DNA from: Elephas maximus indicus
Taxonomy: Eukaryota > Chordata > Mammalia > Proboscidea > Elephantidae
Direction of reading: 5' to 3'
Length of the DNA: 64,000 nt
NCBI RefSeq assembly: GCF_024166365.1
Contig: NC_064827.1
Span: 16,471,001 to 16,535,000, forward strand
Shown here: positions 1 through 64,000 of the stretch, piece after piece
Layout of the letters: the number at the start of each line of letters is the position of its first letter
Numbering within the stretch: position 1 is the stretch's first letter
Notes under the pieces: model-generated
The model's database searches: none
What the model was told of the DNA's origin: nothing
The model's input: only the letters and a program-made list of their open reading frames with translations
Position numbers and translations under genes: made by a program

Positions 1-332
1 ATGGTTTTAAAGAACAGATTTATTTTCTCACAGTTCAGGAGCCAAAAGTCAGAATTCTGGGCATGGCTCTAGGGGGAGGTCCTTCTTTGTTGGTAGCCCC
101 AGAAATTTCTTGGCATTCCGTGGTGTTCCTTGGCATCTGTCTTCCTCCTGTGTGTGTCCCTATATCTATTCTACTCTTTTTATAACTCAGAAGTGATTGG
201 ATTTAGGACCCACCCTACTCTCCTATGACCTCATTAATATAACAGAAGAAAAATCCCTATTTTCAAACAAGATTGTATCCACAGGTATGATTTCAATACA
301 TATTTTAGGGGGACACAATTCAATCCATAACA
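1..332 (-). mobile_element. ERVL/MaLR-type LTR, cut by window edge
   Basis: Antisense copy of the LTR type seen at 23,861 and 41,068: 'cagatttattttctcacagtt' near the start and 'caattcaatccataaca' at the end, which is the LTR's own 5' terminus. The other terminus lies before the window. The family call rests on resemblance to MaLR (MLT1-like) ends. Confidence 0.7.
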
Positions 333-980
333 TTTGGTTCCTGAATTTTCTTTCCTGGTTGACTAAGGGTGGGAGGTAGGCGGCAGGGGGAGGGGGTGTG
401 GGAACAGAGGAACACCAATGACCTCTATGCAAAAATACTCCTTCCTGCTACACACCAATTAGAGATACATTTGTGCAAACCAGTTCTTCCTTTAAAAGCA
501 GTTGCTGCCCTGCCAAGCCTAATCAACAACTCAGTGTGAATTCCTTTAAGCAGACAAGCTACTCAACTCTTAGCTGAGGCCCTCAGCAAATATAGGTTTT
601 AGAGACTGGGTTTACCAAAAGAGCAAGTTCAAAAAGTAGGTATGTTTCCACTTGTTACAGTGAAAGAAGGAAGGCAGGTGTATAAAGATGGATGGGATGG
701 GAACTGATGGGAGAGGAAATACAGTGGAAAAGGATCAGCCTCAAGTCCTGACTGTCACTCATCAGCACAGCAATGTGGAAGGACCGAGAGCAAAAGACTG
801 TGTCTAAGCCCAGAAGGCCATTAAGTCACTGTTAAGGACAGGCAATGTGGATAGAGCATTTGCTTCCAGATCTGGGCTGTTCTTGCATAAACAACAGGAT
901 TTTAATCAACCTGCTGGGCCCTGAACTGCCTAGATCAGATTACAAATTTCATTATGTACATTAACTACTGCTCTTTCAAT
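333..980. other. Unassigned non-coding DNA
   Basis: No gene or repeat recognised. The stretch is AT-moderate with short purine-rich tracts and no frame longer than about 70 codons. Confidence 0.5.
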
Positions 981-1180
981 GGAGTCCCTGGGTGGTGCAA
1001 ACAGTTAAGTGCTCTGCTGCTAACTGGAAGATTGGATGTTGGAAGTTCAAGTCCACCCAGAGGTGTCTGGGAAGAAAGGCCTGGTGATCTTCTACTAAGA
1101 AATGAGCAATTGAAAATCCTATGGAGCCCAGTTCTACCTTAGCATACTTGGGTCACCATGAGTTGAAATTGACTAGATAG
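981..1180 (+). mobile_element. AfroSINE (tRNA-headed SINE)
   Basis: Starts with a head related to 'gagccctggtggtgcagtgg', has an internal B-box-like 'gttcaagtccac', and ends in 'gagttgaaattgactag'. It abuts the RTE fragment directly, so the two may have inserted into or against each other. Confidence 0.85.
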
Positions 1181-1672
1181 TAAGATGTCACCTTGAAGAC
1201 TGAGGTGCGCCTGACCCAAGCCATGGTATTTTCAATCGCATCATATGCATGTGAAAGCTGGACAGTGAATAAGAAAGACTGAAGAAGAATTGATGCCTTT
1301 GAATTGTGATGACGGCCAAGAATATTGAACATACCATGGACTGCCAAAAGAATGAACAAATCTGCCTTGGAAGAAGTACAACCAGAATGCTCCTTAGAAG
1401 CAAGGATGGCGAGACTGAGTCTTACATACTTTGGACATGTTGTCAGGAGGGATCAGTCCCTGGAGAGGGACTTCATGCTTGGCAAAGTCCAGGGTCAGCA
1501 GAAAAGAGGAAGACCCTCAACGAGGTGGACTGACACAGTGGCTGCAACGATGAGCTCAAGCGTAACAATGATTGTGAGGATGGCACGGGATGGGGCAGTG
1601 TTTTGTTCTGTTGTGCATAGGATCGCTATGAGTCAGAACCGACTCGACTGCACCTAACAAGAACAGCAACAG
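1181..1672 (+). mobile_element. RTE/BovB-class LINE, 3' end
   Basis: The frame across 1,325-1,657 reads the RT C-terminal region shared with the other RTE copies here (…RSKDGETESY…, …KRGRPSTRWTD…, …MSQNRLDCT). The end 'cacctaacaagaacagcaac' is the (AAC)n-like RTE tail. It is 5'-truncated with several stops and is not functional. Confidence 0.85.
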
Positions 1673-1864
1673 ATGGGAAGTGAGTGGTTAACTGGTAAAT
1701 AGATTTTTCTTGTTCTAATGCTTCTCTTTGAACACCATTATAAACTTTTTTTTTTAACTGCAATGTGTTTTGTAATAGAAAAAAAAAATCACTCAGGAGA
1801 CATTAGTGCTCTGGCCAGGTGAGGGGACCACCCCAAAGGAATAACTGTTTGCAGTGAGAGAGGG

Positions 1865-2030
1865 TACAGGATTGAAGCTAGGCTGTCTGACCACGAATGC
1901 CTGGGGCTGAGTCCCAGCTCTCCCACACACTCGAAGTCCAGATTTGAACAGATCCCTTCACTTTGCTCCACCTCTGCTCCTCATTGTAAAACAGTCGCTG
2001 TGAGTTTTGAATAAATGCTCGTTACCCTGC
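1865..2030 (+). mobile_element. MIR-like ancient SINE
   Basis: Order of weak MIR landmarks: 'ctgggttc'-like core near 1,900, 'cttcactttgct', 'gtaaaacagtcg', and 'gaataaatgctcg' at the end. Highly diverged. Confidence 0.45.
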
Positions 2031-2486
2031 CTTTCATCGGCCTGTACTGCCAAAATGTTAATCTTCACAAACCCAAATATTTGCTTTCACCGCAGTTTCC
2101 TAACTTCGATAAGTCAACATGATGCCATAGGAACAAGACCTCTTTGGGCATTTACTGGACAAAAATCTTGTCATAAATGTCCATGAGATCCAAAATGGCC
2201 AAAGCCATATCATTCAAAAGATCTGAGAGCAGGAAAATTTCAGAGTAATGTCAGGTCCAGGAAAGGGTGGCAGTGTGCCCAGATGGCCCAGATGGGTCAA
2301 GGAGAAGCGAAAGAGGAAAAGATCCATTGGTGTTTGCACCAAAAGACCCCTGTGACCTTTGAGAGAGCAATTACCCCAGGTCTAGAGCCTATGCATACAG
2401 GGTTAAATGAGGGAGGCAGGGAGGCAGGGAAGCAGCAAATTCCAATCCCAGGGTCACTTGAGGAACAGTGGCAAGAGAAGGTTTTC
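2031..2486. other. Unassigned non-coding DNA
   Basis: No recognisable gene or repeat. It ends at the first copy of the target-site duplication of the next L1. Confidence 0.4.
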
Positions 2487-2500
2487 AAAATGGGCAGACT

Positions 2501-3443
2501 CCACCAACAGATGAATGGATAAACAACATGTGGTACATATATGCAATAAAATATTACTCAGCAACAAAGAGAAATGAAGTCTTGAATCATGCTACAACAT
2601 GGATGAACTTGAAAACATGCTGAGTGAAATAAGTCAGGCACAAAAAGATGAATGTTGTATGACACCATTTCTATGACATACTTACCGAAGGCAAAGGTAG
2701 AGAGAATGTCATGGATTGATTTGTGTCCCCCCAAAATATGTGTCAACTTGGTTAGGCCATGATCCCCAATATTGTGTGGCTGTCCTTCATTTTGTGCTTG
2801 TAATTTTATGTTAAAGAGGATAGGGTGGGATTGTAACTTCCTTAGTAAGGTCATATCCCTGATTCAGTGTAAAGGGAGTTGCCCTGGGGTGGGGCCTGCG
2901 CCACCTTCTATCTCTCAAGAGATAAAAGGGAAAGGAGAGAGGGGACCTCATACCACCAAGAAAGCAGTGCCAGGAGCAGAGTGCGTCCTTTGGACCTGGG
3001 GTCCCTGGGCAGAGAAGCTTCTAGTCCGGGGGAAGATTGATGAGAAGGCCAACAGAGAGAGAAAACCTTCCCCTGGAGCTGACGGCCTGAATTTGGACTT
3101 TTAGCCTACTTTACTGTGAAGAAATAAGCTCTTTGTTTAAGCCATCCACTTGTGGTGTTACTGTTATAGCAGCACTAGATGACTAAGACAGAGACTGAAG
3201 TTGATTTCTGGTCACCAGGGGTGGGCGGGAGGGAGGGGAAAGAGGCAGTCCTTGCTCAGGGGTACTGAGCTTCTGTTAAGGGTGATGAAAACTTTTGGAA
3301 ATGGAGAGTGGTGACGGTTGCACAATATGGTGAATGTAACGTCACTGAATTGTACGTGTAAAAGATATTGAAATGGCAAATGTTTTGTACATATATATAT
3401 TTTTTTACCAATCAAGCAATATAAATAAATGAATGAATAAATA
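2501..3443 (+). mobile_element. 5'-truncated L1 (L1M type), interrupted
   Basis: L1 3' sequence ('acatggatgaacttgaaaaca', 'gtgatgaaaacttttgg', 'cactgaattgtacg') ends in an A-rich tail. It is bounded by a 14-bp TSD 'aaaatgggcagact' at 2,487-2,500 and 3,444-3,457. A solo LTR at 2,707-3,190 splits it. Without the LTR the insert is about 460 bp. Confidence 0.85.
2707..3190 (+). mobile_element. Solo LTR, ERVL/MaLR type
   Basis: Starts TG ('tgtcatggattgatttgtg') and ends CA ('gatgactaagaca'). The 484-bp element is flanked by GAGAA and GAGAC, a 4/5 match to the 5-bp duplication expected of class III elements. The same family occurs antisense at 9,089, 17,030, 28,887 and 31,066. The open frame at 2,772-3,104 is incidental. 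Confidence 0.8.
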
Positions 3444-3457
3444 AAAATGGGCAGACT

Positions 3458-3879
3458 ACCCTTGTGCATTGAACGATCTATTTATTGGCTCACCTCATCA
3501 GAGGCCTTTTCCTATGGGGTGTCCCGGCTGGCGCCGGCCCCGGTGGCGTGACATGGCACTTTCTAGTCAGAGTTTTACACCAACAGGTATCTCTGAGTCA
3601 ACTCCAAAGTCTACTTACTCAGTGGCCAGCTTGTGAAAAAAGCAAATAAACCGTTGGCATTTTCTCTCAAATCCCATTATCTCTACCAAAATGAACCCCA
3701 CAGGAAAGCCTCCTCTACATATTTTGGGAAGAGTGCAAGACCGTGTGGGAAGATGACGCTCATTCAGACGTGGGGGCAGGGAGCCCGACAAGCAATCCTC
3801 ACGAGACATGAAGAGGAGAAAAGCTGACGGGAGTCAAGATGAAAACACTCACCTTTATGGGTTTTCTAACAAAGGGAAG
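3458..3879. other. Unassigned non-coding DNA
   Basis: No repeat recognised. It contains a short GC-rich stretch (about 3,520-3,550) that is too small to call a CpG island. Confidence 0.4.
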
Positions 3880-4092
3880 GATGGTGGTGTGCAAATGGTT
3901 AATGGGCTCTGCTGCTAACCAAAAGGCTGGCAGTTCGAGTCCACCCAGAGGTTCTTTGGAAGAAAAAACTGGTGATTTACTAACCAAAAAAATCAGCCAT
4001 TGGAAACGTTGTGGAGCATAGTTCTACTCTAACACACATGAGGTTGCCATGAGTCAGAGTCAACTTAAGGCAACTGGTTGGTTTTTAACAAA
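3880..4092 (+). mobile_element. AfroSINE, longer variant
   Basis: Head 'tggtggtgtgcaaatggtt', B-box 'gttcgagtccacc', extra middle 'ctggtgatttactaacc', tail 'gccatgagtcagagtcaac'. The roughly 200-bp form is distinct from the roughly 165-bp form found at 10,805 and elsewhere. Confidence 0.85.
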
Positions 4093-4565
4093 GGGAAAGA
4101 GGGGCACAAGGGCTCCCTCCCATGTGAACTTAGCTAGGCTGGGACCCAGCTGGTGGGGAGAGGCCTCCCTAGGAAGGGCCTAGAAAGCCTGCGGGGTGGA
4201 GGTTGAGGAAAGCCATGAGGCCAGTCCACAGTTCAGGGGGTGACGATAAGGGTGGGCTGGGTTCTCATAGGAGGTGGAGCTGAAGGGCCACTGTGGATGG
4301 TAGAGTTGGCCTCAGGCAACTTTTATATTATTTTTTGGCTCCAGTACGCAGAGGTCCTAGCAGACAGTCATGCCAAGAAAGGTCCAGCCACTTGAATTGA
4401 AGGATAATCTCCAACACATTGAGAAACCAGGGAGGCCCCAGAGACCCTGGGGTACAGAAACCCACTTAGGACTATAGGTGATTTGGATGAAAGGTCGCTG
4501 AATGACTTACAGTGCCTGTGACTAAAACTGACAGGTAGGAGCTTCATTCCAAGCAAACTCCCAAC
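4093..4565. other. Unassigned non-coding DNA
   Basis: GC-moderate sequence without a recognisable gene or repeat. Confidence 0.4.
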
Positions 4566-6129
4566 TGTTGTTGTTAGGTACCATTGAGTTGGTTTTGACT
4601 CATAGCTACCCCATGCACAACAGAACGAAACACTGCCCGGTCCTGAGCCATCCGTACAATTGTTGTTATGCTTGAACCCACTGTTGCAGCCACTGTGTCA
4701 ATTCTCTTTTCCACTGACCCTGGGCTTTACCAAGCATGATGTCCTTCTCCAGGAACTGATCCCTCCTGACAACATGTCCAAAGTATGTAAGACGCAGTCT
4801 CGCCATCTTTGCTTCTAAGTAGAATTCTGGTTGTACTTCTTCCAAGACAGATTTGTTTGTTCTTTTGGCAATCTATGTTATATTAAATATTCTTCACCAA
4901 CACCACAATTCAAAGGCGTCAATTCTTCGGTCTTCCTTATTCATTGTCTAGCTTTCACATGCATATGATGCAATTGAAAATAGCATGGCTTGGGTTAGGC
5001 GCACCTTAGTCTTCAAGGTGACATCTTTGCTTTTAAACACTTTAAAGAGGTCTTTTGCAGCAGATTTGCCCAACGCAATACCTCTTTTGATTTCTTGACT
5101 GCTGCTTCCATGGCTGTTGATTGTGGATCCAAGTAAAATGAAATCCTTGACAACTTCAGTCTTTTCCCCCTTTATCATGATGTTGCTTATGGGTCCAGTT
5201 GTGAGGATTTTGGTTTTCTTTAGGTCAGGTGTAATTCATACTGAAGACTGTGGTCTTTGATCTTCATTAGTAAGTGCTTCAAGTCCCCTTCACTTTCAGC
5301 AAGCAAGGTTGTGTCATCTGCATAACACAGGTTGTTAATGCTTCTTCCTCCAATCCTGATCCCCTGTTCTTCTTCACAGAGTTCAGCTTCTCGGATTATT
5401 TGCTCAGCATACAGATCGAATAGGTATGGTGAAAGGATACAACCCTGACACACACTTTTTCTAACTTTAAACTACTCAGTGTCCCCTTGTTCTGTCTAAA
5501 CAACTGCTTCTTGATCTGTGTACAGGTTCCTCATGAGCACAATTAAGTGTTCTGGAGTCCCCATTCTTCGCAATGTTGTCTTTAATTTGTTATGATCCAC
5601 ATAGTCGAATGCCTTTGCATAGTCAATAAAACACAGGTAAACACCCTTCCGGTATTCCCTGCTTTCAGCCTCGATCCATCTGACATCAGTAATGATATTC
5701 CTGGTTCCACGTCCTCTTCTGAAACCGGCCTGAATTTCTGTCAGTTCCCCATCAATATAGTGCTCCAGCCACTTTTGAATGATCTTCGGCAAAATTTTGC
5801 TTGCATGTGAGATTAATGATATTGTTCTATAATTTCCGCGTTCAGTTGGATCACCTTTCTTGGGAATAGGCATAAATATGAATCTCTTCCAGTCAGTTGG
5901 CTAGGAAGCTGTCTTCCATATTTCTTGGCATAGACAAGTGAGCTCTTCCAGTACTCCATCTGTTTATTGAAACATCTCAATCGATATTGCATCATTTCCT
6001 GGAGCCTTGTTTTTCGCCAATGCCCTCAGCGCAGCTTGGACTTTTTCCTTCAGTACCATCAGTTCCTGATCATATGCTACCTCTTGAAATGGCTGAATGT
6101 CAACTAATTTTTTTTGGTATAATGACTCT
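4566..6129 (-). mobile_element. RTE/BovB-class LINE, 3' part with RT domain
   Basis: The antisense strand encodes consecutive RT pieces. One piece (5,496-5,873) has IPKKGDPTERGNYRTISL, QAGFRRGRGTR and a catalytic-region FIDYAKAFD. Another (5,220-5,453) has NNLCYADDTTLL, so the YADD catalytic box is intact. A third (4,948-5,178) has the LLGSTINSHGSSSQEIK motif. Frames are broken between pieces. The 3' end at 4,566 is the reverse of an (AAC)n tail. The 5' part of the same element lies inverted at 6,130-6,545. Confidence 0.92.
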
Positions 6130-6545
6130 GATGGAAAAGCTCAATATCATCAGTCAGAACAAGGCCAGGGCCAACTGTGGAACAAACCATCAATTGCTCA
6201 TAGGCAAGTTCATGCTGAAACTGAAGAAAATTAGAGCAAGTCCATGAGAGCCAAAATACGACCTTGAGTATATCCCACCTGAATTTAGACAGATGCGTTG
6301 AACACTAATGACCGAAGACCAGATGAGTTGTGGATGACATCAAGACATCATACATGAAGAAAGCAAGAGGTCACTGAAAAGACAGAAAACAAAAAAGGAC
6401 CAAGATGGATGTCAGAGGAAACTCAGAAACTTGCTCTCAAACGTCAGGCAGCCAAAGCAAAAGGAAGAAATGAAGAAGTAAAAGCACTGAACCGAAGATT
6501 TCAAAGGGTGATTTGAGAAGACAAAGTTAAATATTATAATGACAT
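6130..6545 (+). mobile_element. Inverted 5' segment of the RTE element
   Basis: The + strand reads EKLNIISQNKARANCGTNHQLLIGKF followed by an LKLKK-type stretch. This is the endonuclease-RT linker of RTE/BovB ORF2, which lies upstream of the RT now on the - strand. The junction is near 6,129/6,130. This head-to-head layout is the 5' inversion that twin priming produces in LINEs. Confidence 0.8.
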
Positions 6546-6976
6546 GTATAATGACCCAGCTATTGGAACCAGGGAATAAGGCCTAAGTGGATCACCACCT
6601 ACTGTGATAAGCAGGAAATAAGCTCTTAAATATTTTCCCTCCTTAGAGATGAGATTAGTCCCTTAATCTCACAGGCTGGGGTGGGTCATAGCCTGCAGCT
6701 GTGGGCTAAGTGACAGGGATTTGGGGCCAGAACCATGTCAGTCACTGCCAAAGCTTCCTGTCCAGCTCAGCCTTGGGCTTGCTCCCCGTTTTGAGTCTGG
6801 GTGGGAGAAGCCATTGTGTCATTTTGTCTCCTTTGCATCCAGTCGGGAGTCCTGGGCTCCCTGGTCTCTGAGTCTGACCTCACCCCGGGGTTAGATTCTC
6901 CTCCACTTCTAGTTGATGGGTCCAAGGGCAGAACCAGACCTGGCCTGGTTTCTCTCTTAGTTTTGAGAAGTGATAA
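6546..6976. other. Unassigned non-coding DNA
   Basis: No repeat or gene recognised. Confidence 0.4.
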
Positions 6977-7190
6977 CCAGTAACCAGCTGCTATTGGGTT
7001 GATTCTGGCTCATAGTACACTACCACATGTGCATCAGCGCAGAACTGTATTTCGTAAGGGTTTTCAATGGCTGATTTTTTGGAAGTAGAACGCCACGCTT
7101 TTCTTCTAAGATGCCTCTGGGTGGACTCGAACCTCCAACCTTTCAGTCAGCAGACAAATGCATTAACCATTTGCACCACCCAGGGACTAC
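6977..7190 (-). mobile_element. AfroSINE, antisense
   Basis: Reads tail first ('gggttgattctggctcatag'), then 'gggtggactcgaacctccaac' (reverse of the B-box) and 'gcaccacccagggact' (reverse of the head). Long form. Confidence 0.85.
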
Positions 7191-7889
7191 TGAGGAGGGA
7201 TAAGCAGGTCCTAAGAAGAACTGACTGACTCGACAGCAACAGGTTTGGTTCGGTTTTGGTTAAGAGGAAATGATTTAACCTCCAAAGAATGCTCCTTCCA
7301 CACTCTCCCTCTGCAGGCACACCCTGTTTGCCTCTGACTCGAGGACTAGGCTGACCTGGAGCTGTATCCCGTAGATCATATTTTACCTTTTTAATTAAAC
7401 TTTCCACTTCAGTGCAGCCTGACTCTATCGACTCCCCACGGGGTGCTGCTCATGGAATGTTTTCTTTGCCAGCTACTTCATGAATCCATTACCAGGGCAT
7501 GTGCCCTTTCTTTTAACCATCAACACTCCTCTATGTTAATCTGCTCAGCATGAAAGCAGATTGAGGGTCAGAGAAGTGCAAGGCCAGGAGGGGTCAGTTA
7601 CCACAGGCTGAGGACATTCCAGACACATGAGTAGAGACCGTGTGCCTTTAGGGGCTGCAGCAGCCGAGCCCCACATAGTCACTGAGCCGTGAGCCAAAGC
7701 ACATGGACGGAGCCTGAGAAAGTCGCCACCACTGTATGATGTCAACACTTGCTTCTTCAGAATCTGGGCTCCCCTGCTGAGGTTTTCACACTCTTTTACC
7801 CCATTCTGACCCCCAAGTTCATGCTTTAACTGCTCCATATGTGCAAGAAAATACAAAGGGATTGGCCAGTATGTCCCCTACCATCCTCT
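7191..7889. other. Unassigned non-coding DNA
   Basis: No repeat or gene recognised. The 7,545-7,856 antisense frame has no family signature. Confidence 0.4.
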
Positions 7890-8505
7890 GTGGTGGTTGT
7901 TCATTGCCATCAAGGCAGCTCCAACTCATGACAACCCCAGGTACAACAGAACAAAACGTTGCCTAGTCCTGCATCATCTCCATGATCATTGACATGTCTG
8001 AATCCACTGTTGTGGGTATTGTGTCAGTTCATCTCATGGAGGGTTTCTTTCATTTTCATTGGCCTCTACTTTGCCAAACGTGTCTTTTTCTGTTGATGGT
8101 CTTTCTTGATAAGGTGCCCAAAGTAAGTGAGTTGAAGACTTGCCATCCTCACTTTAAGGACTATTGCAGTTGCGTAAGACTGGTAAGTTTGTTCAAAAGA
8201 CAACGTTGTTGTTGGCTGTCCATGGTACATTCAGTATTCTTCACCAACAGCACAGCTTGAAGCATCCATTCTGCTCTGTCTTCCTTCTTCATTGTCCGGC
8301 TTTTGCACCCACATGAGGTGAATGAAAGGACCATGGCTTGCATCAGATGTATCTTAGTTCTCAAAGTGACATCTTTGCTTTTTAATAAAGAGCTCTATAA
8401 AAAAAAAAAAATTTTTTTTTTTAGTTGCAGCAGATTTGCCCAATGCAATACATTGTTTGATTTCTTGACTGCTGCTTCCATGGCTATTGATTGTTGACCC
8501 AAGTA
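7890..8505 (-). mobile_element. RTE/BovB-class LINE fragment, degraded
   Basis: Matches the 3' region of the 4,566 and 62,016 copies ('caccaacagcacagcttgaagc', 'cttgactgctgcttccatgg') but is more diverged. An A13T11 tract at 8,399-8,422 replaces the segment that other copies read as 'ttaaagaggtcttttgcag'. Confidence 0.8.
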
Positions 8506-9029
8506 GAGGGAACACCAATAGTACAGACCCAATATAACTGGCATTTTTTGCATACATACCACGCAGCTCAGTGCCCTGCAAGTAGTTGACTTCGAAGTCA
8601 CAAAGTTCACTTTGAAGTGAAATAGTCAAAATTAGTCAGGTGTGGGGACCAGGGACTTGATGTCCTTCAGCTCTCTGAGTTCTGTGGATAAGATCAGAAC
8701 GCAGGAGACAAGAGGGAAAACACAAGTGGGGCTTGGTCAGATGGAGAATTCTTCTAAACAGCCCGCTTCACAGTTATCTTCTGTCTCTGGGCAGATTTTT
8801 TAAATCTCTTCTTTTTCCCCCTTTAAAAAAGGCACTATCTACACACATCCTATCAGACTGAACGCTGGCTACTCCAGTCCCAAATCCTCTAGCCTTCCAG
8901 TCTTTGTTCATGCTATGCCTAATGGCCTTCTACCACTGTCCTACCAGGGACATATATGACTTTTAAATCTGGAAAAATACGTTTGTATTATATTTTTAAA
9001 TGGAAACAAAGAGCAGCAATTGTTATTCA
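8506..9029. other. Unassigned non-coding DNA
   Basis: No recognisable gene. The pyrimidine-rich part near 8,870-8,960 resembles L2 weakly. Confidence 0.35.
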
Positions 9030-9722
9030 GGAACGATGACTAATTCTGTCACTGCCTGTGTCGACTTGGGCAGGTTACTCAACCTCCCTGTCTAAGTTAC
9101 CTAGTGCTGCTGTAACAGAAATACCACAAGTGGATGGCTTTAACAAAGAGAAATTTATTTCCTCACACAAATTCAAGGCGTCAGCTCCAGGGGAAGGCCT
9201 TCTCTGTCAGCTCTGGAAGAAGGTCCTTATCTTCAATCTTCCCATGGTCGAGGAGCTTCTCAGGCACAGGGACCCTGGGCCCAAAGGACGTGCTCTGCTC
9301 CTGGTACTGCTTCTTGGTGCTACAAGGTCCCCAACTCCCTGCTTGCCTCCCTTTCATCTCTTGAGAGGTAAAAGGTGGTGCAAGTCACACCCCAGGGAAA
9401 CTCCCTTTACCTTGGATCTGGGAGGTGACTTGGGTAAGGGTGGTGTTACAATCCCACCCTAATCCTCTTTAACATAAAATTATAATCACTAAGTGGAAGA
9501 CAATCACAGAATACTGGGAATCATGGCCTAACCAAGTTAGCACATATTTTTGCGGGGGACACAATTCAATCCACGACACTCCCTAAGGCTCAATTTTCTC
9601 ACCTGGAAATGGCAACAATAATTACTACTTAACATGATGGGGTGAGAATAAAATGAAGTGCTGTGTGTAAAACGCCCAGCATGGTCCTGTCATAGAGTAA
9701 GCACTCAATAAACGTGGATTCT
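9030..9722 (+). mobile_element. MIR, split by an LTR
   Basis: Left part 'gacttgggcaggttactcaac' up to 9,088. The right part runs from 9,584 ('caattttctcacctgg', 'gtaagcactcaataaacg') to 9,722. Joined, this is the usual MIR order. The LTR at 9,089-9,578 sits in the middle with duplicated CTCCC. Confidence 0.8.
9089..9578 (-). mobile_element. Solo LTR, ERVL/MaLR type, antisense
   Basis: 490 bp, TG…CA ends ('tgtctaagttacc' to 'caatccacgaca'), with a perfect 5-bp TSD CTCCC at 9,084-9,088 and 9,579-9,583. Same family as 2,707-3,190 in reverse. The 134-codon frame at 9,058-9,462 crosses the LTR and MIR and is not a gene. Confidence 0.88.
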
Positions 9723-9787
9723 TTCTCTTTCTCTGCGCACCCCAATATAACATGATTCACACTTCATTTGCCATCCAATCATATGTC

Positions 9788-10718
9788 ATTGTTGTTAGGT
9801 GCTATTCAGTCGGTTCCAATTCATAGCGACCCTATGTATAACAAAATGAAACACTACCCAGCCCTGCGCCATCTTCACAATTGCTGTATTTGAACTCATC
9901 GTTGCAGCCACTGTGTCAATCCATCTCATTGAGGGTCTTCCTCTTTTTCACTGACCCTCTACTTTACCAAGCATGATGTCCTTCTGCAGGGACTGGTTCC
10001 TCCTGATAACATGGCCAAAGTACATGAGACAAAATCTTGCCATACTCGCTTCTAAGGAGCATCCTGGCTGTACCCCTTCCAAGCCAGATTTGTTTGTTCT
10101 TCTGGCAAGTAAATATTCTTTGGCAATACCATAATTCAAAGTCACCAATTCTTCCCTGGTCTTCCTGATTCATTGTCCAGCTTTTGCATGCATATGAGGC
10201 AACTGAAAATACCACGGCTTGGCTCAGGCACACCTTAGTCTTCAAAGTGACATCTTTGTTTTTAACACTTTAAAGAGGTCTTTTGCAGCAGATTTGCCCC
10301 ACGCAATATGTCATTTCATTTCTAGACTGCTGCTTCCATGAGTGTTGATTGTGAATCCAAGTAAAATGAAACCCTTGACAACCTCAATCTTTTCTCCATT
10401 TATCATGATGTTGCTTATTGGTTCAGTTGTGAGGATTTTTGTTTTCTTTATATTGAGGTGTAATCCATACTGAAGGCTGTAGCCTTTGATCTTCATCAGT
10501 AAGTACTTCAAATCCTCTTCGCTTTCAGTGAGGTTGTGTCATGTGCATATCACAGATTGTTACTGAGTCGTCCTCCAATCCTGATGCCATGTTCTTCTTC
10601 ATATAGGCCAGCTTCTCAGATTTGCCCAGCATACAGACTGAATAAGTATGGAAAGGATACAACCGTGACACACACCTTTCCTGATTTTAAAACCAGGCAC
10701 TATCCCCTTGTTCTGCGG
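9788..10718 (-). mobile_element. RTE/BovB-class LINE, 3' part
   Basis: 3' tail 'tgttgttaggtgctattcag' at the left, then the antisense LLGFTINTHGSSS motif (about 10,320-10,380), ending near the 'tatccccttgttctg' landmark shared with 62,960. Frames are broken. Confidence 0.88.
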
Positions 10719-10804
10719 AACATATGTATATCACAGAGGTGGGTTGTGGGCTGGGGTTTTGATTATTATTTACCCTTTGTTTTACCACATGTAATAACGC
10801 TGAA

Positions 10805-10978
10805 GAAACCCTGGTGGTGTGGTGGTTAAGTGCTATGGCTGCTAACCAAATGGTCCGCGGTTTGAATCTACCAGGCACTCCTTGGAAACTCTATGGGGCA
10901 GTTCTACTCTGGCCTATAGGGTCGCTATGAGTTGGAATCAACTGCACAGCAAGGGGTTTGGGTTTTTTTTTTTTTTGG
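10805..10978 (+). mobile_element. AfroSINE, short form
   Basis: 'gaaaccctggtggtgtggtgg' head, 'gtttgaatctaccaggc' B-box, 'ggtcgctatgagttggaatc' tail, then a T-rich end. Imperfect flanking repeat (taataacgc / taataccg). Confidence 0.9.
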
Positions 10979-11171
10979 TAATACCGAGAACCGTGTCTGA
11001 CAAAAGTAAATACTATATAAACATTAACTATAATTCCCCTCAAGTACTTTTACTTTAGCCCTTGACAACAGCATTCACAAATATGGTCCCTCAGTTGCAG
11101 CCTGAGCTGAGTTAGGCTGAAGGGTCCCTTGACCTGTCTTTCTGGGAGGGAAAAAAAAATTGATTTGATAA

Positions 11172-11228
11172 CATGCCACTTTGAGTCGGAATCGACTCCA
11201 TGGCAGTGGGTTTGGTTTGTGGTTTTTT
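11172..11228 (+). mobile_element. AfroSINE 3' fragment
   Basis: Only the tail remains: 'ttgagtcggaatcgactcc' then 'gggtttggtttgtgg'. Confidence 0.7.
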
Positions 11229-11309
11229 GGCTTGAACACTGCCATCTAGTGTTCACTTCAGAACGCTAAATGCGTTTTCATAGGCTCGCTTCCCCTCAGC
11301 AAACTCCTT

Positions 11310-11464
11310 GAAAAAACCGTATGCCCTGGAGTTGATTCAGCATCATAGTAACCCTATAGGACCGAGTAGAACTGCCCTATAGGGTTTCCAAGGAGCAGCT
11401 GGCGGATTCAAACTGCCAACCTTTTGGTTATCATCTGAGCTTTTAACTACTGCGCCACCAGGAT
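11310..11464 (-). mobile_element. AfroSINE, antisense
   Basis: Tail 'ggagttgattcagcatcatag', then 'ccctatagggtttccaagga' and the head end 'actgcgccaccagga'. Confidence 0.87.
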
Positions 11465-11684
11465 CATTTAATACTGTTTTGTTACCCTTTCCCAGGCTTT
11501 GAGAAAATTTGATTGTGGTAATTATGGAAAAGGCAATTCTTCTGAAATCCTAATAGAAACGATCCCACACTGAACTGATATGATTGTAACTCAAATCAAA
11601 GAAAAAGAGATTTGGGTCATCCTGTGACTCCTCTTTGCCGGTACATATAGTTTCTGTTATGGAAAGGGGGTAAGAAGAGGATAG

Positions 11685-11905
11685 CTGTTTATTGAGCATC
11701 TGAACATATTACACTGATTCAGGTCTCTCCACAACCCTTTGAGTTTAATGTTGCTATTCTCATTCTAAAGATGAGAAAATAGGGGCCTAGACAGTCGACC
11801 TTCCCTTCTATTTTAGAGCTAGTTGAGGGAAGAACTAGGTTTGCACCTATGTCTGTCAACTTCAAACTCCATGCTTTTTCATCTGTACCTCACTGCCTGT
11901 TAACG
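11685..11905 (-). mobile_element. MIR, antisense
   Basis: 'cattctaaagatgagaaaat' followed by 'aactaggtttgcacctat' in the order expected of an antisense MIR core. Confidence 0.6.
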
Positions 11906-12442
11906 TTCTGGAAATCCCAGAAACACCCCACGACTCCTGGTTAATAGCTTCATACACAGCTAGGGTTTCCCTGGTTCAGAATTATTGAGCTTAAGGAATG
12001 CAAAACTCTCCACAGGTCTCTGTATTAATGTCTTTAAAAGAAATTTGCCCTTGAAACTTGAACCAAGACTTTCAAATATCTAAGTTAGAAACAGCAGATA
12101 ATTCAACTTTATGAGCAATTAACCAGATGATAGTAATTTCAGAGGACATGATCAATAAATAATAAACTACTAACTCTCCCAAAAGCACCCTACACCTTTT
12201 ATCTTTTTGAGAACTGAGACCAGAGCAGGCTACTGTGGGGCAACATCATGGAAATATGTTATTTTTAATGATTTTTCTTCTAATTAAAAAATAAAACTGT
12301 GTTCATGTTGAAAAGTTTTTAAAATAGGGGGAAGAAACAAAATTAAATAGTAGCAAAAATCTCTAAGTCCAATCACTTAAAATAACCTCTCCTGACATTT
12401 TGATGTATACCGCAAGTTTTCAACGTATATTTGAACATACAT
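11906..12442. other. Unassigned AT-rich DNA
   Basis: No gene or repeat recognised. Confidence 0.35.
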
Positions 12443-12765
12443 TGCTGTTAGCTGCAATCAAGCCGACCCCCAACTCATGGCAACCCCAGGCACGATGGAA
12501 CTAAACACTGCCTGGTCCTGCACTATCTGTTGTGGATTGGATCATTGTGATGAACAGGGTCTTCTTTGGCTGATTTTTGGAAGTTGATCACCAGCCAGGC
12601 CTTTCTTCCTAGTCTTAGTCTGGAAGCTCCACTGAAACCTGTTCAGCATCATAGCAGCGTGCAAGCCTCCACTACCAGACAAGTGATGGCTGTGTGTGAG
12701 GTGCATTGTCTGGGAATCTAACCTGGGTCTCCTTTTTGGAAGGCAAGAATTCTACCCTGAGAGAG
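12443..12765 (-). mobile_element. tRNA-Gly-headed SINE, antisense
   Basis: The right end, read in reverse, is 'gtagaattcttgccttcca' then 'gacccaggttagattccc', i.e. the anticodon arm and T arm of a tRNA-Gly-like head. The left end has the same kind of RTE-like tail as AfroSINE. This is a second SINE family, also found at 22,215. Confidence 0.75.
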
Positions 12766-12869
12766 GAAATAAACCTATGTTTTCCTGGGAGAAATGACTG
12801 GAATCTAGATTCGTACAGAAAAGCTTAGGGCTCTCTCAATCATCTCGTCCTATCCAATCCATTGCTACA

Positions 12870-13480
12870 ACTGAAGGATCCTACCTTCTAAATGCTTTGT
12901 GAATCTACATGCTTCTTTACATCTTCACTGTCACCACGATAATTCAAGATGCCTTCATCTTTCATTGGACTCCTGCAATGATCTCCTAACAGTGTCTCCA
13001 TTCTCACTTATGGCTATGTCCATTCCCCATTTGACGCAGTGTGATGCCGTATTATAAAAATGGAAGTACGACCAAATCTCTCTCAGGCTTAAAAAACACT
13101 TCTAGCAATTCTCTGTACTATCAAGATGAAGTCACAACTTTTTAACATTTACTGGATAGCCCTGTATGATCTGTCTGTCTCCCAGACTCATCTTGGCAAC
13201 TCTGCTCATAATGCTGCAGTACCACTGGCTTTTTTTTTTTCCAGTTACTGAAGTCATCACTCCCTGTCCAACCTCAGGACCTTTGTACATCATGTTCCTT
13301 CTACCCACAAGGCTTGCCCTACAGCTTTTCACCTGACCAATTCCTCCTTATCCTTCAGGTCCCTCATTATTGTGTGATTTATTCACAGAATCCTATCCAA
13401 ACCATCCGAACTAGTTTTGGTATTTCTGTGTTAGGCTTTCCTAACACCCTGTACCTTGTCGTGGCTGCACACATTACAAC
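12870..13480 (-). mobile_element. L2 LINE, antisense
   Basis: Order of L2 landmarks in reverse: 'gatgaagtcacaac', 'cctgtatgatctgtctg', 'acctttgtacatcatgttcc', 'ttcaggtccctcatt'. Diverged, no reading frame. Confidence 0.65.
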
Positions 13481-14996
13481 TAACTAAATAACAGTAGTTT
13501 GGTTAGATTTGTTAAATAAATATTTAACCAAGGACTTACCTCTTCCGCTTAAAGCTATAAACGCAGTACATAGCACAGTTCATAGCACACAGTAGGCACT
13601 CAATACATAATGAATGTCCATGGTTACCCAGTTTGCATCTTCTGTCATACGTGTGTATGGACACGTGAATGCTAAAACATATAAAGCCAGAACAAAAGAA
13701 ATGTAGCCGATTTCTTGCGTTCTCTTTGGTAGTTGGGGCTGTTCTTTGTCTACTTACCTTGTAGGAGGGGGACCTAATAGTTAAAGGACTCATTATAGTA
13801 AATTTTATCCAAGAAGGACCCTGAAAAAAGTGGTTTACCCACACAACAACAGCAAGTTAACTGTAAAGGATGGGGAAAATCGGACTGAGGAAAAATGAAT
13901 GAAATCTTAAATGTCTATTTTCAGTTATGGTGGGAAATGTGCCCACTGGTAACAACTAAAAATCCTGGATAAACTATAAAATACACCTCCCCCAAAGCAT
14001 CAAATTGCTGACAGACCGGTGAGGAATTACAAGGCCAAAAGCTAAGAGAAGATGGGAACTCAGAGAAGCAAAACGAACACAGGAGCACAAAAACAGTTGA
14101 AGACATTTGCCTATCAGGGAACACTTTACAGAGCATAGGAACAGCAGCCGAGGTTCTGGGTTCCCTAAAATGAAAATGCTAATGGAGAGTATTCCCTCAA
14201 TAAGCTGGACTCCCTTGCTGTTTATCGCTAGTACATAGGAAGTGCAGGTAGTCCTCAACTTACAACAGTTCCCACAAGCTCGTTGTAAATTGGTTCTGTG
14301 GTAACTTAAATACCTCATTTTTTAAAAAAGTTTTCATTATTATTGCCATAGTCTGCTATACAGCAGTGTTTTGAACAGTAAATCATAACATTGAACACCT
14401 GCCAGTGAACATCTGAGAATGATAACAGCAGATTACAGGCTGCAACACTGTATGCAGTACATACTACTAACCATAAGATTAAAAAAACAATAAAAAGATG
14501 GTCATTGAGTGGGGTTTGTCCTAACTCAAATAGATCCCGTAGATCGGGTCTACCCGTAAAATGAAATTTTCTATGTCGATTCATTCAGCAAATTCAATTC
14601 AGCATTTCAAATTTGTCAAAACCTGTTATTAACTCTAGTGATTTATCTGTATATTCTTTTGACTTTTTTGCATGCACAATCACAATTTTTAGTAATGATT
14701 TTCTTCCTTCTTTGTCAATCCTTATATCGTTATTTTTTTTATACTATGGAAGACCTCTAGTGCAGTAAACATTTTGGACATCATTACCTTTTTCTGATCT
14801 AAAAGAGAAAGCCTTCCATGTTCTACCATTAAGTAGGATGCTTGGTGTTTTTTGCGGATACCTTTTATCAGATTAACTTCCCATCTATGCTGGCTTTCCA
14901 CGCTTACCATGAATAGGTGGTGAATTTAATTATTTCTTATACATTTATTGAGATGACCATAATATTTTTCTCCGTTAACCTATTAAAATCTTGAAC
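13481..14996. other. Unassigned DNA, possible DNA-transposon end
   Basis: No gene found. 'caggtagtcctcaacttac' at about 14,244 resembles the terminal repeat of Tigger-type DNA transposons, but I see no matching other end. The frames at 13,536-14,584 (89-114 codons) have no family signature. Confidence 0.3.
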
Positions 14997-14999
14997 TTT

Positions 15000-15090
15000 T
15001 TTTTAAATTGAACTTTAGATGAAGGTTTACAGAACTGGTTTCACGTCAGTTAGTATACACGTTGTTGTATGACTTTCGTTAACAACCTAG
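15000..15090 (-). mobile_element. Very short 5'-truncated L1 insertion
   Basis: About 91 bp of L1 3' UTR in reverse ('gaactttagatgaaggttta', as at 33,550 and 42,610). It is bounded by a 13-bp TSD 'aatcttgaacttt' at 14,987-14,999 and 15,091-15,103. Its T tract is the reversed poly(A). Confidence 0.8.
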
Positions 15091-15103
15091 AATCTTGAAC
15101 TTT

Positions 15104-15489
15104 AGTGATTTATTTTCTAATGATAAAACAATATAGTTTCACATAATGCTATATGGTTAATACTTAGGGATTTTTGCGTCTACATTCATAAACAAAATTG
15201 GCATGCAATTTTCCTTTCATTTGCTGTCCTTGTCAGGTTTTCTCATCAGAGGTATACTACTAGGCTCATAAAAAGTTGGTAAGTACCCTGTTTTTGTCTC
15301 CCTCCTCTATTTTTTTCTGGAAGTATTTAAGATTGAGATTATAACTTCCTTCTATGTTTGGTTGACTTTCACAGGGAAGCCATGGTGGCCCGGTGTCTGC
15401 CTCGTGGAAAAATCTGGACTACTCTTTCAACTTAAATGATTAAAGTATTCAGGTTTGTATTTCTCCTGCACATGGAAATAGAAGCCCTT
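15104..15489. other. Unassigned AT-rich DNA upstream of CpG block A
   Basis: No gene or repeat recognised. Base composition changes sharply to CpG-rich near 15,490. Confidence 0.4.
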
Positions 15490-16306
15490 CTACAGGACTT
15501 GTTTATGCCGGGAAGGGCACTGCAGGATCCCAGGCCACAGGGGACTCGGTGGTGGCAGGCCAAGGGTGCCCCTAGCACCCCTACGGCAAGCAGCCGCCCC
15601 AGGCACCGTAGCTTGACGTCACTGCCCCGCAGATTGCCCATAGGCCCACCAGGAAGCCTACTGCATTGTGGGGCGCATGTGGAGACGCTCCCCGCTTCCG
15701 GGGAGTACACTGAGCACCTGTTCTTCCCGCCGGTTCAAACATCGCTCCCTTCTATGAAGAAAGATGCGCACTCACGGCGCCAGCTTAGGTGACGCAGGCG
15801 GCAATGGTATCAGACGGAGGAACCCGACGCAAAGCCTGACAGAGGCTGACATGACTCGCTCAGGGGAACAATTGCCCACCGCGCCTCCCGACGGAGCGGG
15901 CCACGTGACTGACTTCCGCCTCCAGTTGTCACGTGACTTCCGCAGGAGCCAGTACCAGCCTCTGGGGTGCTCGGCCTTTGGACGCGGCCGGACTCTCCGC
16001 CCGCCGGGGGCCAGCTTCCCTTGGCGCATGCGCAGCAGACACCTGCCTCTTGGTTAACTCCCCCGACGCCGCTTCGACCCGCGACCCCACTTCCACTCCC
16101 TCGGGGTCTGGGCGCGCGCTGGGCTTCCTGCGCTCCGGGGGAGGAGAAGGCCCGGGAACTGTCAGAGGAGGCGGGGGTCGGTGGGCCGAGGGCGTTTCTG
16201 CTCGCGTTTGCTGCGACTATAGCGACAGCTTCTCCCCGGGGATGGAGGGAGGGTGGTCCGCGCTCGGCGCTGTCGCGGAGAGCCAGAGGAAGAACAGGGG
16301 GCTCCT
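15490..16306 (+). promoter_or_regulatory. CpG island and promoter module A
   Basis: Strongly GC- and CpG-rich. It contains two E-boxes CACGTG at 15,902-15,907 and 15,930-15,935 (28 bp apart) and an NRF1-like palindrome GCGCATGCGC at 16,024-16,033. No TATA box is seen. Parts align by eye with block B: 'cttgacgtcactgccccgc…cccataggccc' here against 'gctgacgttctcgtgcc…gccataggccc' at 48,861-48,898, and the 'gagcacctgttctt' / 'gtgcacctgttctt' stretch. The paired E-boxes are the kind bound by USF or MiT/TFE factors; which factor acts here is not shown. The long GC frames on both strands are composition artefacts. Confidence 0.75.
16034..16306 (+). other. Candidate first exon of gene A
   Basis: Transcription likely begins downstream of the NRF1-like site. 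An ATG at 16,242 in strong context (G at -3, G at +4) opens MEGGWSALGAVAESQRKNRGLL and runs to a good splice donor, CCT|GTGAGT, at 16,306/16,307. The coding claim is weak because the frame is only about 22 codons and I do not recognise the peptide. The paralogous exon in block B has no ATG, so a non-coding 5' UTR exon is equally possible. Confidence 0.35.
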
Positions 16307-16556
16307 GTGAGTGACGTGCGATGTGGACCGGCGTCGTCGCCTTCCTTCTTACCCTTTTCGCCAGTTTTAATCTGATCGCTAAGAGAATGTTTTTGTTAAG
16401 TCTAGGAAGAGCATTTCACAGTGAAGTTGACCCATGTGAGAGCAAAATTCCTGTTTTAGCAAATACTGATAAGGCTGTTTGAGATGACTTCACATGTCAT
16501 GACAAGGTAATACAAAGAAATGCTTAAATAAACAGGTACCTGTTTGTCTTTTGCAG
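16307..16556. other. Intron-like DNA after candidate exon A
   Basis: CpG content falls off quickly. No repeat is seen before the SINE fragment, and no counterpart of this stretch is visible after block B. Confidence 0.35.
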
Positions 16557-16604
16557 GAGCCCTGTTGGCGCAGTGGTTAAAAGCTCAGCTGCTAACTACC
16601 AGCG
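16557..16604 (+). mobile_element. AfroSINE 5' fragment
   Basis: 'ggagccctgttggcgcagtgg' head and 'agctgctaactacca', then the match stops. Confidence 0.7.
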
Positions 16605-16905
16605 TTCCTTAAATGTTAAACCTAAGGTTAGGTTTGGGTTAAAAAAAAAAAAGATCACTATACCTCTTGCTCTTAGTTGCAGAAGTTTTGAGAGTGATTC
16701 CTTTAAAGAGTTAAGATTGCTGAACTATGAAGTAAAAGCAGGAGGTGCACTTATGACAACACCTGATAATGTGATCAAGTGCGTTGAATGCTGTATTGCA
16801 TGGTCCAAAATGTAATAACATTGTCTTGAACCGCAGATCCAAGGACAGCATATGCAGAGAGCTACCAACTTGATTAATAAGTAACTCTGATGAACAGAGA
16901 AAATA
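16605..16905. other. Unassigned DNA
   Basis: No gene or repeat recognised. The 80-codon frame at 16,573-16,815 begins in the SINE fragment and is not a gene. Confidence 0.35.
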
Positions 16906-17995
16906 CTGAAGTGGTCAGTCAGTGCCCACGGAAGCAGCAGTCAGGAAATCAAATGACATATTGCATTCGGCAAATCTGCTGCAAAAGATGTCTTTAAAGT
17001 GTTAGAAAGTAAGGTGTCACTTTGAGGACTATCTTAGGCACCTAGTGCTGCTGTAACAGAAATACCGCAAATGGATGGCTTTAACAAAGAGAAATTAATT
17101 TTCTCGCAGTCTAGTAGAGTCAGAAGTCCAAATTCAGGGCCTCAGCTCCAGGGGAAGGCTTTCTCTCTGTCAGCTGTGGAGGAAGGTCCCTTTCATCAAT
17201 TTTCCCGTGGAGTAGAAGCTTCTCCACGCAGCAACCCTGGGTCCAAAGGATGCGCTCTGCTCCTGGCACTGCTTTCTTGGTGGTATGAAGTCCGCAACTC
17301 TCTGCTCACTCCCTTTTCATCTCTTCTAAGATAAAAGTTGGTGCAGACCACACCCTAGGGAAACTCCCTTTACATTGGATCAGGAATGTGACCTGAGTGA
17401 GGGTGTTACAATCCCACCCTAATCCTCTTTAACATAAAATTACAGTCACGAGATAGAGGACAACTACACAATACTGAGAATCCTGGCCTAACTGAGTTGA
17501 CACATTTTTGGGGGACACAGTTCAATCCATAACAAGGACTAAGGTGCGCCTGACCCAAGCCTTGATATTTTCAGTTGCCTCGTATGCATGAGAATGCTGG
17601 ACATTGAATAAGGAAGACCAAAGAAGAATTGATGCCTTCGAATTATGGTGTTGGCAAAAAAAAAAAGGTTGAATATGTCATGAACTGCCAGAAGAACAAA
17701 CAAATCTATTTTGGAAGAAGTACAACCAGAATGTTCCTTAGTTAGAAGCGAGGATGGCGAGACGTCGTCTCGTGTACTTTGGACGCGTTATTAGCAGGGA
17801 CCAGCCCCTGGAGAAGGACATCGTGCTTGGTAAGGTAGAGGGTCAGTGAAAAAGACGACCTTTGGCGAGATGGATTGACTGGCTGCAACAGTGGGCTCGA
17901 ACATAGCAATGCTTGTGAGAATGGCGCAGGACCAGGTAGTGTTTCATTCTGTTGTACATAGGGTTGCTATGAATCAGAACTGACCAACAACAACA
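16906..17995 (+). mobile_element. RTE/BovB-class LINE 3' part, split by an LTR
   Basis: Left piece to 17,029 ('gaagcagcagtcaggaaat', 'gcaaatctgctgcaaaagat'). The right piece from 17,540 ('aaggtgcgcctgacccaagc') runs to the (AAC)n-like end 'caacaacaacc' near 17,995. The LTR at 17,030-17,534 separates them with a duplicated AGGAC. Confidence 0.88.
17030..17534 (-). mobile_element. Solo LTR, ERVL/MaLR type, antisense
   Basis: 505 bp, inserted in an RTE copy with a perfect 5-bp TSD AGGAC at 17,025-17,029 and 17,535-17,539. Ends 'tatcttaggcacc' (first TG mutated to TA) and 'caatccataaca'. The RTE must predate this LTR insertion. Confidence 0.88.
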
Positions 17996-18157
17996 ACCAA
18001 TTTTTGCACTGCTAGGATAAATCATGTAGTTGACCACTAAACTTCACATAGATAAGCCATTCATCTATTCGTTCATTCACTAAAAACTTACTGCGCCGTG
18101 CGTTAGACCGATTCATAACTGTTTTCAAACATGTCCAACTTAGGTAAAAGACAAACC

Positions 18158-18366
18158 AAACTTAAAAAACCCATTGTGATTGAGTCGATTCTGACTCACA
18201 GCAACCCTTTAGGGCAGAGTAGAGATGCCTCACAGGGTTTCCAAGGCTGTAACCTTTACAGAAGGAGATTGCCACATCTTTCCCCTGCAGAGCAGCTGGT
18301 GGATTTCAGCTGCCCACCTTTTAGTTAGTAGCCAAGTGCTTAACCACTGCACCACCAGGGCTCCTT
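18158..18366 (-). mobile_element. AfroSINE, antisense, long form
   Basis: 'gattgagtcgattctgactc' tail, 'agggtttccaaggctgtaac' middle, 'ccactgcaccaccagggctc' head end. Confidence 0.9.
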
Positions 18367-18619
18367 GTCATCATTATTACTTTATTGGAATTGTCTCATT
18401 TACCATTTTATTCAGATTAACTTCCTTTTCATAAATAATAGAGTGGACTGAATACGTTGACAAGAAGGAAAACTTTATTGAAAGAATTTTTAAAAACAAA
18501 AATTTGGAAACCGCTCAGCCTCTACAGTAAAATGGAACAATGACGGTCCTATCTTGTGGAGCTGTTAATGTAAAGCTATCCACAGAAGGCACTGAGAAGA
18601 GAGGTGCTTTAGAAGAGAG

Positions 18620-18720
18620 ACTTGGCAATCTACTTCTGAAACGTCAGCTGTTGAAAACCCTGTGGAGCACACTTCTGCTCTGACACGGGGGGCCACCATG
18701 AGTTAGCGTTAGTATGTTTA
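18620..18720 (+). mobile_element. AfroSINE 3' fragment
   Basis: 'cttggcaatctacttctgaa' and 'aaaccctgtggagcacac' with a degraded tail 'ccaccatgagttag'. Confidence 0.65.
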
Positions 18721-19064
18721 TTACTCATTGCTCTTAGTCTGATCACTCATGTCAGCCTGGCTCCTAGGTAGATTTCAGTGCCTGATAGTGTACACCTTAT
18801 TAGGAGTACACACCCAGTTGTGTGCTAAGGTAGGGCAAAAGTGTAAGTTTTGTGGGTGTGTGAAGTAAACTGTATTTTTGCCTTAAAATCATGAAAATAT
18901 TATGTTCCCTTTACACTCAATGTGCCCTTCAAGACCAAGAAAACTTCTGGGACTAGAGACCAGAGGCGTTCAACTGGTAAAGAAGCTGAAATTAGAGTTT
19001 GATAGCATTGCAATGGGCTCTTTATATCAATCAAAGTATAATATAACTTGAAATAGGAAACTTA
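18721..19064. other. Unassigned DNA before block C
   Basis: No gene or repeat recognised. It may still belong to the duplicated upstream region of block C, but I cannot align it confidently to block B. Confidence 0.35.
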
Positions 19065-20050
19065 GCAATTAAACTCTGCTCAAATCCATTGACTTAACAC
19101 AGGATTGGCTAATTTTTCTTAGTTGGGAACACTAGGCAAGAAAGCCCCACAGGGACCTAGCAGCTGAACACTTCAGGCAGTTAAGAAAATTCCTTTTATC
19201 TTTGCTGAACATTTGGCACACTCGACCATCTGTCTCTGGCAGAACAAAAGACCTAAATTGGACACCTTGAAGGGCTGACATTAAAGTGCAAAAACCCAAC
19301 AATGCAACAACCTGACTTTGATAACAGTGAATGGAAACAGGACGCACCTGCATTCCGTTTTTCTCAATTTCAGCCCAAACTGGTCTCGGTTCAGGTGTTC
19401 CTGAGCGATTTTCTGTTTAGTTTTCCCATCTGAAGGTTCACACCTGCGGGCTTGGGGCATGCTCTGAGCAGGTGCTGCCAGCACAGAGCACTTGAGTTCC
19501 CTGAGGCTTACAACATGGACGCTGCTTATGTGACCCTTGTCAGGGGTCCGCACAGGACACCTAAGCCCACCCAGGGCCTTCCCACTTCGCAAAGAAGACT
19601 GCAGAGGCTCCCGATGACAGGGCTGAGGGGACACGCCACACCAGGCTGTCTCTACGAGCCAAGCCAGGCTGGAGGCAGGCGACACCTCTAGCGGGTCCCT
19701 CTAACTTCACTGCTCCGGAATCAGCCTGGAAACCTGTCACCAAGTGGATTCCGGCCAGTACCACCCTAAACACACCCACGGATGTCCGTGATCAGCTACT
19801 CCTTCTGTCCCCGCTCTGTGAGGACCAGGTCAATCCCACTCCTAAAAAGCAGGAAGCTTCAAGGCAGTGGCTTTAGCTCAGGTCCTGCGCAGAGCGGCCA
19901 GAAGGGAGCACCTGATCCGGACCTTCCATCAGCTGACCCATGTGACTCATTAGAGCACCGCCTACTGGTGTACGCTTTCACCTGGAGGCTGGGTCACATG
20001 AGTCACCCAGGCCAGACAGGTCACGTGATGCCCTGAGCTGCAGCCCGTAG
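19065..20050 (+). promoter_or_regulatory. Promoter module C, CpG-decayed paralogue of A and B
   Basis: The left half aligns with 48,207-48,670: 'gcaatta', 'taatttttcttag', 'agggacctag…cttcaggcagttaa…catttggc', 'gcacctgcattcc', and 'cttgagttccctgaggct' against 'gttgagttccccgaggct'. The right half keeps a paired E-box, CACATG at 19,995-20,000 and CACGTG at 20,022-20,027, 27 bp apart. Many CpGs have become TpG or CpA and the NRF1-like site is not recognisable, as expected of a promoter that lost activity or became methylated in the germ line. The frames at 19,281-19,685 and 19,452-19,691 are incidental. Confidence 0.7.
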
Positions 20051-20614
20051 AGGCAGCGTCCAGGTTTTTCGTACTGCTTGTGTTGTATTCTAGGTGAAGT
20101 CCTTGCAGTGGCACCCATAGCCCTGGGTCACCTTTGTCCTCCTGCCTTCCTCCTCTGGGATCAGTACCCAGGTGCCCAAGTAACGGTGCTTCCCTTCGTC
20201 TAGTGCTGGTGGAGGGCTCAGGTTAAGGCAGCCAAGGCAGGCTGGAGCCATTGTGACAAGTTCGTTTTCTCTCACATCCGCTTTGGTATGCCCGCTGTCC
20301 GTCACATAGAGCGAGCTGCGGACACAGACTGCCCACTCTCTGTCATGTAGAGCGAGCTGCGGACACAGACAGCCCGCCAGGTTCCTCTGGGCTTTGGCTT
20401 TCCAGGCTAGCAGCTCTCTGGAGGACCGGAGTTGGCAGTCCTGCCAACCGCAGCGTCGGTGCCTTCAAATGTCCCCAGGTGCCAGACCCATCACCATCCC
20501 TCATCTCTCGGGCCCTCCTTCCCTCCCCGCAAGCCACCATCCCCAGAATACCTCCAGGCTTCCCCAGACTTTCTTATCTGCTTTTCCATTTTACCTCCTG
20601 AGGCCATTACTTTT
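20051..20614. other. GC-moderate DNA after block C
   Basis: No exon recognised. It holds a tandem duplication near 20,300-20,370. Confidence 0.4.
20307..20370 (+). repeat. Small tandem duplication
   Basis: A 23-bp core (tagagcgagctgcgg followed by acacagac) occurs at 20,307-20,329 and again at 20,348-20,370, 41 bp apart, with partly conserved flanks (ctgtccgtcaca / ctgtcatg). Confidence 0.85.
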
Positions 20615-21330
20615 AACAGTGTATACGATCAAAAACTACAGCCTTCAGTATGGATTGCACCTCAACATAAAACAAAAATCCTCAAAACTGGACCAATAAG
20701 CAACATCATGATAAATGGGGAAAAGATTGAAGTTGTCAAGGATTTTGTTTTACTTGGATCCACAGTCAACACCCATGGAAGCAGCAGTCAAGAAATCAAA
20801 GGACACATTGCATTGGACAAGTCTGCTGCAAAAAGCCTTTTTAAAGTGTTAAAAAGCAAAGTTGTCACTTTAAGAACTAAGGTGTACCTGACCCAAGCCA
20901 TGGTGTTTTCAATCACCTCATATGCATGCGAAAGCTGGGTAATGAATAAGGAAGACTGGAGAAGACTCTAGAAGCCTTTGCCTTATGGTGTTGGTGACGA
21001 ATGTCGTATATATCATGGACTGCCAGAAGAATGGACAAATCTGCCTTGGAAGAATTACAGCCAGAATGCTCCATAGAAACAACGATGGGGACACTTCATC
21101 ACACATACTTTGAACATATTATCGGGAGGAACCAGTCCTTGGAGAAGGACATCATGCTTGGTAGAGTGTCAGTGAAAAAGAGGAAGATCCTCAATGAAAT
21201 GGATTGACACAGTGGCTGCAACAATGGGCACAAGCATTACTATGATCATGAGGATGGCATAGGACCAGGCAGTGTTTCGTTTTGTTGTACATAGGGTTGC
21301 CATGAGTTGGAACATAATAACAACAACAGC
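20615..21330 (+). mobile_element. RTE/BovB-class LINE, 3' part
   Basis: The frame through 20,600-20,971 carries KLQPSVWIAPQHKTK, EKIEVVKDFVLLGSTVNTHGSSSQEIK and an ALDKSAAKSLFKVLKSKVVTL stretch, the RTE C-terminal region seen elsewhere here. The end 'cataataacaacaaca' is the (AAC)n tail. Stops follow at 20,970. The first 60 codons of the 179-codon frame are not from the element. Confidence 0.9.
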
Positions 21331-22214
21331 TCACTACCATCTGGTAGACCACCATCTGGTCATTTAGGACTCTTCCTCAGTTGTGCACGCCCGTGGGCCT
21401 GGATTCCTTTTGCCACCTCTCCTTTCTGAAAGGCGATCCCACAGGCTTAAGATAGTATGTGTTTCCCACCTGCCCTTCAGACAGACTTCCACCTTTTTTT
21501 TATATATCTTTAGGCATCCAGCTCAGATTATCCTTTCCTCATGGTGTTTGATTACCAACCCATCGTAGGGCCAGAGGAATCCTAAATTCCTTGAGAGGAG
21601 CTAATTCACCTCCTTTTCCAGGTGGAGGCTTGTTGGCATTCTTGGGTTGCTTTGTTAAAACAGATGGTTCAAAATCATGTATAAATTTTCTTTTAGTGTT
21701 TAGGTTTAGCAATTTTATCCAACAATATCTTTCTCTTTGAACTTCCCTAGCATCCTGTACTTTTGAACCAAACAATCCAGATCTGATCCTTATAGCACAA
21801 GACTACCTCAAAGCTTGTCCTGTTTGATCAGACCTGCTTGGAATTTGGCTCTGCTCCTATGGAGGAGAAGCAAGGCGTCTGGTTGACAGCTCTAGCTGAG
21901 CTTCCGGCCGGCAGTTTCTTTCTTCAACGCTCCAGAGAGTGGTGTCCTTTTCAAGATGCAGTTTGTGAGTGAGATTTGTGGAAACCAGATATTGGTGGTG
22001 TGCTGCAGTAGGGTGGGATGAATGGGAAGCAAGAGCTGGCAGAGAGGGAAGAGTGTCTTTGGGATCACTGTGAGGTGGGTGTACCTAACAGCAAGAGGGG
22101 TGACTGTGGAAGTGTTCCAAGAGTGGGTGGGCTTGTGGGGAGCAAAGATGACATGTTTTATCATGAAGCTGCAGTCAGCACAGGTGTTGGGCTGGGATAT
22201 ACCTGGAAGGAATA
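21331..22214. other. Unassigned DNA
   Basis: About 880 bp with no recognised gene or repeat. The 134-codon antisense frame at 21,892-22,296 runs into the tRNA-Gly SINE and shows no family signature. Confidence 0.4.
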
Positions 22215-22553
22215 AAGAGCAGATAGCCAGTTCTCGCCTTCCAAGCAGGAGACCAGGGTTCGATTTCCGGCCAGTGCACGTCGTACACGTACACAACCAT
22301 CACCTGTCTGTTAGTGGTGGCTTGTGTGTTGCTATGATGCTAAACAGGTTTCAGCGGCACTTCCAGACGAAGATGGACTAGGAAGAAAGGCCTGGTGATC
22401 TACTTCCAAAAATAAGCCATTGAAAACTCTGTGGATCACAATGGTCTGATCCCCAGTTGATAACGGGGATGGAGCAGGATGGGATAGCATTTCCATCTCT
22501 TGCTCACGGGGTCGCCAAGAGTTGGGGGCCTACTCAGTGGCAGCTAACAACAA
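22215..22553 (+). mobile_element. tRNA-Gly-headed SINE
   Basis: The head has 'cagttctcgccttccaagc' and T-arm/B-box 'agggttcgatttccggcc', matching a tRNA-Gly. The body 'gaagaaaggcctggtgatct' and tail 'gtcgccaagagttggg…agctaacaacaag' resemble the AfroSINE/RTE end. Confidence 0.85.
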
Positions 22554-22784
22554 GAAGCTAGGTCCAGAAACTAAACAGAGAGATATCTTGTGGCAGAAAG
22601 ATAAATACCCATCACTTATGCCAGTCGATTGCTGTAGAAACGCTTTTGCCCTATCCAGGTACTTGAAGCTCATGTAAGAGAGCTAACAAAACAATGCCTA
22701 AAGATGCTATTGTGAAACTAAGGGAGAATCGTTTTAAAAAAAATCACTGATTATTACTGTTCTTCAGTGTTTTCCATAGTCTAC

Positions 22785-22907
22785 TGGGCAAATCTTCTGC
22801 AAAAGACCTCTTTAACATGTTAAAAAGCAAACATGTCACTTTGAGGACTAAAGTGCACCTGCCCCAAGCCGCAGAATGACACCTCGGCACCTAACGGCAA
22901 CAGTGCG
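22785..22907 (+). mobile_element. RTE fragment with internal deletion
   Basis: 'gcaaatcttctgcaaaagac' to 'gcacctgccccaagccgcag', then a jump to the element's terminus 'cacctaacggcaacag'. Several hundred bases of the usual 3' region are missing. Confidence 0.75.
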
Positions 22908-22984
22908 CTTCAAAACATCAAGATTTGACGCAGCAAATTACTAGATGGTTATTATTATGAGCAAGTGAGAAACTCATTTTTCCC

Positions 22985-23300
22985 AAGTAGTTAGTGTCTC
23001 TGAGGCGATTTCAAAGGTAATTCATCTGCGTAATGGGCTTTAAAAGGATCACAACCATTCTTCAACTGTGGCTCATTATCTGAACTAAACAAATTATTTC
23101 ATATGGCAAAAGATACTGTTAATTTTAATTACAACTCAAAAGGGAATTCTACTTCGGGGACATAATACAGTCATCTGAGCTATAATGTAGTAAATTTTCT
23201 AATTGGCCCACTTCCATAGCCAAGACTGTGAAACAATTAGAATGTAATATCTCTGATGCATATGGTGTTTTACAGCTTTGAAAATGTTCCCACTGTTAGA
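22985..23300 (+). repeat. Diverged paralogue of 46,975-47,280
   Basis: Shared order of short matches: 'gtctctgag', 'atctgaactaaacaaattat' / 'atctaaataaattaatctat', 'actgttaatttta' / 'attgttaattta', 'attttctaattggcccactt' / 'attttctagttaactcattt', and 'ccaagactgt'. No gene is visible in either copy. The second copy lies 1.2 kb upstream of promoter B. Confidence 0.6.
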
Positions 23301-23349
23301 ACCATAACTCGGGGCAGTCAACAGGGCTGTTGTAGAACCCTTGTTTTTC

Positions 23350-23470
23350 AGGTGAAGGAACTGTGACTCAACTAGACTTTGTTGAGCAAATATAACTTAC
23401 CAGCATCACTCAGCTGGTGAGTAGTGGAGATGGGTCTGGAATACAGGCCTCCACACTTGCAGTCCAGTCC
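23350..23470 (-). mobile_element. MIR, antisense
   Basis: 'caggtgaaggaactgtgact' and 'ctggtgagtagtggagatg' in antisense-MIR order. Confidence 0.55.
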
Positions 23471-23583
23471 CTGTTACACTGAGAGTACAGAATACTGGTT
23501 AAGAGGGCCAACCTTGACCTTGTGGGTTTACTACTTATTGTCTCGGGGGGTCAGTTTCTTACCTGTAAAATGGGAATAATAAT

Positions 23584-23833
23584 GTTGTTAGGTGGTGTTG
23601 AGTCAGATCCGACTCATAGCAACCCTATGTACCCGAGAATGAAACACTGCCTGGTCTTGCGCCATACTTAAATCATTGTTATGCTTGAGCCCATTGTTGG
23701 AGCCACTGTGTCAATCAATCTCATTGAGGGTCTTCCTCTTTTCTGCTGACCCTGTACTTTACCAAGCATGATGTCCTTCCCCAGGGACTGATCCCTCCTG
23801 ACAACCCATCCAAAGTATGTAAGACGCAGCCTT
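23584..23833 (-). mobile_element. RTE 3' fragment with target-site duplication
   Basis: Antisense RTE terminus ('gttgttaggtggtgttgagt' to 'gtccaaagt'-like sequence) bounded by a 12-bp direct repeat 'gggaataataat' at 23,572-23,583 and 23,834-23,845. A clean insertion into MIR. Confidence 0.85.
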
Positions 23834-23860
23834 GGGAATAATAATAGCACCTACTTTACT

Positions 23861-24434
23861 GGGTGCTTCTATAACAAATACCACAAATGGGTGCCTTTAC
23901 CAAACAGAAATTTATTTTCTCACAGTTAAGGAGGCCAGAAGTCTGAATTCAGGGCACCAGCTCTGGCGGAATTTCCTTGTCTCTTTTTAGCTTCTGTTCC
24001 TCGCTTCCTTGGTGATCTTCAGGGGGCATCTATCTGCCCCGCTCTGTGTTTCCTTATCTCTGTGCCTAAGCTACTTTTTTTGAACCTCAAAGGTGATTGG
24101 TTTGAGGCATACCCTACACAGAAAATGTCTCATTAACATAACAAAAAATCCTTTTCCCAAATGGGATTACAGCCACATGTATTAAAAATAAAAAAAAAGC
24201 AAACCAAACCCCTTGCCTTGGAGTCAATTCCAACTCATAATGACCCTATAGGACAGAGTAGAACTGCCCCACAGAGTTTCCAAGGAGCACCTGGTGGATT
24301 CAAACTGCCGAACTTTTGGTTAACACCCATAGCACTTAACTACTTCACCACTGCCACTAGGGTTTCCGACATCCACAGGTATAGGGGTTAGGATTTACAA
24401 CGCATATTTGTGGAGGACACAGTTATCCATAATA
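23861..24434 (-). mobile_element. ERVL/MaLR-type LTR with nested SINE
   Basis: 'taacaaataccacaaatggg' near the left end, 'cagaaatttattttctcaca', ending 'ggacacagttatccataata'. An antisense AfroSINE occupies 24,190-24,366. Same LTR variant as 1-332 and 40,781-41,690. Confidence 0.78.
24190..24366 (-). mobile_element. AfroSINE, antisense
   Basis: 'ccttggagtcaattccaact' tail end, 'gtttccaaggagcacctgg' middle, degraded head 'ctgccactagggtttcc'. Confidence 0.87.
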
Positions 24435-24599
24435 CCTGGTAGTAAGTCCTTCACTGAGGATAAAAGGTGGTAATACCCACAGAGCACTTAGAACAGAGCT
24501 TATAAATAAGAAGCCGGGTACAAATGTTAGCAATTGTACCATACCACCTTAAACTCCTAATGAAATGGAAGCCTCATATTGTACACCTTATTAGTAATA

Positions 24600-24735
24600 T
24601 AGCATCCCTGCTGGTACAACCTATTAAAGTGTTCAGCTGGTAATGAAAGGTTGAAGGTTCGAGTCCACTCAGAGGCATTCAGAAGAAAGGCCTAGCAATC
24701 TACTTGCAAATAATTAGCCCTTAAAAGCCCTCTGG
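24600..24735 (+). mobile_element. AfroSINE, 3'-truncated and diverged
   Basis: 'gcatccctgctggtacaacc' head, B-box 'ggttcgagtccactc', middle 'gaaaggcctagcaatctac'. Confidence 0.7.
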
Positions 24736-25020
24736 GGATATTTTTTGTTTAAAAGATCATCTCAGGGCAGTAGTTACAGGGGTTCATCCAGCCTACATGG
24801 CTCCAGAAAGTTTGGAGTCTATGAGAATTTTAAATTCTGGTCTGCATTTTCTCCCTTTTGGTCAGGATTTTTCTATAGAATCTTTGATGAGAATGTTCAG
24901 TAATGGTAGTCAGGCACCATCCAGGTCTGCTGGTCTCGTGGCAATTAGCCACACATTTCATATTCTCCTCCTATTCCTGACTCTCCTTTCTCTGTTTTTA
25001 CAGGGGAATAAGAGACCAGT

Positions 25021-25188
25021 TGGAAACCCTGGTGGCATAGTTGTTAAGTGCTACAGCTGCTAACCAAAGGGTGGGCAGTTCAGATCTGCCAGGCGCTACT
25101 TAGAAACTCTGTGGGGCAGTTCTATTCTGTCCTATAAGGTCGCTATGAGTCAAAATCGACTCGACGGCACTGAGTTTTTTGGGGGGTT
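25021..25188 (+). mobile_element. AfroSINE, short form
   Basis: 'ggaaaccctggtggcatagt' head to 'gagtcaaaatcgactcgacg' tail and a T/G-rich end. Confidence 0.9.
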
Positions 25189-25509
25189 AGAGACCAATTG
25201 TGCATTGGATGGCTGTTTGCAAATTTTTATGACCTCAGGCACTGTGCAACAAAGTAGGAGGTAGAACAGAAGTACTAAACATGTTATTTGGCCCATTAAT
25301 TGGGATGTCCCATGAAATCATGACCCTAAACCTCCAAACCAAGGAACCAAATCCCGTGATGTTTTTGGTTGTACACAAGCAGCCTCAGCAGCTACTCTTT
25401 TTTTAATCATTGTTGTAAATATATCTATCACACAACTTTTGCCAGTGCAGTGTTTTACAGGAGTACAGCTTGTTGACAGCAATTACAAGAACAGGCTGTG
25501 CAACCCTGT
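25189..25509. other. Unassigned DNA
   Basis: Old repeat-like texture but not assigned to a family. No reading frame of note. Confidence 0.35.
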
Positions 25510-25795
25510 TAGTTGTTGTTAGGTGCCGTTGAGTCAATTCCAACTCACAGCAACCCTATGTGCAACAGAATGAAACACTGCCCGGTCCCCACAATCGTTG
25601 CTGTGTTTTAGCCTATTGTTGCAGCCTCTGTGTCAATCCACCCTGTTGAGGATCTTCCTCTTTTTTGCTGACCCCTCTATTTTACCAAGCATGATGCCCT
25701 TTTCCATGGACTGGTCCCTCCTGGTAACATGTCCAAAGTATGTGAGATACAGTCTCGCCATCCTTGCTTCTAATGAGCATTCTGGTTTGTGGTGG
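25510..25795 (-). mobile_element. RTE 3' fragment
   Basis: Begins 'gttgttgttaggtgccgttg' and includes 'ccaagcatgatgcccttttc', matching the 62,016 copy. Confidence 0.87.
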
Positions 25796-26569
25796 CTTAA
25801 TTACTTTTGTATGTGGCCGTTATAGCCATGGTCTTGTAACTCCCCCACAGGTGATTGTGTGATAGGGTAATGGTAGACTACCAAGGGTATTGGTCAGTTT
25901 TTGCCTTAAAACAGCCGATTCCAGAGCAGAAAGGAGAGCCCACCACGGTCAAAGAAGAAGACCCCGCAGTGGGCTTTCTAGCCCACGGAGTGAGAAAGCT
26001 GAGTGCCTCTGGGCAGAGACTGAGGGCCAGGGAGAAGTCTACACCTGACCTGTGAATTTGGGACTTGCCAGCATGCAAAACTTCGTGAGCCAATTCCTTT
26101 ATGTGGTCCGTGAGTTCCGTGAGATGTTGCAAGAAATTAGGGAACCCAAAGACCTGAATACTAAGGCGAGAAGGAACAGTTGATGCTAGAGAAGATGGAG
26201 TGGTACAGCAGCTTGGAAAAGTTAGGCATTTGGAACATCTTTAACCTTCACCTCATAGGAACCAGCTTTGTGCTGATCCTTATAAAAGAAATTATTTGTT
26301 TAATTAGTGTCAGAATGATGGGTTTCGCCGCAATGGCCCAGACTCACTGATGGAAAACACCCTGGGATTGAAGCAGCTGTTAAGTTGCAATCAGTTATCA
26401 AAGCAAAAGCTATTCATGAGATTTAGGAAGGGTGGATCTAACTCCTGAGGAATTGGCTGGTTGGATGCATATGGAAATAACAGAGTGATAAGGAAAGGGC
26501 CAGACACACAATTCCTTGGTTTCTGTTATCTGTAATAAATGCAATGGCAGGGAAAAAAGAATGTAGGGG
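25796..26569. other. DNA at the left edge of the ERV
   Basis: May hold LTR or leader sequence of the ERV: 'gtgagccaattcctttatg' near 26,087 resembles sequence near the 3' end of some retroviral LTRs. I cannot place a primer-binding site or an LTR boundary. Confidence 0.3.
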
Positions 26570-26599
26570 CTGATTTCCAGCACTGAGCTAACCCTAGAT

Positions 26600-27410
26600 C
26601 CAGTCCAGTCAGGCTACAATTGCTAGTCTCAGGGCCTACCCAGAAAGGGAAAATTGGGTGGGAACAACGGGCTGTTTCTTTACGACCAACAGCCACCAAG
26701 AAGGTAGGCCAGGAGGGAAACCGGAAAAACAAAGAAACTGTAGAAACCAGGGGGCATAGAGTAAAGGGGCTGCTTCAGTTTGTACATCAGTATCGTCAGC
26801 TTCCCGAGGAACTGTTATGAAAATGGGCTGTGAGAGTGACTGATTTAGGGCAGTGTCTTTAGTTTTGAATGCTGCAGAATGGAAGAGTGTGTTTGGGTTG
26901 ATGCAAGACCCACAACTCACTATGAAACAGTCATGAACGATGACACAAGATCCATTTATGCAGCAGATTAACCCAGAGGGGATGGCCAATCTGATAGACT
27001 GGACAAAATTTGCTGTGAGATTTATTTACCCTGAGGAGGGAAACTGTCCTTCTCCCCATCTGAATACCCAATGAAACGCTCTAGAGGAGGCAGCTGACAT
27101 GCTGCTTATGCAAGCCCCTCTGGAATGGCTTTATGGTGATCATGATATTTGTGGAATGAGTATGCCCCTTACACAGGTCATGGTAGATATGGTAATCAAG
27201 GGAGCCCCTTCTACATGGGTACCCCATGTAACCGTGCTATGGCGAAATAACGCAACAATCCGAGAAGCCTCGTCTGATCTGTTGGCACAGCTTTCCTGCA
27301 TGGGTCTTATATATGCAAGAAACATAAGGGTGATTTATAGGAGAATGGGAAGGGGTAATGTGGAAAGAACCTACCCCAGCAGGAGGGAGATTTTTAGATA
27401 GTAACTAAGA
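26600..27410 (+). pseudogene. gag-like remnant of the ERV
   Basis: Retroviral gag is the structural polyprotein. Here the evidence is mainly position: broken coding-like segments, for example the open stretch at 27,099-27,401, directly upstream of the protease. I see no zinc-knuckle CCHC box and no major homology region. Multiple stops separate the segments. It may include non-gag leader sequence. Confidence 0.45.
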
Positions 27411-27699
27411 AAGGGGATGAATATAGTGGACATAGATGAAGTTGAGACAAAAGTTCTAAGGCAGCACTACAGGAAGTTGGGTGGACCAATGGAAATTCCT
27501 GCTGGTCCAGGACATTAAAGAGGCCTAAACAAGTCTGTCCTATTCACCCCAGCCTGGAGGTATTTAATGGTGGGAATTCCTACCTGGGACCATTTGAAGC
27601 ACAGGCTCAGCTGGTTGATCAAGATAAAGATTGTCAAGGGGGCCAGGGTCTTCTGGTCCAGCCCCCAGCAGGTGACCCAAGGCCATATGCACTTGTGAG

Positions 27700-28127
27700 T
27701 GAAATGGCCCAGGAGTGGGGAAGAGACCTTCTTGGGGCTCCTGGACACAGGAGCTCAACGTACTATAACTCCAAAACCTGTCAATAAAATCTTGAAGGGG
27801 CCTAAGGTTAGACTGGGGTGATATGGGGAGGCAGTGGTTGATGGTACTAATGTGAAAGTCTGGATAAGAATTGGAAGATTTAAACAGATCTTGTATGAAG
27901 TAGTTGGATGCCCCTCACCTGAATGTATTGTTGGTATGGATATTATATCTACTTGGGGAATACTCCCTCTACCTGATACTGTAAAACCGAAGGTGTGTAA
28001 GTCTGCCCTTAGGCCAGTATTGATTGGACATGCTAAATGGGAACCATTAGAATTGTTGGACCCCACTCAGGTTGTTAATTTGAAACGGTATAGGATACCG
28101 GGTGGACAAAAGAGGTTATTGCCTTGA
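27700..28127 (+). pseudogene. Retroviral protease remnant
   Basis: The retroviral aspartic protease cuts the polyproteins. A LLDTGA active-site motif is encoded at about 27,735-27,755, followed in the next open frame (27,834-28,127) by a flap-like region and an IVGMDI motif (the second conserved element of retropepsins) near 27,930. A stop and frame change lie between the two parts. RT sequence begins directly downstream. Confidence 0.7.
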
Positions 28128-28886
28128 TTAAAGAAATGCTAAATGTTGGAGTATTGGTGCCAGCAAATTCTTTGTATAACAGCCCTGTATGGCCAGTGAA
28201 AAAGGCAGATGGCTCATGGAGGCTGACAATAGACTATCAAGGCTTAAATAAATTAGTGCCACCTGTGGCTTCAGCTGTTCCAGACATTGTATCAATGGTG
28301 CAGAAAATGCAGCAGGCTAAAAGAGAGTGGTACTCAGTGATTGATCTTGCAAATACTTTTTCTCCATACCAATCTCAGAAAAGAGGCAGCCAGAGTTTGC
28401 TTTCATGTGGGAAGGATCTCAGCTCACTTTCACTACATTGCCACAAGGTTACCTGAACTCACCAGCTTATTGTCATTGTTTGGTTAGAAGACATATGGTT
28501 TTGGTATGGATCTCAAGTACAATGATACATTGGTGATGTTATGGTAATATCAAGCACTGAAGAACAGGCTAGGGCTGCTTTGAATACAGTGGTGGCCCAC
28601 AGTATGACCAACAGAGGCTGGTTAATAAATCCAGCAAAAATCTAGGGCCCTGTCCAAATGGTGAAATTCTTGGGAATAACTTGGGCAGGAGCCACCCATG
28701 ACATTCCCCAGGCAACTAAGAATAAGTTGTTGTCACTTCACACCCCCAAGACTAAGCAGAAGGCCCAATGTTTTGCTGGTTTATTTGGATATTGCTGGCC
28801 CCCATCCATAAAATCACTCACAAGAAAACTGCATTCAAATGGGAGCCAGAGCAACAGCAGGCTATGAATGAATTGCAAAAAGCGGT
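28085..28886 (+). pseudogene. ERV reverse transcriptase remnant
   Basis: RT copies genomic RNA into DNA. The frame at 28,124-28,456 has WPVKKADGSWRLTIDY and VIDLANTF (the first catalytic Asp region). After frameshifts comes a LPQGYLNSPAY-type segment near 28,440. The catalytic YxDD box near 28,525 is degraded (YIGD). The 28,658-28,867 frame carries VKFLGITWAG and AGLFGY, typical of the RT thumb/connection. The solo LTR at 28,887 cuts it off. Confidence 0.82.
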
Positions 28887-29358
28887 ATGGCTTTAACAAA
28901 GAGAAGTTTATTCTCTCACAGTCCAGTAGGTTAGAAGTCTGAGTTCAGGGCGCGAGCTCCAGGGGAAGGCTTTTCTCTCTCTCAGATCTGAAGGAAGGTC
29001 CTTGTGAGGTATCAGCCTTCCCGTGGTCTGGGAGCAACTCAGTGCAGGAACCTAGGTCCAAAGGACACACTCTGCTCTCAGGGCTGCTTTCTTGGCGTGG
29101 TATGAGGTTACCAACTCTCTGTTTGCTTCCCTTTCCTTTTATCTCTTGAAAGAGAAAAGGTGGTGCAGGCCACACCCCAGGGAAACTCCCTTTATATTGG
29201 ATCAGGGATGTGACTTGGTAAGGGTGTTACAATCCCACCCTAACGCTCTTTAACATGAAATTACAATCACAAAATGGAGAACAACCACAGAATACTGGGA
29301 ATCATGCCTTAACCAAGTTAATACACACATTTTTGGGGGGACACAATTCAATCCATGA
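28887..29358 (-). mobile_element. Solo LTR, ERVL/MaLR type, antisense, one end missing
   Basis: Starts inside the family consensus at 'ggtatggctttaacaaagag', about 30 bp short of the usual terminus, and ends 'acacaattcaatccatgatg'. Splits the ERV between RT and RNase H. No TSD found, consistent with a deletion at the left junction. Confidence 0.8.
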
Positions 29359-29699
29359 TGCTGCCGTACGGTGACCACTGGGATTCTGGACTAGAAAGTT
29401 TCCAGGTGCTCCAGCATGATACATGCCATTTGCAAGGCAGTTACTCACCTGCTATCGGGCATTGATTGAGACTGCCTCAATGACAGAAGGACATAAAATC
29501 ATCATGAGACCTGAAATACGTATAATGTCTTGGGTGATGTCAGAGAAACACTCTAATAAGGAAGGCGGTACCCAAAATAGTTCCATAATAAAATGGAAAT
29601 AGTTTATAAAAGAACAAGCTGCTGAGGGAATGCAGGGGGGTGCCCACCATATCCATGAGCAGGGAGCCTCTTTTCCCGTAGGTCCTACCCTGGAATCAC

Positions 29700-30150
29700 C
29701 TGAGAATCTGTCAGAGCCCATTGCTACATGGACAGTGCCCCATGAACAACTTGCTACTGACCAGCAGAAGGCTACCTGGTTTAGAGATGGCAGTTCCAAG
29801 GGTACATGGACAACATGTGATGTGGAAAGCTGCTGTGTGAAGACCAGCAGATGGAAAGACTCTGACTGAAGGAGGTAAGAACAGGTCAGCTCAATGGGCT
29901 GAACTGCATGCTGTTTTCCTAGCCATGACAGAAGAATTGCACAATGGTGAGAGCCCATATGTTTGGATTTTTACTGATTCATGGGCAGTGGCCAACAGCA
30001 TAGCTATAAGGTCAGGCAAATGGGAGATGGAAAATTGAACTATGAAGGGGACACCCGTGTGGGGCATGAACCTATTGAAAGTGCTCTGGGAACTTAGAAG
30101 GCACATCAGAGTAGGGCACGTTGATGTCCATCAGAAAAAAAAAAAAAAAA
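29700..30150 (+). pseudogene. ERV RNase H remnant
   Basis: RNase H degrades the RNA strand of the RNA-DNA hybrid. The + strand encodes a QKATWFRDGSSKG start (first catalytic Asp region), then after a frameshift an AQWAELHAVFLA helix and an IFTDSWAVANS strand with the expected Asp. It ends in a VGHVDVHQ segment at about 30,110-30,135, followed by an A18 run that breaks the frame. Confidence 0.78.
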
Positions 30151-30169
30151 ACCTCTCCTGCACTGGAAG

Positions 30170-30790
30170 GCAATTGGAATCAGCAAGCGGATCTGCTGGG
30201 ATGCTCACTTGAGGTGACCAATTGGGTTGATGAAATGAGCAGATCTGGGGGTGCTGCAGCACTGCAGAGATGGGCTGAATCTAGACACATTCCCTTGCAC
30301 CCTCTGAGGCACAAAATGCCAATAAAGACTGCTCTGTCTGCCAGGAACAAAGGCAGAGGATACAGATGGCTATGGGGCAGATTCCCCGGGGGGCAGGCCC
30401 TGCGCATAGCTGGCAAGTTGATTATATTGAACCAATGACATTGGTGGCACCACGTGGCTACAGATGGGTCCTCCCAGGAATAGATGCTCATTCTGGACTG
30501 GGCTTTGCATATCCCGTGTCAGATGCACATGCCAAAAATACCATTAAGGGATTGGAACAAAAGATAACTCTACCAATTCGGGCCACCGAGTTAAATTTCA
30601 TCAGATGTAGAAACACTTTACAGCCCGCAGGGTGCAGCAATGTGCCAAGAAACATCACATTAAATGGACATATCATGTTGCATAACACCCTCAAAGTAAT
30701 GGTTTGATAGAGAATTGGAATGGGCAATTGAAACATTTGTTATCCAAAATGGGGGAGATAAAGGCACGAAGGGCTGACTCACATGCCTTC
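30170..30790 (+). pseudogene. ERV integrase remnant
   Basis: Integrase inserts retroviral DNA into the host genome. A degraded N-terminal zinc-binding region (His residues near 30,290-30,310; the Cys pair is not intact) precedes the core. The core reads WQVDYIEPMTLVAPRG (first Asp) and PGIDAHSGLGFAYP at 30,400-30,520. The third acidic position falls in an NGLIENWNG-like segment near 30,690-30,725, in another frame. Stops and shifts throughout. Confidence 0.78.
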
Positions 30791-30894
30791 ACGAGTGTGT
30801 GCTCACGCTCAGCATGAGGGGGACAGAGGGAGGGTCACACTGGACAGATTCCTACACTTCACTGGGGGATCTGGGGAACAGGGGGTTTGGGAGG

Positions 30895-31065
30895 ATACAT
30901 TTCTTCCCCACATCACCTAAAATTGTTTTTTTCCTGCCGGATGCTGAGGTTCCAGAACCAGGGATGAAGCTGCGGGTGCTGGAAGCAGGGGTGATCCCTA
31001 AGCAAGGAACTGTAACTACACCCCTGAACATGTATGCCAGAATTCCCAAGGGTTTGATGGGATGG
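30895..31065 (+). pseudogene. ERV dUTPase-like fragment
   Basis: The frame reads MKLRVLEAGVIPKQGTVTTP, then a short segment resembling the start of the trimeric dUTPase-like domain that follows integrase in ERVL elements. dUTPase lowers dUTP and limits uracil incorporation. Only about 50 residues remain before the LTR at 31,066. The catalytic motifs further on are absent. Confidence 0.55.
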
Positions 31066-31599
31066 TGTCTTATTCATCTAGTGCTGCATTGACAGAAATA
31101 ACCACAAGCGGATGGCTTTAACAAAGAGAAATTTATTCTCTCACAGTCCAGTAGGTTAGAAGTCAAAATTCAGGATGTCAGCTCCAGGGGAAGGCTTTCT
31201 CTCCCTGTCGGCTCTGGAGGAAGGTCTGTGTCATCAATCTTCCTCTGGACTAGAAACTTCTCTGCTCAGAACCCCCTGTCCAAAGGGCACGCTCTGCTCC
31301 CAGTGCTGCTTTCTTGGTGGTACGAGGTCCCCACTCTCTGTTTGCTTCCCTTTCCTTTTATCTCTTGTAACATAAAAGGTGGTACAGGCCATACTTTAGG
31401 GAAACTCCCTTTACATGGGATCAGGAGTGTGACCTGAGCAAGGGTGTTACATCCCACCCTGATCCTCTTTAACCACAGACAGAAATTATGATTTATAACA
31501 CAGGAAAATCACAAAACGGAGGAAAACCACATGATACTTGGAATCATGGCCTAACCAAGTTGATACATATTTTTGGGGAACGCAACTCAATCTGTGACA
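31066..31599 (-). mobile_element. Solo LTR, ERVL/MaLR type, antisense
   Basis: 534 bp with TG…CA ends ('tgtcttattcatctag' to 'caatctgtgaca'). Flanks differ (GATGG left, TTTTT right): left is ERV, right is RTE, so a rearrangement removed one flank. Confidence 0.82.
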
Positions 31600-31605
31600 T
31601 TTTTA

Positions 31606-31978
31606 AAAAATTTTATTTTGGTTGTATTTCTTCTAAGACTTATTTGTATGTTCTTCTGGCAGCCCATGGTACAGTCAGTATTCTTCACCAACACCACAAT
31701 TCGAACACATCAATTCTTCTGTCTTTTTTTTTTTTTTTTTTTGTCCAGTGTTGCATGCATATGAGGCTATTGAAAAGATCATGGCTGGGGCCAGATGCAC
31801 CTTAGTCATCAAAGTGACATCTTTGCTTTTTAAAACTTTAAAGAGGTCTTTTGCAGCAGATTTGCCTGATGCAGTACATCGTTTGTTTCTTGACTGCTGC
31901 TTTCATGAGCAATGATTGTAGAATGAAATCCTTAACAATTTCAATTTCCTTGCCATTTATCATGATAATGGCTTATAG
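31606..31978 (-). mobile_element. RTE fragment, antisense
   Basis: 'caccaacaccacaattcgaa', 'gaggtcttttgcagcagatt', 'catttatcatgataatggct'. A T20 tract at about 31,724-31,742 replaces 'ccttattcatt' of other copies. Confidence 0.83.
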
Positions 31979-32504
31979 TAGGGGCTCAAAAACTATGTGT
32001 TGAACAGAAATGATACAAGGTGGTACCAGCATCCTGAGGATTTGCCTTTGTGAGTTGGGTGGACGTCTCATAATGTTGAGCAGCAGGGAAACCCAGAACA
32101 GAGGCTCAGCAGAAGCAGGATACCAAGGTCAAATGGAGAAATCCTAGAAATCATCTCTTTTGGATGCATTGACATAGATTTGGTCTCTGTGCAGATTTTG
32201 ATCGTCTCTCTTTTTTTTTTCTCCATGTTTTAAAGGCATTGCTAGGTTTGGAATTTAGAATGAGTCTACAGGCTCCTCCCATTCCATTCAGCCTGAGTTC
32301 CCACCACTTCTCCCCTCCAGCCTCCAAGTCTTTATGGATGCTTTGCTTGGATATCTGTTTCTTTCCTTCCCAATCTATTAAATTCTCTCCTATACTATAA
32401 TGAATATAGTATATAAAGTTTATATATTTTTTAAAAATGCAACAAATTGTTTAAAAAAATAAGAACTAAAAGTAGAGAACTGCCTCTCCCACATGCCATC
32501 TTCA
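31979..32504. other. Unassigned DNA
   Basis: No gene or repeat recognised; AT-rich at 32,390-32,460. Confidence 0.35.
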
Positions 32505-32900
32505 AAGGCAGACAGACCTGGCTTCAGTCCTTGATTTTGCTATTTCCTGTCAGTGAAAATGTGTTCAGGTTGCTTATCTTCCGTAAAACTCAGTTACCTC
32601 TTGTGAAAAATGAGTATTGTAATAAGCATCTAACAAGATTAAGGTGATAATGAAGTTATATCATACATTAAACCATTCAGCTCAATACCTGCCACAGAGT
32701 TAAAAAACCAAACCAGTTGCTGTTGAGTTGACTGTGATTCATGGTGACCCCCTGTGTGTCAGAGGAGAACTGTGCTCCCCAGGATTTTCAGTGGCTCATT
32801 TTTCAGAAGTAGATTGCCAGGCACTTAGCAGCAAGTGCGTTAACCATCTACTTCACTCTGGGGATCCACCATATATTTAGCCCTCAGCAAATGTCATTTT
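32505..32900 (+). mobile_element. MIR with nested SINE
   Basis: 'gacctggcttcagtcctt', 'gttacctcttgtgaaaaatg' and 'cctgccacagagtt' at 32,505-32,702, with the MIR tail 'ccctcagcaaatgtc' at 32,881-32,896. The SINE at 32,703-32,871 lies between. Confidence 0.7.
32703..32871 (-). mobile_element. AfroSINE, antisense
   Basis: 'gctgttgagttgactgtgat' tail to 'ccatctacttcactctgggg' degraded head, inserted in MIR. Confidence 0.82.
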
Positions 32901-32915
32901 TTTAAATGACACTTT

Positions 32916-33086
32916 GGAAACCCTGGTGACATAGTGGTTAAGTGCTATGGCTGCTAACCAAAGGGTCAGCAGTTCGAATCCACCCGACGCTTCTTGGAAA
33001 CTATTGGGCAGTTCTACTCTGTCCTATAGAGTTGCTATGAGTTGGAATCGACTCAATGGCACTGGGTTTTTTTGTTGTTGTTGTTG
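32916..33086 (+). mobile_element. AfroSINE with perfect 15-bp TSD
   Basis: 'ggaaaccctggtgacatagt' head, 'gttcgaatccacccgacgc' B-box, tail followed by (TTG)n. Flanked by 'tttaaatgacacttt' at 32,901-32,915 and 33,087-33,101. The perfect duplication suggests a relatively young insertion. Confidence 0.95.
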
Positions 33087-33101
33087 TTTAAATGACACTT
33101 T

Positions 33102-33547
33102 ATTCCCTTTTCACTGCTCACCCCAGAATGAAATAATTCTTTCCTTTGAGTATAATAAAACGTCATCTGTACCACCCAAATAAGCACAGATCATGATCTG
33201 TCTTGTACTGTGGTATTTCTGTAGCTGTCTTATTTTCCCTGTAAAACCACAGTGTCTTTAAGGACGGAGTTACTTAGAATGCACCATCCATTCCCCATCC
33301 CTTCACATCCTACCCCTTCAAGCCTCCACCCTATTTATACACACAGTTCTTTGTTCACAGTATGGTCTTATTAAATACTTATTTAAAACATTAAAACAAT
33401 AAAAGCAAGCATGAAAAAAAGTGAGCTAAAAAAGACTGTGACATTAAATAATTTGTTGAAGTTATACAATGATTCAGGAAGTTTCTCAATCAATATCCAT
33501 GTTCCATATGCCTCCCTCCAAAAATTATAGTGATAAAATATAACATG
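33102..33547. other. Unassigned DNA
   Basis: 33,200-33,290 resembles L2 weakly. Nothing else recognised. Confidence 0.35.
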
Positions 33548-33885
33548 TAGCTTTTTTAAGTTGTACTTTAGATGAAGGTTTACAAAGAAAATTAGTTTCT
33601 TATTAAACAATACACATTGTTTTGTGACATTGGTTGCCAACCCCATGATATGTCAACACTCTCCCCCTCTTGACCTTGGGTTCTTTGTTACCAGCTTTCC
33701 TGTCCTCTCCTGCCCTCTGGTCCTTGCCCCTGGGCTCGTGTGCCCGTTTAGTCTCATTTTGTTTTATGGGCCTGTGTAATCTTTGGCTGAAGGGTGAACC
33801 TCAGGAGTGAATTCAGTACTGAGTTAAAAGGGTGTACAGGGGCAGTACTCTTGGGGTTTCTCCAGAGTTGTTTTTTTTTTTTTTT
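33548..33885 (-). mobile_element. L1 3' UTR fragment, antisense
   Basis: 'gtactttagatgaaggttta', 'gacattggttgccaacccc', 'gctgaagggtgaacctcagg', parallel to 42,610-42,920. 5'-truncated within the 3' UTR. Confidence 0.85.
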
Positions 33886-34101
33886 AAGGAAAGTAAAAAT
33901 ATTGCAGAAAGGGATCTGGCAGTTTAGGTTTTAATGATTTTGTTTGTTCGTTCTTTTTCCCCTCCCCCCACCTCAAGAAGTCCATATGGCTGCCTGACAG
34001 TTGGCTACCTGACAGCTAGGTTCCCAAATGTCTTAACTACCCAAATACCTTGACTACAAAGATCAAGTCAGAATGAAGTTATTTCCTTCTGTATCAACTA
34101 G

Positions 34102-34535
34102 CTGCTGTTGTTGGGTGCTACTGAGTCAATTTTTGACTCACAGCCACCCTATAGGACAGGGTAGAACTGCCCCCATAAGGTTTTCCACCCAGTACAGGGA
34201 GAAGCCCTGGTGGCTCTCAGTGGTTAAAGCCCTAGGCTGCTAACCGAAAAGGTGGGGGTTCAAACCCACCAGCTGTTCCATGGGAGAAAGACATGACAGT
34301 ACGCTTCCATAAAGATTTATAGCCTTAGAAACCCTATGGGGCAGTTCTATTCTGTATTAAAGGGTCACTATGAGTTGGCATTGACTTGATGGCAACGGGT
34401 TTGGGTTTGGTTTTGGGTTAGTCTTTATAGGAGCAGATCACCAGGTTTTTCTCCTCTGGAGTAGCTGGTTGGGTTTGAACTGCTGTCCTCTTAGTTAGCA
34501 GCTGAGCACTTAACCATTATGCCTCCAGAGGTCCT
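34102..34535 (-). mobile_element. AfroSINE split by another AfroSINE
   Basis: Tail half 34,102-34,196 ('ttgggtgctactgagtcaat', 'agggtagaactgccccc') and head half 34,424-34,535 ('gggtttgaactgctgtcctc', 'ttaaccattatgcctccag'). A + strand copy is inserted between them. Confidence 0.85.
34201..34423 (+). mobile_element. AfroSINE nested in AfroSINE
   Basis: 'gaagccctggtggctctcag' head, 'gttcaaacccaccagctgtt' B-box, 'ggtcactatgagttggcatt' tail and G/T-rich end. Younger than its antisense host copy. Confidence 0.88.
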
Positions 34536-34824
34536 TATCAAATAGCTAAAAAATTATCAAATAGCTAGGCTCCAGAATTGCAGAAAACCCCCAATTAATT
34601 TGCAACCCAGAAAATTCTATCTAAAAATCTGCTGTCTAGTGTGTAGACTTCATAAAATTATACATTTCTGGATACATTGATACTGTGGTTACTACTAAAG
34701 CATCCCATATGGACATGGGTTTTGAACTTTTTAATTATCACAATCATCAACCAAAAATAGCAATAAATTTGGTATCCCATTTAGCTTTAATGATAGATAG
34801 GCAGATGGGTAGATAGACCAACCA

Positions 34825-34955
34825 AGCTTCAGTTGCTGTAGAGTTGATTCCAACTGATGGTGACTCTATGTGTCTCAGAGTAGAACTGCACATAGGGTTT
34901 TCAAGAGCTGTGACCTTTCAGAAGTAGATTGCTAGGTCTTTCTTTGGAGGAGCAT
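34825..34955 (-). mobile_element. AfroSINE, antisense, head missing
   Basis: 'gagttgattccaactgatgg' to 'agaagtagattgctaggtct'; the tRNA-like head is absent. Confidence 0.8.
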
Positions 34956-35029
34956 TCTATCTTTGGCTATTCTTGTATGCTTGCTCTGATGATGCCAAGT
35001 TGTGCATTACCAAATGGCAAGGAACCAAG

Positions 35030-35332
35030 ATGGCCTGTGACCAACAGTCAGTGAGGAAATGAGGTCCTCAGTCCTATGAACAACCGAATCCTGCCAAAAA
35101 ACCACACAAATGAGCTTGGAATCAGATCCTTCCGCAGTCAAGAATTCAGGAGGAACCATAGCCCTGGCCAACCTTGATTGCAGCCTTGTGAGTGACCCTG
35201 AAGCACAGGACCCTGCTGAGGTGTACTTGGATTCCTGATTCAGAGAAACTGTGAGATAATAAATATACGTCATTTTAGGCCACTAAAGTTTGGGGTAATT
35301 TGTTACACAGCAATAGATAACTAATACACCAA
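35030..35332 (+). mobile_element. MLT1-like MaLR LTR, 3' half
   Basis: Ends 'ctgtgagataataaatatac', 'aggccactaaagtttgggg', 'cacagcaatagataactaat', the characteristic polyadenylation region and 3' end of MLT1-type LTRs. Confidence 0.75.
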
Positions 35333-35334
35333 CT

Positions 35335-36185
35335 TTTTCCTGAAGTAATTTTCTTACCTTTGGTGTACTTTGTCTGATGTTGGTATATCTACTCCAGCTT
35401 TCTTTTTATTAGTGTCTACCTATTTTTTCCATCTTTAAAATTTAACCTACCTATATATCATCAAATTTGAGGTGAGTTTCTAGTAGGCAGCATATAGCTG
35501 GGTCATGTTTCTCTTTCTTAATAGGTATTTTTTTTTTATTTAAAATGATAAATTTAAAAAGATATGAGTACTGGTGGGTTTTTTGTGGTCAAATACATAT
35601 AAGTTAAAATTTGCCATTTTAACCATTTTTAAGTATACAATTCAGTGATATTAATTATATTCACAATATTTTTCAATTATCACCATTATCTACTTTCAAA
35701 ACCTTTTCATCCAATCCCTATCTTTTAATTGATGTGTTTAGACCATTAACAGTTAATGCAATGATTGATTTAGATTTCACTTTCTATTACCATTTGATAA
35801 TCTGTTTTCTGTTTTCTCTGTTTTTCATTCCCCTGTTTCCCATTTCCTGTCGTCTTTTGGGAAGTTTGAATAGTTTTTTGCATTCTGTTTTAATTTATTG
35901 ATCATATTTTCAGCTATACTTCTTTATAGTTTTATTTAGTGGTTGCTGTAGAGTCTATAATTTACACATATAGAGTATTTGTTTGTTTGTTGATAGTGGG
36001 GGCCCAGTCCAGGAACACAGATTACAATTAGTTGCCATGTTTTTAAATCTTCTTTTGACTTGGAACACTCATCCAGTCCATCTTTGTCCTTTATGACATT
36101 AATATTTTTGCAGAATACTGTGATTTTATAGAATGTCTCTCAGTTTGGGTTTGTCTCATATCCTTTGGTATTTTAAATGCTAGAT
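35335..36185 (-). mobile_element. L1 (L1M-type) fragments, antisense
   Basis: 35,335-35,545 and 35,721-35,965 match antisense L1 ORF2 ('ctttgtctgatgttggtata', 'agtaggcagcatatagctg'). 35,546-35,720 is 3'-end-type L1M sequence ('ttttaaccatttttaagtat'). 36,000-36,185 matches the block at 63,605 ('cagtccaggaacacagatta'). A mosaic of old copies. Confidence 0.65.
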
Positions 36186-36747
36186 CGAGGTCTATAGAAG
36201 AAAAACGAAACTGAAATAGCAGTGAACATAGATATGACTTTCAGCAAGAGACATTTTTGTAGAAAAATGGTGCTGACAAATAATTACCCAACATGAAAAT
36301 AACAAGTGACCAAGCCTGTTGAGCAATACAGCTGCTCGATAATTAATCCTCTTATCCTAAGTGTAGCTTATGAAATTAGTTTTGCCTACTTTGGGAGCTG
36401 CAGTCTTCTCAGTGGCATTACATACAGGCAAGACCATATCTACCTTGAACACGACCATTTCCAGCTCCTCACACGGTTCATGGTGCCTGGCAGGTGCACA
36501 ATGAGTTTAATGAATTAATGAACAACAAGGATTCCTTGGAATTTGCATCTTTAGTCTCACGGATCTTATTTTGTTGTTTGTTTGCTGTTGCTAAAAAAAA
36601 GCTAGAACAGAGGAAAATGCAAATTTTTTCTGCTTTCTGTATGAAACTGAGTAATCTTTATTTAGATGACTTTTGAGGGTGGACCTGGAAGCTAAGACAC
36701 TGACACTAAATCCTCTCCAAGTCTGATCATGTAAAAAAGGAGCTTCA
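36186..36747. other. Unassigned DNA
   Basis: No gene or repeat recognised. Confidence 0.35.
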
Positions 36748-37165
36748 TCCGGGTTGTGATAGGCTGATAACCAAAAGATTGGTGGTTCAAACTCACCCAG
36801 CGGTGCCATAGAAGGAGGTTCTGGAAATCTGCTTCCCTAAAGATTAAACCCAAACCAAACCAAACCACTGCTATCGAGTTGATTCTGACTCACAGTGACC
36901 TTGTAGGACAGGGTAGAATTTCTCCATTGGGTTCTGAAGGCTGTAAATGTTTACAGAAAGCAGGCTGCCATGTCTTTCTCCAGTGAAGACACTGGTGGGT
37001 TCAAACCACTGACCTTTTGGTTAGCAAACAAGTGCTTTAACCACTGCACCACCAGGGCTCCTTAAAGATTACAGCCATGAAAACCCTGTGGAGCAGTTCT
37101 ACTCTGTAACACCTGGGGTTGCCATGAATCAGAATGGACACTACAGCAACGGGTTTGGGTTTTTT
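36748..37165 (+). mobile_element. AfroSINE split by another AfroSINE
   Basis: The head part ends at 'taaagatta' (36,838-36,846). The tail part restarts at 'taaagatta' (37,063-37,071) and runs through 'gttgccatgaatcagaatgg' to 'gggtttgggttttttg'. The duplicated 9-mer is the TSD of the inner copy. Confidence 0.9.
36847..37062 (-). mobile_element. AfroSINE nested in AfroSINE, with TSD
   Basis: Full antisense long form from 'aacccaaaccaaacc' and 'atcgagttgattctgactca' to 'ccactgcaccaccagggctc'. The 9-bp TSD 'taaagatta' lies on both sides. Confidence 0.92.
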
Positions 37166-37190
37166 GTTTGTTTGTTTCCACGCAGACAAT

Positions 37191-37345
37191 GGAGCCCTGG
37201 TGGTGCAGTGGTTAAATGTTAGGCTGCTAACTAAAAGGTCTGCAGATCGAATCTATCACTCACTCCTTGGAAACACTACTCTGTTCTACAGAGTCGCTAC
37301 TAGTCAGAATCTACTCAATGGCAACAGGCAGAAAACAACATTATG
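37191..37345 (+). mobile_element. AfroSINE, short form
   Basis: 'ggagccctggtggtgcagtg' head, degraded B-box 'gatcgaatctatcac', tail 'gagtcgctactagtcagaat'. Confidence 0.88.
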
Positions 37346-37369
37346 TCACCTCTAGGGGGTGGAGAGTTG

Positions 37370-37441
37370 GCGTTGATGGTATAGTGATGTGTGTAGCTGC
37401 ATCCCAAATTTTTGGGCTGGGTTCAAATCCCAGCCAACGCA
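37370..37441 (+). pseudogene. tRNA-Gly (CCC) pseudogene
   Basis: A 72-nt tRNA-shaped unit. The acceptor strands gcgttga/ccaacgc pair at six of seven positions. The T arm ctggg-ttcaaat-cccag is perfect. The D region keeps 'tggtatagtg'. The anticodon loop atcccaa gives CCC, but its stem is broken on the 3' side (gctgc opposite atttt). The overall match is to tRNA-Gly. It is not part of the neighbouring AfroSINEs, which start at 37,191 and 37,455. Probably a dead tRNA copy. Confidence 0.8.
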
Positions 37442-37454
37442 GTTCTTCCTCTTT

Positions 37455-37612
37455 GGAACCCTGGTGGTGGAGTGGTTAAATGCTATGGCTGCTAACCAAA
37501 AAGGCCAGCAGTTCGAATCCACCAGCTGCTCCTTGGAAACCCTATGGGGCAGTTCTGCTCTGTCTTATAGGGTAGCTGTAAGTCAGAATCAACTTGACGG
37601 CAATGGGTTATA
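37455..37612 (+). mobile_element. AfroSINE, short form
   Basis: 'ggaaccctggtggtggagtg' head, 'gttcgaatccaccagctgct' B-box, 'gtaagtcagaatcaacttga' tail. Confidence 0.92.
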
Positions 37613-38028
37613 GGGAGTGGAGTGAGTTGGGAATCAGGGGGACTTCTGTTGTCTCTATAGTAATAGCCTTTGGAAAAAAACTTGTTTTCAAACATGTGAG
37701 AACTCAGGATCTAGTACCTTGAAAAGCTTGTAGCAGTTAAACTCTGCCAACCCAGAGATGAATGGATGATCTGTGGCAAAGGATCTCTGGCAAAGATGAA
37801 GAGGGGCCCAGTGAAATGGAAACAAAGTGAGGTGTCAGTGGATATACAGTCTCTTCTGTTATAACCATGGTGTATTTCTTTAACAGGAATTAGCTCAAGG
37901 GCCATTGATAAATAGGCCTATGCCAGTATAACAATGGAAATATTGTTGGTTCAACTGGGATTTTTCTGTGCACATTTATGTTTGACAGCAATGAAAAAGA
38001 TAGCCTTAACAATATAGAAAAAAAAAAA
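37613..38028. other. Unassigned DNA
   Basis: No gene or repeat recognised. Confidence 0.35.
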
Positions 38029-38115
38029 AAATCAGTTGCCGTGGAGTTGACTTCAACTCATGGCCACACCATGTGTATCAGAGTGGAACTGTGCTCCAAA
38101 GGGGTTTTCCCTAAC
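38029..38115 (-). mobile_element. AfroSINE tail fragment, antisense
   Basis: 'ttgccgtggagttgacttca' and 'gtgtatcagagtggaactgt' preceded by an A run. Confidence 0.75.
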
Positions 38116-38164
38116 CCCAGGACAACAGAAGTTTCTTGCTCACATAACACTTCAATGTAGGTAC

Positions 38165-38400
38165 TTTAAAAAATTTTTATTTATCTTGTTAAGAACATAC
38201 ACAGCAAAACATGTGCCAATCTAACAGTTTCTACATGCACAATTCAGTGACATTGATGACATAGTTCAAGTTGTGCAGCCATTCTCACCTTCCTTCTCTG
38301 AGTCGTTCCTCCCCCATTAACATAAACTCACTGCCACCTGAGGTTCCTATCTAATCTTTTGAGTTGCTGTTGTCAGTTCGATCCTATGGAAATAGTTCTT
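38165..38400 (-). mobile_element. L1 3'-end fragment, antisense
   Basis: 'tctacatgcacaattcagtg' and 'tgtgcagccattctcacc' match the sequence class at 35,600 and 51,170. Confidence 0.6.
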
Positions 38401-38401
38401 A

Positions 38402-38540
38402 AACTCCACTGGATTTTCAATGGCTGATTTTTGGCAGTAGGTTGCCAGGCCTGTTTTCTAAGGTGCTCTGGGTGGACTCAAACTTCTAACCTTTTGGTTA
38501 GCAGCTGAGCAGTTAACAATTTGCATGATCCAGGGGCTCC
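38402..38540 (-). mobile_element. AfroSINE, antisense, partial
   Basis: 'tttcaatggctgatttttgg', 'gggtggactcaaacttctaa', 'catgatccaggggctcc'. Confidence 0.82.
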
Positions 38541-38957
38541 AGCAATGTAGAAAGAACTTAAGAAAAAGATGAAAACCCTACAGAAATGCCCCTTTTTGGT
38601 GAAAATATTGTTTAGGTTGGTGATTTCAAGAAGCGTTATACTTTCCCACCATGTTAGACTGTTTCCAGAAGCTGTGAGTGCAGATGAAAAATCTGAGAAG
38701 ACATTTCTCCAGGTGTTAATAATACCTGATGAATAATGCCACCCCCCGGGTGGGATTTTTGTTTATGATGAAATTAATCTCTAGTAGGAGCTGATACCCT
38801 GGAGACTCCACATGTCCAAGGAGGCAGCAGGAGCCTTAGGGTCTCAGACAGTGAGAGATCCACTAGGATGCTTGCTAGTCTGCACTCCAGAGAGTTGTAA
38901 CTGTGCAAGCAATGGGATTGTTAGTGCTCTAGATACAAAGTGCCACAGGTTGTAAGT
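38541..38957. other. Unassigned DNA
   Basis: No gene or repeat recognised. Confidence 0.35.
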
Positions 38958-39205
38958 GGTCTACTGCCAAAAGAATGAAACTAGTTCTTAGAAGAAATGC
39001 AACCAGCATGTTCCTTAGAAGTGAAGATGGTGAGACTTCTGCTGGCTTACCTTATATAGTCATCAGGAAAAACTAAACGCTAGAAAAGGAGAGGACTCAA
39101 ACATACCGATGATGATGAAGATGACACACAACTGGGCAAGGCTTTGTTGTTATGTATAAGGTCACTATGTGTGGGAGTCAACTAGATGGCAGCTAACAAC
39201 AGCTC
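38958..39205 (+). mobile_element. RTE 3' fragment, degraded
   Basis: 'ctactgccaaaagaatgaaa', 'catgttccttagaagtgaag', end 'gatggcagctaacaaca'. Confidence 0.75.
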
Positions 39206-39647
39206 CAACCCTATTTGCCCGAAGGTTCACAATTAATGCATAACTTCAGGTTTTTCAGGACCACATATTTGGAATTATTACAGAAACTCCAGTAGTAGAA
39301 GGGCAATGTCCCAGTCTCTTTTCTGCGGAGAACAAGGTCTTTTTCTGGGGAAAGGCTATCTCTGTTGTTGAAATAAGGTTGCAATCCAGGGAAAGTCCCG
39401 CCTCCCGCCTCTGGCCCTACCATTTCACCTCTGACTCTGCCCCACCTTGGGGCCCCAGCCCCACCTGGCCCATCACCTCCCTGGCCTGGGTCTCCAGCAT
39501 GGGGATTCCCCACAGCAGCAATTTGGGAACCCTCTTCTGAGTCAAACACTCCAAACAAGGAAAGGGCACCTCCAAGGAACATTCCAAGAATTAAGAGCTT
39601 AAGGAAAATCTAGTTCTTCTTATGATATGTTCTCTCAAACCAAAAGT
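39206..39647. other. Unassigned, locally GC-rich DNA
   Basis: The GC-rich part at 39,390-39,520 gives a 123-codon antisense frame with no family signature. CpG is sparse, so not a CpG island. Confidence 0.35.
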
Positions 39648-40100
39648 TCTCCAACTTTTTGGTGTCAGGACCCCCTTAACACTCTTCAAAATTATTGAGG
39701 ATCCCAAGGAGCTTTTTTTCATTGGGGTATGTCCATTGATACTTACTGTATTAGATTTTAAAATGGAGAAAAATTTAAAATACAAGACTACAGAAGCACA
39801 CATTCTGTTTTCAGAGCAATGACGAACTCCAGTAGTGCTCTGGAAAACTCCACTGTACATTCAGGAGTAAACAGAGGAAAAAGACAAGCCTTAACGATGA
39901 TCAACCTAAAGGTTGGCAGTTTGAACCCACCCAGTGGCGCCATCAAAGAAAGACTTGGCAGTCTGCTTCCGTAAAGATTATAGCCAAGAAAACCCTGTGG
40001 AGCAGTTCTACTCTGACACACATGGGGTTTTGGGTTTTATTATTATGAAAATAGCTTTAAACTTGCCAGTTACCAGAATCAACTTTGAGAACCACTGCTC
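39648..40100 (+). mobile_element. hAT (MER1-type) DNA transposon with nested SINE
   Basis: Left end 'aagttctccaactttttggt', body 'ttcaaaattattgaggatcc' and 'ctctggaaaactccactgta', right terminal repeat 'ctttgagaaccactg'. The SINE at 39,898-40,040 interrupts it. Non-autonomous, no transposase frame. Confidence 0.75.
39898..40040 (+). mobile_element. AfroSINE, head missing
   Basis: 'ggttggcagtttgaacccac' B-box, 'gtggagcagttctactctga', tail truncated at 'catggggttttgggtttt'. Confidence 0.8.
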
Positions 40101-40378
40101 CAAAAAATCCACTCACATGCTCTAGGCTACTACTCTGCCTAAGCATCTTACACCAGGACTTTTCACTCCTTGAGGAATCTAGCCAGAGCCTGTTGTGGCT
40201 GGAACCTAGATCGGGGCCTGTGCTGCCTGAGCAATCTACACAGTGGCCTGGTCTCACTACGGAATGCAGGGCGCCCTGGAATGTTGTCTGTATCACTGTC
40301 TTATTGGCATTTGCCCTTTAGTTTGGAGAGGATTCCTTTCCTAAAAAGAATAGAAAATACCAAGTAACTAAACATCAG
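40101..40378. other. Unassigned DNA
   Basis: No gene or repeat recognised. Confidence 0.35.
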
Positions 40379-40580
40379 TAGGAGCCCTGGTGGTCCAATG
40401 GTTAAGCTGGCTGCTAACTGAAATGTTTGAATCCACCCAGAGGCTACATGGGAGAGAGACCTGGTGATCTGATTCTGTAAAAGGGATTATAGCCAAGAAA
40501 ATCCTATAGGGCAGTTCTACTCTGTCTCGTGGGGTCACTATGAGTCAGAATCAACTTGACAGCACCCAACAACAACAATC
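40379..40580 (+). mobile_element. AfroSINE, long form
   Basis: 'aggagccctggtggtccaat' head, B-box 'gtttgaatccacccag', tail 'ggtcactatgagtcagaatc' then '(aac)n'. Confidence 0.9.
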
Positions 40581-40802
40581 AATCAATTGCAAAGAAAGTT
40601 AAACTTAATTTGAAAGGAAAAAAAACCCAGAAATTCCTGAGAAGGTATCAGAATATCAGCAGAAGTGTCACAAGCTAAGAACTCCATTTGAAGAGAACAA
40701 CCAACAATATAGGAATGAATGTCTCTGATGAAGGGACTGGATTTAAGATAAAACCAGGAAACAATAAGAAAGTAACCCATCTTAGTTATCTAGTGCTGCT
40801 CC

Positions 40803-41066
40803 AAAAGACTCTGACCCCCATGGAGCACTGTGAGTCAGAGTCAACTCAATGCCAGCTTGTGTGGATTTTTGAGGAGATGTACTATAGTTGAAAGGAGCCC
40901 TGGTAGTGCAACAGTTAAGTGTTCGGCTGCTAGCCACCTAGTGGCTCCATGAGAGAAAGACCATGCAGTCTACTCCCCTAAAGATGACAGCCTAGGAGAC
41001 CCTATATATCTATTCTGTCACACGGGGTTGCTATGAGTTGGAATCGACTCTGCAGCACCCAAAAAC
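40803..41066 (+). mobile_element. AfroSINE copy plus SINE tail fragment
   Basis: 40,803-40,870 is a SINE-tail-like piece ('gtgagtcagagtcaactcaa'). A full copy follows at 40,895-41,066 ('ggagccctggtagtgcaaca' to 'gttgctatgagttggaatcg', then 'cccaaaaacaaca'). Confidence 0.82.
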
Positions 41067-41433
41067 AACAGCTGTAACAGAAATACTACAAGTGTATGGC
41101 TTTAACAAGCAGATATTTATTTTCTCACAGTTTAGGAGGCTAGAAGTCTGAATTCAGGGTGCTGGGCCTAGGGGAAGGAAGGCTTTCTCTTTCTGCTGGT
41201 TCTGGAGGAAGGTCCTAGGCTCTTTGAGCTTCTGCTCCTTGGTGATCTTCATGTGGCTTGGTGTCTCTGTCCCCCCATCTCTGCTAGCTCACTTGCTTGT
41301 TTAATCTTTTTTTATATCTCAAAAGTGATTGAAAATACACCTTCCACGAATCCTGCCTCATTCACATAACAAAGACAATCCATTCCCAAATGGGATTATA
41401 ACCACAGGCATGTTAAAAAAAAAAAAAAAAAAA

Positions 41434-41638
41434 AAAAACCCACTGCTGTCCAGGCAATTCCTACTCATGGCTACCCTATAGGACAGAGTAGAACTGCCCC
41501 ATAGGGTTTCCAAGGCTGTAAATCCTTACAGAAGCATACTGCCTGGTGCATCTTTATCCCACGAAGCGGCTGGTGGGTTTGAACTGCTGACCTTTTGGTT
41601 AGCAGCTGAGCGCTTTGACCACCGCACCACCAGAGTTT
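41434..41638 (-). mobile_element. AfroSINE, antisense, long form
   Basis: Follows an A24 run. Tail 'caattcctactcatggctac', 'catagggtttccaaggctgt', head end 'gaccaccgcaccaccagagt'. Confidence 0.92.
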
Positions 41639-41837
41639 AGGAATTACAGCACATATTTCTGGGGGATACAGTTCAATTCATAACATGACCCAAAGCTAGT
41701 GGAAAAAGTACTTATGGCATAAACTAAGAATAAAATGTAAAGAAACCTGTAGAAATGTTATAATTTTGTAGAAAAATGAGTAAGCATTCAATGGATCTTT
41801 TATTCTTATTTTTTAATTCTGCTTTAGATGAAAGTTA

Positions 41838-41984
41838 AGTGCAGTGGTTAAGTGTTTGGCTGCTAACCAAAAGGCTGGTAGTTTGAATCCACCAGCTGCT
41901 CCTTGGAAACCCTGGGGGGTAGTTCTACTCTGTTCTGTAGGGTTGCTGTGAGTTGGAATTGATGTGATGACAACAGGCTTGGTT
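41838..41984 (+). mobile_element. AfroSINE in the older L1
   Basis: 'gtgcagtggttaagtgtttg' (head truncated), 'gtttgaatccaccagctgct', 'gttgctgtgagttggaattg'. Confidence 0.88.
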
Positions 41985-42220
41985 TTAGGTGAAAGCTTAC
42001 AGAGCAAATTAGTTTCTCATTAAACAATTAACACACAGATTGCTTTTCGGCTTTGGTTGTCAATGCTGTGATGTGTCAATACTCTCCCCTCTCAATCCTG
42101 GGTTTCCCATTTTGATTCATCTAGTTTTCCTGTCCCTTCCTGCCTTCTCTGTGCTTTTGGGCTGGTGTGCCCATTAGTCTCATATACGTGGTCGAACTAC
42201 TTGTGTTATTGCTTGCCCTA

Positions 42221-42378
42221 TTAAAAAAAAAAAAAAAAAACAGTTTTCGTCAAGTCGATTCTGACTCATAGCGACCCTATAGGACAGAGTAGAACTGCCC
42301 CATAGAGTTTCCAAGAAGTGCCTGGTGGATTCGAACTGCTGACCTTTTGGATAGCAGCCATAGCACTTAACCACAATC
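42221..42378 (-). mobile_element. AfroSINE in the older L1, antisense
   Basis: Follows an A18 run. 'gtcaagtcgattctgactca' tail, 'ggattcgaactgctgacctt' B-box, the head ends near 'catagcacttaacc'. Confidence 0.92.
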
Positions 42379-42580
42379 GTTATGTAGTATTCCGTTGTTT
42401 GCATGTACCATAGTTTGTTTATCCGTCCATCTGTTGATAGGCGCTTAAGTTATTTCCATCTTTTTGCTATTGTGAATGATGCTGCAATGAGCATAGATGT
42501 GCACATGTCTATTAGTGTGACAGCTCTTATTTCTCTAGGGTATATTCTTTCTTTTGATTGCTGGATCGTATGATATTTCT

Positions 42581-44836
42581 TTTTTTAATTTTAATAAATT
42601 TTTTATTATTGTTCTTTAGATGAAGGTTTACCGAACAAACTAGCTTCTCACTAAACAATTAGTACACATATTGTTTTATGACATTGGTTACCAACCCCAT
42701 GACATGTCCACACTTTTCCCTTCTTGCCCTTGAGTTTCCCATTACCAGCTTTTCTGTCTCCTCCTGCCTTCTTGTCCTTGCCCCTGGGCTGCTGTGCCCC
42801 ATTAGCCTCATTTTGTTTTATGGGCCAGTCTGATCTTTGGCTGAAGGGTGAACCTCAGGAGTGACTTCATTACTGAGCCTAAAAGAGTGTCCAGGGGCCA
42901 TTCTTTTGGTGTTTCTCCAGTCTCTGTCAGGCCAGTAAGTCTGGTCTTCTTTTGTGAGTTAAAATTTTGGTCTATATTTTTCTCCAGCTCTGTCTGGACC
43001 CTCTACTGTGATCCCTGTCACAGCAGTTGGTGGTGGTAGCCGGGTATCATCTAGTTGTTCTGGACTCAGTCTGGTGGAGGCTGTGGTAGTTGTCCATTAG
43101 TCCTTTGGACTAATCTTTTCCTTGTCTCTTTTGTTTTCTTCATTTTCCCTTGCTCCAGACAGAGTGAGACCAGTGGAGTATCTTACATGGCCACTGGCCT
43201 TTTAAGATCCCAGGTGCTACTCACCAAAGTAGAATGTAGAACATTTTGTTTATAAACTATGTCATGCCAATTGAGCTAGATGTTCCCTGAGACCATGGTC
43301 TCCATGGCCCTTTGCCCAGTAATTTGGTCCCTCAGAGAGTTTGGATGTGTCTGTGGAGCTTCCATGACCTTGCCTTGGCTGGCTTCCCCAGTAGTTGTGC
43401 TGGCTTCCCCAGTAGTGTGTACTCTCTTACCATTCACTAACCAGTAAAACTATTGTCTCTTTAGTGTTTTTCCATCCCCATATTCCTCCCGTCCCTTGCA
43501 AAGATTGTTTCTTTTTGTGTGTAAACCTTTCGTGAGTTTTTATAGTAGTGGTCTCATACAATATTTGTCCTTTTGTGATTGACTTATTTCACTCAGGATA
43601 ATGCCCTCCAAATTCATCCGTGTTGTGAGATGTTTTGCGGATTCATTATTGTTCTTTATCATTGCGTAGTACTCCATTGTGTTTATGGGCATCTTGGTTG
43701 TTTCCATCATTTTGCTATTGTGAACAATGCTGCAGTGAACATGGGTGTGCATTTTTGTATCCGTGTGATGGCTCTTATTTCTCTAGGATATATTCCAAGG
43801 AGTGGGATTGCTGGATCATATGGTATTTCTGTAACCTGACGCTATGAATGCCGGTAAATTTCCATTAGTCCTTAAACTAGCCCAAGTCAGATTTGTAGCA
43901 CCCCACATGCACAGAAGGGCCAGCTGTGTCTGCTAATTGACTTCAACAGCAGATGCAGCAACAGGTGGAATGAATTAGAAGGAAAAGCATCGCTTGGACC
44001 CTATTCTGAAGTCCGACGAGAACCACATCACCTCCTGTTTCCTGGACACCTTCTAGAATTTTCCCTCCCCGGTATGCCTGTGCAGGCACCATTTTGCTGC
44101 CCAAATCACATATAAGCCCTGCTTCCCCATAGCTTGGGCTGCCGGATCTGAGGAACTTCCTCCCGGCTCCTTGGTCTACGCATTGCTATAAGGTTAGACT
44201 TTTACAAAGACCTGTGTCCAGATAATTGGCAAGTCTGAATGCCCCAGACAGGGACCCACCTTCTAGGGTTTGGTAACATTTCTATTTCTAGCTTTCTTAG
44301 GAAGCGCCATATCATTTTCCAAAATGGTTGTGCCGTTTTGCATTCCCACCAGCAGTGCGTAAGAGTTCCAGTGTTCCCAGAGCATCTCCAACATTTGTTA
44401 TTTTCTGCTTTTTTTAAATTTGTGCCAGTCGTGCTGGGGTGACATGGTATCTCATTGTGGTTTTGATTTGCATTTCTCTAATGGCTAGTGACCGTGATTT
44501 CCTCATGTGTCTGTTAGCTACTTGAATGTCTTCTTTGGTGAAGTGTCTGTTCATTTCCTTTGCTCATTTTTTAATTGGATTATTTGTCTTTTTGTTATAG
44601 AGGTGTTGGATTTTCTCATAGATTTTAGAGATCAGACCTTTGCCATATTTGTCATAGCCAAAAGAAATTTCCTATTCTGTAGGTTCTCTTTTTCACTCTT
44701 TTGGTGAAGTCTTTTGATGAGCTTAAGTGTTTAATTTTTAGAAGATCCCAGTTATCTAGCTTACCTTCTAGAGTTTGTGTGTTGTCAGTTATGGTTTGTA
44801 TCCTGTTAATACCATGTATTATGGCCTCTAGCATTG
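42581..44836 (-). mobile_element. Younger L1, 5'-truncated, antisense, inserted in an older L1
   Basis: 3' UTR at 42,600-43,500. The ORF2 C-terminus is encoded antisense at about 43,540-43,752 (…PINTMEYYAMIKNNNES, then …MNLEGIILSEISQSQKDKYC, the usual mammalian L1 end). More ORF2 follows at 44,273-44,836. TSD candidates are 'tggatcgtatgatatttct' at 42,562-42,580 and 'tggatcatatggtgtttct' at 44,837-44,855 (16/19). An LTR-like element at 43,836-44,272 interrupts it. Frames are broken; not active. Confidence 0.88.
43836..44272 (+). mobile_element. LTR-like insertion in the younger L1
   Basis: A 437-bp segment foreign to L1, bounded by a perfect 5-bp repeat GTAAC (43,831-43,835 and 44,273-44,277). 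It contains a TATA-like 'cacatataagccctg' about 145 bp before its end. Ends are not clean TG…CA (ctgacgct … ggtttg). A solo LTR of an ERV family I do not recognise is the best reading. Orientation follows the TATA box. Confidence 0.6.
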
Positions 44837-45300
44837 TGGATCATATGGTGTTTCTATTTTTAGCTTTGTATCCTCATCAGCAGTGCATAAGAGTTCCAAT
44901 CTCCCCAAAGCCTCTCCAGCATTTCCTTTTATTTTTCTTTTTTTATTAGTACCAGTAATGTTGGGGTGAGATGGTATCACACTGTAGTTTTGATCTGCAT
45001 CTCTTTTTTTTAATGGCTAGTGGGAGCCCTGGTGGCATAGTGGTTAAAAACTTTGCTGCTAACCAAAATGTCAGCAGTTTAAATCCACTAGCCACTCCTT
45101 GGAAACCCTATGGGGCAGTTCTACTCTATTCTATAGGGTTGCTATGAGTTGGAACTGACTCCATGGCACCTAACAACGACAACAATGACTAGTGATATCA
45201 AGCATTTCCTCATGAGTCTAATGGTGCTTGAATGTCTTCTTTGGTGAAGTGTCTGTTCATATCCTTTGCCCATTTTTTAATTGGATTTGTCAATAAGCCT
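44837..45300 (-). mobile_element. Older L1, right part, antisense, with SINE
   Basis: 'gtgcataagagttccaatct', 'atgttggggtgagatggtat', then a + SINE at 45,023-45,186, then 'aatgtcttctttggtgaagt'. The same ORF2 stretch exists in the younger copy at 44,280-44,580, showing that two L1s are interleaved. Confidence 0.87.
45023..45186 (+). mobile_element. AfroSINE, short form
   Basis: 'gggagccctggtggcatagt' to 'gttgctatgagttggaactg' and '(aac)n'. Flanks 'aatggctagtg' / 'aatgactagtg' look like an 11-bp TSD with one mismatch. Confidence 0.93.
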
Positions 45301-45451
45301 ATTAGAGATACAGATACCTCTTAATGAAGCCACACTTCTCAAAGAGAAAGCTTAGCATGGGCTGTCATGCTAAGGAAGAAGTTGGAATCAGCAAAACACC
45401 AAGCTCAGGAAAAATTGAAATTACATGCAAAGCCCAAACCAAACCCATTGC

Positions 45452-45612
45452 TGTCAAGTCCCTGGGTGGTGAAAACGATGGTGCCCTGTAAGAATGTCCT
45501 AGAGATTTTCCATAAAGACTACAGCTAAGAAAACCCTGTGGAGCACTTCTGTTCTGTAATGCATGGAGTTATTATGAGTTGAAATTGACTCAGTGGCAAC
45601 AGATTTGGTTTT
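45452..45612 (+). mobile_element. AfroSINE, diverged
   Basis: 'gtccctgggtggtgaaaacg' head, B-box region deleted, tail 'ttattatgagttgaaattga' and 'cagatttggtttttgg'. Confidence 0.75.
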
Positions 45613-46974
45613 TGGTATACTGATGGGAGGAACAGCAAAGTCATATTGCAAAGGATCATTGGAAGAATCTGGTCATATTTTGCAATTCACAAGAGGGAAT
45701 GGATATTTCAAGGGCCCAAGGTATATAAGCATTTGTTCAAGAGGAGAGAAATCATTTACGACTTTAGCTGAGCAATGTCCATTAAGCATAATTAGAAGAA
45801 CACTGAAGATGGAACAGGGTACTTGTTCACTGTAATCAATTCAGAGCCCTTAGAAAATGTATTATAAAGCTTCAAATAAAAAATTGGACTCATTGATTAG
45901 ATAGAATGTCTCACTGGGAGAATTTGATCAGTAAAGATCAGAAGCAGTCAGGTGCAAAAGAAGGGAAATATTAAAACCAGTGACTTCAGTAAATGGAGGT
46001 AAACTAAAGAGTACGAAAATATCTTATATGGCAACATTTTGTTCTGGAGAAGAAAGCCTATGGCAATTAGATCCTTGTTTGTGGTTCTGAAAGAGCTATT
46101 GCTAGAGAGATGAAGTAAGTCTCTTCCTGAGACAGAAGTTCACAGAGCAACAAGTAAACAACAAGTTGATAATGCTCTGAAAACCAGGGGTTGTTAAAAG
46201 TAACTCTAAGAAGACATTTTGTGGTCTCTTTCCAACTAATACCTCAATTTCATTTCCAAGATTCCAAGTCCTTTATTTCTTACTGTAATCAGAGGCTTTA
46301 TAAAAACAGCAATAACATATTTAATGTCTCCCTCAATGAAGAGATCTTTCATTCAGTGCCTGAGGGTGAAGAAGCGCTGTACCCTTCAGTGATGAAAGAT
46401 TTTTAGCTTACACAGGAGGCTTGACCACTTCAAGGTCTCTCTCTACACCCTTGGCCATCATAGTGTCATTGGCCATTTGGGTTGTTTGGTGGACAAGTCT
46501 GAAAAGCTTTGGTAATAATAGAGAATTAATGAAGTGTTTCAGTTGGGTGGCACCACCATCCAATTTGCACGTTAGGAGAATCATTTTGGCTGCAGTGCAT
46601 AAGATGAGTCGGAGACAGTGGGTGGAGAATGCATGGAGGTCATTAGGAGATCATTATTATAATCCAGGTGGGAGATAAATTAACCTGAGGCAAACAACAT
46701 CGAATACAAAGAATAAGTATCAAGCATTAAATTTTAGTATGTATTCAGTATAATATTCACTTGTGACCCTTTAAAACAGTAGTTAAACATCTAGTTATTA
46801 TTTTATACTGCATAAATAACGCACATGTGATAAGGATAAACACATTAATGGTTATTACTATAACTCGATTCTTTATATTTGTAAAAGTCCAATGAACTTA
46901 AATTTCTTCAAAATTAGATTATTAGTAGTGTTAGAAATTTGCTACATTATATGCATTATTTGAAATTTACAAAT
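45613..46974. other. Unassigned AT-rich DNA
   Basis: About 1.36 kb with no recognised gene or repeat. Frames of 71-85 codons (46,191-46,678) show no signature. Confidence 0.4.
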
Positions 46975-47280
46975 ATTGTCTCTGAGATGGCAGTTCACAT
47001 TACATAATAGGCTTCAGGAGGAATCTAAGTATCTCATTATATAGTCTTTACCTTATTGCAATTGTATTTTTAAATTGGATCTATTGGATCTAAATAAATT
47101 AATCTATTATGTGGATAAAACATTGTTAATTTATATTGTGATTAACAATATGGAGGTATTTCTGTACATTAGGGATCCTTTGTGCCATGACTGATCTAGT
47201 TGATTTTCTAGTTAACTCATTTCAATATCCAAGACTGTAATTCACTGATTCATTGCTTGTGAAGTATTTTAATATTTTCT
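46975..47280 (+). repeat. Diverged paralogue of 22,985-23,300
   Basis: Same order of short matches as given for the first copy. It lies upstream of block B, so it may be part of the duplicated gene-5' unit or simply an old unrecognised repeat. Confidence 0.6.
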
Positions 47281-47575
47281 ATTATCTTCTTTGATGTTCA
47301 AATGGCTCAAGGAAGTTGGCAGGGCTGATATATTCAGCCTTATCAGGTTGAAAAAGCTGATACTTAGATTTGTTGTGTCCAACAAATGGTATTTTGCTAC
47401 AACATGTATCTGTAAATGGTGCAGGGACTGGAATTTAGGTTTCCAGACTTCATTCTGGGGTATGAGGTTCCCAGTCTAGTATATACTATGGCTTCCTAAG
47501 GACCCTAGCTTTTAGTGGCTCATTGACTGTGGCTGTATGAATATCTCCGTTTAAGATTTCACATCTTAATAAACC
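47281..47575. other. Unassigned DNA
   Basis: No gene or repeat recognised. Confidence 0.35.
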
Positions 47576-47783
47576 AAAAAAACCCAAACCCGCTGCTGTC
47601 AAGTCCATTCCAACTTTTAGCGACCTTATGGGACAGAGTAGAACTGCCCCAAAGGGTTCCCAAGGCTGTAAGTCTTTACAGAAGCAGACTACCGCCTTTC
47701 TCCCAGAGAGAACCTGGTGGGTTCAACTGCCAGCCTTTTGGTTAGCTGCCCAGGGCTTAACCACTGCGTCACCAAGGCTCCTC
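47576..47783 (-). mobile_element. AfroSINE, antisense, long form
   Basis: 'cgctgctgtcaagtccattc' tail, 'aagggttcccaaggctgtaa', 'ccactgcgtcaccaaggctc' head end. Confidence 0.92.
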
Positions 47784-48199
47784 GGAACTAATAATAAAAA
47801 AAAATTTTTTTTTTTTTACCTATTAATTGAATTGTTATAAGGATTAATCTATGTGAAACTCTTAAAACAGTGTCTAGTTCACAATAAACCCTACATAAAT
47901 GTTAAGTTATATTTTCGTTTTAGCAATCCAATTGCCTTGTAAGGAGGGTTGGAATCCTCATAGTATATACATCTGGAAAATTTTCAATTGAGTGTACGAG
48001 TTAAGCAAGTTTGGGAGCCTAAACTTTGTTTATAATTTACCAAAAAAAAAAAGTGGCGGCCCAATAATCCCATTTGTTTTAGCTTAATTAACCATATTCT
48101 ATCTGTCCTCACAGTGTTCTCCAACAGAGGAAAGATTTCAAGGGCATGGTAAAAGGACTTGCTTAGGTATTAAAACAACCTGAAACTGGTGTATTGTAA

Positions 48200-49300
48200 C
48201 AGAAAACTCAGCAATTATTAGCCCATGTTTACTCACTAGCATAAAGATCCACCTAATCTTTCTTAGCTGAGAAGACGTTAGAGGAAATGCTATGAGGGAC
48301 CCAGCTGGGAACCCTTCAGGAAGTTAAAAAAAAATTTTCTGCTCTGCTAAATATTTGGCGCAGTACAAAGGCTTAAGGACTGTGTGGTTCCTTCTGACAC
48401 TCTGGAAGGCGGAGTTAAAGGGCAGAAGCAGCAAGTTGCTGCAAACCAACGTATCTATGTTCTCAGGGGCCCAGAGGCACCTGCACTTCCAGTTACTCCC
48501 AATCAGGCCAACTCCTGCCATCTCTAGTTCCTAAGAGACTCGCAGTCTGGGATTTCCATTGGGGCCACCCTTGGGTCTGCCTATCTCAGGCGCACACTTG
48601 AGCGTGACCAAGTGTTCCGCGTGGGTGCATCAAACGCGGGGCAGTTGAGTTCCCCGAGGCTGGCAACACGGCCTTTAGCTCCAGAGTTACTAGTTAAAGA
48701 GTTGGCACGTGAACAACCTCGGGATCTCCCACTGTGGTGGGTAGGAGACCCGGGTGCCACAGGGCAAAGAGAAAACCGGCACAGGGCGCTGGACAGCAGC
48801 AGCCGGGACCGCCTCCTCAGGCTCCGCTGGGCATACTGAAGCCCCACCCATGGCAACGCCATGCTGACGTTCTCGTGCCAGAAGCCGCCATAGGCCCGCG
48901 TCGGGGCCCAGGACTACGTGTGGCGCGTGGACTCCGTCAGGTCCAGCCCCGTGGGAGCCTGGTGAACAATTCCGGGCAGGGTTCTGTGCACCTGTTCTTT
49001 CGTCCTCCAGCTCAAGTGTCTTTTCCTCTGAGAAGAAGGGGCATGCTCGTCTCCAGAGAGCAAGGAGATGCGCTCCAGCAAGCCTGTTCCAAGCACAGCA
49101 CGGAAGACTGAGCCCAAAACGAGAAGGTGCCGGGCACCTTTAAGCTGCTGGAAGTCACGTGACCCGTTAAACGCCGGGCCCCGCGGTCACGTGACGGCGC
49201 GCGTGCCCCTACGACCGGAGAGCCCGCCTGCGCCGTGCGCGCGCCCACCCCCTGGTCGGGCGGGTGCCGAGCGGCGGAGTGAGCGGCGCTGGGGCCCTCT
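48200..49300 (+). promoter_or_regulatory. Promoter module B with upstream block
   Basis: The upstream part (48,207-48,670) is paralogous to 19,065-19,525. From about 48,580 the sequence is CpG-rich. Two E-boxes CACGTG at 49,156-49,161 and 49,188-49,193 (32 bp apart) both sit in GTCACGTGAC, the full palindrome preferred by USF and MiT/TFE factors. 'gccataggcccg' at 48,888 pairs with 'cccataggccca' in A. An NRF1-like GCGCGTGCGC follows at 49,301-49,310. No TATA box. Likely active, given intact CpGs. Confidence 0.78.
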
Positions 49301-50260
49301 GCGCGTGCGCAGCGAACAGCTGTCACCCAGTGCGGAACAAGTCTCCCAAATTTCCCAAATCTCCTGGGGCCAGAGGCCACCGTCTTCCTTCTTGTCCTCC
49401 TCCACTGGACCGCGCCCGCGTCCCTGCCCACGCGCCAGGTAACTGCTTTTCCCGGTGGGGGGGCAGAGTGTTGGGGGAGGGGCGGGTGGTGGTCCTGGCG
49501 TGGGCCCCCTCGGTGCGGCTCACAGGGTGGGGCGTCCGGGTCACTCCGTCCGCACCGGCCGCGATGTCATGCTGGGCCGAGAGTGCGGCCGTGGCACGGG
49601 AGGCGGAGTCGGTGACAGCCGCGCTGGCCCTCCAGGGGTTCGGTCCCTGCGCCGGGTGCTCTCGGGGGCCGGGGTCGGAGTAGCGTTCCTTGGGGCAGAG
49701 GCGCATGCGGGTGGCCGGGGCATGCCGACTGCTTCCTTTCCCGTCCCTACCCGGACTGCAGCGCACTCCAGAGAGGCTGGGCCTGGTGCGCGGTCGCTCG
49801 GGGCCTCCCCGCCAGGGACTGTCACGACCCAAGAGGTGAGGCCGGGGTACTTCCCCGGACCACCCCGCCGCACGCAGCCATCTCCGTCCTCCGGCTTAGT
49901 CCTCGTGGTTTTTCTCGGCTCCCGCACGGGCCGTTTCTTCCTGCAGTGCCTGGAGCCATGATGCGGTGTAGACATTGGGTGTTTAATAAATGCAAGTGGG
50001 GTCGGGGCGCGTGGGCGGGGAATGTGGAGGAGGGAGCCAGGCAGGCTGGGGCTCCGAGCTGGAGCTAGGGGTTTACTTCGGGGCCCAGCCAGTGAAACCT
50101 GCAGGACTCGGATTCGAATGCTTTTCGCGTGGACTCGGTGTCAGTTCCCCGGTGCGCTGTGTGCGTCTGCACACGGTTGGCTTTGGTTGTGGGCATTGCC
50201 CGGGGGTATTTAGTCACGTTCCTACTCTCGGAGAAGAGGGCGCAAACTTTTTTAGCACTT
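48580..50260. promoter_or_regulatory. CpG island B
   Basis: Roughly 1.7 kb of dense CpG and high GC, the largest such block here, extending about 800 bp past the probable first exon. Several overlapping frames of 120-170 codons on both strands are composition artefacts: they overlap each other in opposite strands and cross the splice donor. Confidence 0.85.
49301..49439 (+). other. Probable non-coding first exon of gene B
   Basis: Begins near the NRF1-like site and ends at a strong donor, CCAG|GTAACT, at 49,439/49,440. No ATG lies between the site and the donor, so a 5' UTR exon is expected with the coding start further right. I cannot find a matching acceptor or a coding exon within the window. 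The transcription start is inferred, not seen. Confidence 0.5.
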
Positions 50261-51111
50261 GGTAAACTACTCCGGCTAAGAGATTTTTCTAGCACTGCTT
50301 TCAAAGTATGTGTTAAAAGTTGCAATCGGTCCACTCTTATTCCAGAGAAAGTTTATGGTAGGCGCGGTGCACCTTGGTTCGCACCAAACTTTGTCCTCTT
50401 TCACCCACTTGAGTTTACGGTAGTTTTAAAAATTTTAACCCGGAGAAATTCGGCTTCACTGCCTATGGCAACGGTTACCAGTATTCTAATTTCCAAGTGC
50501 TGTGGTCGAAAATTAGAGACTGTAATTCTTAAAAGTTCATATTTACTATGTAGCACTCGATTCCCCTGTACAGTGGTCGCTCAGGTTCTCCTCCCAGTTT
50601 AAGGTGTCACGAAAAGTTTGCCCACGATCTTTACAGCAACCCCACGAATTTGGTAACAATAATATTTAAATAGGAGCCTTGTTTCATTTTATTAACGGAC
50701 TTTAGTCGGTTGCTTTTCTGAAGTTAAAAACATATACTTTTAAACATAGCACGTGTACAAATGCTTAAAAAAAACCCCACTAACCGTTCTATAAAACTGA
50801 AAAAAATTAAGAAGCTGAACAGGGACTTAATTTTTTAAAAGAATTTCTTTGGTTTGAATTTTAATTTATGGATGAAAATCTGGTAAATTGAGTTGTCTTC
50901 TGGACATCTCTGAGTCACCCAGGGCCAGGCTCGGTATTGTTTGTGAATCTTGTTTGCTTTTCTCCTTGTTCGTAATTGTGCCTTGACTGGCTTTTCTTTC
51001 CTAGCAGAGCAGTAGCGTCCTGAGGGCAGGTTCTGTATCATTTTTCCTTTGTTGTATGGTATCTCCAGCAACTAGCCAGAGTGCCCCTGAGGTGCTGAAA
51101 ACATCCTCTCT
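50261..51111. other. Intron-like unassigned DNA
   Basis: AT-rich DNA after the CpG island, without a recognised repeat or exon. The 157-codon frame at 50,129-50,602 starts in the island and has no family signature. Confidence 0.4.
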
Positions 51112-51955
51112 CTTTTTAATAACCCCTTTATTAGGATATAATTTACATACTGTGGAATGCATCTGTTTTAAAGTGTACAATCCAGTGGGTTTTAGAATGT
51201 ACACAGAATTATGCAACCATCACCACAATCAGTTTTATCACTCCAGAAAGAAACCCAGAACCTACTGGCAGCCTTTTCTTGTCCCCCCCTGCCCCCACCC
51301 CCTTCTCCTCCAGCCCCAGGAAACTACCAGTCTACTTTGTGTCTCAGTGTTGTTGTTTGTTGTCAAGTTGGCTTTCACTCATGGGGGCCTTATGTATAAC
51401 AATGAGACTTTGCCTGGTCCTGTGCTATCTTCAGTTTGAGTCTATTGTGTCAATTCTTCTCGTTGAGGGTTTCTCTCATTTTTTGCTGACCCTCTCCGTC
51501 ACCAAGCGTGATGTCCTTTTCTAGCAATTGGTCTTTCTTGATGATGTGTCCAAAGTAAGCCAGCCAGTCTTGCCATGCTCCCTTCTAAGGAGCTTTCTGG
51601 TTATATTTCTTCTCTCTAAATAGATTGGTATATTGTGGGCTTTTCATATAAATAGGGTCATATAATATGTGACTTTTTATGCCTGTCTTCTTTCATTTAG
51701 CATAATGTTTTAAAGGTTCTTCCAAGTACTGACTGCATCAGTACTTCGTTCCTTTTACAGCTAAATACTATTCCATTGTGTGGATTTACCACATTTCATT
51801 TATTCATTTATCACTTGACATTTGGGTTGTTTCCACTTTTTGATTATTATGAATACTGTTATGCACATTCATTTACAAGTTTTTGTGTGCACAGACGGTT
51901 TTTTTCCTCTTGGGTGTACACCTAGGAGTATAATTTCTTAAATGAATGAATGAGC
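51112..51955 (-). mobile_element. L1M 3' region, antisense, split by RTE
   Basis: 51,112-51,345 ('aagtgtacaatccagtgggt', 'atgcaaccatcaccacaatc') and 51,605-51,955 ('ctattccattgtgtggattt', 'gacatttgggttgtttccac'). Interrupted by the RTE fragment. Confidence 0.75.
51346..51604 (-). mobile_element. RTE 3' fragment, antisense
   Basis: 'gttgtttgttgtcaagttgg', 'caccaagcgtgatgtccttt', 'catgctcccttctaaggagc'. Confidence 0.82.
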
Positions 51956-52144
51956 TGGGAGAGATGGTTAGTTTGTGGGATACTTTTTCCAGGCCTTAGA
52001 GAGGCCAGCCACCTCTTCTCTGTTCCCACTACCAAGCCCACTACTCCAGAGACCAGAATTCTCTGTGTGAGACTTTGTCTGGTGGATCATGCTATGTTTT
52101 TTCTGGATGCCGTTAAGATCATCCCTTTCTGTTAGCTTTCATAC

Positions 52145-52320
52145 CCACTGTCCTGGAGTCAATTCCGACTCATAGCGTTACTGTAGGACAGAGAGCTACC
52201 CTATAAGGCTTCCAAGGCTGTAGATTTTTATGGAAGCAGATTGCCACATCTTTTTCCCACAGAGTGGCTGGTGGGTTCCAACCACTGACCTTTCGATTAG
52301 CAGCCAGACACTTCAACCAG
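52145..52320 (-). mobile_element. AfroSINE, antisense
   Basis: 'ctggagtcaattccgactca' tail, 'ggcttccaaggctgtagatt', degraded head 'agccagacacttcaacc'. Confidence 0.9.
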
Positions 52321-52617
52321 CTTTCATACAGTTTACATTATTTCCGGTGATATTTGTTTGTTTTATATTCATTTATCTGGGAATATAGTGATAAAACAGG
52401 TAGATTCTGTGCTCTTACCAAACTCAGTGTCTAATGCAGGTCTTAATCTTTTAAAATTTATGTTCCCTTTCGGTAAATATTAATATTTAATGCTGCCTCC
52501 CACCCCACTTCTGATATGAATTACGGGGAGGTAATATGTATGCCATAGTTAAAGTCAGTGTATCTTCTCTATCCCTACTGATTTGGCAGGTTTTGTGGAG
52601 TCTAAAATGTAAATTTA
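52321..52617. other. Unassigned DNA
   Basis: No gene or repeat recognised. Confidence 0.35.
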
Positions 52618-52730
52618 AGGAGCCCTGGTGACGCAATGGTTAAGCACTCGGCTGCTAACCAAAAGATTGGCCGTTTGAACCCACCAGCTGCTCCATAGGA
52701 GAAAGATATGACAATCTGGTTCCATAAGAT
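52618..52730 (+). mobile_element. AfroSINE, 5' half
   Basis: 'aaggagccctggtgacgcaa' head, 'gtttgaacccaccagctgct' B-box, stops in 'ctggttccataag'. Confidence 0.9.
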
Positions 52731-52949
52731 AATAAATATAAAATATTGGCTTGTTGCCTTTGTACTTCCCTACCCTCCAAAGATTCCCTTGTGGCTTCCC
52801 TCCCCACCTTTTGGAAGCAACTGCTGTATTGGAGAAGGTGCTGATCGCTTTAAATCCACACTTGCGGGGCCTAATCCTTTCCCCCACCTAAGCAGCGGGA
52901 GTAATCCCTCTAAGGAGCCGCCTTGGTCCCCCTTGGCTTCTCATCATTC

Positions 52950-53420
52950 TTGCCCGTAGGACTAGTCCTAACTCTCACCTCTGGCCTGTAAGGCTTTGCC
53001 CAACCAGTCTTTCTTTCCCATCAAACCCACGCCTCTCCCCTCACCTGCTCACAGTCCCTGATGGGCCATATTCTGTGCCCTGCTCATGCTCTCCTTCCCT
53101 CTGCCTAGATGGCTTCCCCATCCCTCCTCTTCCTCTGGCTAATTTCCACTCATCTTTTTTCAGGGAGCTCAGCTCAGTCCTTTCCTCTTCAGGTTGCTGT
53201 TGGGCGCCTCTGAGTTGATTCCCACTCATAGCGACCCCATGTGACAGAGTAGAACTGCCCTGGGGGGTTTCCTAGGCAGAGCCACTGGGTGGATTTGAAC
53301 CACCAACCCTTCAGTTAGCAGCTGAGTGCTTAACTGTTGCACCACCAGGGCACCTTCCCCTTCAAGTTAGTCTTGCCTGAATCATGCACACTCGCCCCAG
53401 CAGGTGTGTGTCATCTCCTT
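52950..53420 (-). mobile_element. Probable L2, antisense, with nested SINE
   Basis: Pyrimidine-rich 'ctctccttccctctgcctag' and 'ggcttccccatccctcc' fit antisense L2, but support is weak. The SINE at 53,194-53,357 interrupts it. Confidence 0.4.
53194..53357 (-). mobile_element. AfroSINE, antisense
   Basis: 'ctgagttgattcccactcat' tail to 'gttgcaccaccagggcacct' head end. Confidence 0.92.
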
Positions 53421-54465
53421 TGTGTGCTGTGAGTTGTGTATCTCTTTCCTCCCCATTGCAGTATATGCATAGAAAGAGGTCTGCACCAAGGTGCTGACGG
53501 GTTACTTCTCAGTGATGGACTAGAGGTAGTTTGCCTCCTTTGTGCTTTCTGAATTTTCTCCTATGAATCAGTGTTACCTTCGTGAGCAGGGGAAGAAAAG
53601 GTTAGTGAGAATATAACAAAATCTGGAAAAGAGGAGAATATAGAGGAAAAAGAAAAATCATCAGTAACTGTAATTTTCATTTTGATGGATTTCCTTCCAA
53701 CCTTTCTTGTTTTAATTACCTAGATGAGATTTCACTGCAGCTTCAGCGTCAAGTTCTTTGTGCATTTTGATTCTTTTTCACAGCGCTGTGAAACTTGGAG
53801 AAGGGTAAGGATGCTTGTTTCCAGAGATGGAATTTCTGCTGTTGCCGTTAAGCCGATGCTGAGGGAACAGAATCTAGCATCTGAAACTAAGTGTGTGCTA
53901 AATACCCCATTTCCTCTTTCCCCCTGCGAACCATCTTGATTAGTGTGTTTGTATGTTTAATAGCACAGAGTTTTCCTTTGCACAGTTGCTTGTTGTTTGC
54001 TCTGTTTGTCTCCTTTTGCTGGGTGACTTGTTCTGCCTAGAAGTGGATGAATTTCTTCATTAGCTGTTTAAACACCTACTATGTGCCACGCGCCACGTTA
54101 GATGCCGAGTGGACTGCAGTGAACAAGATAGGCAAGTTCCCTTCCATTATGGAGTCCCTTTACAGGAATTGATGAAAGATGGTTATTTTAAGAGTGTGAG
54201 TGTTTACTTACACTGTTGCTTTATACTTTCAGATACACAGTGGCTTCAGTTACTATGGCGTTTGTGAACTGCTGCTTCATGGAACCTTTAAAATTTACTA
54301 CAGATTTTTCTTAATTTGTATCTATTATGTATTAACTGTAGGTGCAGACTGAAGGAGTGGAATAATGTGGCATCAAAGCCCTGTTGTCGATGACCTTTTT
54401 TTTTTTTTTTTTTTAATATGTCTTCATTGAGTTCTAGGTAATCATTTGGCATCTCTACGTGTTAA
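53421..54465. other. Unassigned DNA
   Basis: 54,065-54,160 ('cacctactatgtgccacg') resembles an ancient mammal-wide repeat. A T18 run lies near 54,396. No exon recognised. Confidence 0.35.
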
Positions 54466-55500
54466 CTGTAACAAACAGATCTCTGAGCCTCCCTCTCTAC
54501 TTGGCACCTCTGGGGTCTCCCCTGCATCTCAGCCCTTCTTTGCTCACTCAGGAAAACGTGTGAGTTATCCCTGATACTTCATGGTTCCTCAGCCTCCAAA
54601 CCCAAACCATCTCTGAACCTTGTCACTTCTGCTTTTAGAATCTATCTTGGCTCTGCCCACTTCTCTCCCCTTTCAGTCCATCATCCCAGTCCCCAAACCA
54701 AAAACAAACATCCCAGTCCCAGCCACCACCATTTTCCCTGGACCCCTGCTGTCACCCTGCTGTACCTGTATCCACCACAGTCTCCCGCTTCTCTGCCTGA
54801 GGACCTTTAAAATGCAAATAGGATCATTCTCATTGCCCTCAGAACACCTCCTGAAATGCCTGCATATCTCTTTCTCTCCCAAGCATCCCCTAAGCCATAT
54901 CTAGAAGGTTCTCTGTTTCTTCTCTGCCCACTGGTTTTTCATCTCCTTCAACAATGTGCCCCTCTCGAATGTGCTGTTTTCTGCCGTTTTCTGCCAGGCC
55001 AGTGTTTCCTCCCACTTTCCTCCTTTCTGCATGTTTCTCAGTACTCTGTTCTTTGGAGTAATCTGACCTGTAACCTCCTCTCCTTCCTCAGTCTAAATCA
55101 GCTTCCCTAATGGTATTCTATCTTAATTCCCTGTACTTTTCCTTCCATAGTATTTACCACAGATTACAGTCTTATATGTATGGGATGATTTGATTGTTTG
55201 CCCCTAAACTGTAGGGATTCTGTTGTTGCTGGGTGTCATGGAGTCGATTACGACCCAAAGTGACCCTATAGGATAGGGTAGAACTATCCCATATGGTTTC
55301 CAAGTCTGAAATCTTTATGGGAGCAGATTGTCAGGTCTTCTCTCCTACGGAGCTGATGAGTGGGTTTGAACCCCTGACTTTTAGGTTAGCAGCCAAGCAT
55401 TTAACCACTGCAGCACCATGGTTCCTTGTAAGGATTGTACAAGAGTTTTTAATCACTGTTGCATCACTAGCACTACAGTGTAGGTGCTCAGTGAAGATTC
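54466..55500 (-). mobile_element. L2 LINE, antisense, with nested SINE
   Basis: L2 landmarks in reverse: 'caaataggatcattctcatt', 'tgtttgcccctaaactgtag', and after the SINE 'gtaggtgctcagtgaagatt' (reverse of the L2 3' end). Frames at 54,620-55,110 are not genes. Confidence 0.65.
55216..55427 (-). mobile_element. AfroSINE, antisense, long form
   Basis: 'catggagtcgattacgaccc' tail, 'gggtttgaacccctgacttt' B-box, 'ccactgcagcaccatggttc' head end. Inserted in L2. Confidence 0.92.
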
Positions 55501-57096
55501 GTTGCACAAATTAATGACTTCTACTTATCTGAAAAAATTAAAGAAATTTAATTAGTCCGGGACACACAATTGGAAATACATTTTACTTCGTCACTCAGCA
55601 CACATACACACACACACAAGATTTCACAAAACAGTACTTTACCACCTGTGCTGTACTCTGACGTTTTCTATTTTGTTCTAGATCACATACTATAAAAACA
55701 TGGAGCAAACGCAGTAAATCCAGTCCAGTAGGTCTCTGCCTCTGAACAGCGCTGCTCTAAGACAATAGGGCGGACAATGCTTACTCTGCACCAGGCCCTC
55801 CCCCCTTCTTTGAAACACAATGGCAAGTGCCAGTATACCTTTACCTCCCCCCCCCCCCCCCCCCCCCGCCTCAAAGAAAATGGCTATTGCTGAAAGCTAG
55901 CCCCTTGTAGAGGTGCCGGTCTGGTCCCAGGTAGTCCCCCAGCGGAGGGTTTCTGAGGTCAGGTGAGAAAAATCCAACCCTGACTCTCTCTTAGGTCTTA
56001 CCTTGCAGCTTTCTCTGGGTCACTCCACACTCTAATACCAGGACTCTTCCCCCCTACGTTGGCTGGACTCATTCAGGTATGTGGTCAGTCACTGAATTTT
56101 AAGGCTGACTCCTCCTTAGTTTTTTTTTTCCCCAATTTGTGAGAAGCTAAACAAGATGCTAAAAACAATAACAGAGAGATCGAGGCAAACCAGGTAAGTA
56201 TGAATGTATGAATTCAGGAGCCTGGCTAGGTAAGGGTGCCATTCACCTGATCACTAGAGCTGTGGTTCTCATAATTTTTCACATCCCAGAAAGAACCCCT
56301 GCAAAGCTTGGTGCTGTTTGGCCCCACCGTGACATATTGATATTTTTCTAATCTGTTTTGCTAGCTAAATATTGGAAATAAGTTAAGTGCCTAGCAAAAG
56401 AGCTCTTTTAACTGAACACTATGTAGTAATAGCCACAATTTGGAAGAATATTTAAAAACACTGGAAAATTCCAAGCCTTTCATGTTTAATGAACAAAGGC
56501 ACTATATAGAATTGTATACATAGTTTGATCCCAATTGTGTTTGAACACGTTAATATATGTGCATATGTTTAGAAGAAAAATATATGAGAGTTTTAACTTT
56601 TATCGATCTTGGTGGTGGGATTGCTGGTAATTTTTTTTTCCCTTTATTAAATATTCTTCATTAAAACCTTTTTGGTGCCCCTTTCTTGGTGTCCTGAGCT
56701 CCTTTGCAACAGAATGCAGGTGCAGCCCCCCACCCCCCTTCACTCTCATCTGGAGCCTCACAAGATGAGTTATTCTTTGGTTTTTCAGAAGTTGTCAGTA
56801 GGTTACAGTGTGTTCTGTTAGGATATCAATGATTTTTTATTATATATATTTTTTATGTTTCTTTTACTGTGAATTTGCAGTAGATGCATATGCACTTTTT
56901 TTTTTTTAAGTTTTGCTGGTGCACACCTGTCGTGTATAGTTTGTGCTTCTTGTGATGAAAATCATTTTTTCTTTATAAAAATGTTTTTTTTTGCAAATGA
57001 AAATTATTGCATTTCTAATCATAAAGACTCAGTTAAAAAAAATTTCCTATATATTAACCTATGTATTTGTGAATAGGAAAAATGGCACTTCTATTT
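55501..57096. other. Unassigned DNA with simple repeats
   Basis: Contains (CA)n near 55,600, a C21 run at 55,847-55,867, and T-rich tracts at 56,890-57,000. 'gagctgtggttctcata' at 56,258 resembles a hAT terminal repeat but is unconfirmed. No exon recognised. Confidence 0.4.
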
Positions 57097-57275
57097 GGAA
57101 ACCCTGGTGGCGTAGTGGTTAAGTGCTATGGCTGCTAACCAAAGGGTCAGCAGTTCGAATCTGCCAGGCACTCCTTGGAAACTCTATGGGGCAGTTCTAC
57201 TCTCTCCTATAGGGTCACTATGAGTCGGAATCGTCTCAATGGCCCTAGGTTTGTTTTTTGGTTTTTGTTAAAACT
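57097..57275 (+). mobile_element. AfroSINE, short form, well preserved
   Basis: 'ggaaaccctggtggcgtagt' head, 'gttcgaatctgccaggcact' B-box, 'ggtcactatgagtcggaatc' tail. Confidence 0.95.
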
Positions 57276-57602
57276 TGGTGACAGAGCCCTAGCTTCTAGT
57301 GGTTGTGCTTTGAGAGCCCTTTGTCAGGAGGTGATGACTGTCTTGCCATCATGACATGTACTTCTGGGCTGTGTAGTGACCCATGTTTCTGTTCCCAGCT
57401 TATTAAAGTTTATCTAGCCTTTCTTTGCATCCTTACGCTGAAATAAATATTCCTTCTCTCCTTGCCCTGCCCGAGCGTGCTGATAACGGATGTTCACTCA
57501 CGGTTGCTCAGAGCTTGAGAATTTGGAAAGCCTTACCATCTGGCATGAGTTGAAGGGATGGGAGAGGATTTGGGGTGGATTAAGGGGTGTTTAGATGTGG
57601 TA

Positions 57603-57768
57603 GTGGAAACCCTGGTGGCATAGTGGTTAAGAGCTACAGCTGCTAACCGAAAGGTTGGCAGTTTGAATCCACCGGGCACTCCTTGGAAACTCTATGGGGC
57701 AGTTCTACTTTGTCCTATAGGGTTGCTATGAGTCGAATCAACTCGACGGCAAGGGGTTTGGTTTGGTA
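57603..57768 (+). mobile_element. AfroSINE, short form, well preserved
   Basis: 'ggaaaccctggtggcatagt' to 'gttgctatgagtcgaatcaa', end 'aaggggtttggtttgg'. Flanks 'tttagatgtggtag' / 'tttttagatgtggtag' (57,589-57,602; 57,770-57,784) are a TSD of about 14 bp. Confidence 0.95.
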
Positions 57769-57848
57769 TTTTTAGATGTGGTAGCTTCTTTCTGTTGAAT
57801 GTTTGGAAAACGTCTAGGTACACTGGGATGAAATTAAAGGAAACATAC

Positions 57849-57962
57849 CTGTTGTCGTCGAGTCGACTCTGACTCATAGTGACCTTATGGGACACCTGGT
57901 GGATTTGAACTGATGACCTTTTGGTTAGCAGCCAAGCTCTTGACCACTGCGCCATCAGGGCA
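57849..57962 (-). mobile_element. AfroSINE, antisense, internally deleted
   Basis: 'tgtcgtcgagtcgactctga' tail joins 'ggacacctggtggatttgaa' directly, skipping about 50 bp. Confidence 0.88.
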
Positions 57963-59527
57963 TAGTGATAGTTTAAATGTGTAATCAGCAGTAAGCTTTT
58001 CTAAGAGCTCTGTTTGAAATTCTTAAGTCATTTAACACTCAATCCTTAGTAGATTATACTAAAAATTCTGAAAATGTGTTTGATAACTGTATAAAATAGC
58101 TATCATTCTGAATATTGATTTGCTATTTATTGGAGAAGGAATGCAAAAACTTTTTTTTTTGTTCTGACTTTTTTTAATTGAAAGAAGATAGATTTAACAG
58201 ATGACCCACCTATCATAGGTGAGACTGTAGAAGATGTTGTTACAGGGATGGTTTGTGCATACTCAGAAAAGGAGGGGGCACAGGGCACTGGCCGGGGCTT
58301 GATAATCACTGGTATGACAGAAGAGCCTTGTATCCTTTATTTATTTCTTCTGACAGAGCTATAGATAGATGTCCATTGTAACAGACGTTGAGCACATGGA
58401 TTTCGGCAAGGTGTTTGATGATATTTCTCATGATGTTCTTATGAGTTAGAAGGTGAACTTTGGAAGGTTGATGGTAAAAAGTTGGCAGATTTGTAACTAG
58501 TTGAATACCTTTGATGTCTATTGGAAAGAGTCAGTTGAAAGAGTGAAAGAAACATCTTTTAGTGCTGTGTAAAGGTAATAAGGAAAATGGGAAGAGCTTT
58601 GAAATTAGAGAATTGTCAGAGCAAGGCCCATTGGCTGCACAGATAGGGCCTTTTGAGGTGTGTATGGAGGGGCAGCAGTTTTGGGGGACTTTGCAGTCCT
58701 CTTCTCATTTACTGCTTTGCAGGTGCAGAAATCTGAATTTTTCCATTGGATCCTGAGTATGTCAGGCATTGGAGGACTAGTGTTCTCAGTGTGGCATGCT
58801 AGCTTCACAAGAAGGACTGGGACCCAGGTCCAAAGCACAGGTGCCTGCTTTTCAGTCCTTGGTCCCAGACAGCCAGTTGCCTCCCTTTGGTCTAATCACG
58901 TGAGTGATCAGAAGCTTGTTTGTGACAGGCAGGTCCTGGCAGATGGAGATGGATGGGGAGTGCTGAGTCACCTGCGCAGGAGGTGTAACAGCTACTGGGC
59001 TCTTCCGGGCCTCCAGAGTGCTCACCTTTGCTCCTCAGAAGGTCTCTTCCTGCCAGTATGTTTTCTCCAGTTGAACGAGGTTCTAGAAGTAGACACATTC
59101 CTTCACTTTGGTTCCCCATTTATCTGTATATTTTAACTCATTTTGTTGCCAGACATTTGCTTAAATTCCAGCCCCAGGGACCTATCTTTGTCTCTGGTTG
59201 AACACCGGTGTCTTGTTGGCTTCTGTTCCATTTTCCAAGTCCATCAGGGGCTTACCACAGCCACAGGCATCCCCTTGAGTGGGTGGCTGATGGTATAGGC
59301 TTTTTTAGCAGGTTGCTCTGTCACCCATTTTGTGTTTATCTGTTTAACTTTCAAAAGAAGTCCCCCTTGGGAAATTGGGCACTTTAGCGCAGCCCCTCAG
59401 TACAGGTCCTGTGACATTCAGGCAGCTCTCATTTGCAAAAGAACGTGGCCCTGAAGTTGGTGAATTCATTTTTCTTTTTTTAAAAATAATTTTATTTATT
59501 TTTAAATCAGCAACACGTAGACCTGAA
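57963..59527. other. Unassigned DNA
   Basis: About 1.56 kb without a recognised repeat. A TCACGTGA E-box lies at 58,895-58,902, but with no CpG island and no match to blocks A-C. The 158-codon frame at 58,660-59,136 has no family signature. Confidence 0.4.
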
Positions 59528-59724
59528 AACCAAACTCACTGCTGTCGAGTCGATTTCGACTCAGTAGAGACCCTGTAGGACAGAGGAGAGCTGCCTCACG
59601 GAGTTTCCAAGGCTATAAATCCGACTCTGTAGACTGCCACGTTTTTCTCCCCCAGAGCTGCTACTCGGTGTGAACTGCTGCCTTGGGGTTAGCAACAGAG
59701 TGCTCAACCACTGCATCACCAGGG
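59528..59724 (-). mobile_element. AfroSINE, antisense, source of the minisatellite
   Basis: 'actgctgtcgagtcgatttc' tail, 'gtttccaaggctataaatcc', 'gctactcggtgtgaactgct' and the head end 'ccactgcatcaccaggg'. The last 44 bp (59,681-59,724) are unit 1 of the following array. Confidence 0.93.
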
Positions 59725-60340
59725 CCTTGGGGTTAGCAGCAGAGTACTCAACCACTGCATCACCAGGGCCTTGGGGTTAGCAGCAGAGTACTCAACCAGT
59801 GCATCACCAGGGCCTTGGGGTTAGCAGCAGAGTACTCAACCAGTGCATCACCAGGGCCTTGGGGTTAGCAGCAGGGTACTCAACCACTGCATCACCAGGG
59901 CCTTGGGGTTAGCAGCAGGGTACTCAACCACTGCATCACCAGGGCCTTGGGGTTAGCAGCAGGGTACTCAACCACTGCATCACCAGGGCCTTGGGGTTAG
60001 CAGCAGAGTACTCAACCAGTGCATCACCAGGGCCTTGGGGTTAGCAGCAGAGTACTCAACCACTGCATCACCAGGGCCTTGGGGTTAGCAGCAGAGTGCT
60101 CAACCAGTGCATCACCAGGGCCTTGGGGTTAGCAGCAGAGTGCTCAACCAGTGCATCACCAGGGCCTTGGGGTTAGCAGCAGAGTCCTCAACCACTGCAT
60201 CACCAGGGCCTTGGGGTTAGCAGCAGAGTGCTCAACCAGTGCATCACCAGGGCCTTGGGGTTAGCAGCAGAGTACTCAACCAGTGCATCACCAGGGCCTT
60301 GGGGTTAGCAGCAGAGTACTCAACCAGTGCATCACCAGGG
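59681..60340. repeat. 44-bp minisatellite, 15 units, SINE-derived
   Basis: Fifteen tandem units of exactly 44 bp (660 bp), starting at 59,681, 59,725 … 60,297. Each runs 'ccttggggttagcagcagag' then 'tactcaaccactgcatca' and 'ccaggg'. The unit is the tRNA-derived head of the antisense AfroSINE. Variants are few: AGAG/AGGG before TACTC; TACTC/TGCTC/TCCTC; CCACTGC/CCAGTGC. Unit 1 alone has 'agcaacagag'. Units 5-7 share AGGG and CCACTGC, a sign of local block duplication. Confidence 0.98.
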
Positions 60341-60396
60341 CCCTTCGCACCACTGTATAATACAAGGTATAAAATTCAGGTGGTATTAGAAGGGCT

Positions 60397-60618
60397 CACC
60401 ATGGTGCTGAGTTGATTCCGACTCACAGCGACCCCATGTGTGTCAGAGTAGAGCTGGGCTCCACAGGTTGGTTCACTGGTGGATTTTTTAGAAGTAGACG
60501 ACCAGGTCTTTCTTTTGAGGCACTTCTGGGTAGACTTGAACCTCCAGCCTTTTTTTTTTTTTCTCCCGACCTTTTGGTTAGCAGCCAAGCATATTAGCTG
60601 TTTGCACCACCCAGGGAG
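60397..60618 (-). mobile_element. AfroSINE, antisense, long form
   Basis: 'ggtgctgagttgattccgac' tail, 'gggtagacttgaacctccag', an internal T14 run, then 'gtttgcaccacccagggag' head end. Not part of the minisatellite. Confidence 0.9.
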
Positions 60619-60734
60619 GGAGAAAAAGTACAGAATATATTCTTATCTTTGGTCTTCAGACAGCCAGTTCCCTCCTTCTGGTCAAACTGTTAAACAGTTT
60701 CTTTTATAGCTTTCCAGAGATAGTCTATATAAAC

Positions 60735-60770
60735 ACCTGTATGTATATGTATGTGTATGTGTATGTGTTT
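60735..60770. repeat. (TATG/TGTA)n microsatellite
   Basis: Interrupted run of gtatgtatatgtatgtgtat type at about 60,740-60,768. Confidence 0.75.
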
Positions 60771-60919
60771 TTTAAATAAATGATAGTGTCTATACTTTGC
60801 GTTCTGAGTTTTTTTTTTTTTAATTTAACAGTGTCTCTGGAGATGATTTCTAAAATATTAGTATGTCTAGAGTGCCATCTTTTTTATGCATTTATCATAA
60901 TTTATATGGGACTACCATA

Positions 60920-61190
60920 GCAAATGGCAAAACGTGAATGGTCTAAGGATGGGATAATAGTAATGGGCCGATGTTAATTTCCTGATTTTGATGGTTGCAC
61001 AGCCTTGAAAACCCTATAGGGCAGTTCAGTTCTGTCACATGGGTTCCCTGGGTTGGAATCGACTCGAGGACACCCAACAACAACAACAACTGGTTATGTA
61101 GGAAAATCCCTTTAGTCAGAAACACACACTAAAGTATTGAGGGTGATGGGGCATGAAGGCAAATTACTCTCATATTTTTCAGGGAAATAA
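60920..61190 (+). mobile_element. L1M 3' UTR fragment with SINE tail inserted
   Basis: 'gttaatttcctgattttgat' (60,973-60,992), then the SINE tail at 60,993-61,092, then 'ctggttatgtaggaaaatcc' and 'gcaaattactctcat'. Confidence 0.65.
60993..61092 (+). mobile_element. AfroSINE 3' half
   Basis: 'cttgaaaaccctatagggca', 'gggttggaatcgactcgagg', (AAC)n end. Confidence 0.85.
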
Positions 61191-61194
61191 AAGT

Positions 61195-61565
61195 TTTTTT
61201 GCGCTGCAATTACAGCTTTTCTACAAGTCTGATATTGTCTTAAAGAAAAATAAAGTTCTTAAAATATAAAGGAATAAATTTAAGAAATGCACAAGATTCA
61301 TGTAAGGATACTTTAACATAAGATATACCATATTCTTGGGCAGAAAAAGTCAACATCTTAAGAAATAATCTATAAATGAAACATATCCCCCATAAAAGTA
61401 TCAATAGGTTTTTGGCAGTAGACACATTAATTCTAAAGTCAAACATAATGAGGAAAAATAAACAAGAATAGCCCAGAAAAAAATTCTGAAAACATAAAGC
61501 TACAACTAAAACCCTGAAGTAATGGTACATAAATAGAAAGGCACTTGTGTAGAAATAGAATCAAC
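61195..61565 (+). mobile_element. L1 ORF2 fragment
   Basis: 'aggaataaatttaagaaatg', 'ttcttgggcagaaaaagtca' and 'gaatagcccagaaaaa' follow the L1 ORF2 order on the + strand. No usable frame remains. Confidence 0.6.
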
Positions 61566-61586
61566 CTAAACAACTTTCAGTATAAA

Positions 61587-61747
61587 AAACCAAACCCAGC
61601 GCTGTTGAGTCAATTCTGACTCATAGCGACCCTATAGGACAGAATAGAACTGCCCCATAGAGTTTCCAGGGAGCACCTGGCGGATTCGAACTGCCGACCC
61701 TTTGGTTAGCAGCCGTAGCATTTAACCACTACGCCACCAGGGTTTCC
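61587..61747 (-). mobile_element. AfroSINE, antisense, well preserved
   Basis: 'cgctgttgagtcaattctga' tail, 'gtttccagggagcacctggc', 'ccactacgccaccagggttt' head end. Flanks 'caactttcagtat' (61,571-61,583; 61,748-61,760) form a TSD of 13 bp. Confidence 0.95.
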
Positions 61748-61803
61748 AACTTTCAGTATGGCAGTGGTTAAATAAACCCACTAGATGGCACCTAACAACA
61801 ACA

Positions 61804-62015
61804 TGGGAGTCCGTGGGTGGCTCAGATGGTTGGTGCTCAACCACTAGCCAGAAAGGTTGGTGGTCCAAACCCACCCAGCGGTGCCTTGGAAGACAGGCCT
61901 GGTGATCTTCTTTTGAAAGGTCACAGTCTGGAAAAACCTATGAAACAGTTCTACTCTGCACACAGTGGTGTCGCCATGAGTCGAAATTGACTGGAAGGCA
62001 ACTAACAAACTGTTG
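61804..62015 (+). mobile_element. AfroSINE, long form
   Basis: 'gggagtccgtgggtggctca' head, 'ggtccaaacccacccagcgg' B-box, 'gtcgccatgagtcgaaattg' tail, 'caactaacaaac'. Abuts the RTE 3' end. Confidence 0.88.
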
Positions 62016-63600
62016 TTGTTGTTAGGTGCCGTCGAGTTGGCTCCGACTCATAGCCACCCTGTGTACCACAGAAGTAAACGCTGTCTGGTCCTACGGCATC
62101 CTTACAGTTGCTGTTATGCTTGAGCTCACTGTTGCAGCCACCGTTATCTATCCATCTTGGTGAGGGCCTTCCTCTTTTCCTCTGACCCTGTACTTTGCCA
62201 AGCATGATGTCCTTCTCCAGGGGACTGATCCCTCGTGACAACATGTTCAAAGTTATGTAAGATGCAGTCTCGCCATCCTTGCTTCTAAGGAACATTCTGG
62301 CTGTACTTCTTCCAAGACAGATTTGTTTGTTCTTTTGGCAGTCCATGGTATATTCAATATTCTCCACCAATGCTACAATTCAACGGCGTCAATTCTCCTT
62401 CTGTCTTCCTTATTCATTGTCCAGCTTTCACATGCATGTGATGTGATTGAAAATACCATGGCTTGGGTCAGGCGCACCTCAGTCCTCAAGGTGACATCTT
62501 TGCTTTACAACACTTTAAAGAGGTCCTTTGCAGCAAATTTGGCCAATACAATGCATCTTTTGATTTCTTGACTGCTACTTCCATGGCTGTTGATTGTGGA
62601 TCCAAGTAAAATGAAATCCTTGACAACTTCAGTCTTTTCCCCCTTTATCATGATGTTGCTTTTTGGTCCAGCTGTGAGGATTTTTGTTTTATGTTGAGGT
62701 GTAATTCATACTGAAGGCTGTGGTCTTTGATCTTCATCAGTAAGTGCTTCAAGTCCTCTTCACTTTGAGCAGGGAAGGTGGCGTCATCTGCATAACGCAG
62801 GTTGTTAATGAGTCTTCCTCCAATCCTGATGCCCCGTTCTTCTTCATATAGTCCAGCTTCTCGGATTATTTGCTCAGCGTACGGATTGAATAGGTATGGT
62901 GAAAGGATACAACCCTGATGTACACCTTTCTTCACTTTAAACCACTCGGTATCCCCTTGTTCTGTCCAAACAGCTGCCTCATGGCACAATTAAGTGTTCT
63001 GGAATTCTCATTCTTCTCAGTGTTGTCCATAATTTGTTATGATCCATACAGTCAAATGCCTTTGCATAATCAGTAAAACACAGGTAAACATCCTTCTGGT
63101 ATTCTCTGCTTTCAGCCAGGATCCATCTGACATCAGCGATGATATTCCTGGTTCCACGTCCTCTTCGAAAACGGCCTGAGTTTCTGGCACTTCCCTGTCG
63201 AAATACTGCTCCAGCTGCTTCTGAATGAGTTTCAGCAAAATTTTGCTTCCGTGTTATATTGATGATATTGTTCTATAATTTCTGCATTCGGTTGGATCAC
63301 GTTTCCTGGGAATAGGCATAAATATGGATCTCTTCCAGTCAGTTGGCCAGGAAGCTGTCTTCCATATTTCTTGGCATAGATGAGTTAGCACCTCCAGTGC
63401 TGCATCCGTTTGTTGAAACATCTTAACTGATATTCCGTCAATTCCTGGAGCCTTGTTTTTTGCGAGTGCTCTCAGTGCAGCTTGGACTTCTTCCTTCAGT
63501 ATCATCGGTTCCTGATCATATGCCACCTCTTGAAATGGTTGAACATAGACTAATTCTTTTTGGTGTAGTAACTCTGTGTATTCCTTCCATCTAACAACAA
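62016..63600 (-). mobile_element. RTE/BovB-class LINE, best-preserved copy
   Basis: The antisense strand carries, 5' to 3' of the element: AYDQEPMILKEEVQAALRAL and NKAPGIDGIS (63,254-63,526), FMPIPRKRDPTECRNYRTIS, a frameshifted palm region (63,017-63,238), KKGVHQGCILSPYLFNPYAE and NNLRYADDATF (62,648-62,989; YADD box intact), and the C-terminus with KRGRPSPRWID (62,002-62,370). The 3' tail is reversed (AAC)n at 62,016. The endonuclease domain is missing and frames are broken, so it is dead. Confidence 0.93.
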
Positions 63601-63604
63601 CAAA

Positions 63605-64000
63605 CTACAGCATAGTAAAGGTCTCTGTATCAAAAGTATCCAGTCCAGAAGGACACATTGCATTTTCTTTTTCAGTATCTTTAGTGCCCCTCAGACTTTA
63701 TTGATTTCCATGGTCTTGACACTTTTGAAGATCACAGGCTAGTTGTTTTATAGACTCTCCGTTTTGGTTTGTGTGACGTTTCCTTATGATTAGATTCGTG
63801 AAGCATTTTTGGCAGGAATATCACAGAGGTGATAACTGTGTTCTTTTCTTTGCATCCTATCAGGTGGTGCACAGTTTCATTTTGTCTGTTACTGGCAATG
63901 TTCACTTTGATTGCTTAAGGCAGAATCATCTATGCTTCTCTTCTAAAGTTACTTTTTTCCTTTTGAAAAACTTTGTAAATATCCTGTTTCCAGTCAAGGT
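63605..64000 (-). mobile_element. L1M 3' UTR fragment, antisense
   Basis: 'tatccagtccagaaggacac', 'cttgacacttttgaagatca', 'gaatatcacagaggtgataa'. Same class as 36,000-36,185. Runs off the window. Confidence 0.6.

Follow-up and report, generated by a model that had tools for sequence, protein, structure and literature searches.

The interval between GLDC and KDM4C

The window analysed here, a stretch of 64,000 nucleotides at C13:16471001-16535000 of the 3.4-Gb genome of Elephas maximus indicus, is bounded by exon 1 of GLDC on the left (minus strand) and by the first coding exon of KDM4C on the right (plus strand). KDM4C, also named JMJD2C or GASC1, encodes a histone demethylase and undergoes amplification in some cancers. 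Its first coding exon is located 22 kb beyond the window end. Exons were mapped with human proteins as queries, after the addition of 200 kb of flanks to the window: minus-strand GLDC exons reach exon 1 at C13:16462307-16462059, and plus-strand KDM4C exons extend from C13:16557109 onward, with more of them downstream. Comparison with the Protein Data Bank assigned the right-flank exon to KDM4C (2xml, E 2e-23) and the left-flank exon to glycine decarboxylase (6i33, E 3e-18). Across the resulting 264 kb, 500-base windows passing the CpG-island criterion were found at GLDC, at the two blocks termed A and B below, and at C13:16536751-16537501. This last, third island is unrelated and sits downstream of B, ahead of the first KDM4C coding exon.

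A pol-like stretch is present at 26.5-31 kb of the window. ORFs starting there or at 43-44.9 kb were excluded from a Pfam scan of 359 of the 512 ORFs counted, each of at least 40 amino acids and mostly non-repetitive. The scan brought up no credible coding exon for any other gene, and its 21 single-member matches, with best E-values of 0.004 to 0.1, are regarded as chance.

Three blocks, A, C and B, share one orientation and are all situated upstream of KDM4C, on the KDM4C strand. Block B precedes the first coding exon by 37 kb, and block A is 33 kb farther out. Their features are given below in window coordinates, with the strand where one is assigned.

15504..16306, plus strand: block A, probable upstream copy of the KDM4C promoter, carrying a CpG island and a candidate exon 1 (B+C profile match at 15504-15773)
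15.5-16.5 kb: CpG island of A (CpG scan)
15638..15647, plus strand: CCATAGGCCC in A, common to B (motif search)
15902..15907: E-box 1 of A, CACGTG (motif search)
15930..15935: E-box 2 of A, within GTCACGTGAC (motif search)
16024..16033: NRF1-like site of A, GCGCATGCGC (motif search)
16242..16306, plus strand: start part of a candidate 41-codon upstream ORF in the A exon (predicted splicing)
after 16306, plus strand: splice-donor-like CCT/GTGAGT of A (cut after CCT)
19048..20057, plus strand: block C, decayed relative of block B, without CpG island and without NRF1-like site
19995..20000: degenerate E-box 1 of C, CACATG (motif search and sequence)
20022..20027: E-box 2 of C, CACGTG (motif search)
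48194..49438, plus strand: block B, probable proximal promoter copy of KDM4C, CpG-rich until about 50.3 kb
48194-49227, plus strand: part of B aligning with C (local alignment)
48706: additional CACGTG in B, outside the pair (plus-strand search)
48888..48897, plus strand: CCATAGGCCC in B, common to A (motif search)
49156..49161: E-box 1 of B, within GTCACGTGAC (motif search)
49188..49193: E-box 2 of B, within GTCACGTGAC (motif search)
49301..49310: NRF1-like site of B, GCGCGTGCGC (motif search)
49311..49438, plus strand: candidate noncoding KDM4C exon 1 from B, without ATG (predicted start site and splicing)
after 49438, plus strand: donor-like CCAG/GTAACT of B (cut after CCAG)

The paired E-boxes described by the first-pass annotation are present in all three blocks, with spacings of 28 bp in A, 32 bp in B and 27 bp in C. 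That annotation had credited C with two CACGTG-type boxes: the one at 20022 is a true CACGTG, but its partner at 19995 is the variant CACATG. The sequence GTCACGTGAC forms the context of three of the four E-boxes in A and B. The annotation's reading that A and B carry GCGC(A/G)TGCGC beyond the boxes is borne out as well; the motif has two matches on the plus strand of the window, at 16024 (94 bp beyond E-box 2 of A) and at 49301 (113 bp beyond E-box 2 of B), and NRF1 is the name of the factor presumed here to recognize them. The CCATAGGCCC stretch that it had placed in both blocks likewise matches the plus strand of the window twice, at 15638 and 48888. A and B are alike in order: CpG island, E-box pair, NRF1-like site and then donor-like site.

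Homology of blocks B and C

The upstream similarity between B and C that had been noticed by inspection is real, amounting to 60.5% over 504 columns (E 1e-15). By local alignment the two blocks are homologous across about 1 kb (19048-20057 in C, 48194-49227 in B), a stretch that takes in the E-box pair. The alignment scores 349, whereas none of 200 dinucleotide shuffles exceeds 187, and in each of three scoring schemes the score was reached by 0 of 500 shuffles. The homology runs past the motifs, in the same order and on the same strand, as in paralogous modules. Mismatches account for 30% of the best stretch and for 47% of the full MAFFT alignment, with a Jukes-Cantor distance of 0.73 over the latter; given this divergence, the duplication looks old.

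Block C bears the marks of decay. The ratio of observed to expected CpG is 0.77 in A and 0.72 in B, while in C it is 0.37-0.38, near the 0.30 of the entire window, in agreement with the earlier remark that C is depleted of CpGs whereas A and B retain theirs. Among 46 CpGs of B aligned with C, only 2 survive unchanged in C and 22 appear there as CA or TG; in a GpC control on the same pair, 22 of 75 were kept and 18 of 75 showed the matching transitions. This pattern makes C look like a dead copy decayed through methylation. As the B–C alignment ends just past the second E-box, C is devoid of the NRF1-like site and of the exon region. The proposal that C looks silenced or dead is supported: 2 of 46 CpGs are left, and CpG island and NRF1-like site are both missing.

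Homology of block A

The similarity of A to B is weaker and varies with the test applied. A profile built from B and C only, run over the 264 kb with a cut-off of E 10, returned a single match besides B and C themselves, namely A at 15504-15773 (E 4.9e-4), in the same orientation. Against the A island alone the profile matched 15534-15773 (E 0.0024). The composition bias of the match on A is 11.8 bits beside a score of 13.5, and as such a large share of the score stems from composition, the shuffled controls are important: when the A island was dinucleotide-shuffled 300 times, 0 shuffles gave any match, and the profile likewise found nothing in the reversed region, in the GLDC island or in the third CpG island.

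Pairwise comparisons are mixed. A permissive A–B alignment is not significant (192, against a shuffle mean of 162 and maximum of 199) and is uninformative because GC-rich shuffles align well, which is why the B+C profile was used instead. In three other scoring schemes, 0, 6 and 0 of 500 shuffles reach the A–B score. For A1 and B1, shorter stretches of A and B, the local score was reached by 0, 0 and 1 of 500 shuffles, and the global score of 12.5, against a shuffle mean of -27, by 0 of 500; this test is biased in favour of homology, as the two stretches were picked after the matches had been seen. Within a small control set, A1–B1 scores 21 compared with 12-15 for six controls, but B1 scores 15-23 against those same controls, matching or nearly matching its score with A1 when set against its own reverse (23) and the reverse-complemented GLDC island (20). 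A and B have 48 common 8-mers, 14 of which fall into two adjacent diagonal bins of 30. Between the candidate first exons of A and B, no homology was found. When A is compared directly with C, the observed score is reached by 155, 183 and 4 of 500 shuffles, so that two of the three schemes give no significance. Membership of A in the set is hence indicated by the profile with its shuffled controls, pairwise A–B evidence being mixed and A–C evidence negative in two of three schemes. The initial view of A, B and C as paralogous promoter-type modules is upheld by the B–C alignment and by the profile that matches A, with some pairwise tests of A being negative.

One gene or a gene family

The first-pass annotation had taken the blocks for duplicated 5' ends within one gene family. 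They are not family 5' ends: all three precede a single gene, KDM4C, and are best read as copies of its promoter. With the first coding exon of KDM4C as query, 11 candidates were scored and seven other KDM4-type places emerged, of which C3 has two and C9 five. The genome was searched for exact pairs of CACGTGA separated by 18-28 bases, hence 25-35 bp apart. This pattern matches 151 times in forward and 125 times in reverse orientation, compared with 340 and 161 for the reversed control; many of its matches belong to tandem arrays, and some are counted once per strand. As the pairs are fewer than in the control, they are nothing special as such. Among the matches listed, which take in C3 and C9, no pair comes closer than about 0.93 Mb to another KDM4-type exon, with exons rather than promoters as reference points; by this test, and for the matches listed, the module does not appear to be a KDM4 family trait.

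Candidate factors and first exons

The box sequence GTCACGTGAC is the same as in CLEAR / USF-type sites and is presumed to suit USF and MiT/TFE proteins, KDM4C being only a putative target. The ACGTG core also fits HIF. USF or MiT/TFE is thus a possible factor at the E-boxes of A and B, to judge by the motif; the pairs may be occupied by bHLH-zip proteins of the USF or MiT/TFE class or possibly by MYC/MAX, with HIF as another candidate by way of the ACGTG core. The suggestion that near-constant spacing betrays a bound pair of dimers is not sustained: copies of one sequence are expected to inherit the distance between their boxes, and the distances of 27, 28 and 32 bp, equivalent to about 2.6, 2.7 and 3.0 helical turns, do not share a helical phase.

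Transcription from A and B would start near the respective NRF1-like site, at about 16.03 and 49.31 kb, and produce a first exon, which would be spliced onto the common exon bearing the KDM4C start codon. That first coding exon, at C13:16557092, has its acceptor 17 bases ahead of the start codon. Joined in silico, the A exon contains two ATGs. The one at 16028, in the likely start-site region, opens 9 codons; that at 16242, with the A exon predicted to be joined straight to exon 2, opens a 41-codon ORF running beyond the KDM4C start in a different frame. An in-frame stop in the A exon precedes the main KDM4C start, so that the protein would stay unchanged. The candidate exon of B, similarly joined, contains no ATG.

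Probable promoter duplication and alternative readings

The evidence is best accommodated, with a probability of roughly 0.7, by the reading that A, C and B are old tandem duplicates, on the same strand, of one KDM4C promoter segment, A and B serving as alternative promoters and C being a relic. A promoter segment would have been copied upstream of KDM4C, giving rise to three tandem same-strand copies. B would most likely be the main promoter and A an alternative one; C, stripped of its core promoter and most of its CpGs, would persist as a relic. A and B are probably alternative KDM4C promoters because they retain CpG islands, E-box pairs, the NRF1-like site and a splice donor, and on these same features the earlier impression that both are live seems justified. 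The sequence suggests that KDM4C acquired an alternative start through copying of its own promoter. The main start of the gene could also lie at the third CpG island, between B and the coding exon.

Block A could drive a separate noncoding RNA rather than KDM4C. It would then initiate a transcript of its own between GLDC and KDM4C, with B as the KDM4C promoter and the duplicate having later left the gene. The position of A is compatible with such a history, the GLDC island being about 24 kb away and the coding exon of KDM4C 70 kb, and the upstream ATG in its exon would burden KDM4C translation. However, A lies on the KDM4C strand and is furnished with a donor-like site, and none of the 359 ORFs scanned is a convincing exon coding for some other gene. 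The annotation of human KDM4C shows two start sites separated by about 37 kb, near the 33 kb A–B distance, which agrees with KDM4C as the gene served; an independent transcript is deemed unlikely.

Other alternatives concern descent. If A were not homologous to B and C, it would be a CpG-island promoter that gained similar E-box and NRF1-like sites independently, as might be argued from the permissive A–B alignment, which does no better than shuffles, from the mostly negative A–C test and from the genome-wide counts of E-box pairs set against their reversed control. Such convergence is quite improbable in view of a profile match that falls upstream of the E-boxes and is absent from every shuffle, of the collinear A–B anchors and of the occurrence of two E-box pairs at most 33 kb apart on one strand. 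Descent of all three blocks from an old interspersed repeat carrying CACGTG boxes would be in keeping with the extension of the sequence common to B and C well upstream of the promoter core. In a search of the whole 3.4-Gb genome, each block matched itself only, although this search is insensitive to very old copies, since the B query missed C and the C query missed B; the B+C profile over 264 kb finds just A besides its two sources. A repeat origin is considered very improbable.

An extension of the duplicated-promoter reading to other mammals is possible, if somewhat doubtful. The copying would predate the placental radiation, and the two-start structure of KDM4C in mammals, including human, would derive from promoter duplication; the upstream ORF of the A copy, overlapping the KDM4C start, would specify a weakly translated transcript form, and the leader from B would be free of it.

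Comparison with other systems

In Dscam and the clustered protocadherins the tandem 5' copies are coding, whereas at KDM4C it is regulatory sequence that appears to have been copied. The likeness to Chelicerata Dscam and clustered protocadherins (PMC4835542) resides in tandem copies of a 5' unit feeding one gene body. Rbfox1 is reported to have alternative promoters that contain E-boxes and have first exons of their own, its several start sites all giving the same protein (PMC7214753). The KDM4C locus resembles it in combining one gene with E-box-bearing candidate alternative promoters and departs from it in that the candidate promoters appear themselves to be duplicates of one sequence, accompanied by a third, dead-looking copy.

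An E-box element is common to BEX/TCEAL/ARMCX promoters, and an X-linked cluster was for this reason suspected at first. The BGW motif belongs to the promoters of the BEX/TCEAL/ARMCX/GASP genes (PMC1274310, PMC7586669), and Table 1 of PMC8945367 records CACGTG in the Tceal7 promoter. The resemblance to the BGW system is that one E-box-bearing promoter element exists in several copies in one region; unlike blocks A, C and B, which lie in the GLDC–KDM4C interval, the BGW motif occurs on the X chromosome and goes with different genes. Pieces of TCEAL and BEX sequence gave no convincing match, and identity with the BGW / BEX-TCEAL-ARMCX-GLA cluster was rejected, the flanks being GLDC and KDM4C.

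If the alternative promoters do copy one ancestor, the locus offers a natural experiment on whether promoter copies retain, divide or lose their function, with a dead-looking C close to a live-looking A and B. Kdm4c receives a single passing mention in PMC10012579. In the literature on the KDM4C promoter, PMC10079541 reports an NFE2 site at +260 bp and a reporter spanning -2220 to +522. Were the duplicated-promoter reading true, reporter work on 'the' KDM4C promoter may cover just one of two related start regions.

Sequences neighbouring KDM4C and related exons

Between block B, one of the three proposed old copies of a KDM4C promoter segment, and the first KDM4C coding exon lies a further CpG island on the contig of the window (C13):

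C13:16536751-16537501, CpG island, 1.75 kb past the window end

The profile built from blocks B and C alone does not match this island, which is a possible third start site. Within the window, the sole occurrence of TCACGTGA apart from those in blocks A, C and B is a single copy at 58896, and this site was not matched in the search with the same profile.

Five KDM4-type matches of the genome to the first KDM4C coding exon are clustered within 80 kb on the minus strand of another contig (C9:25819847-25899489). Long open frames are found at four of these five places and an in-frame TAG in one. The group may be an enlarged cluster of KDM4D-like type.

Repeated sequences in the window

53280-53351, minus strand, tRNA match (Rfam, 35.7 bits)
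20289-20375, tandem repeat, 41-bp unit, 2.1 copies, a short way downstream of block C
59680-60342, tandem repeat, 44-bp unit, 15 copies, 97% matches

The tRNA match probably belongs to a tRNA-derived SINE, as it falls within a stretch that occurs many times in the window. A run of ORFs at 26500-31000 resembles, as judged by eye, old retroviral pol remnants.
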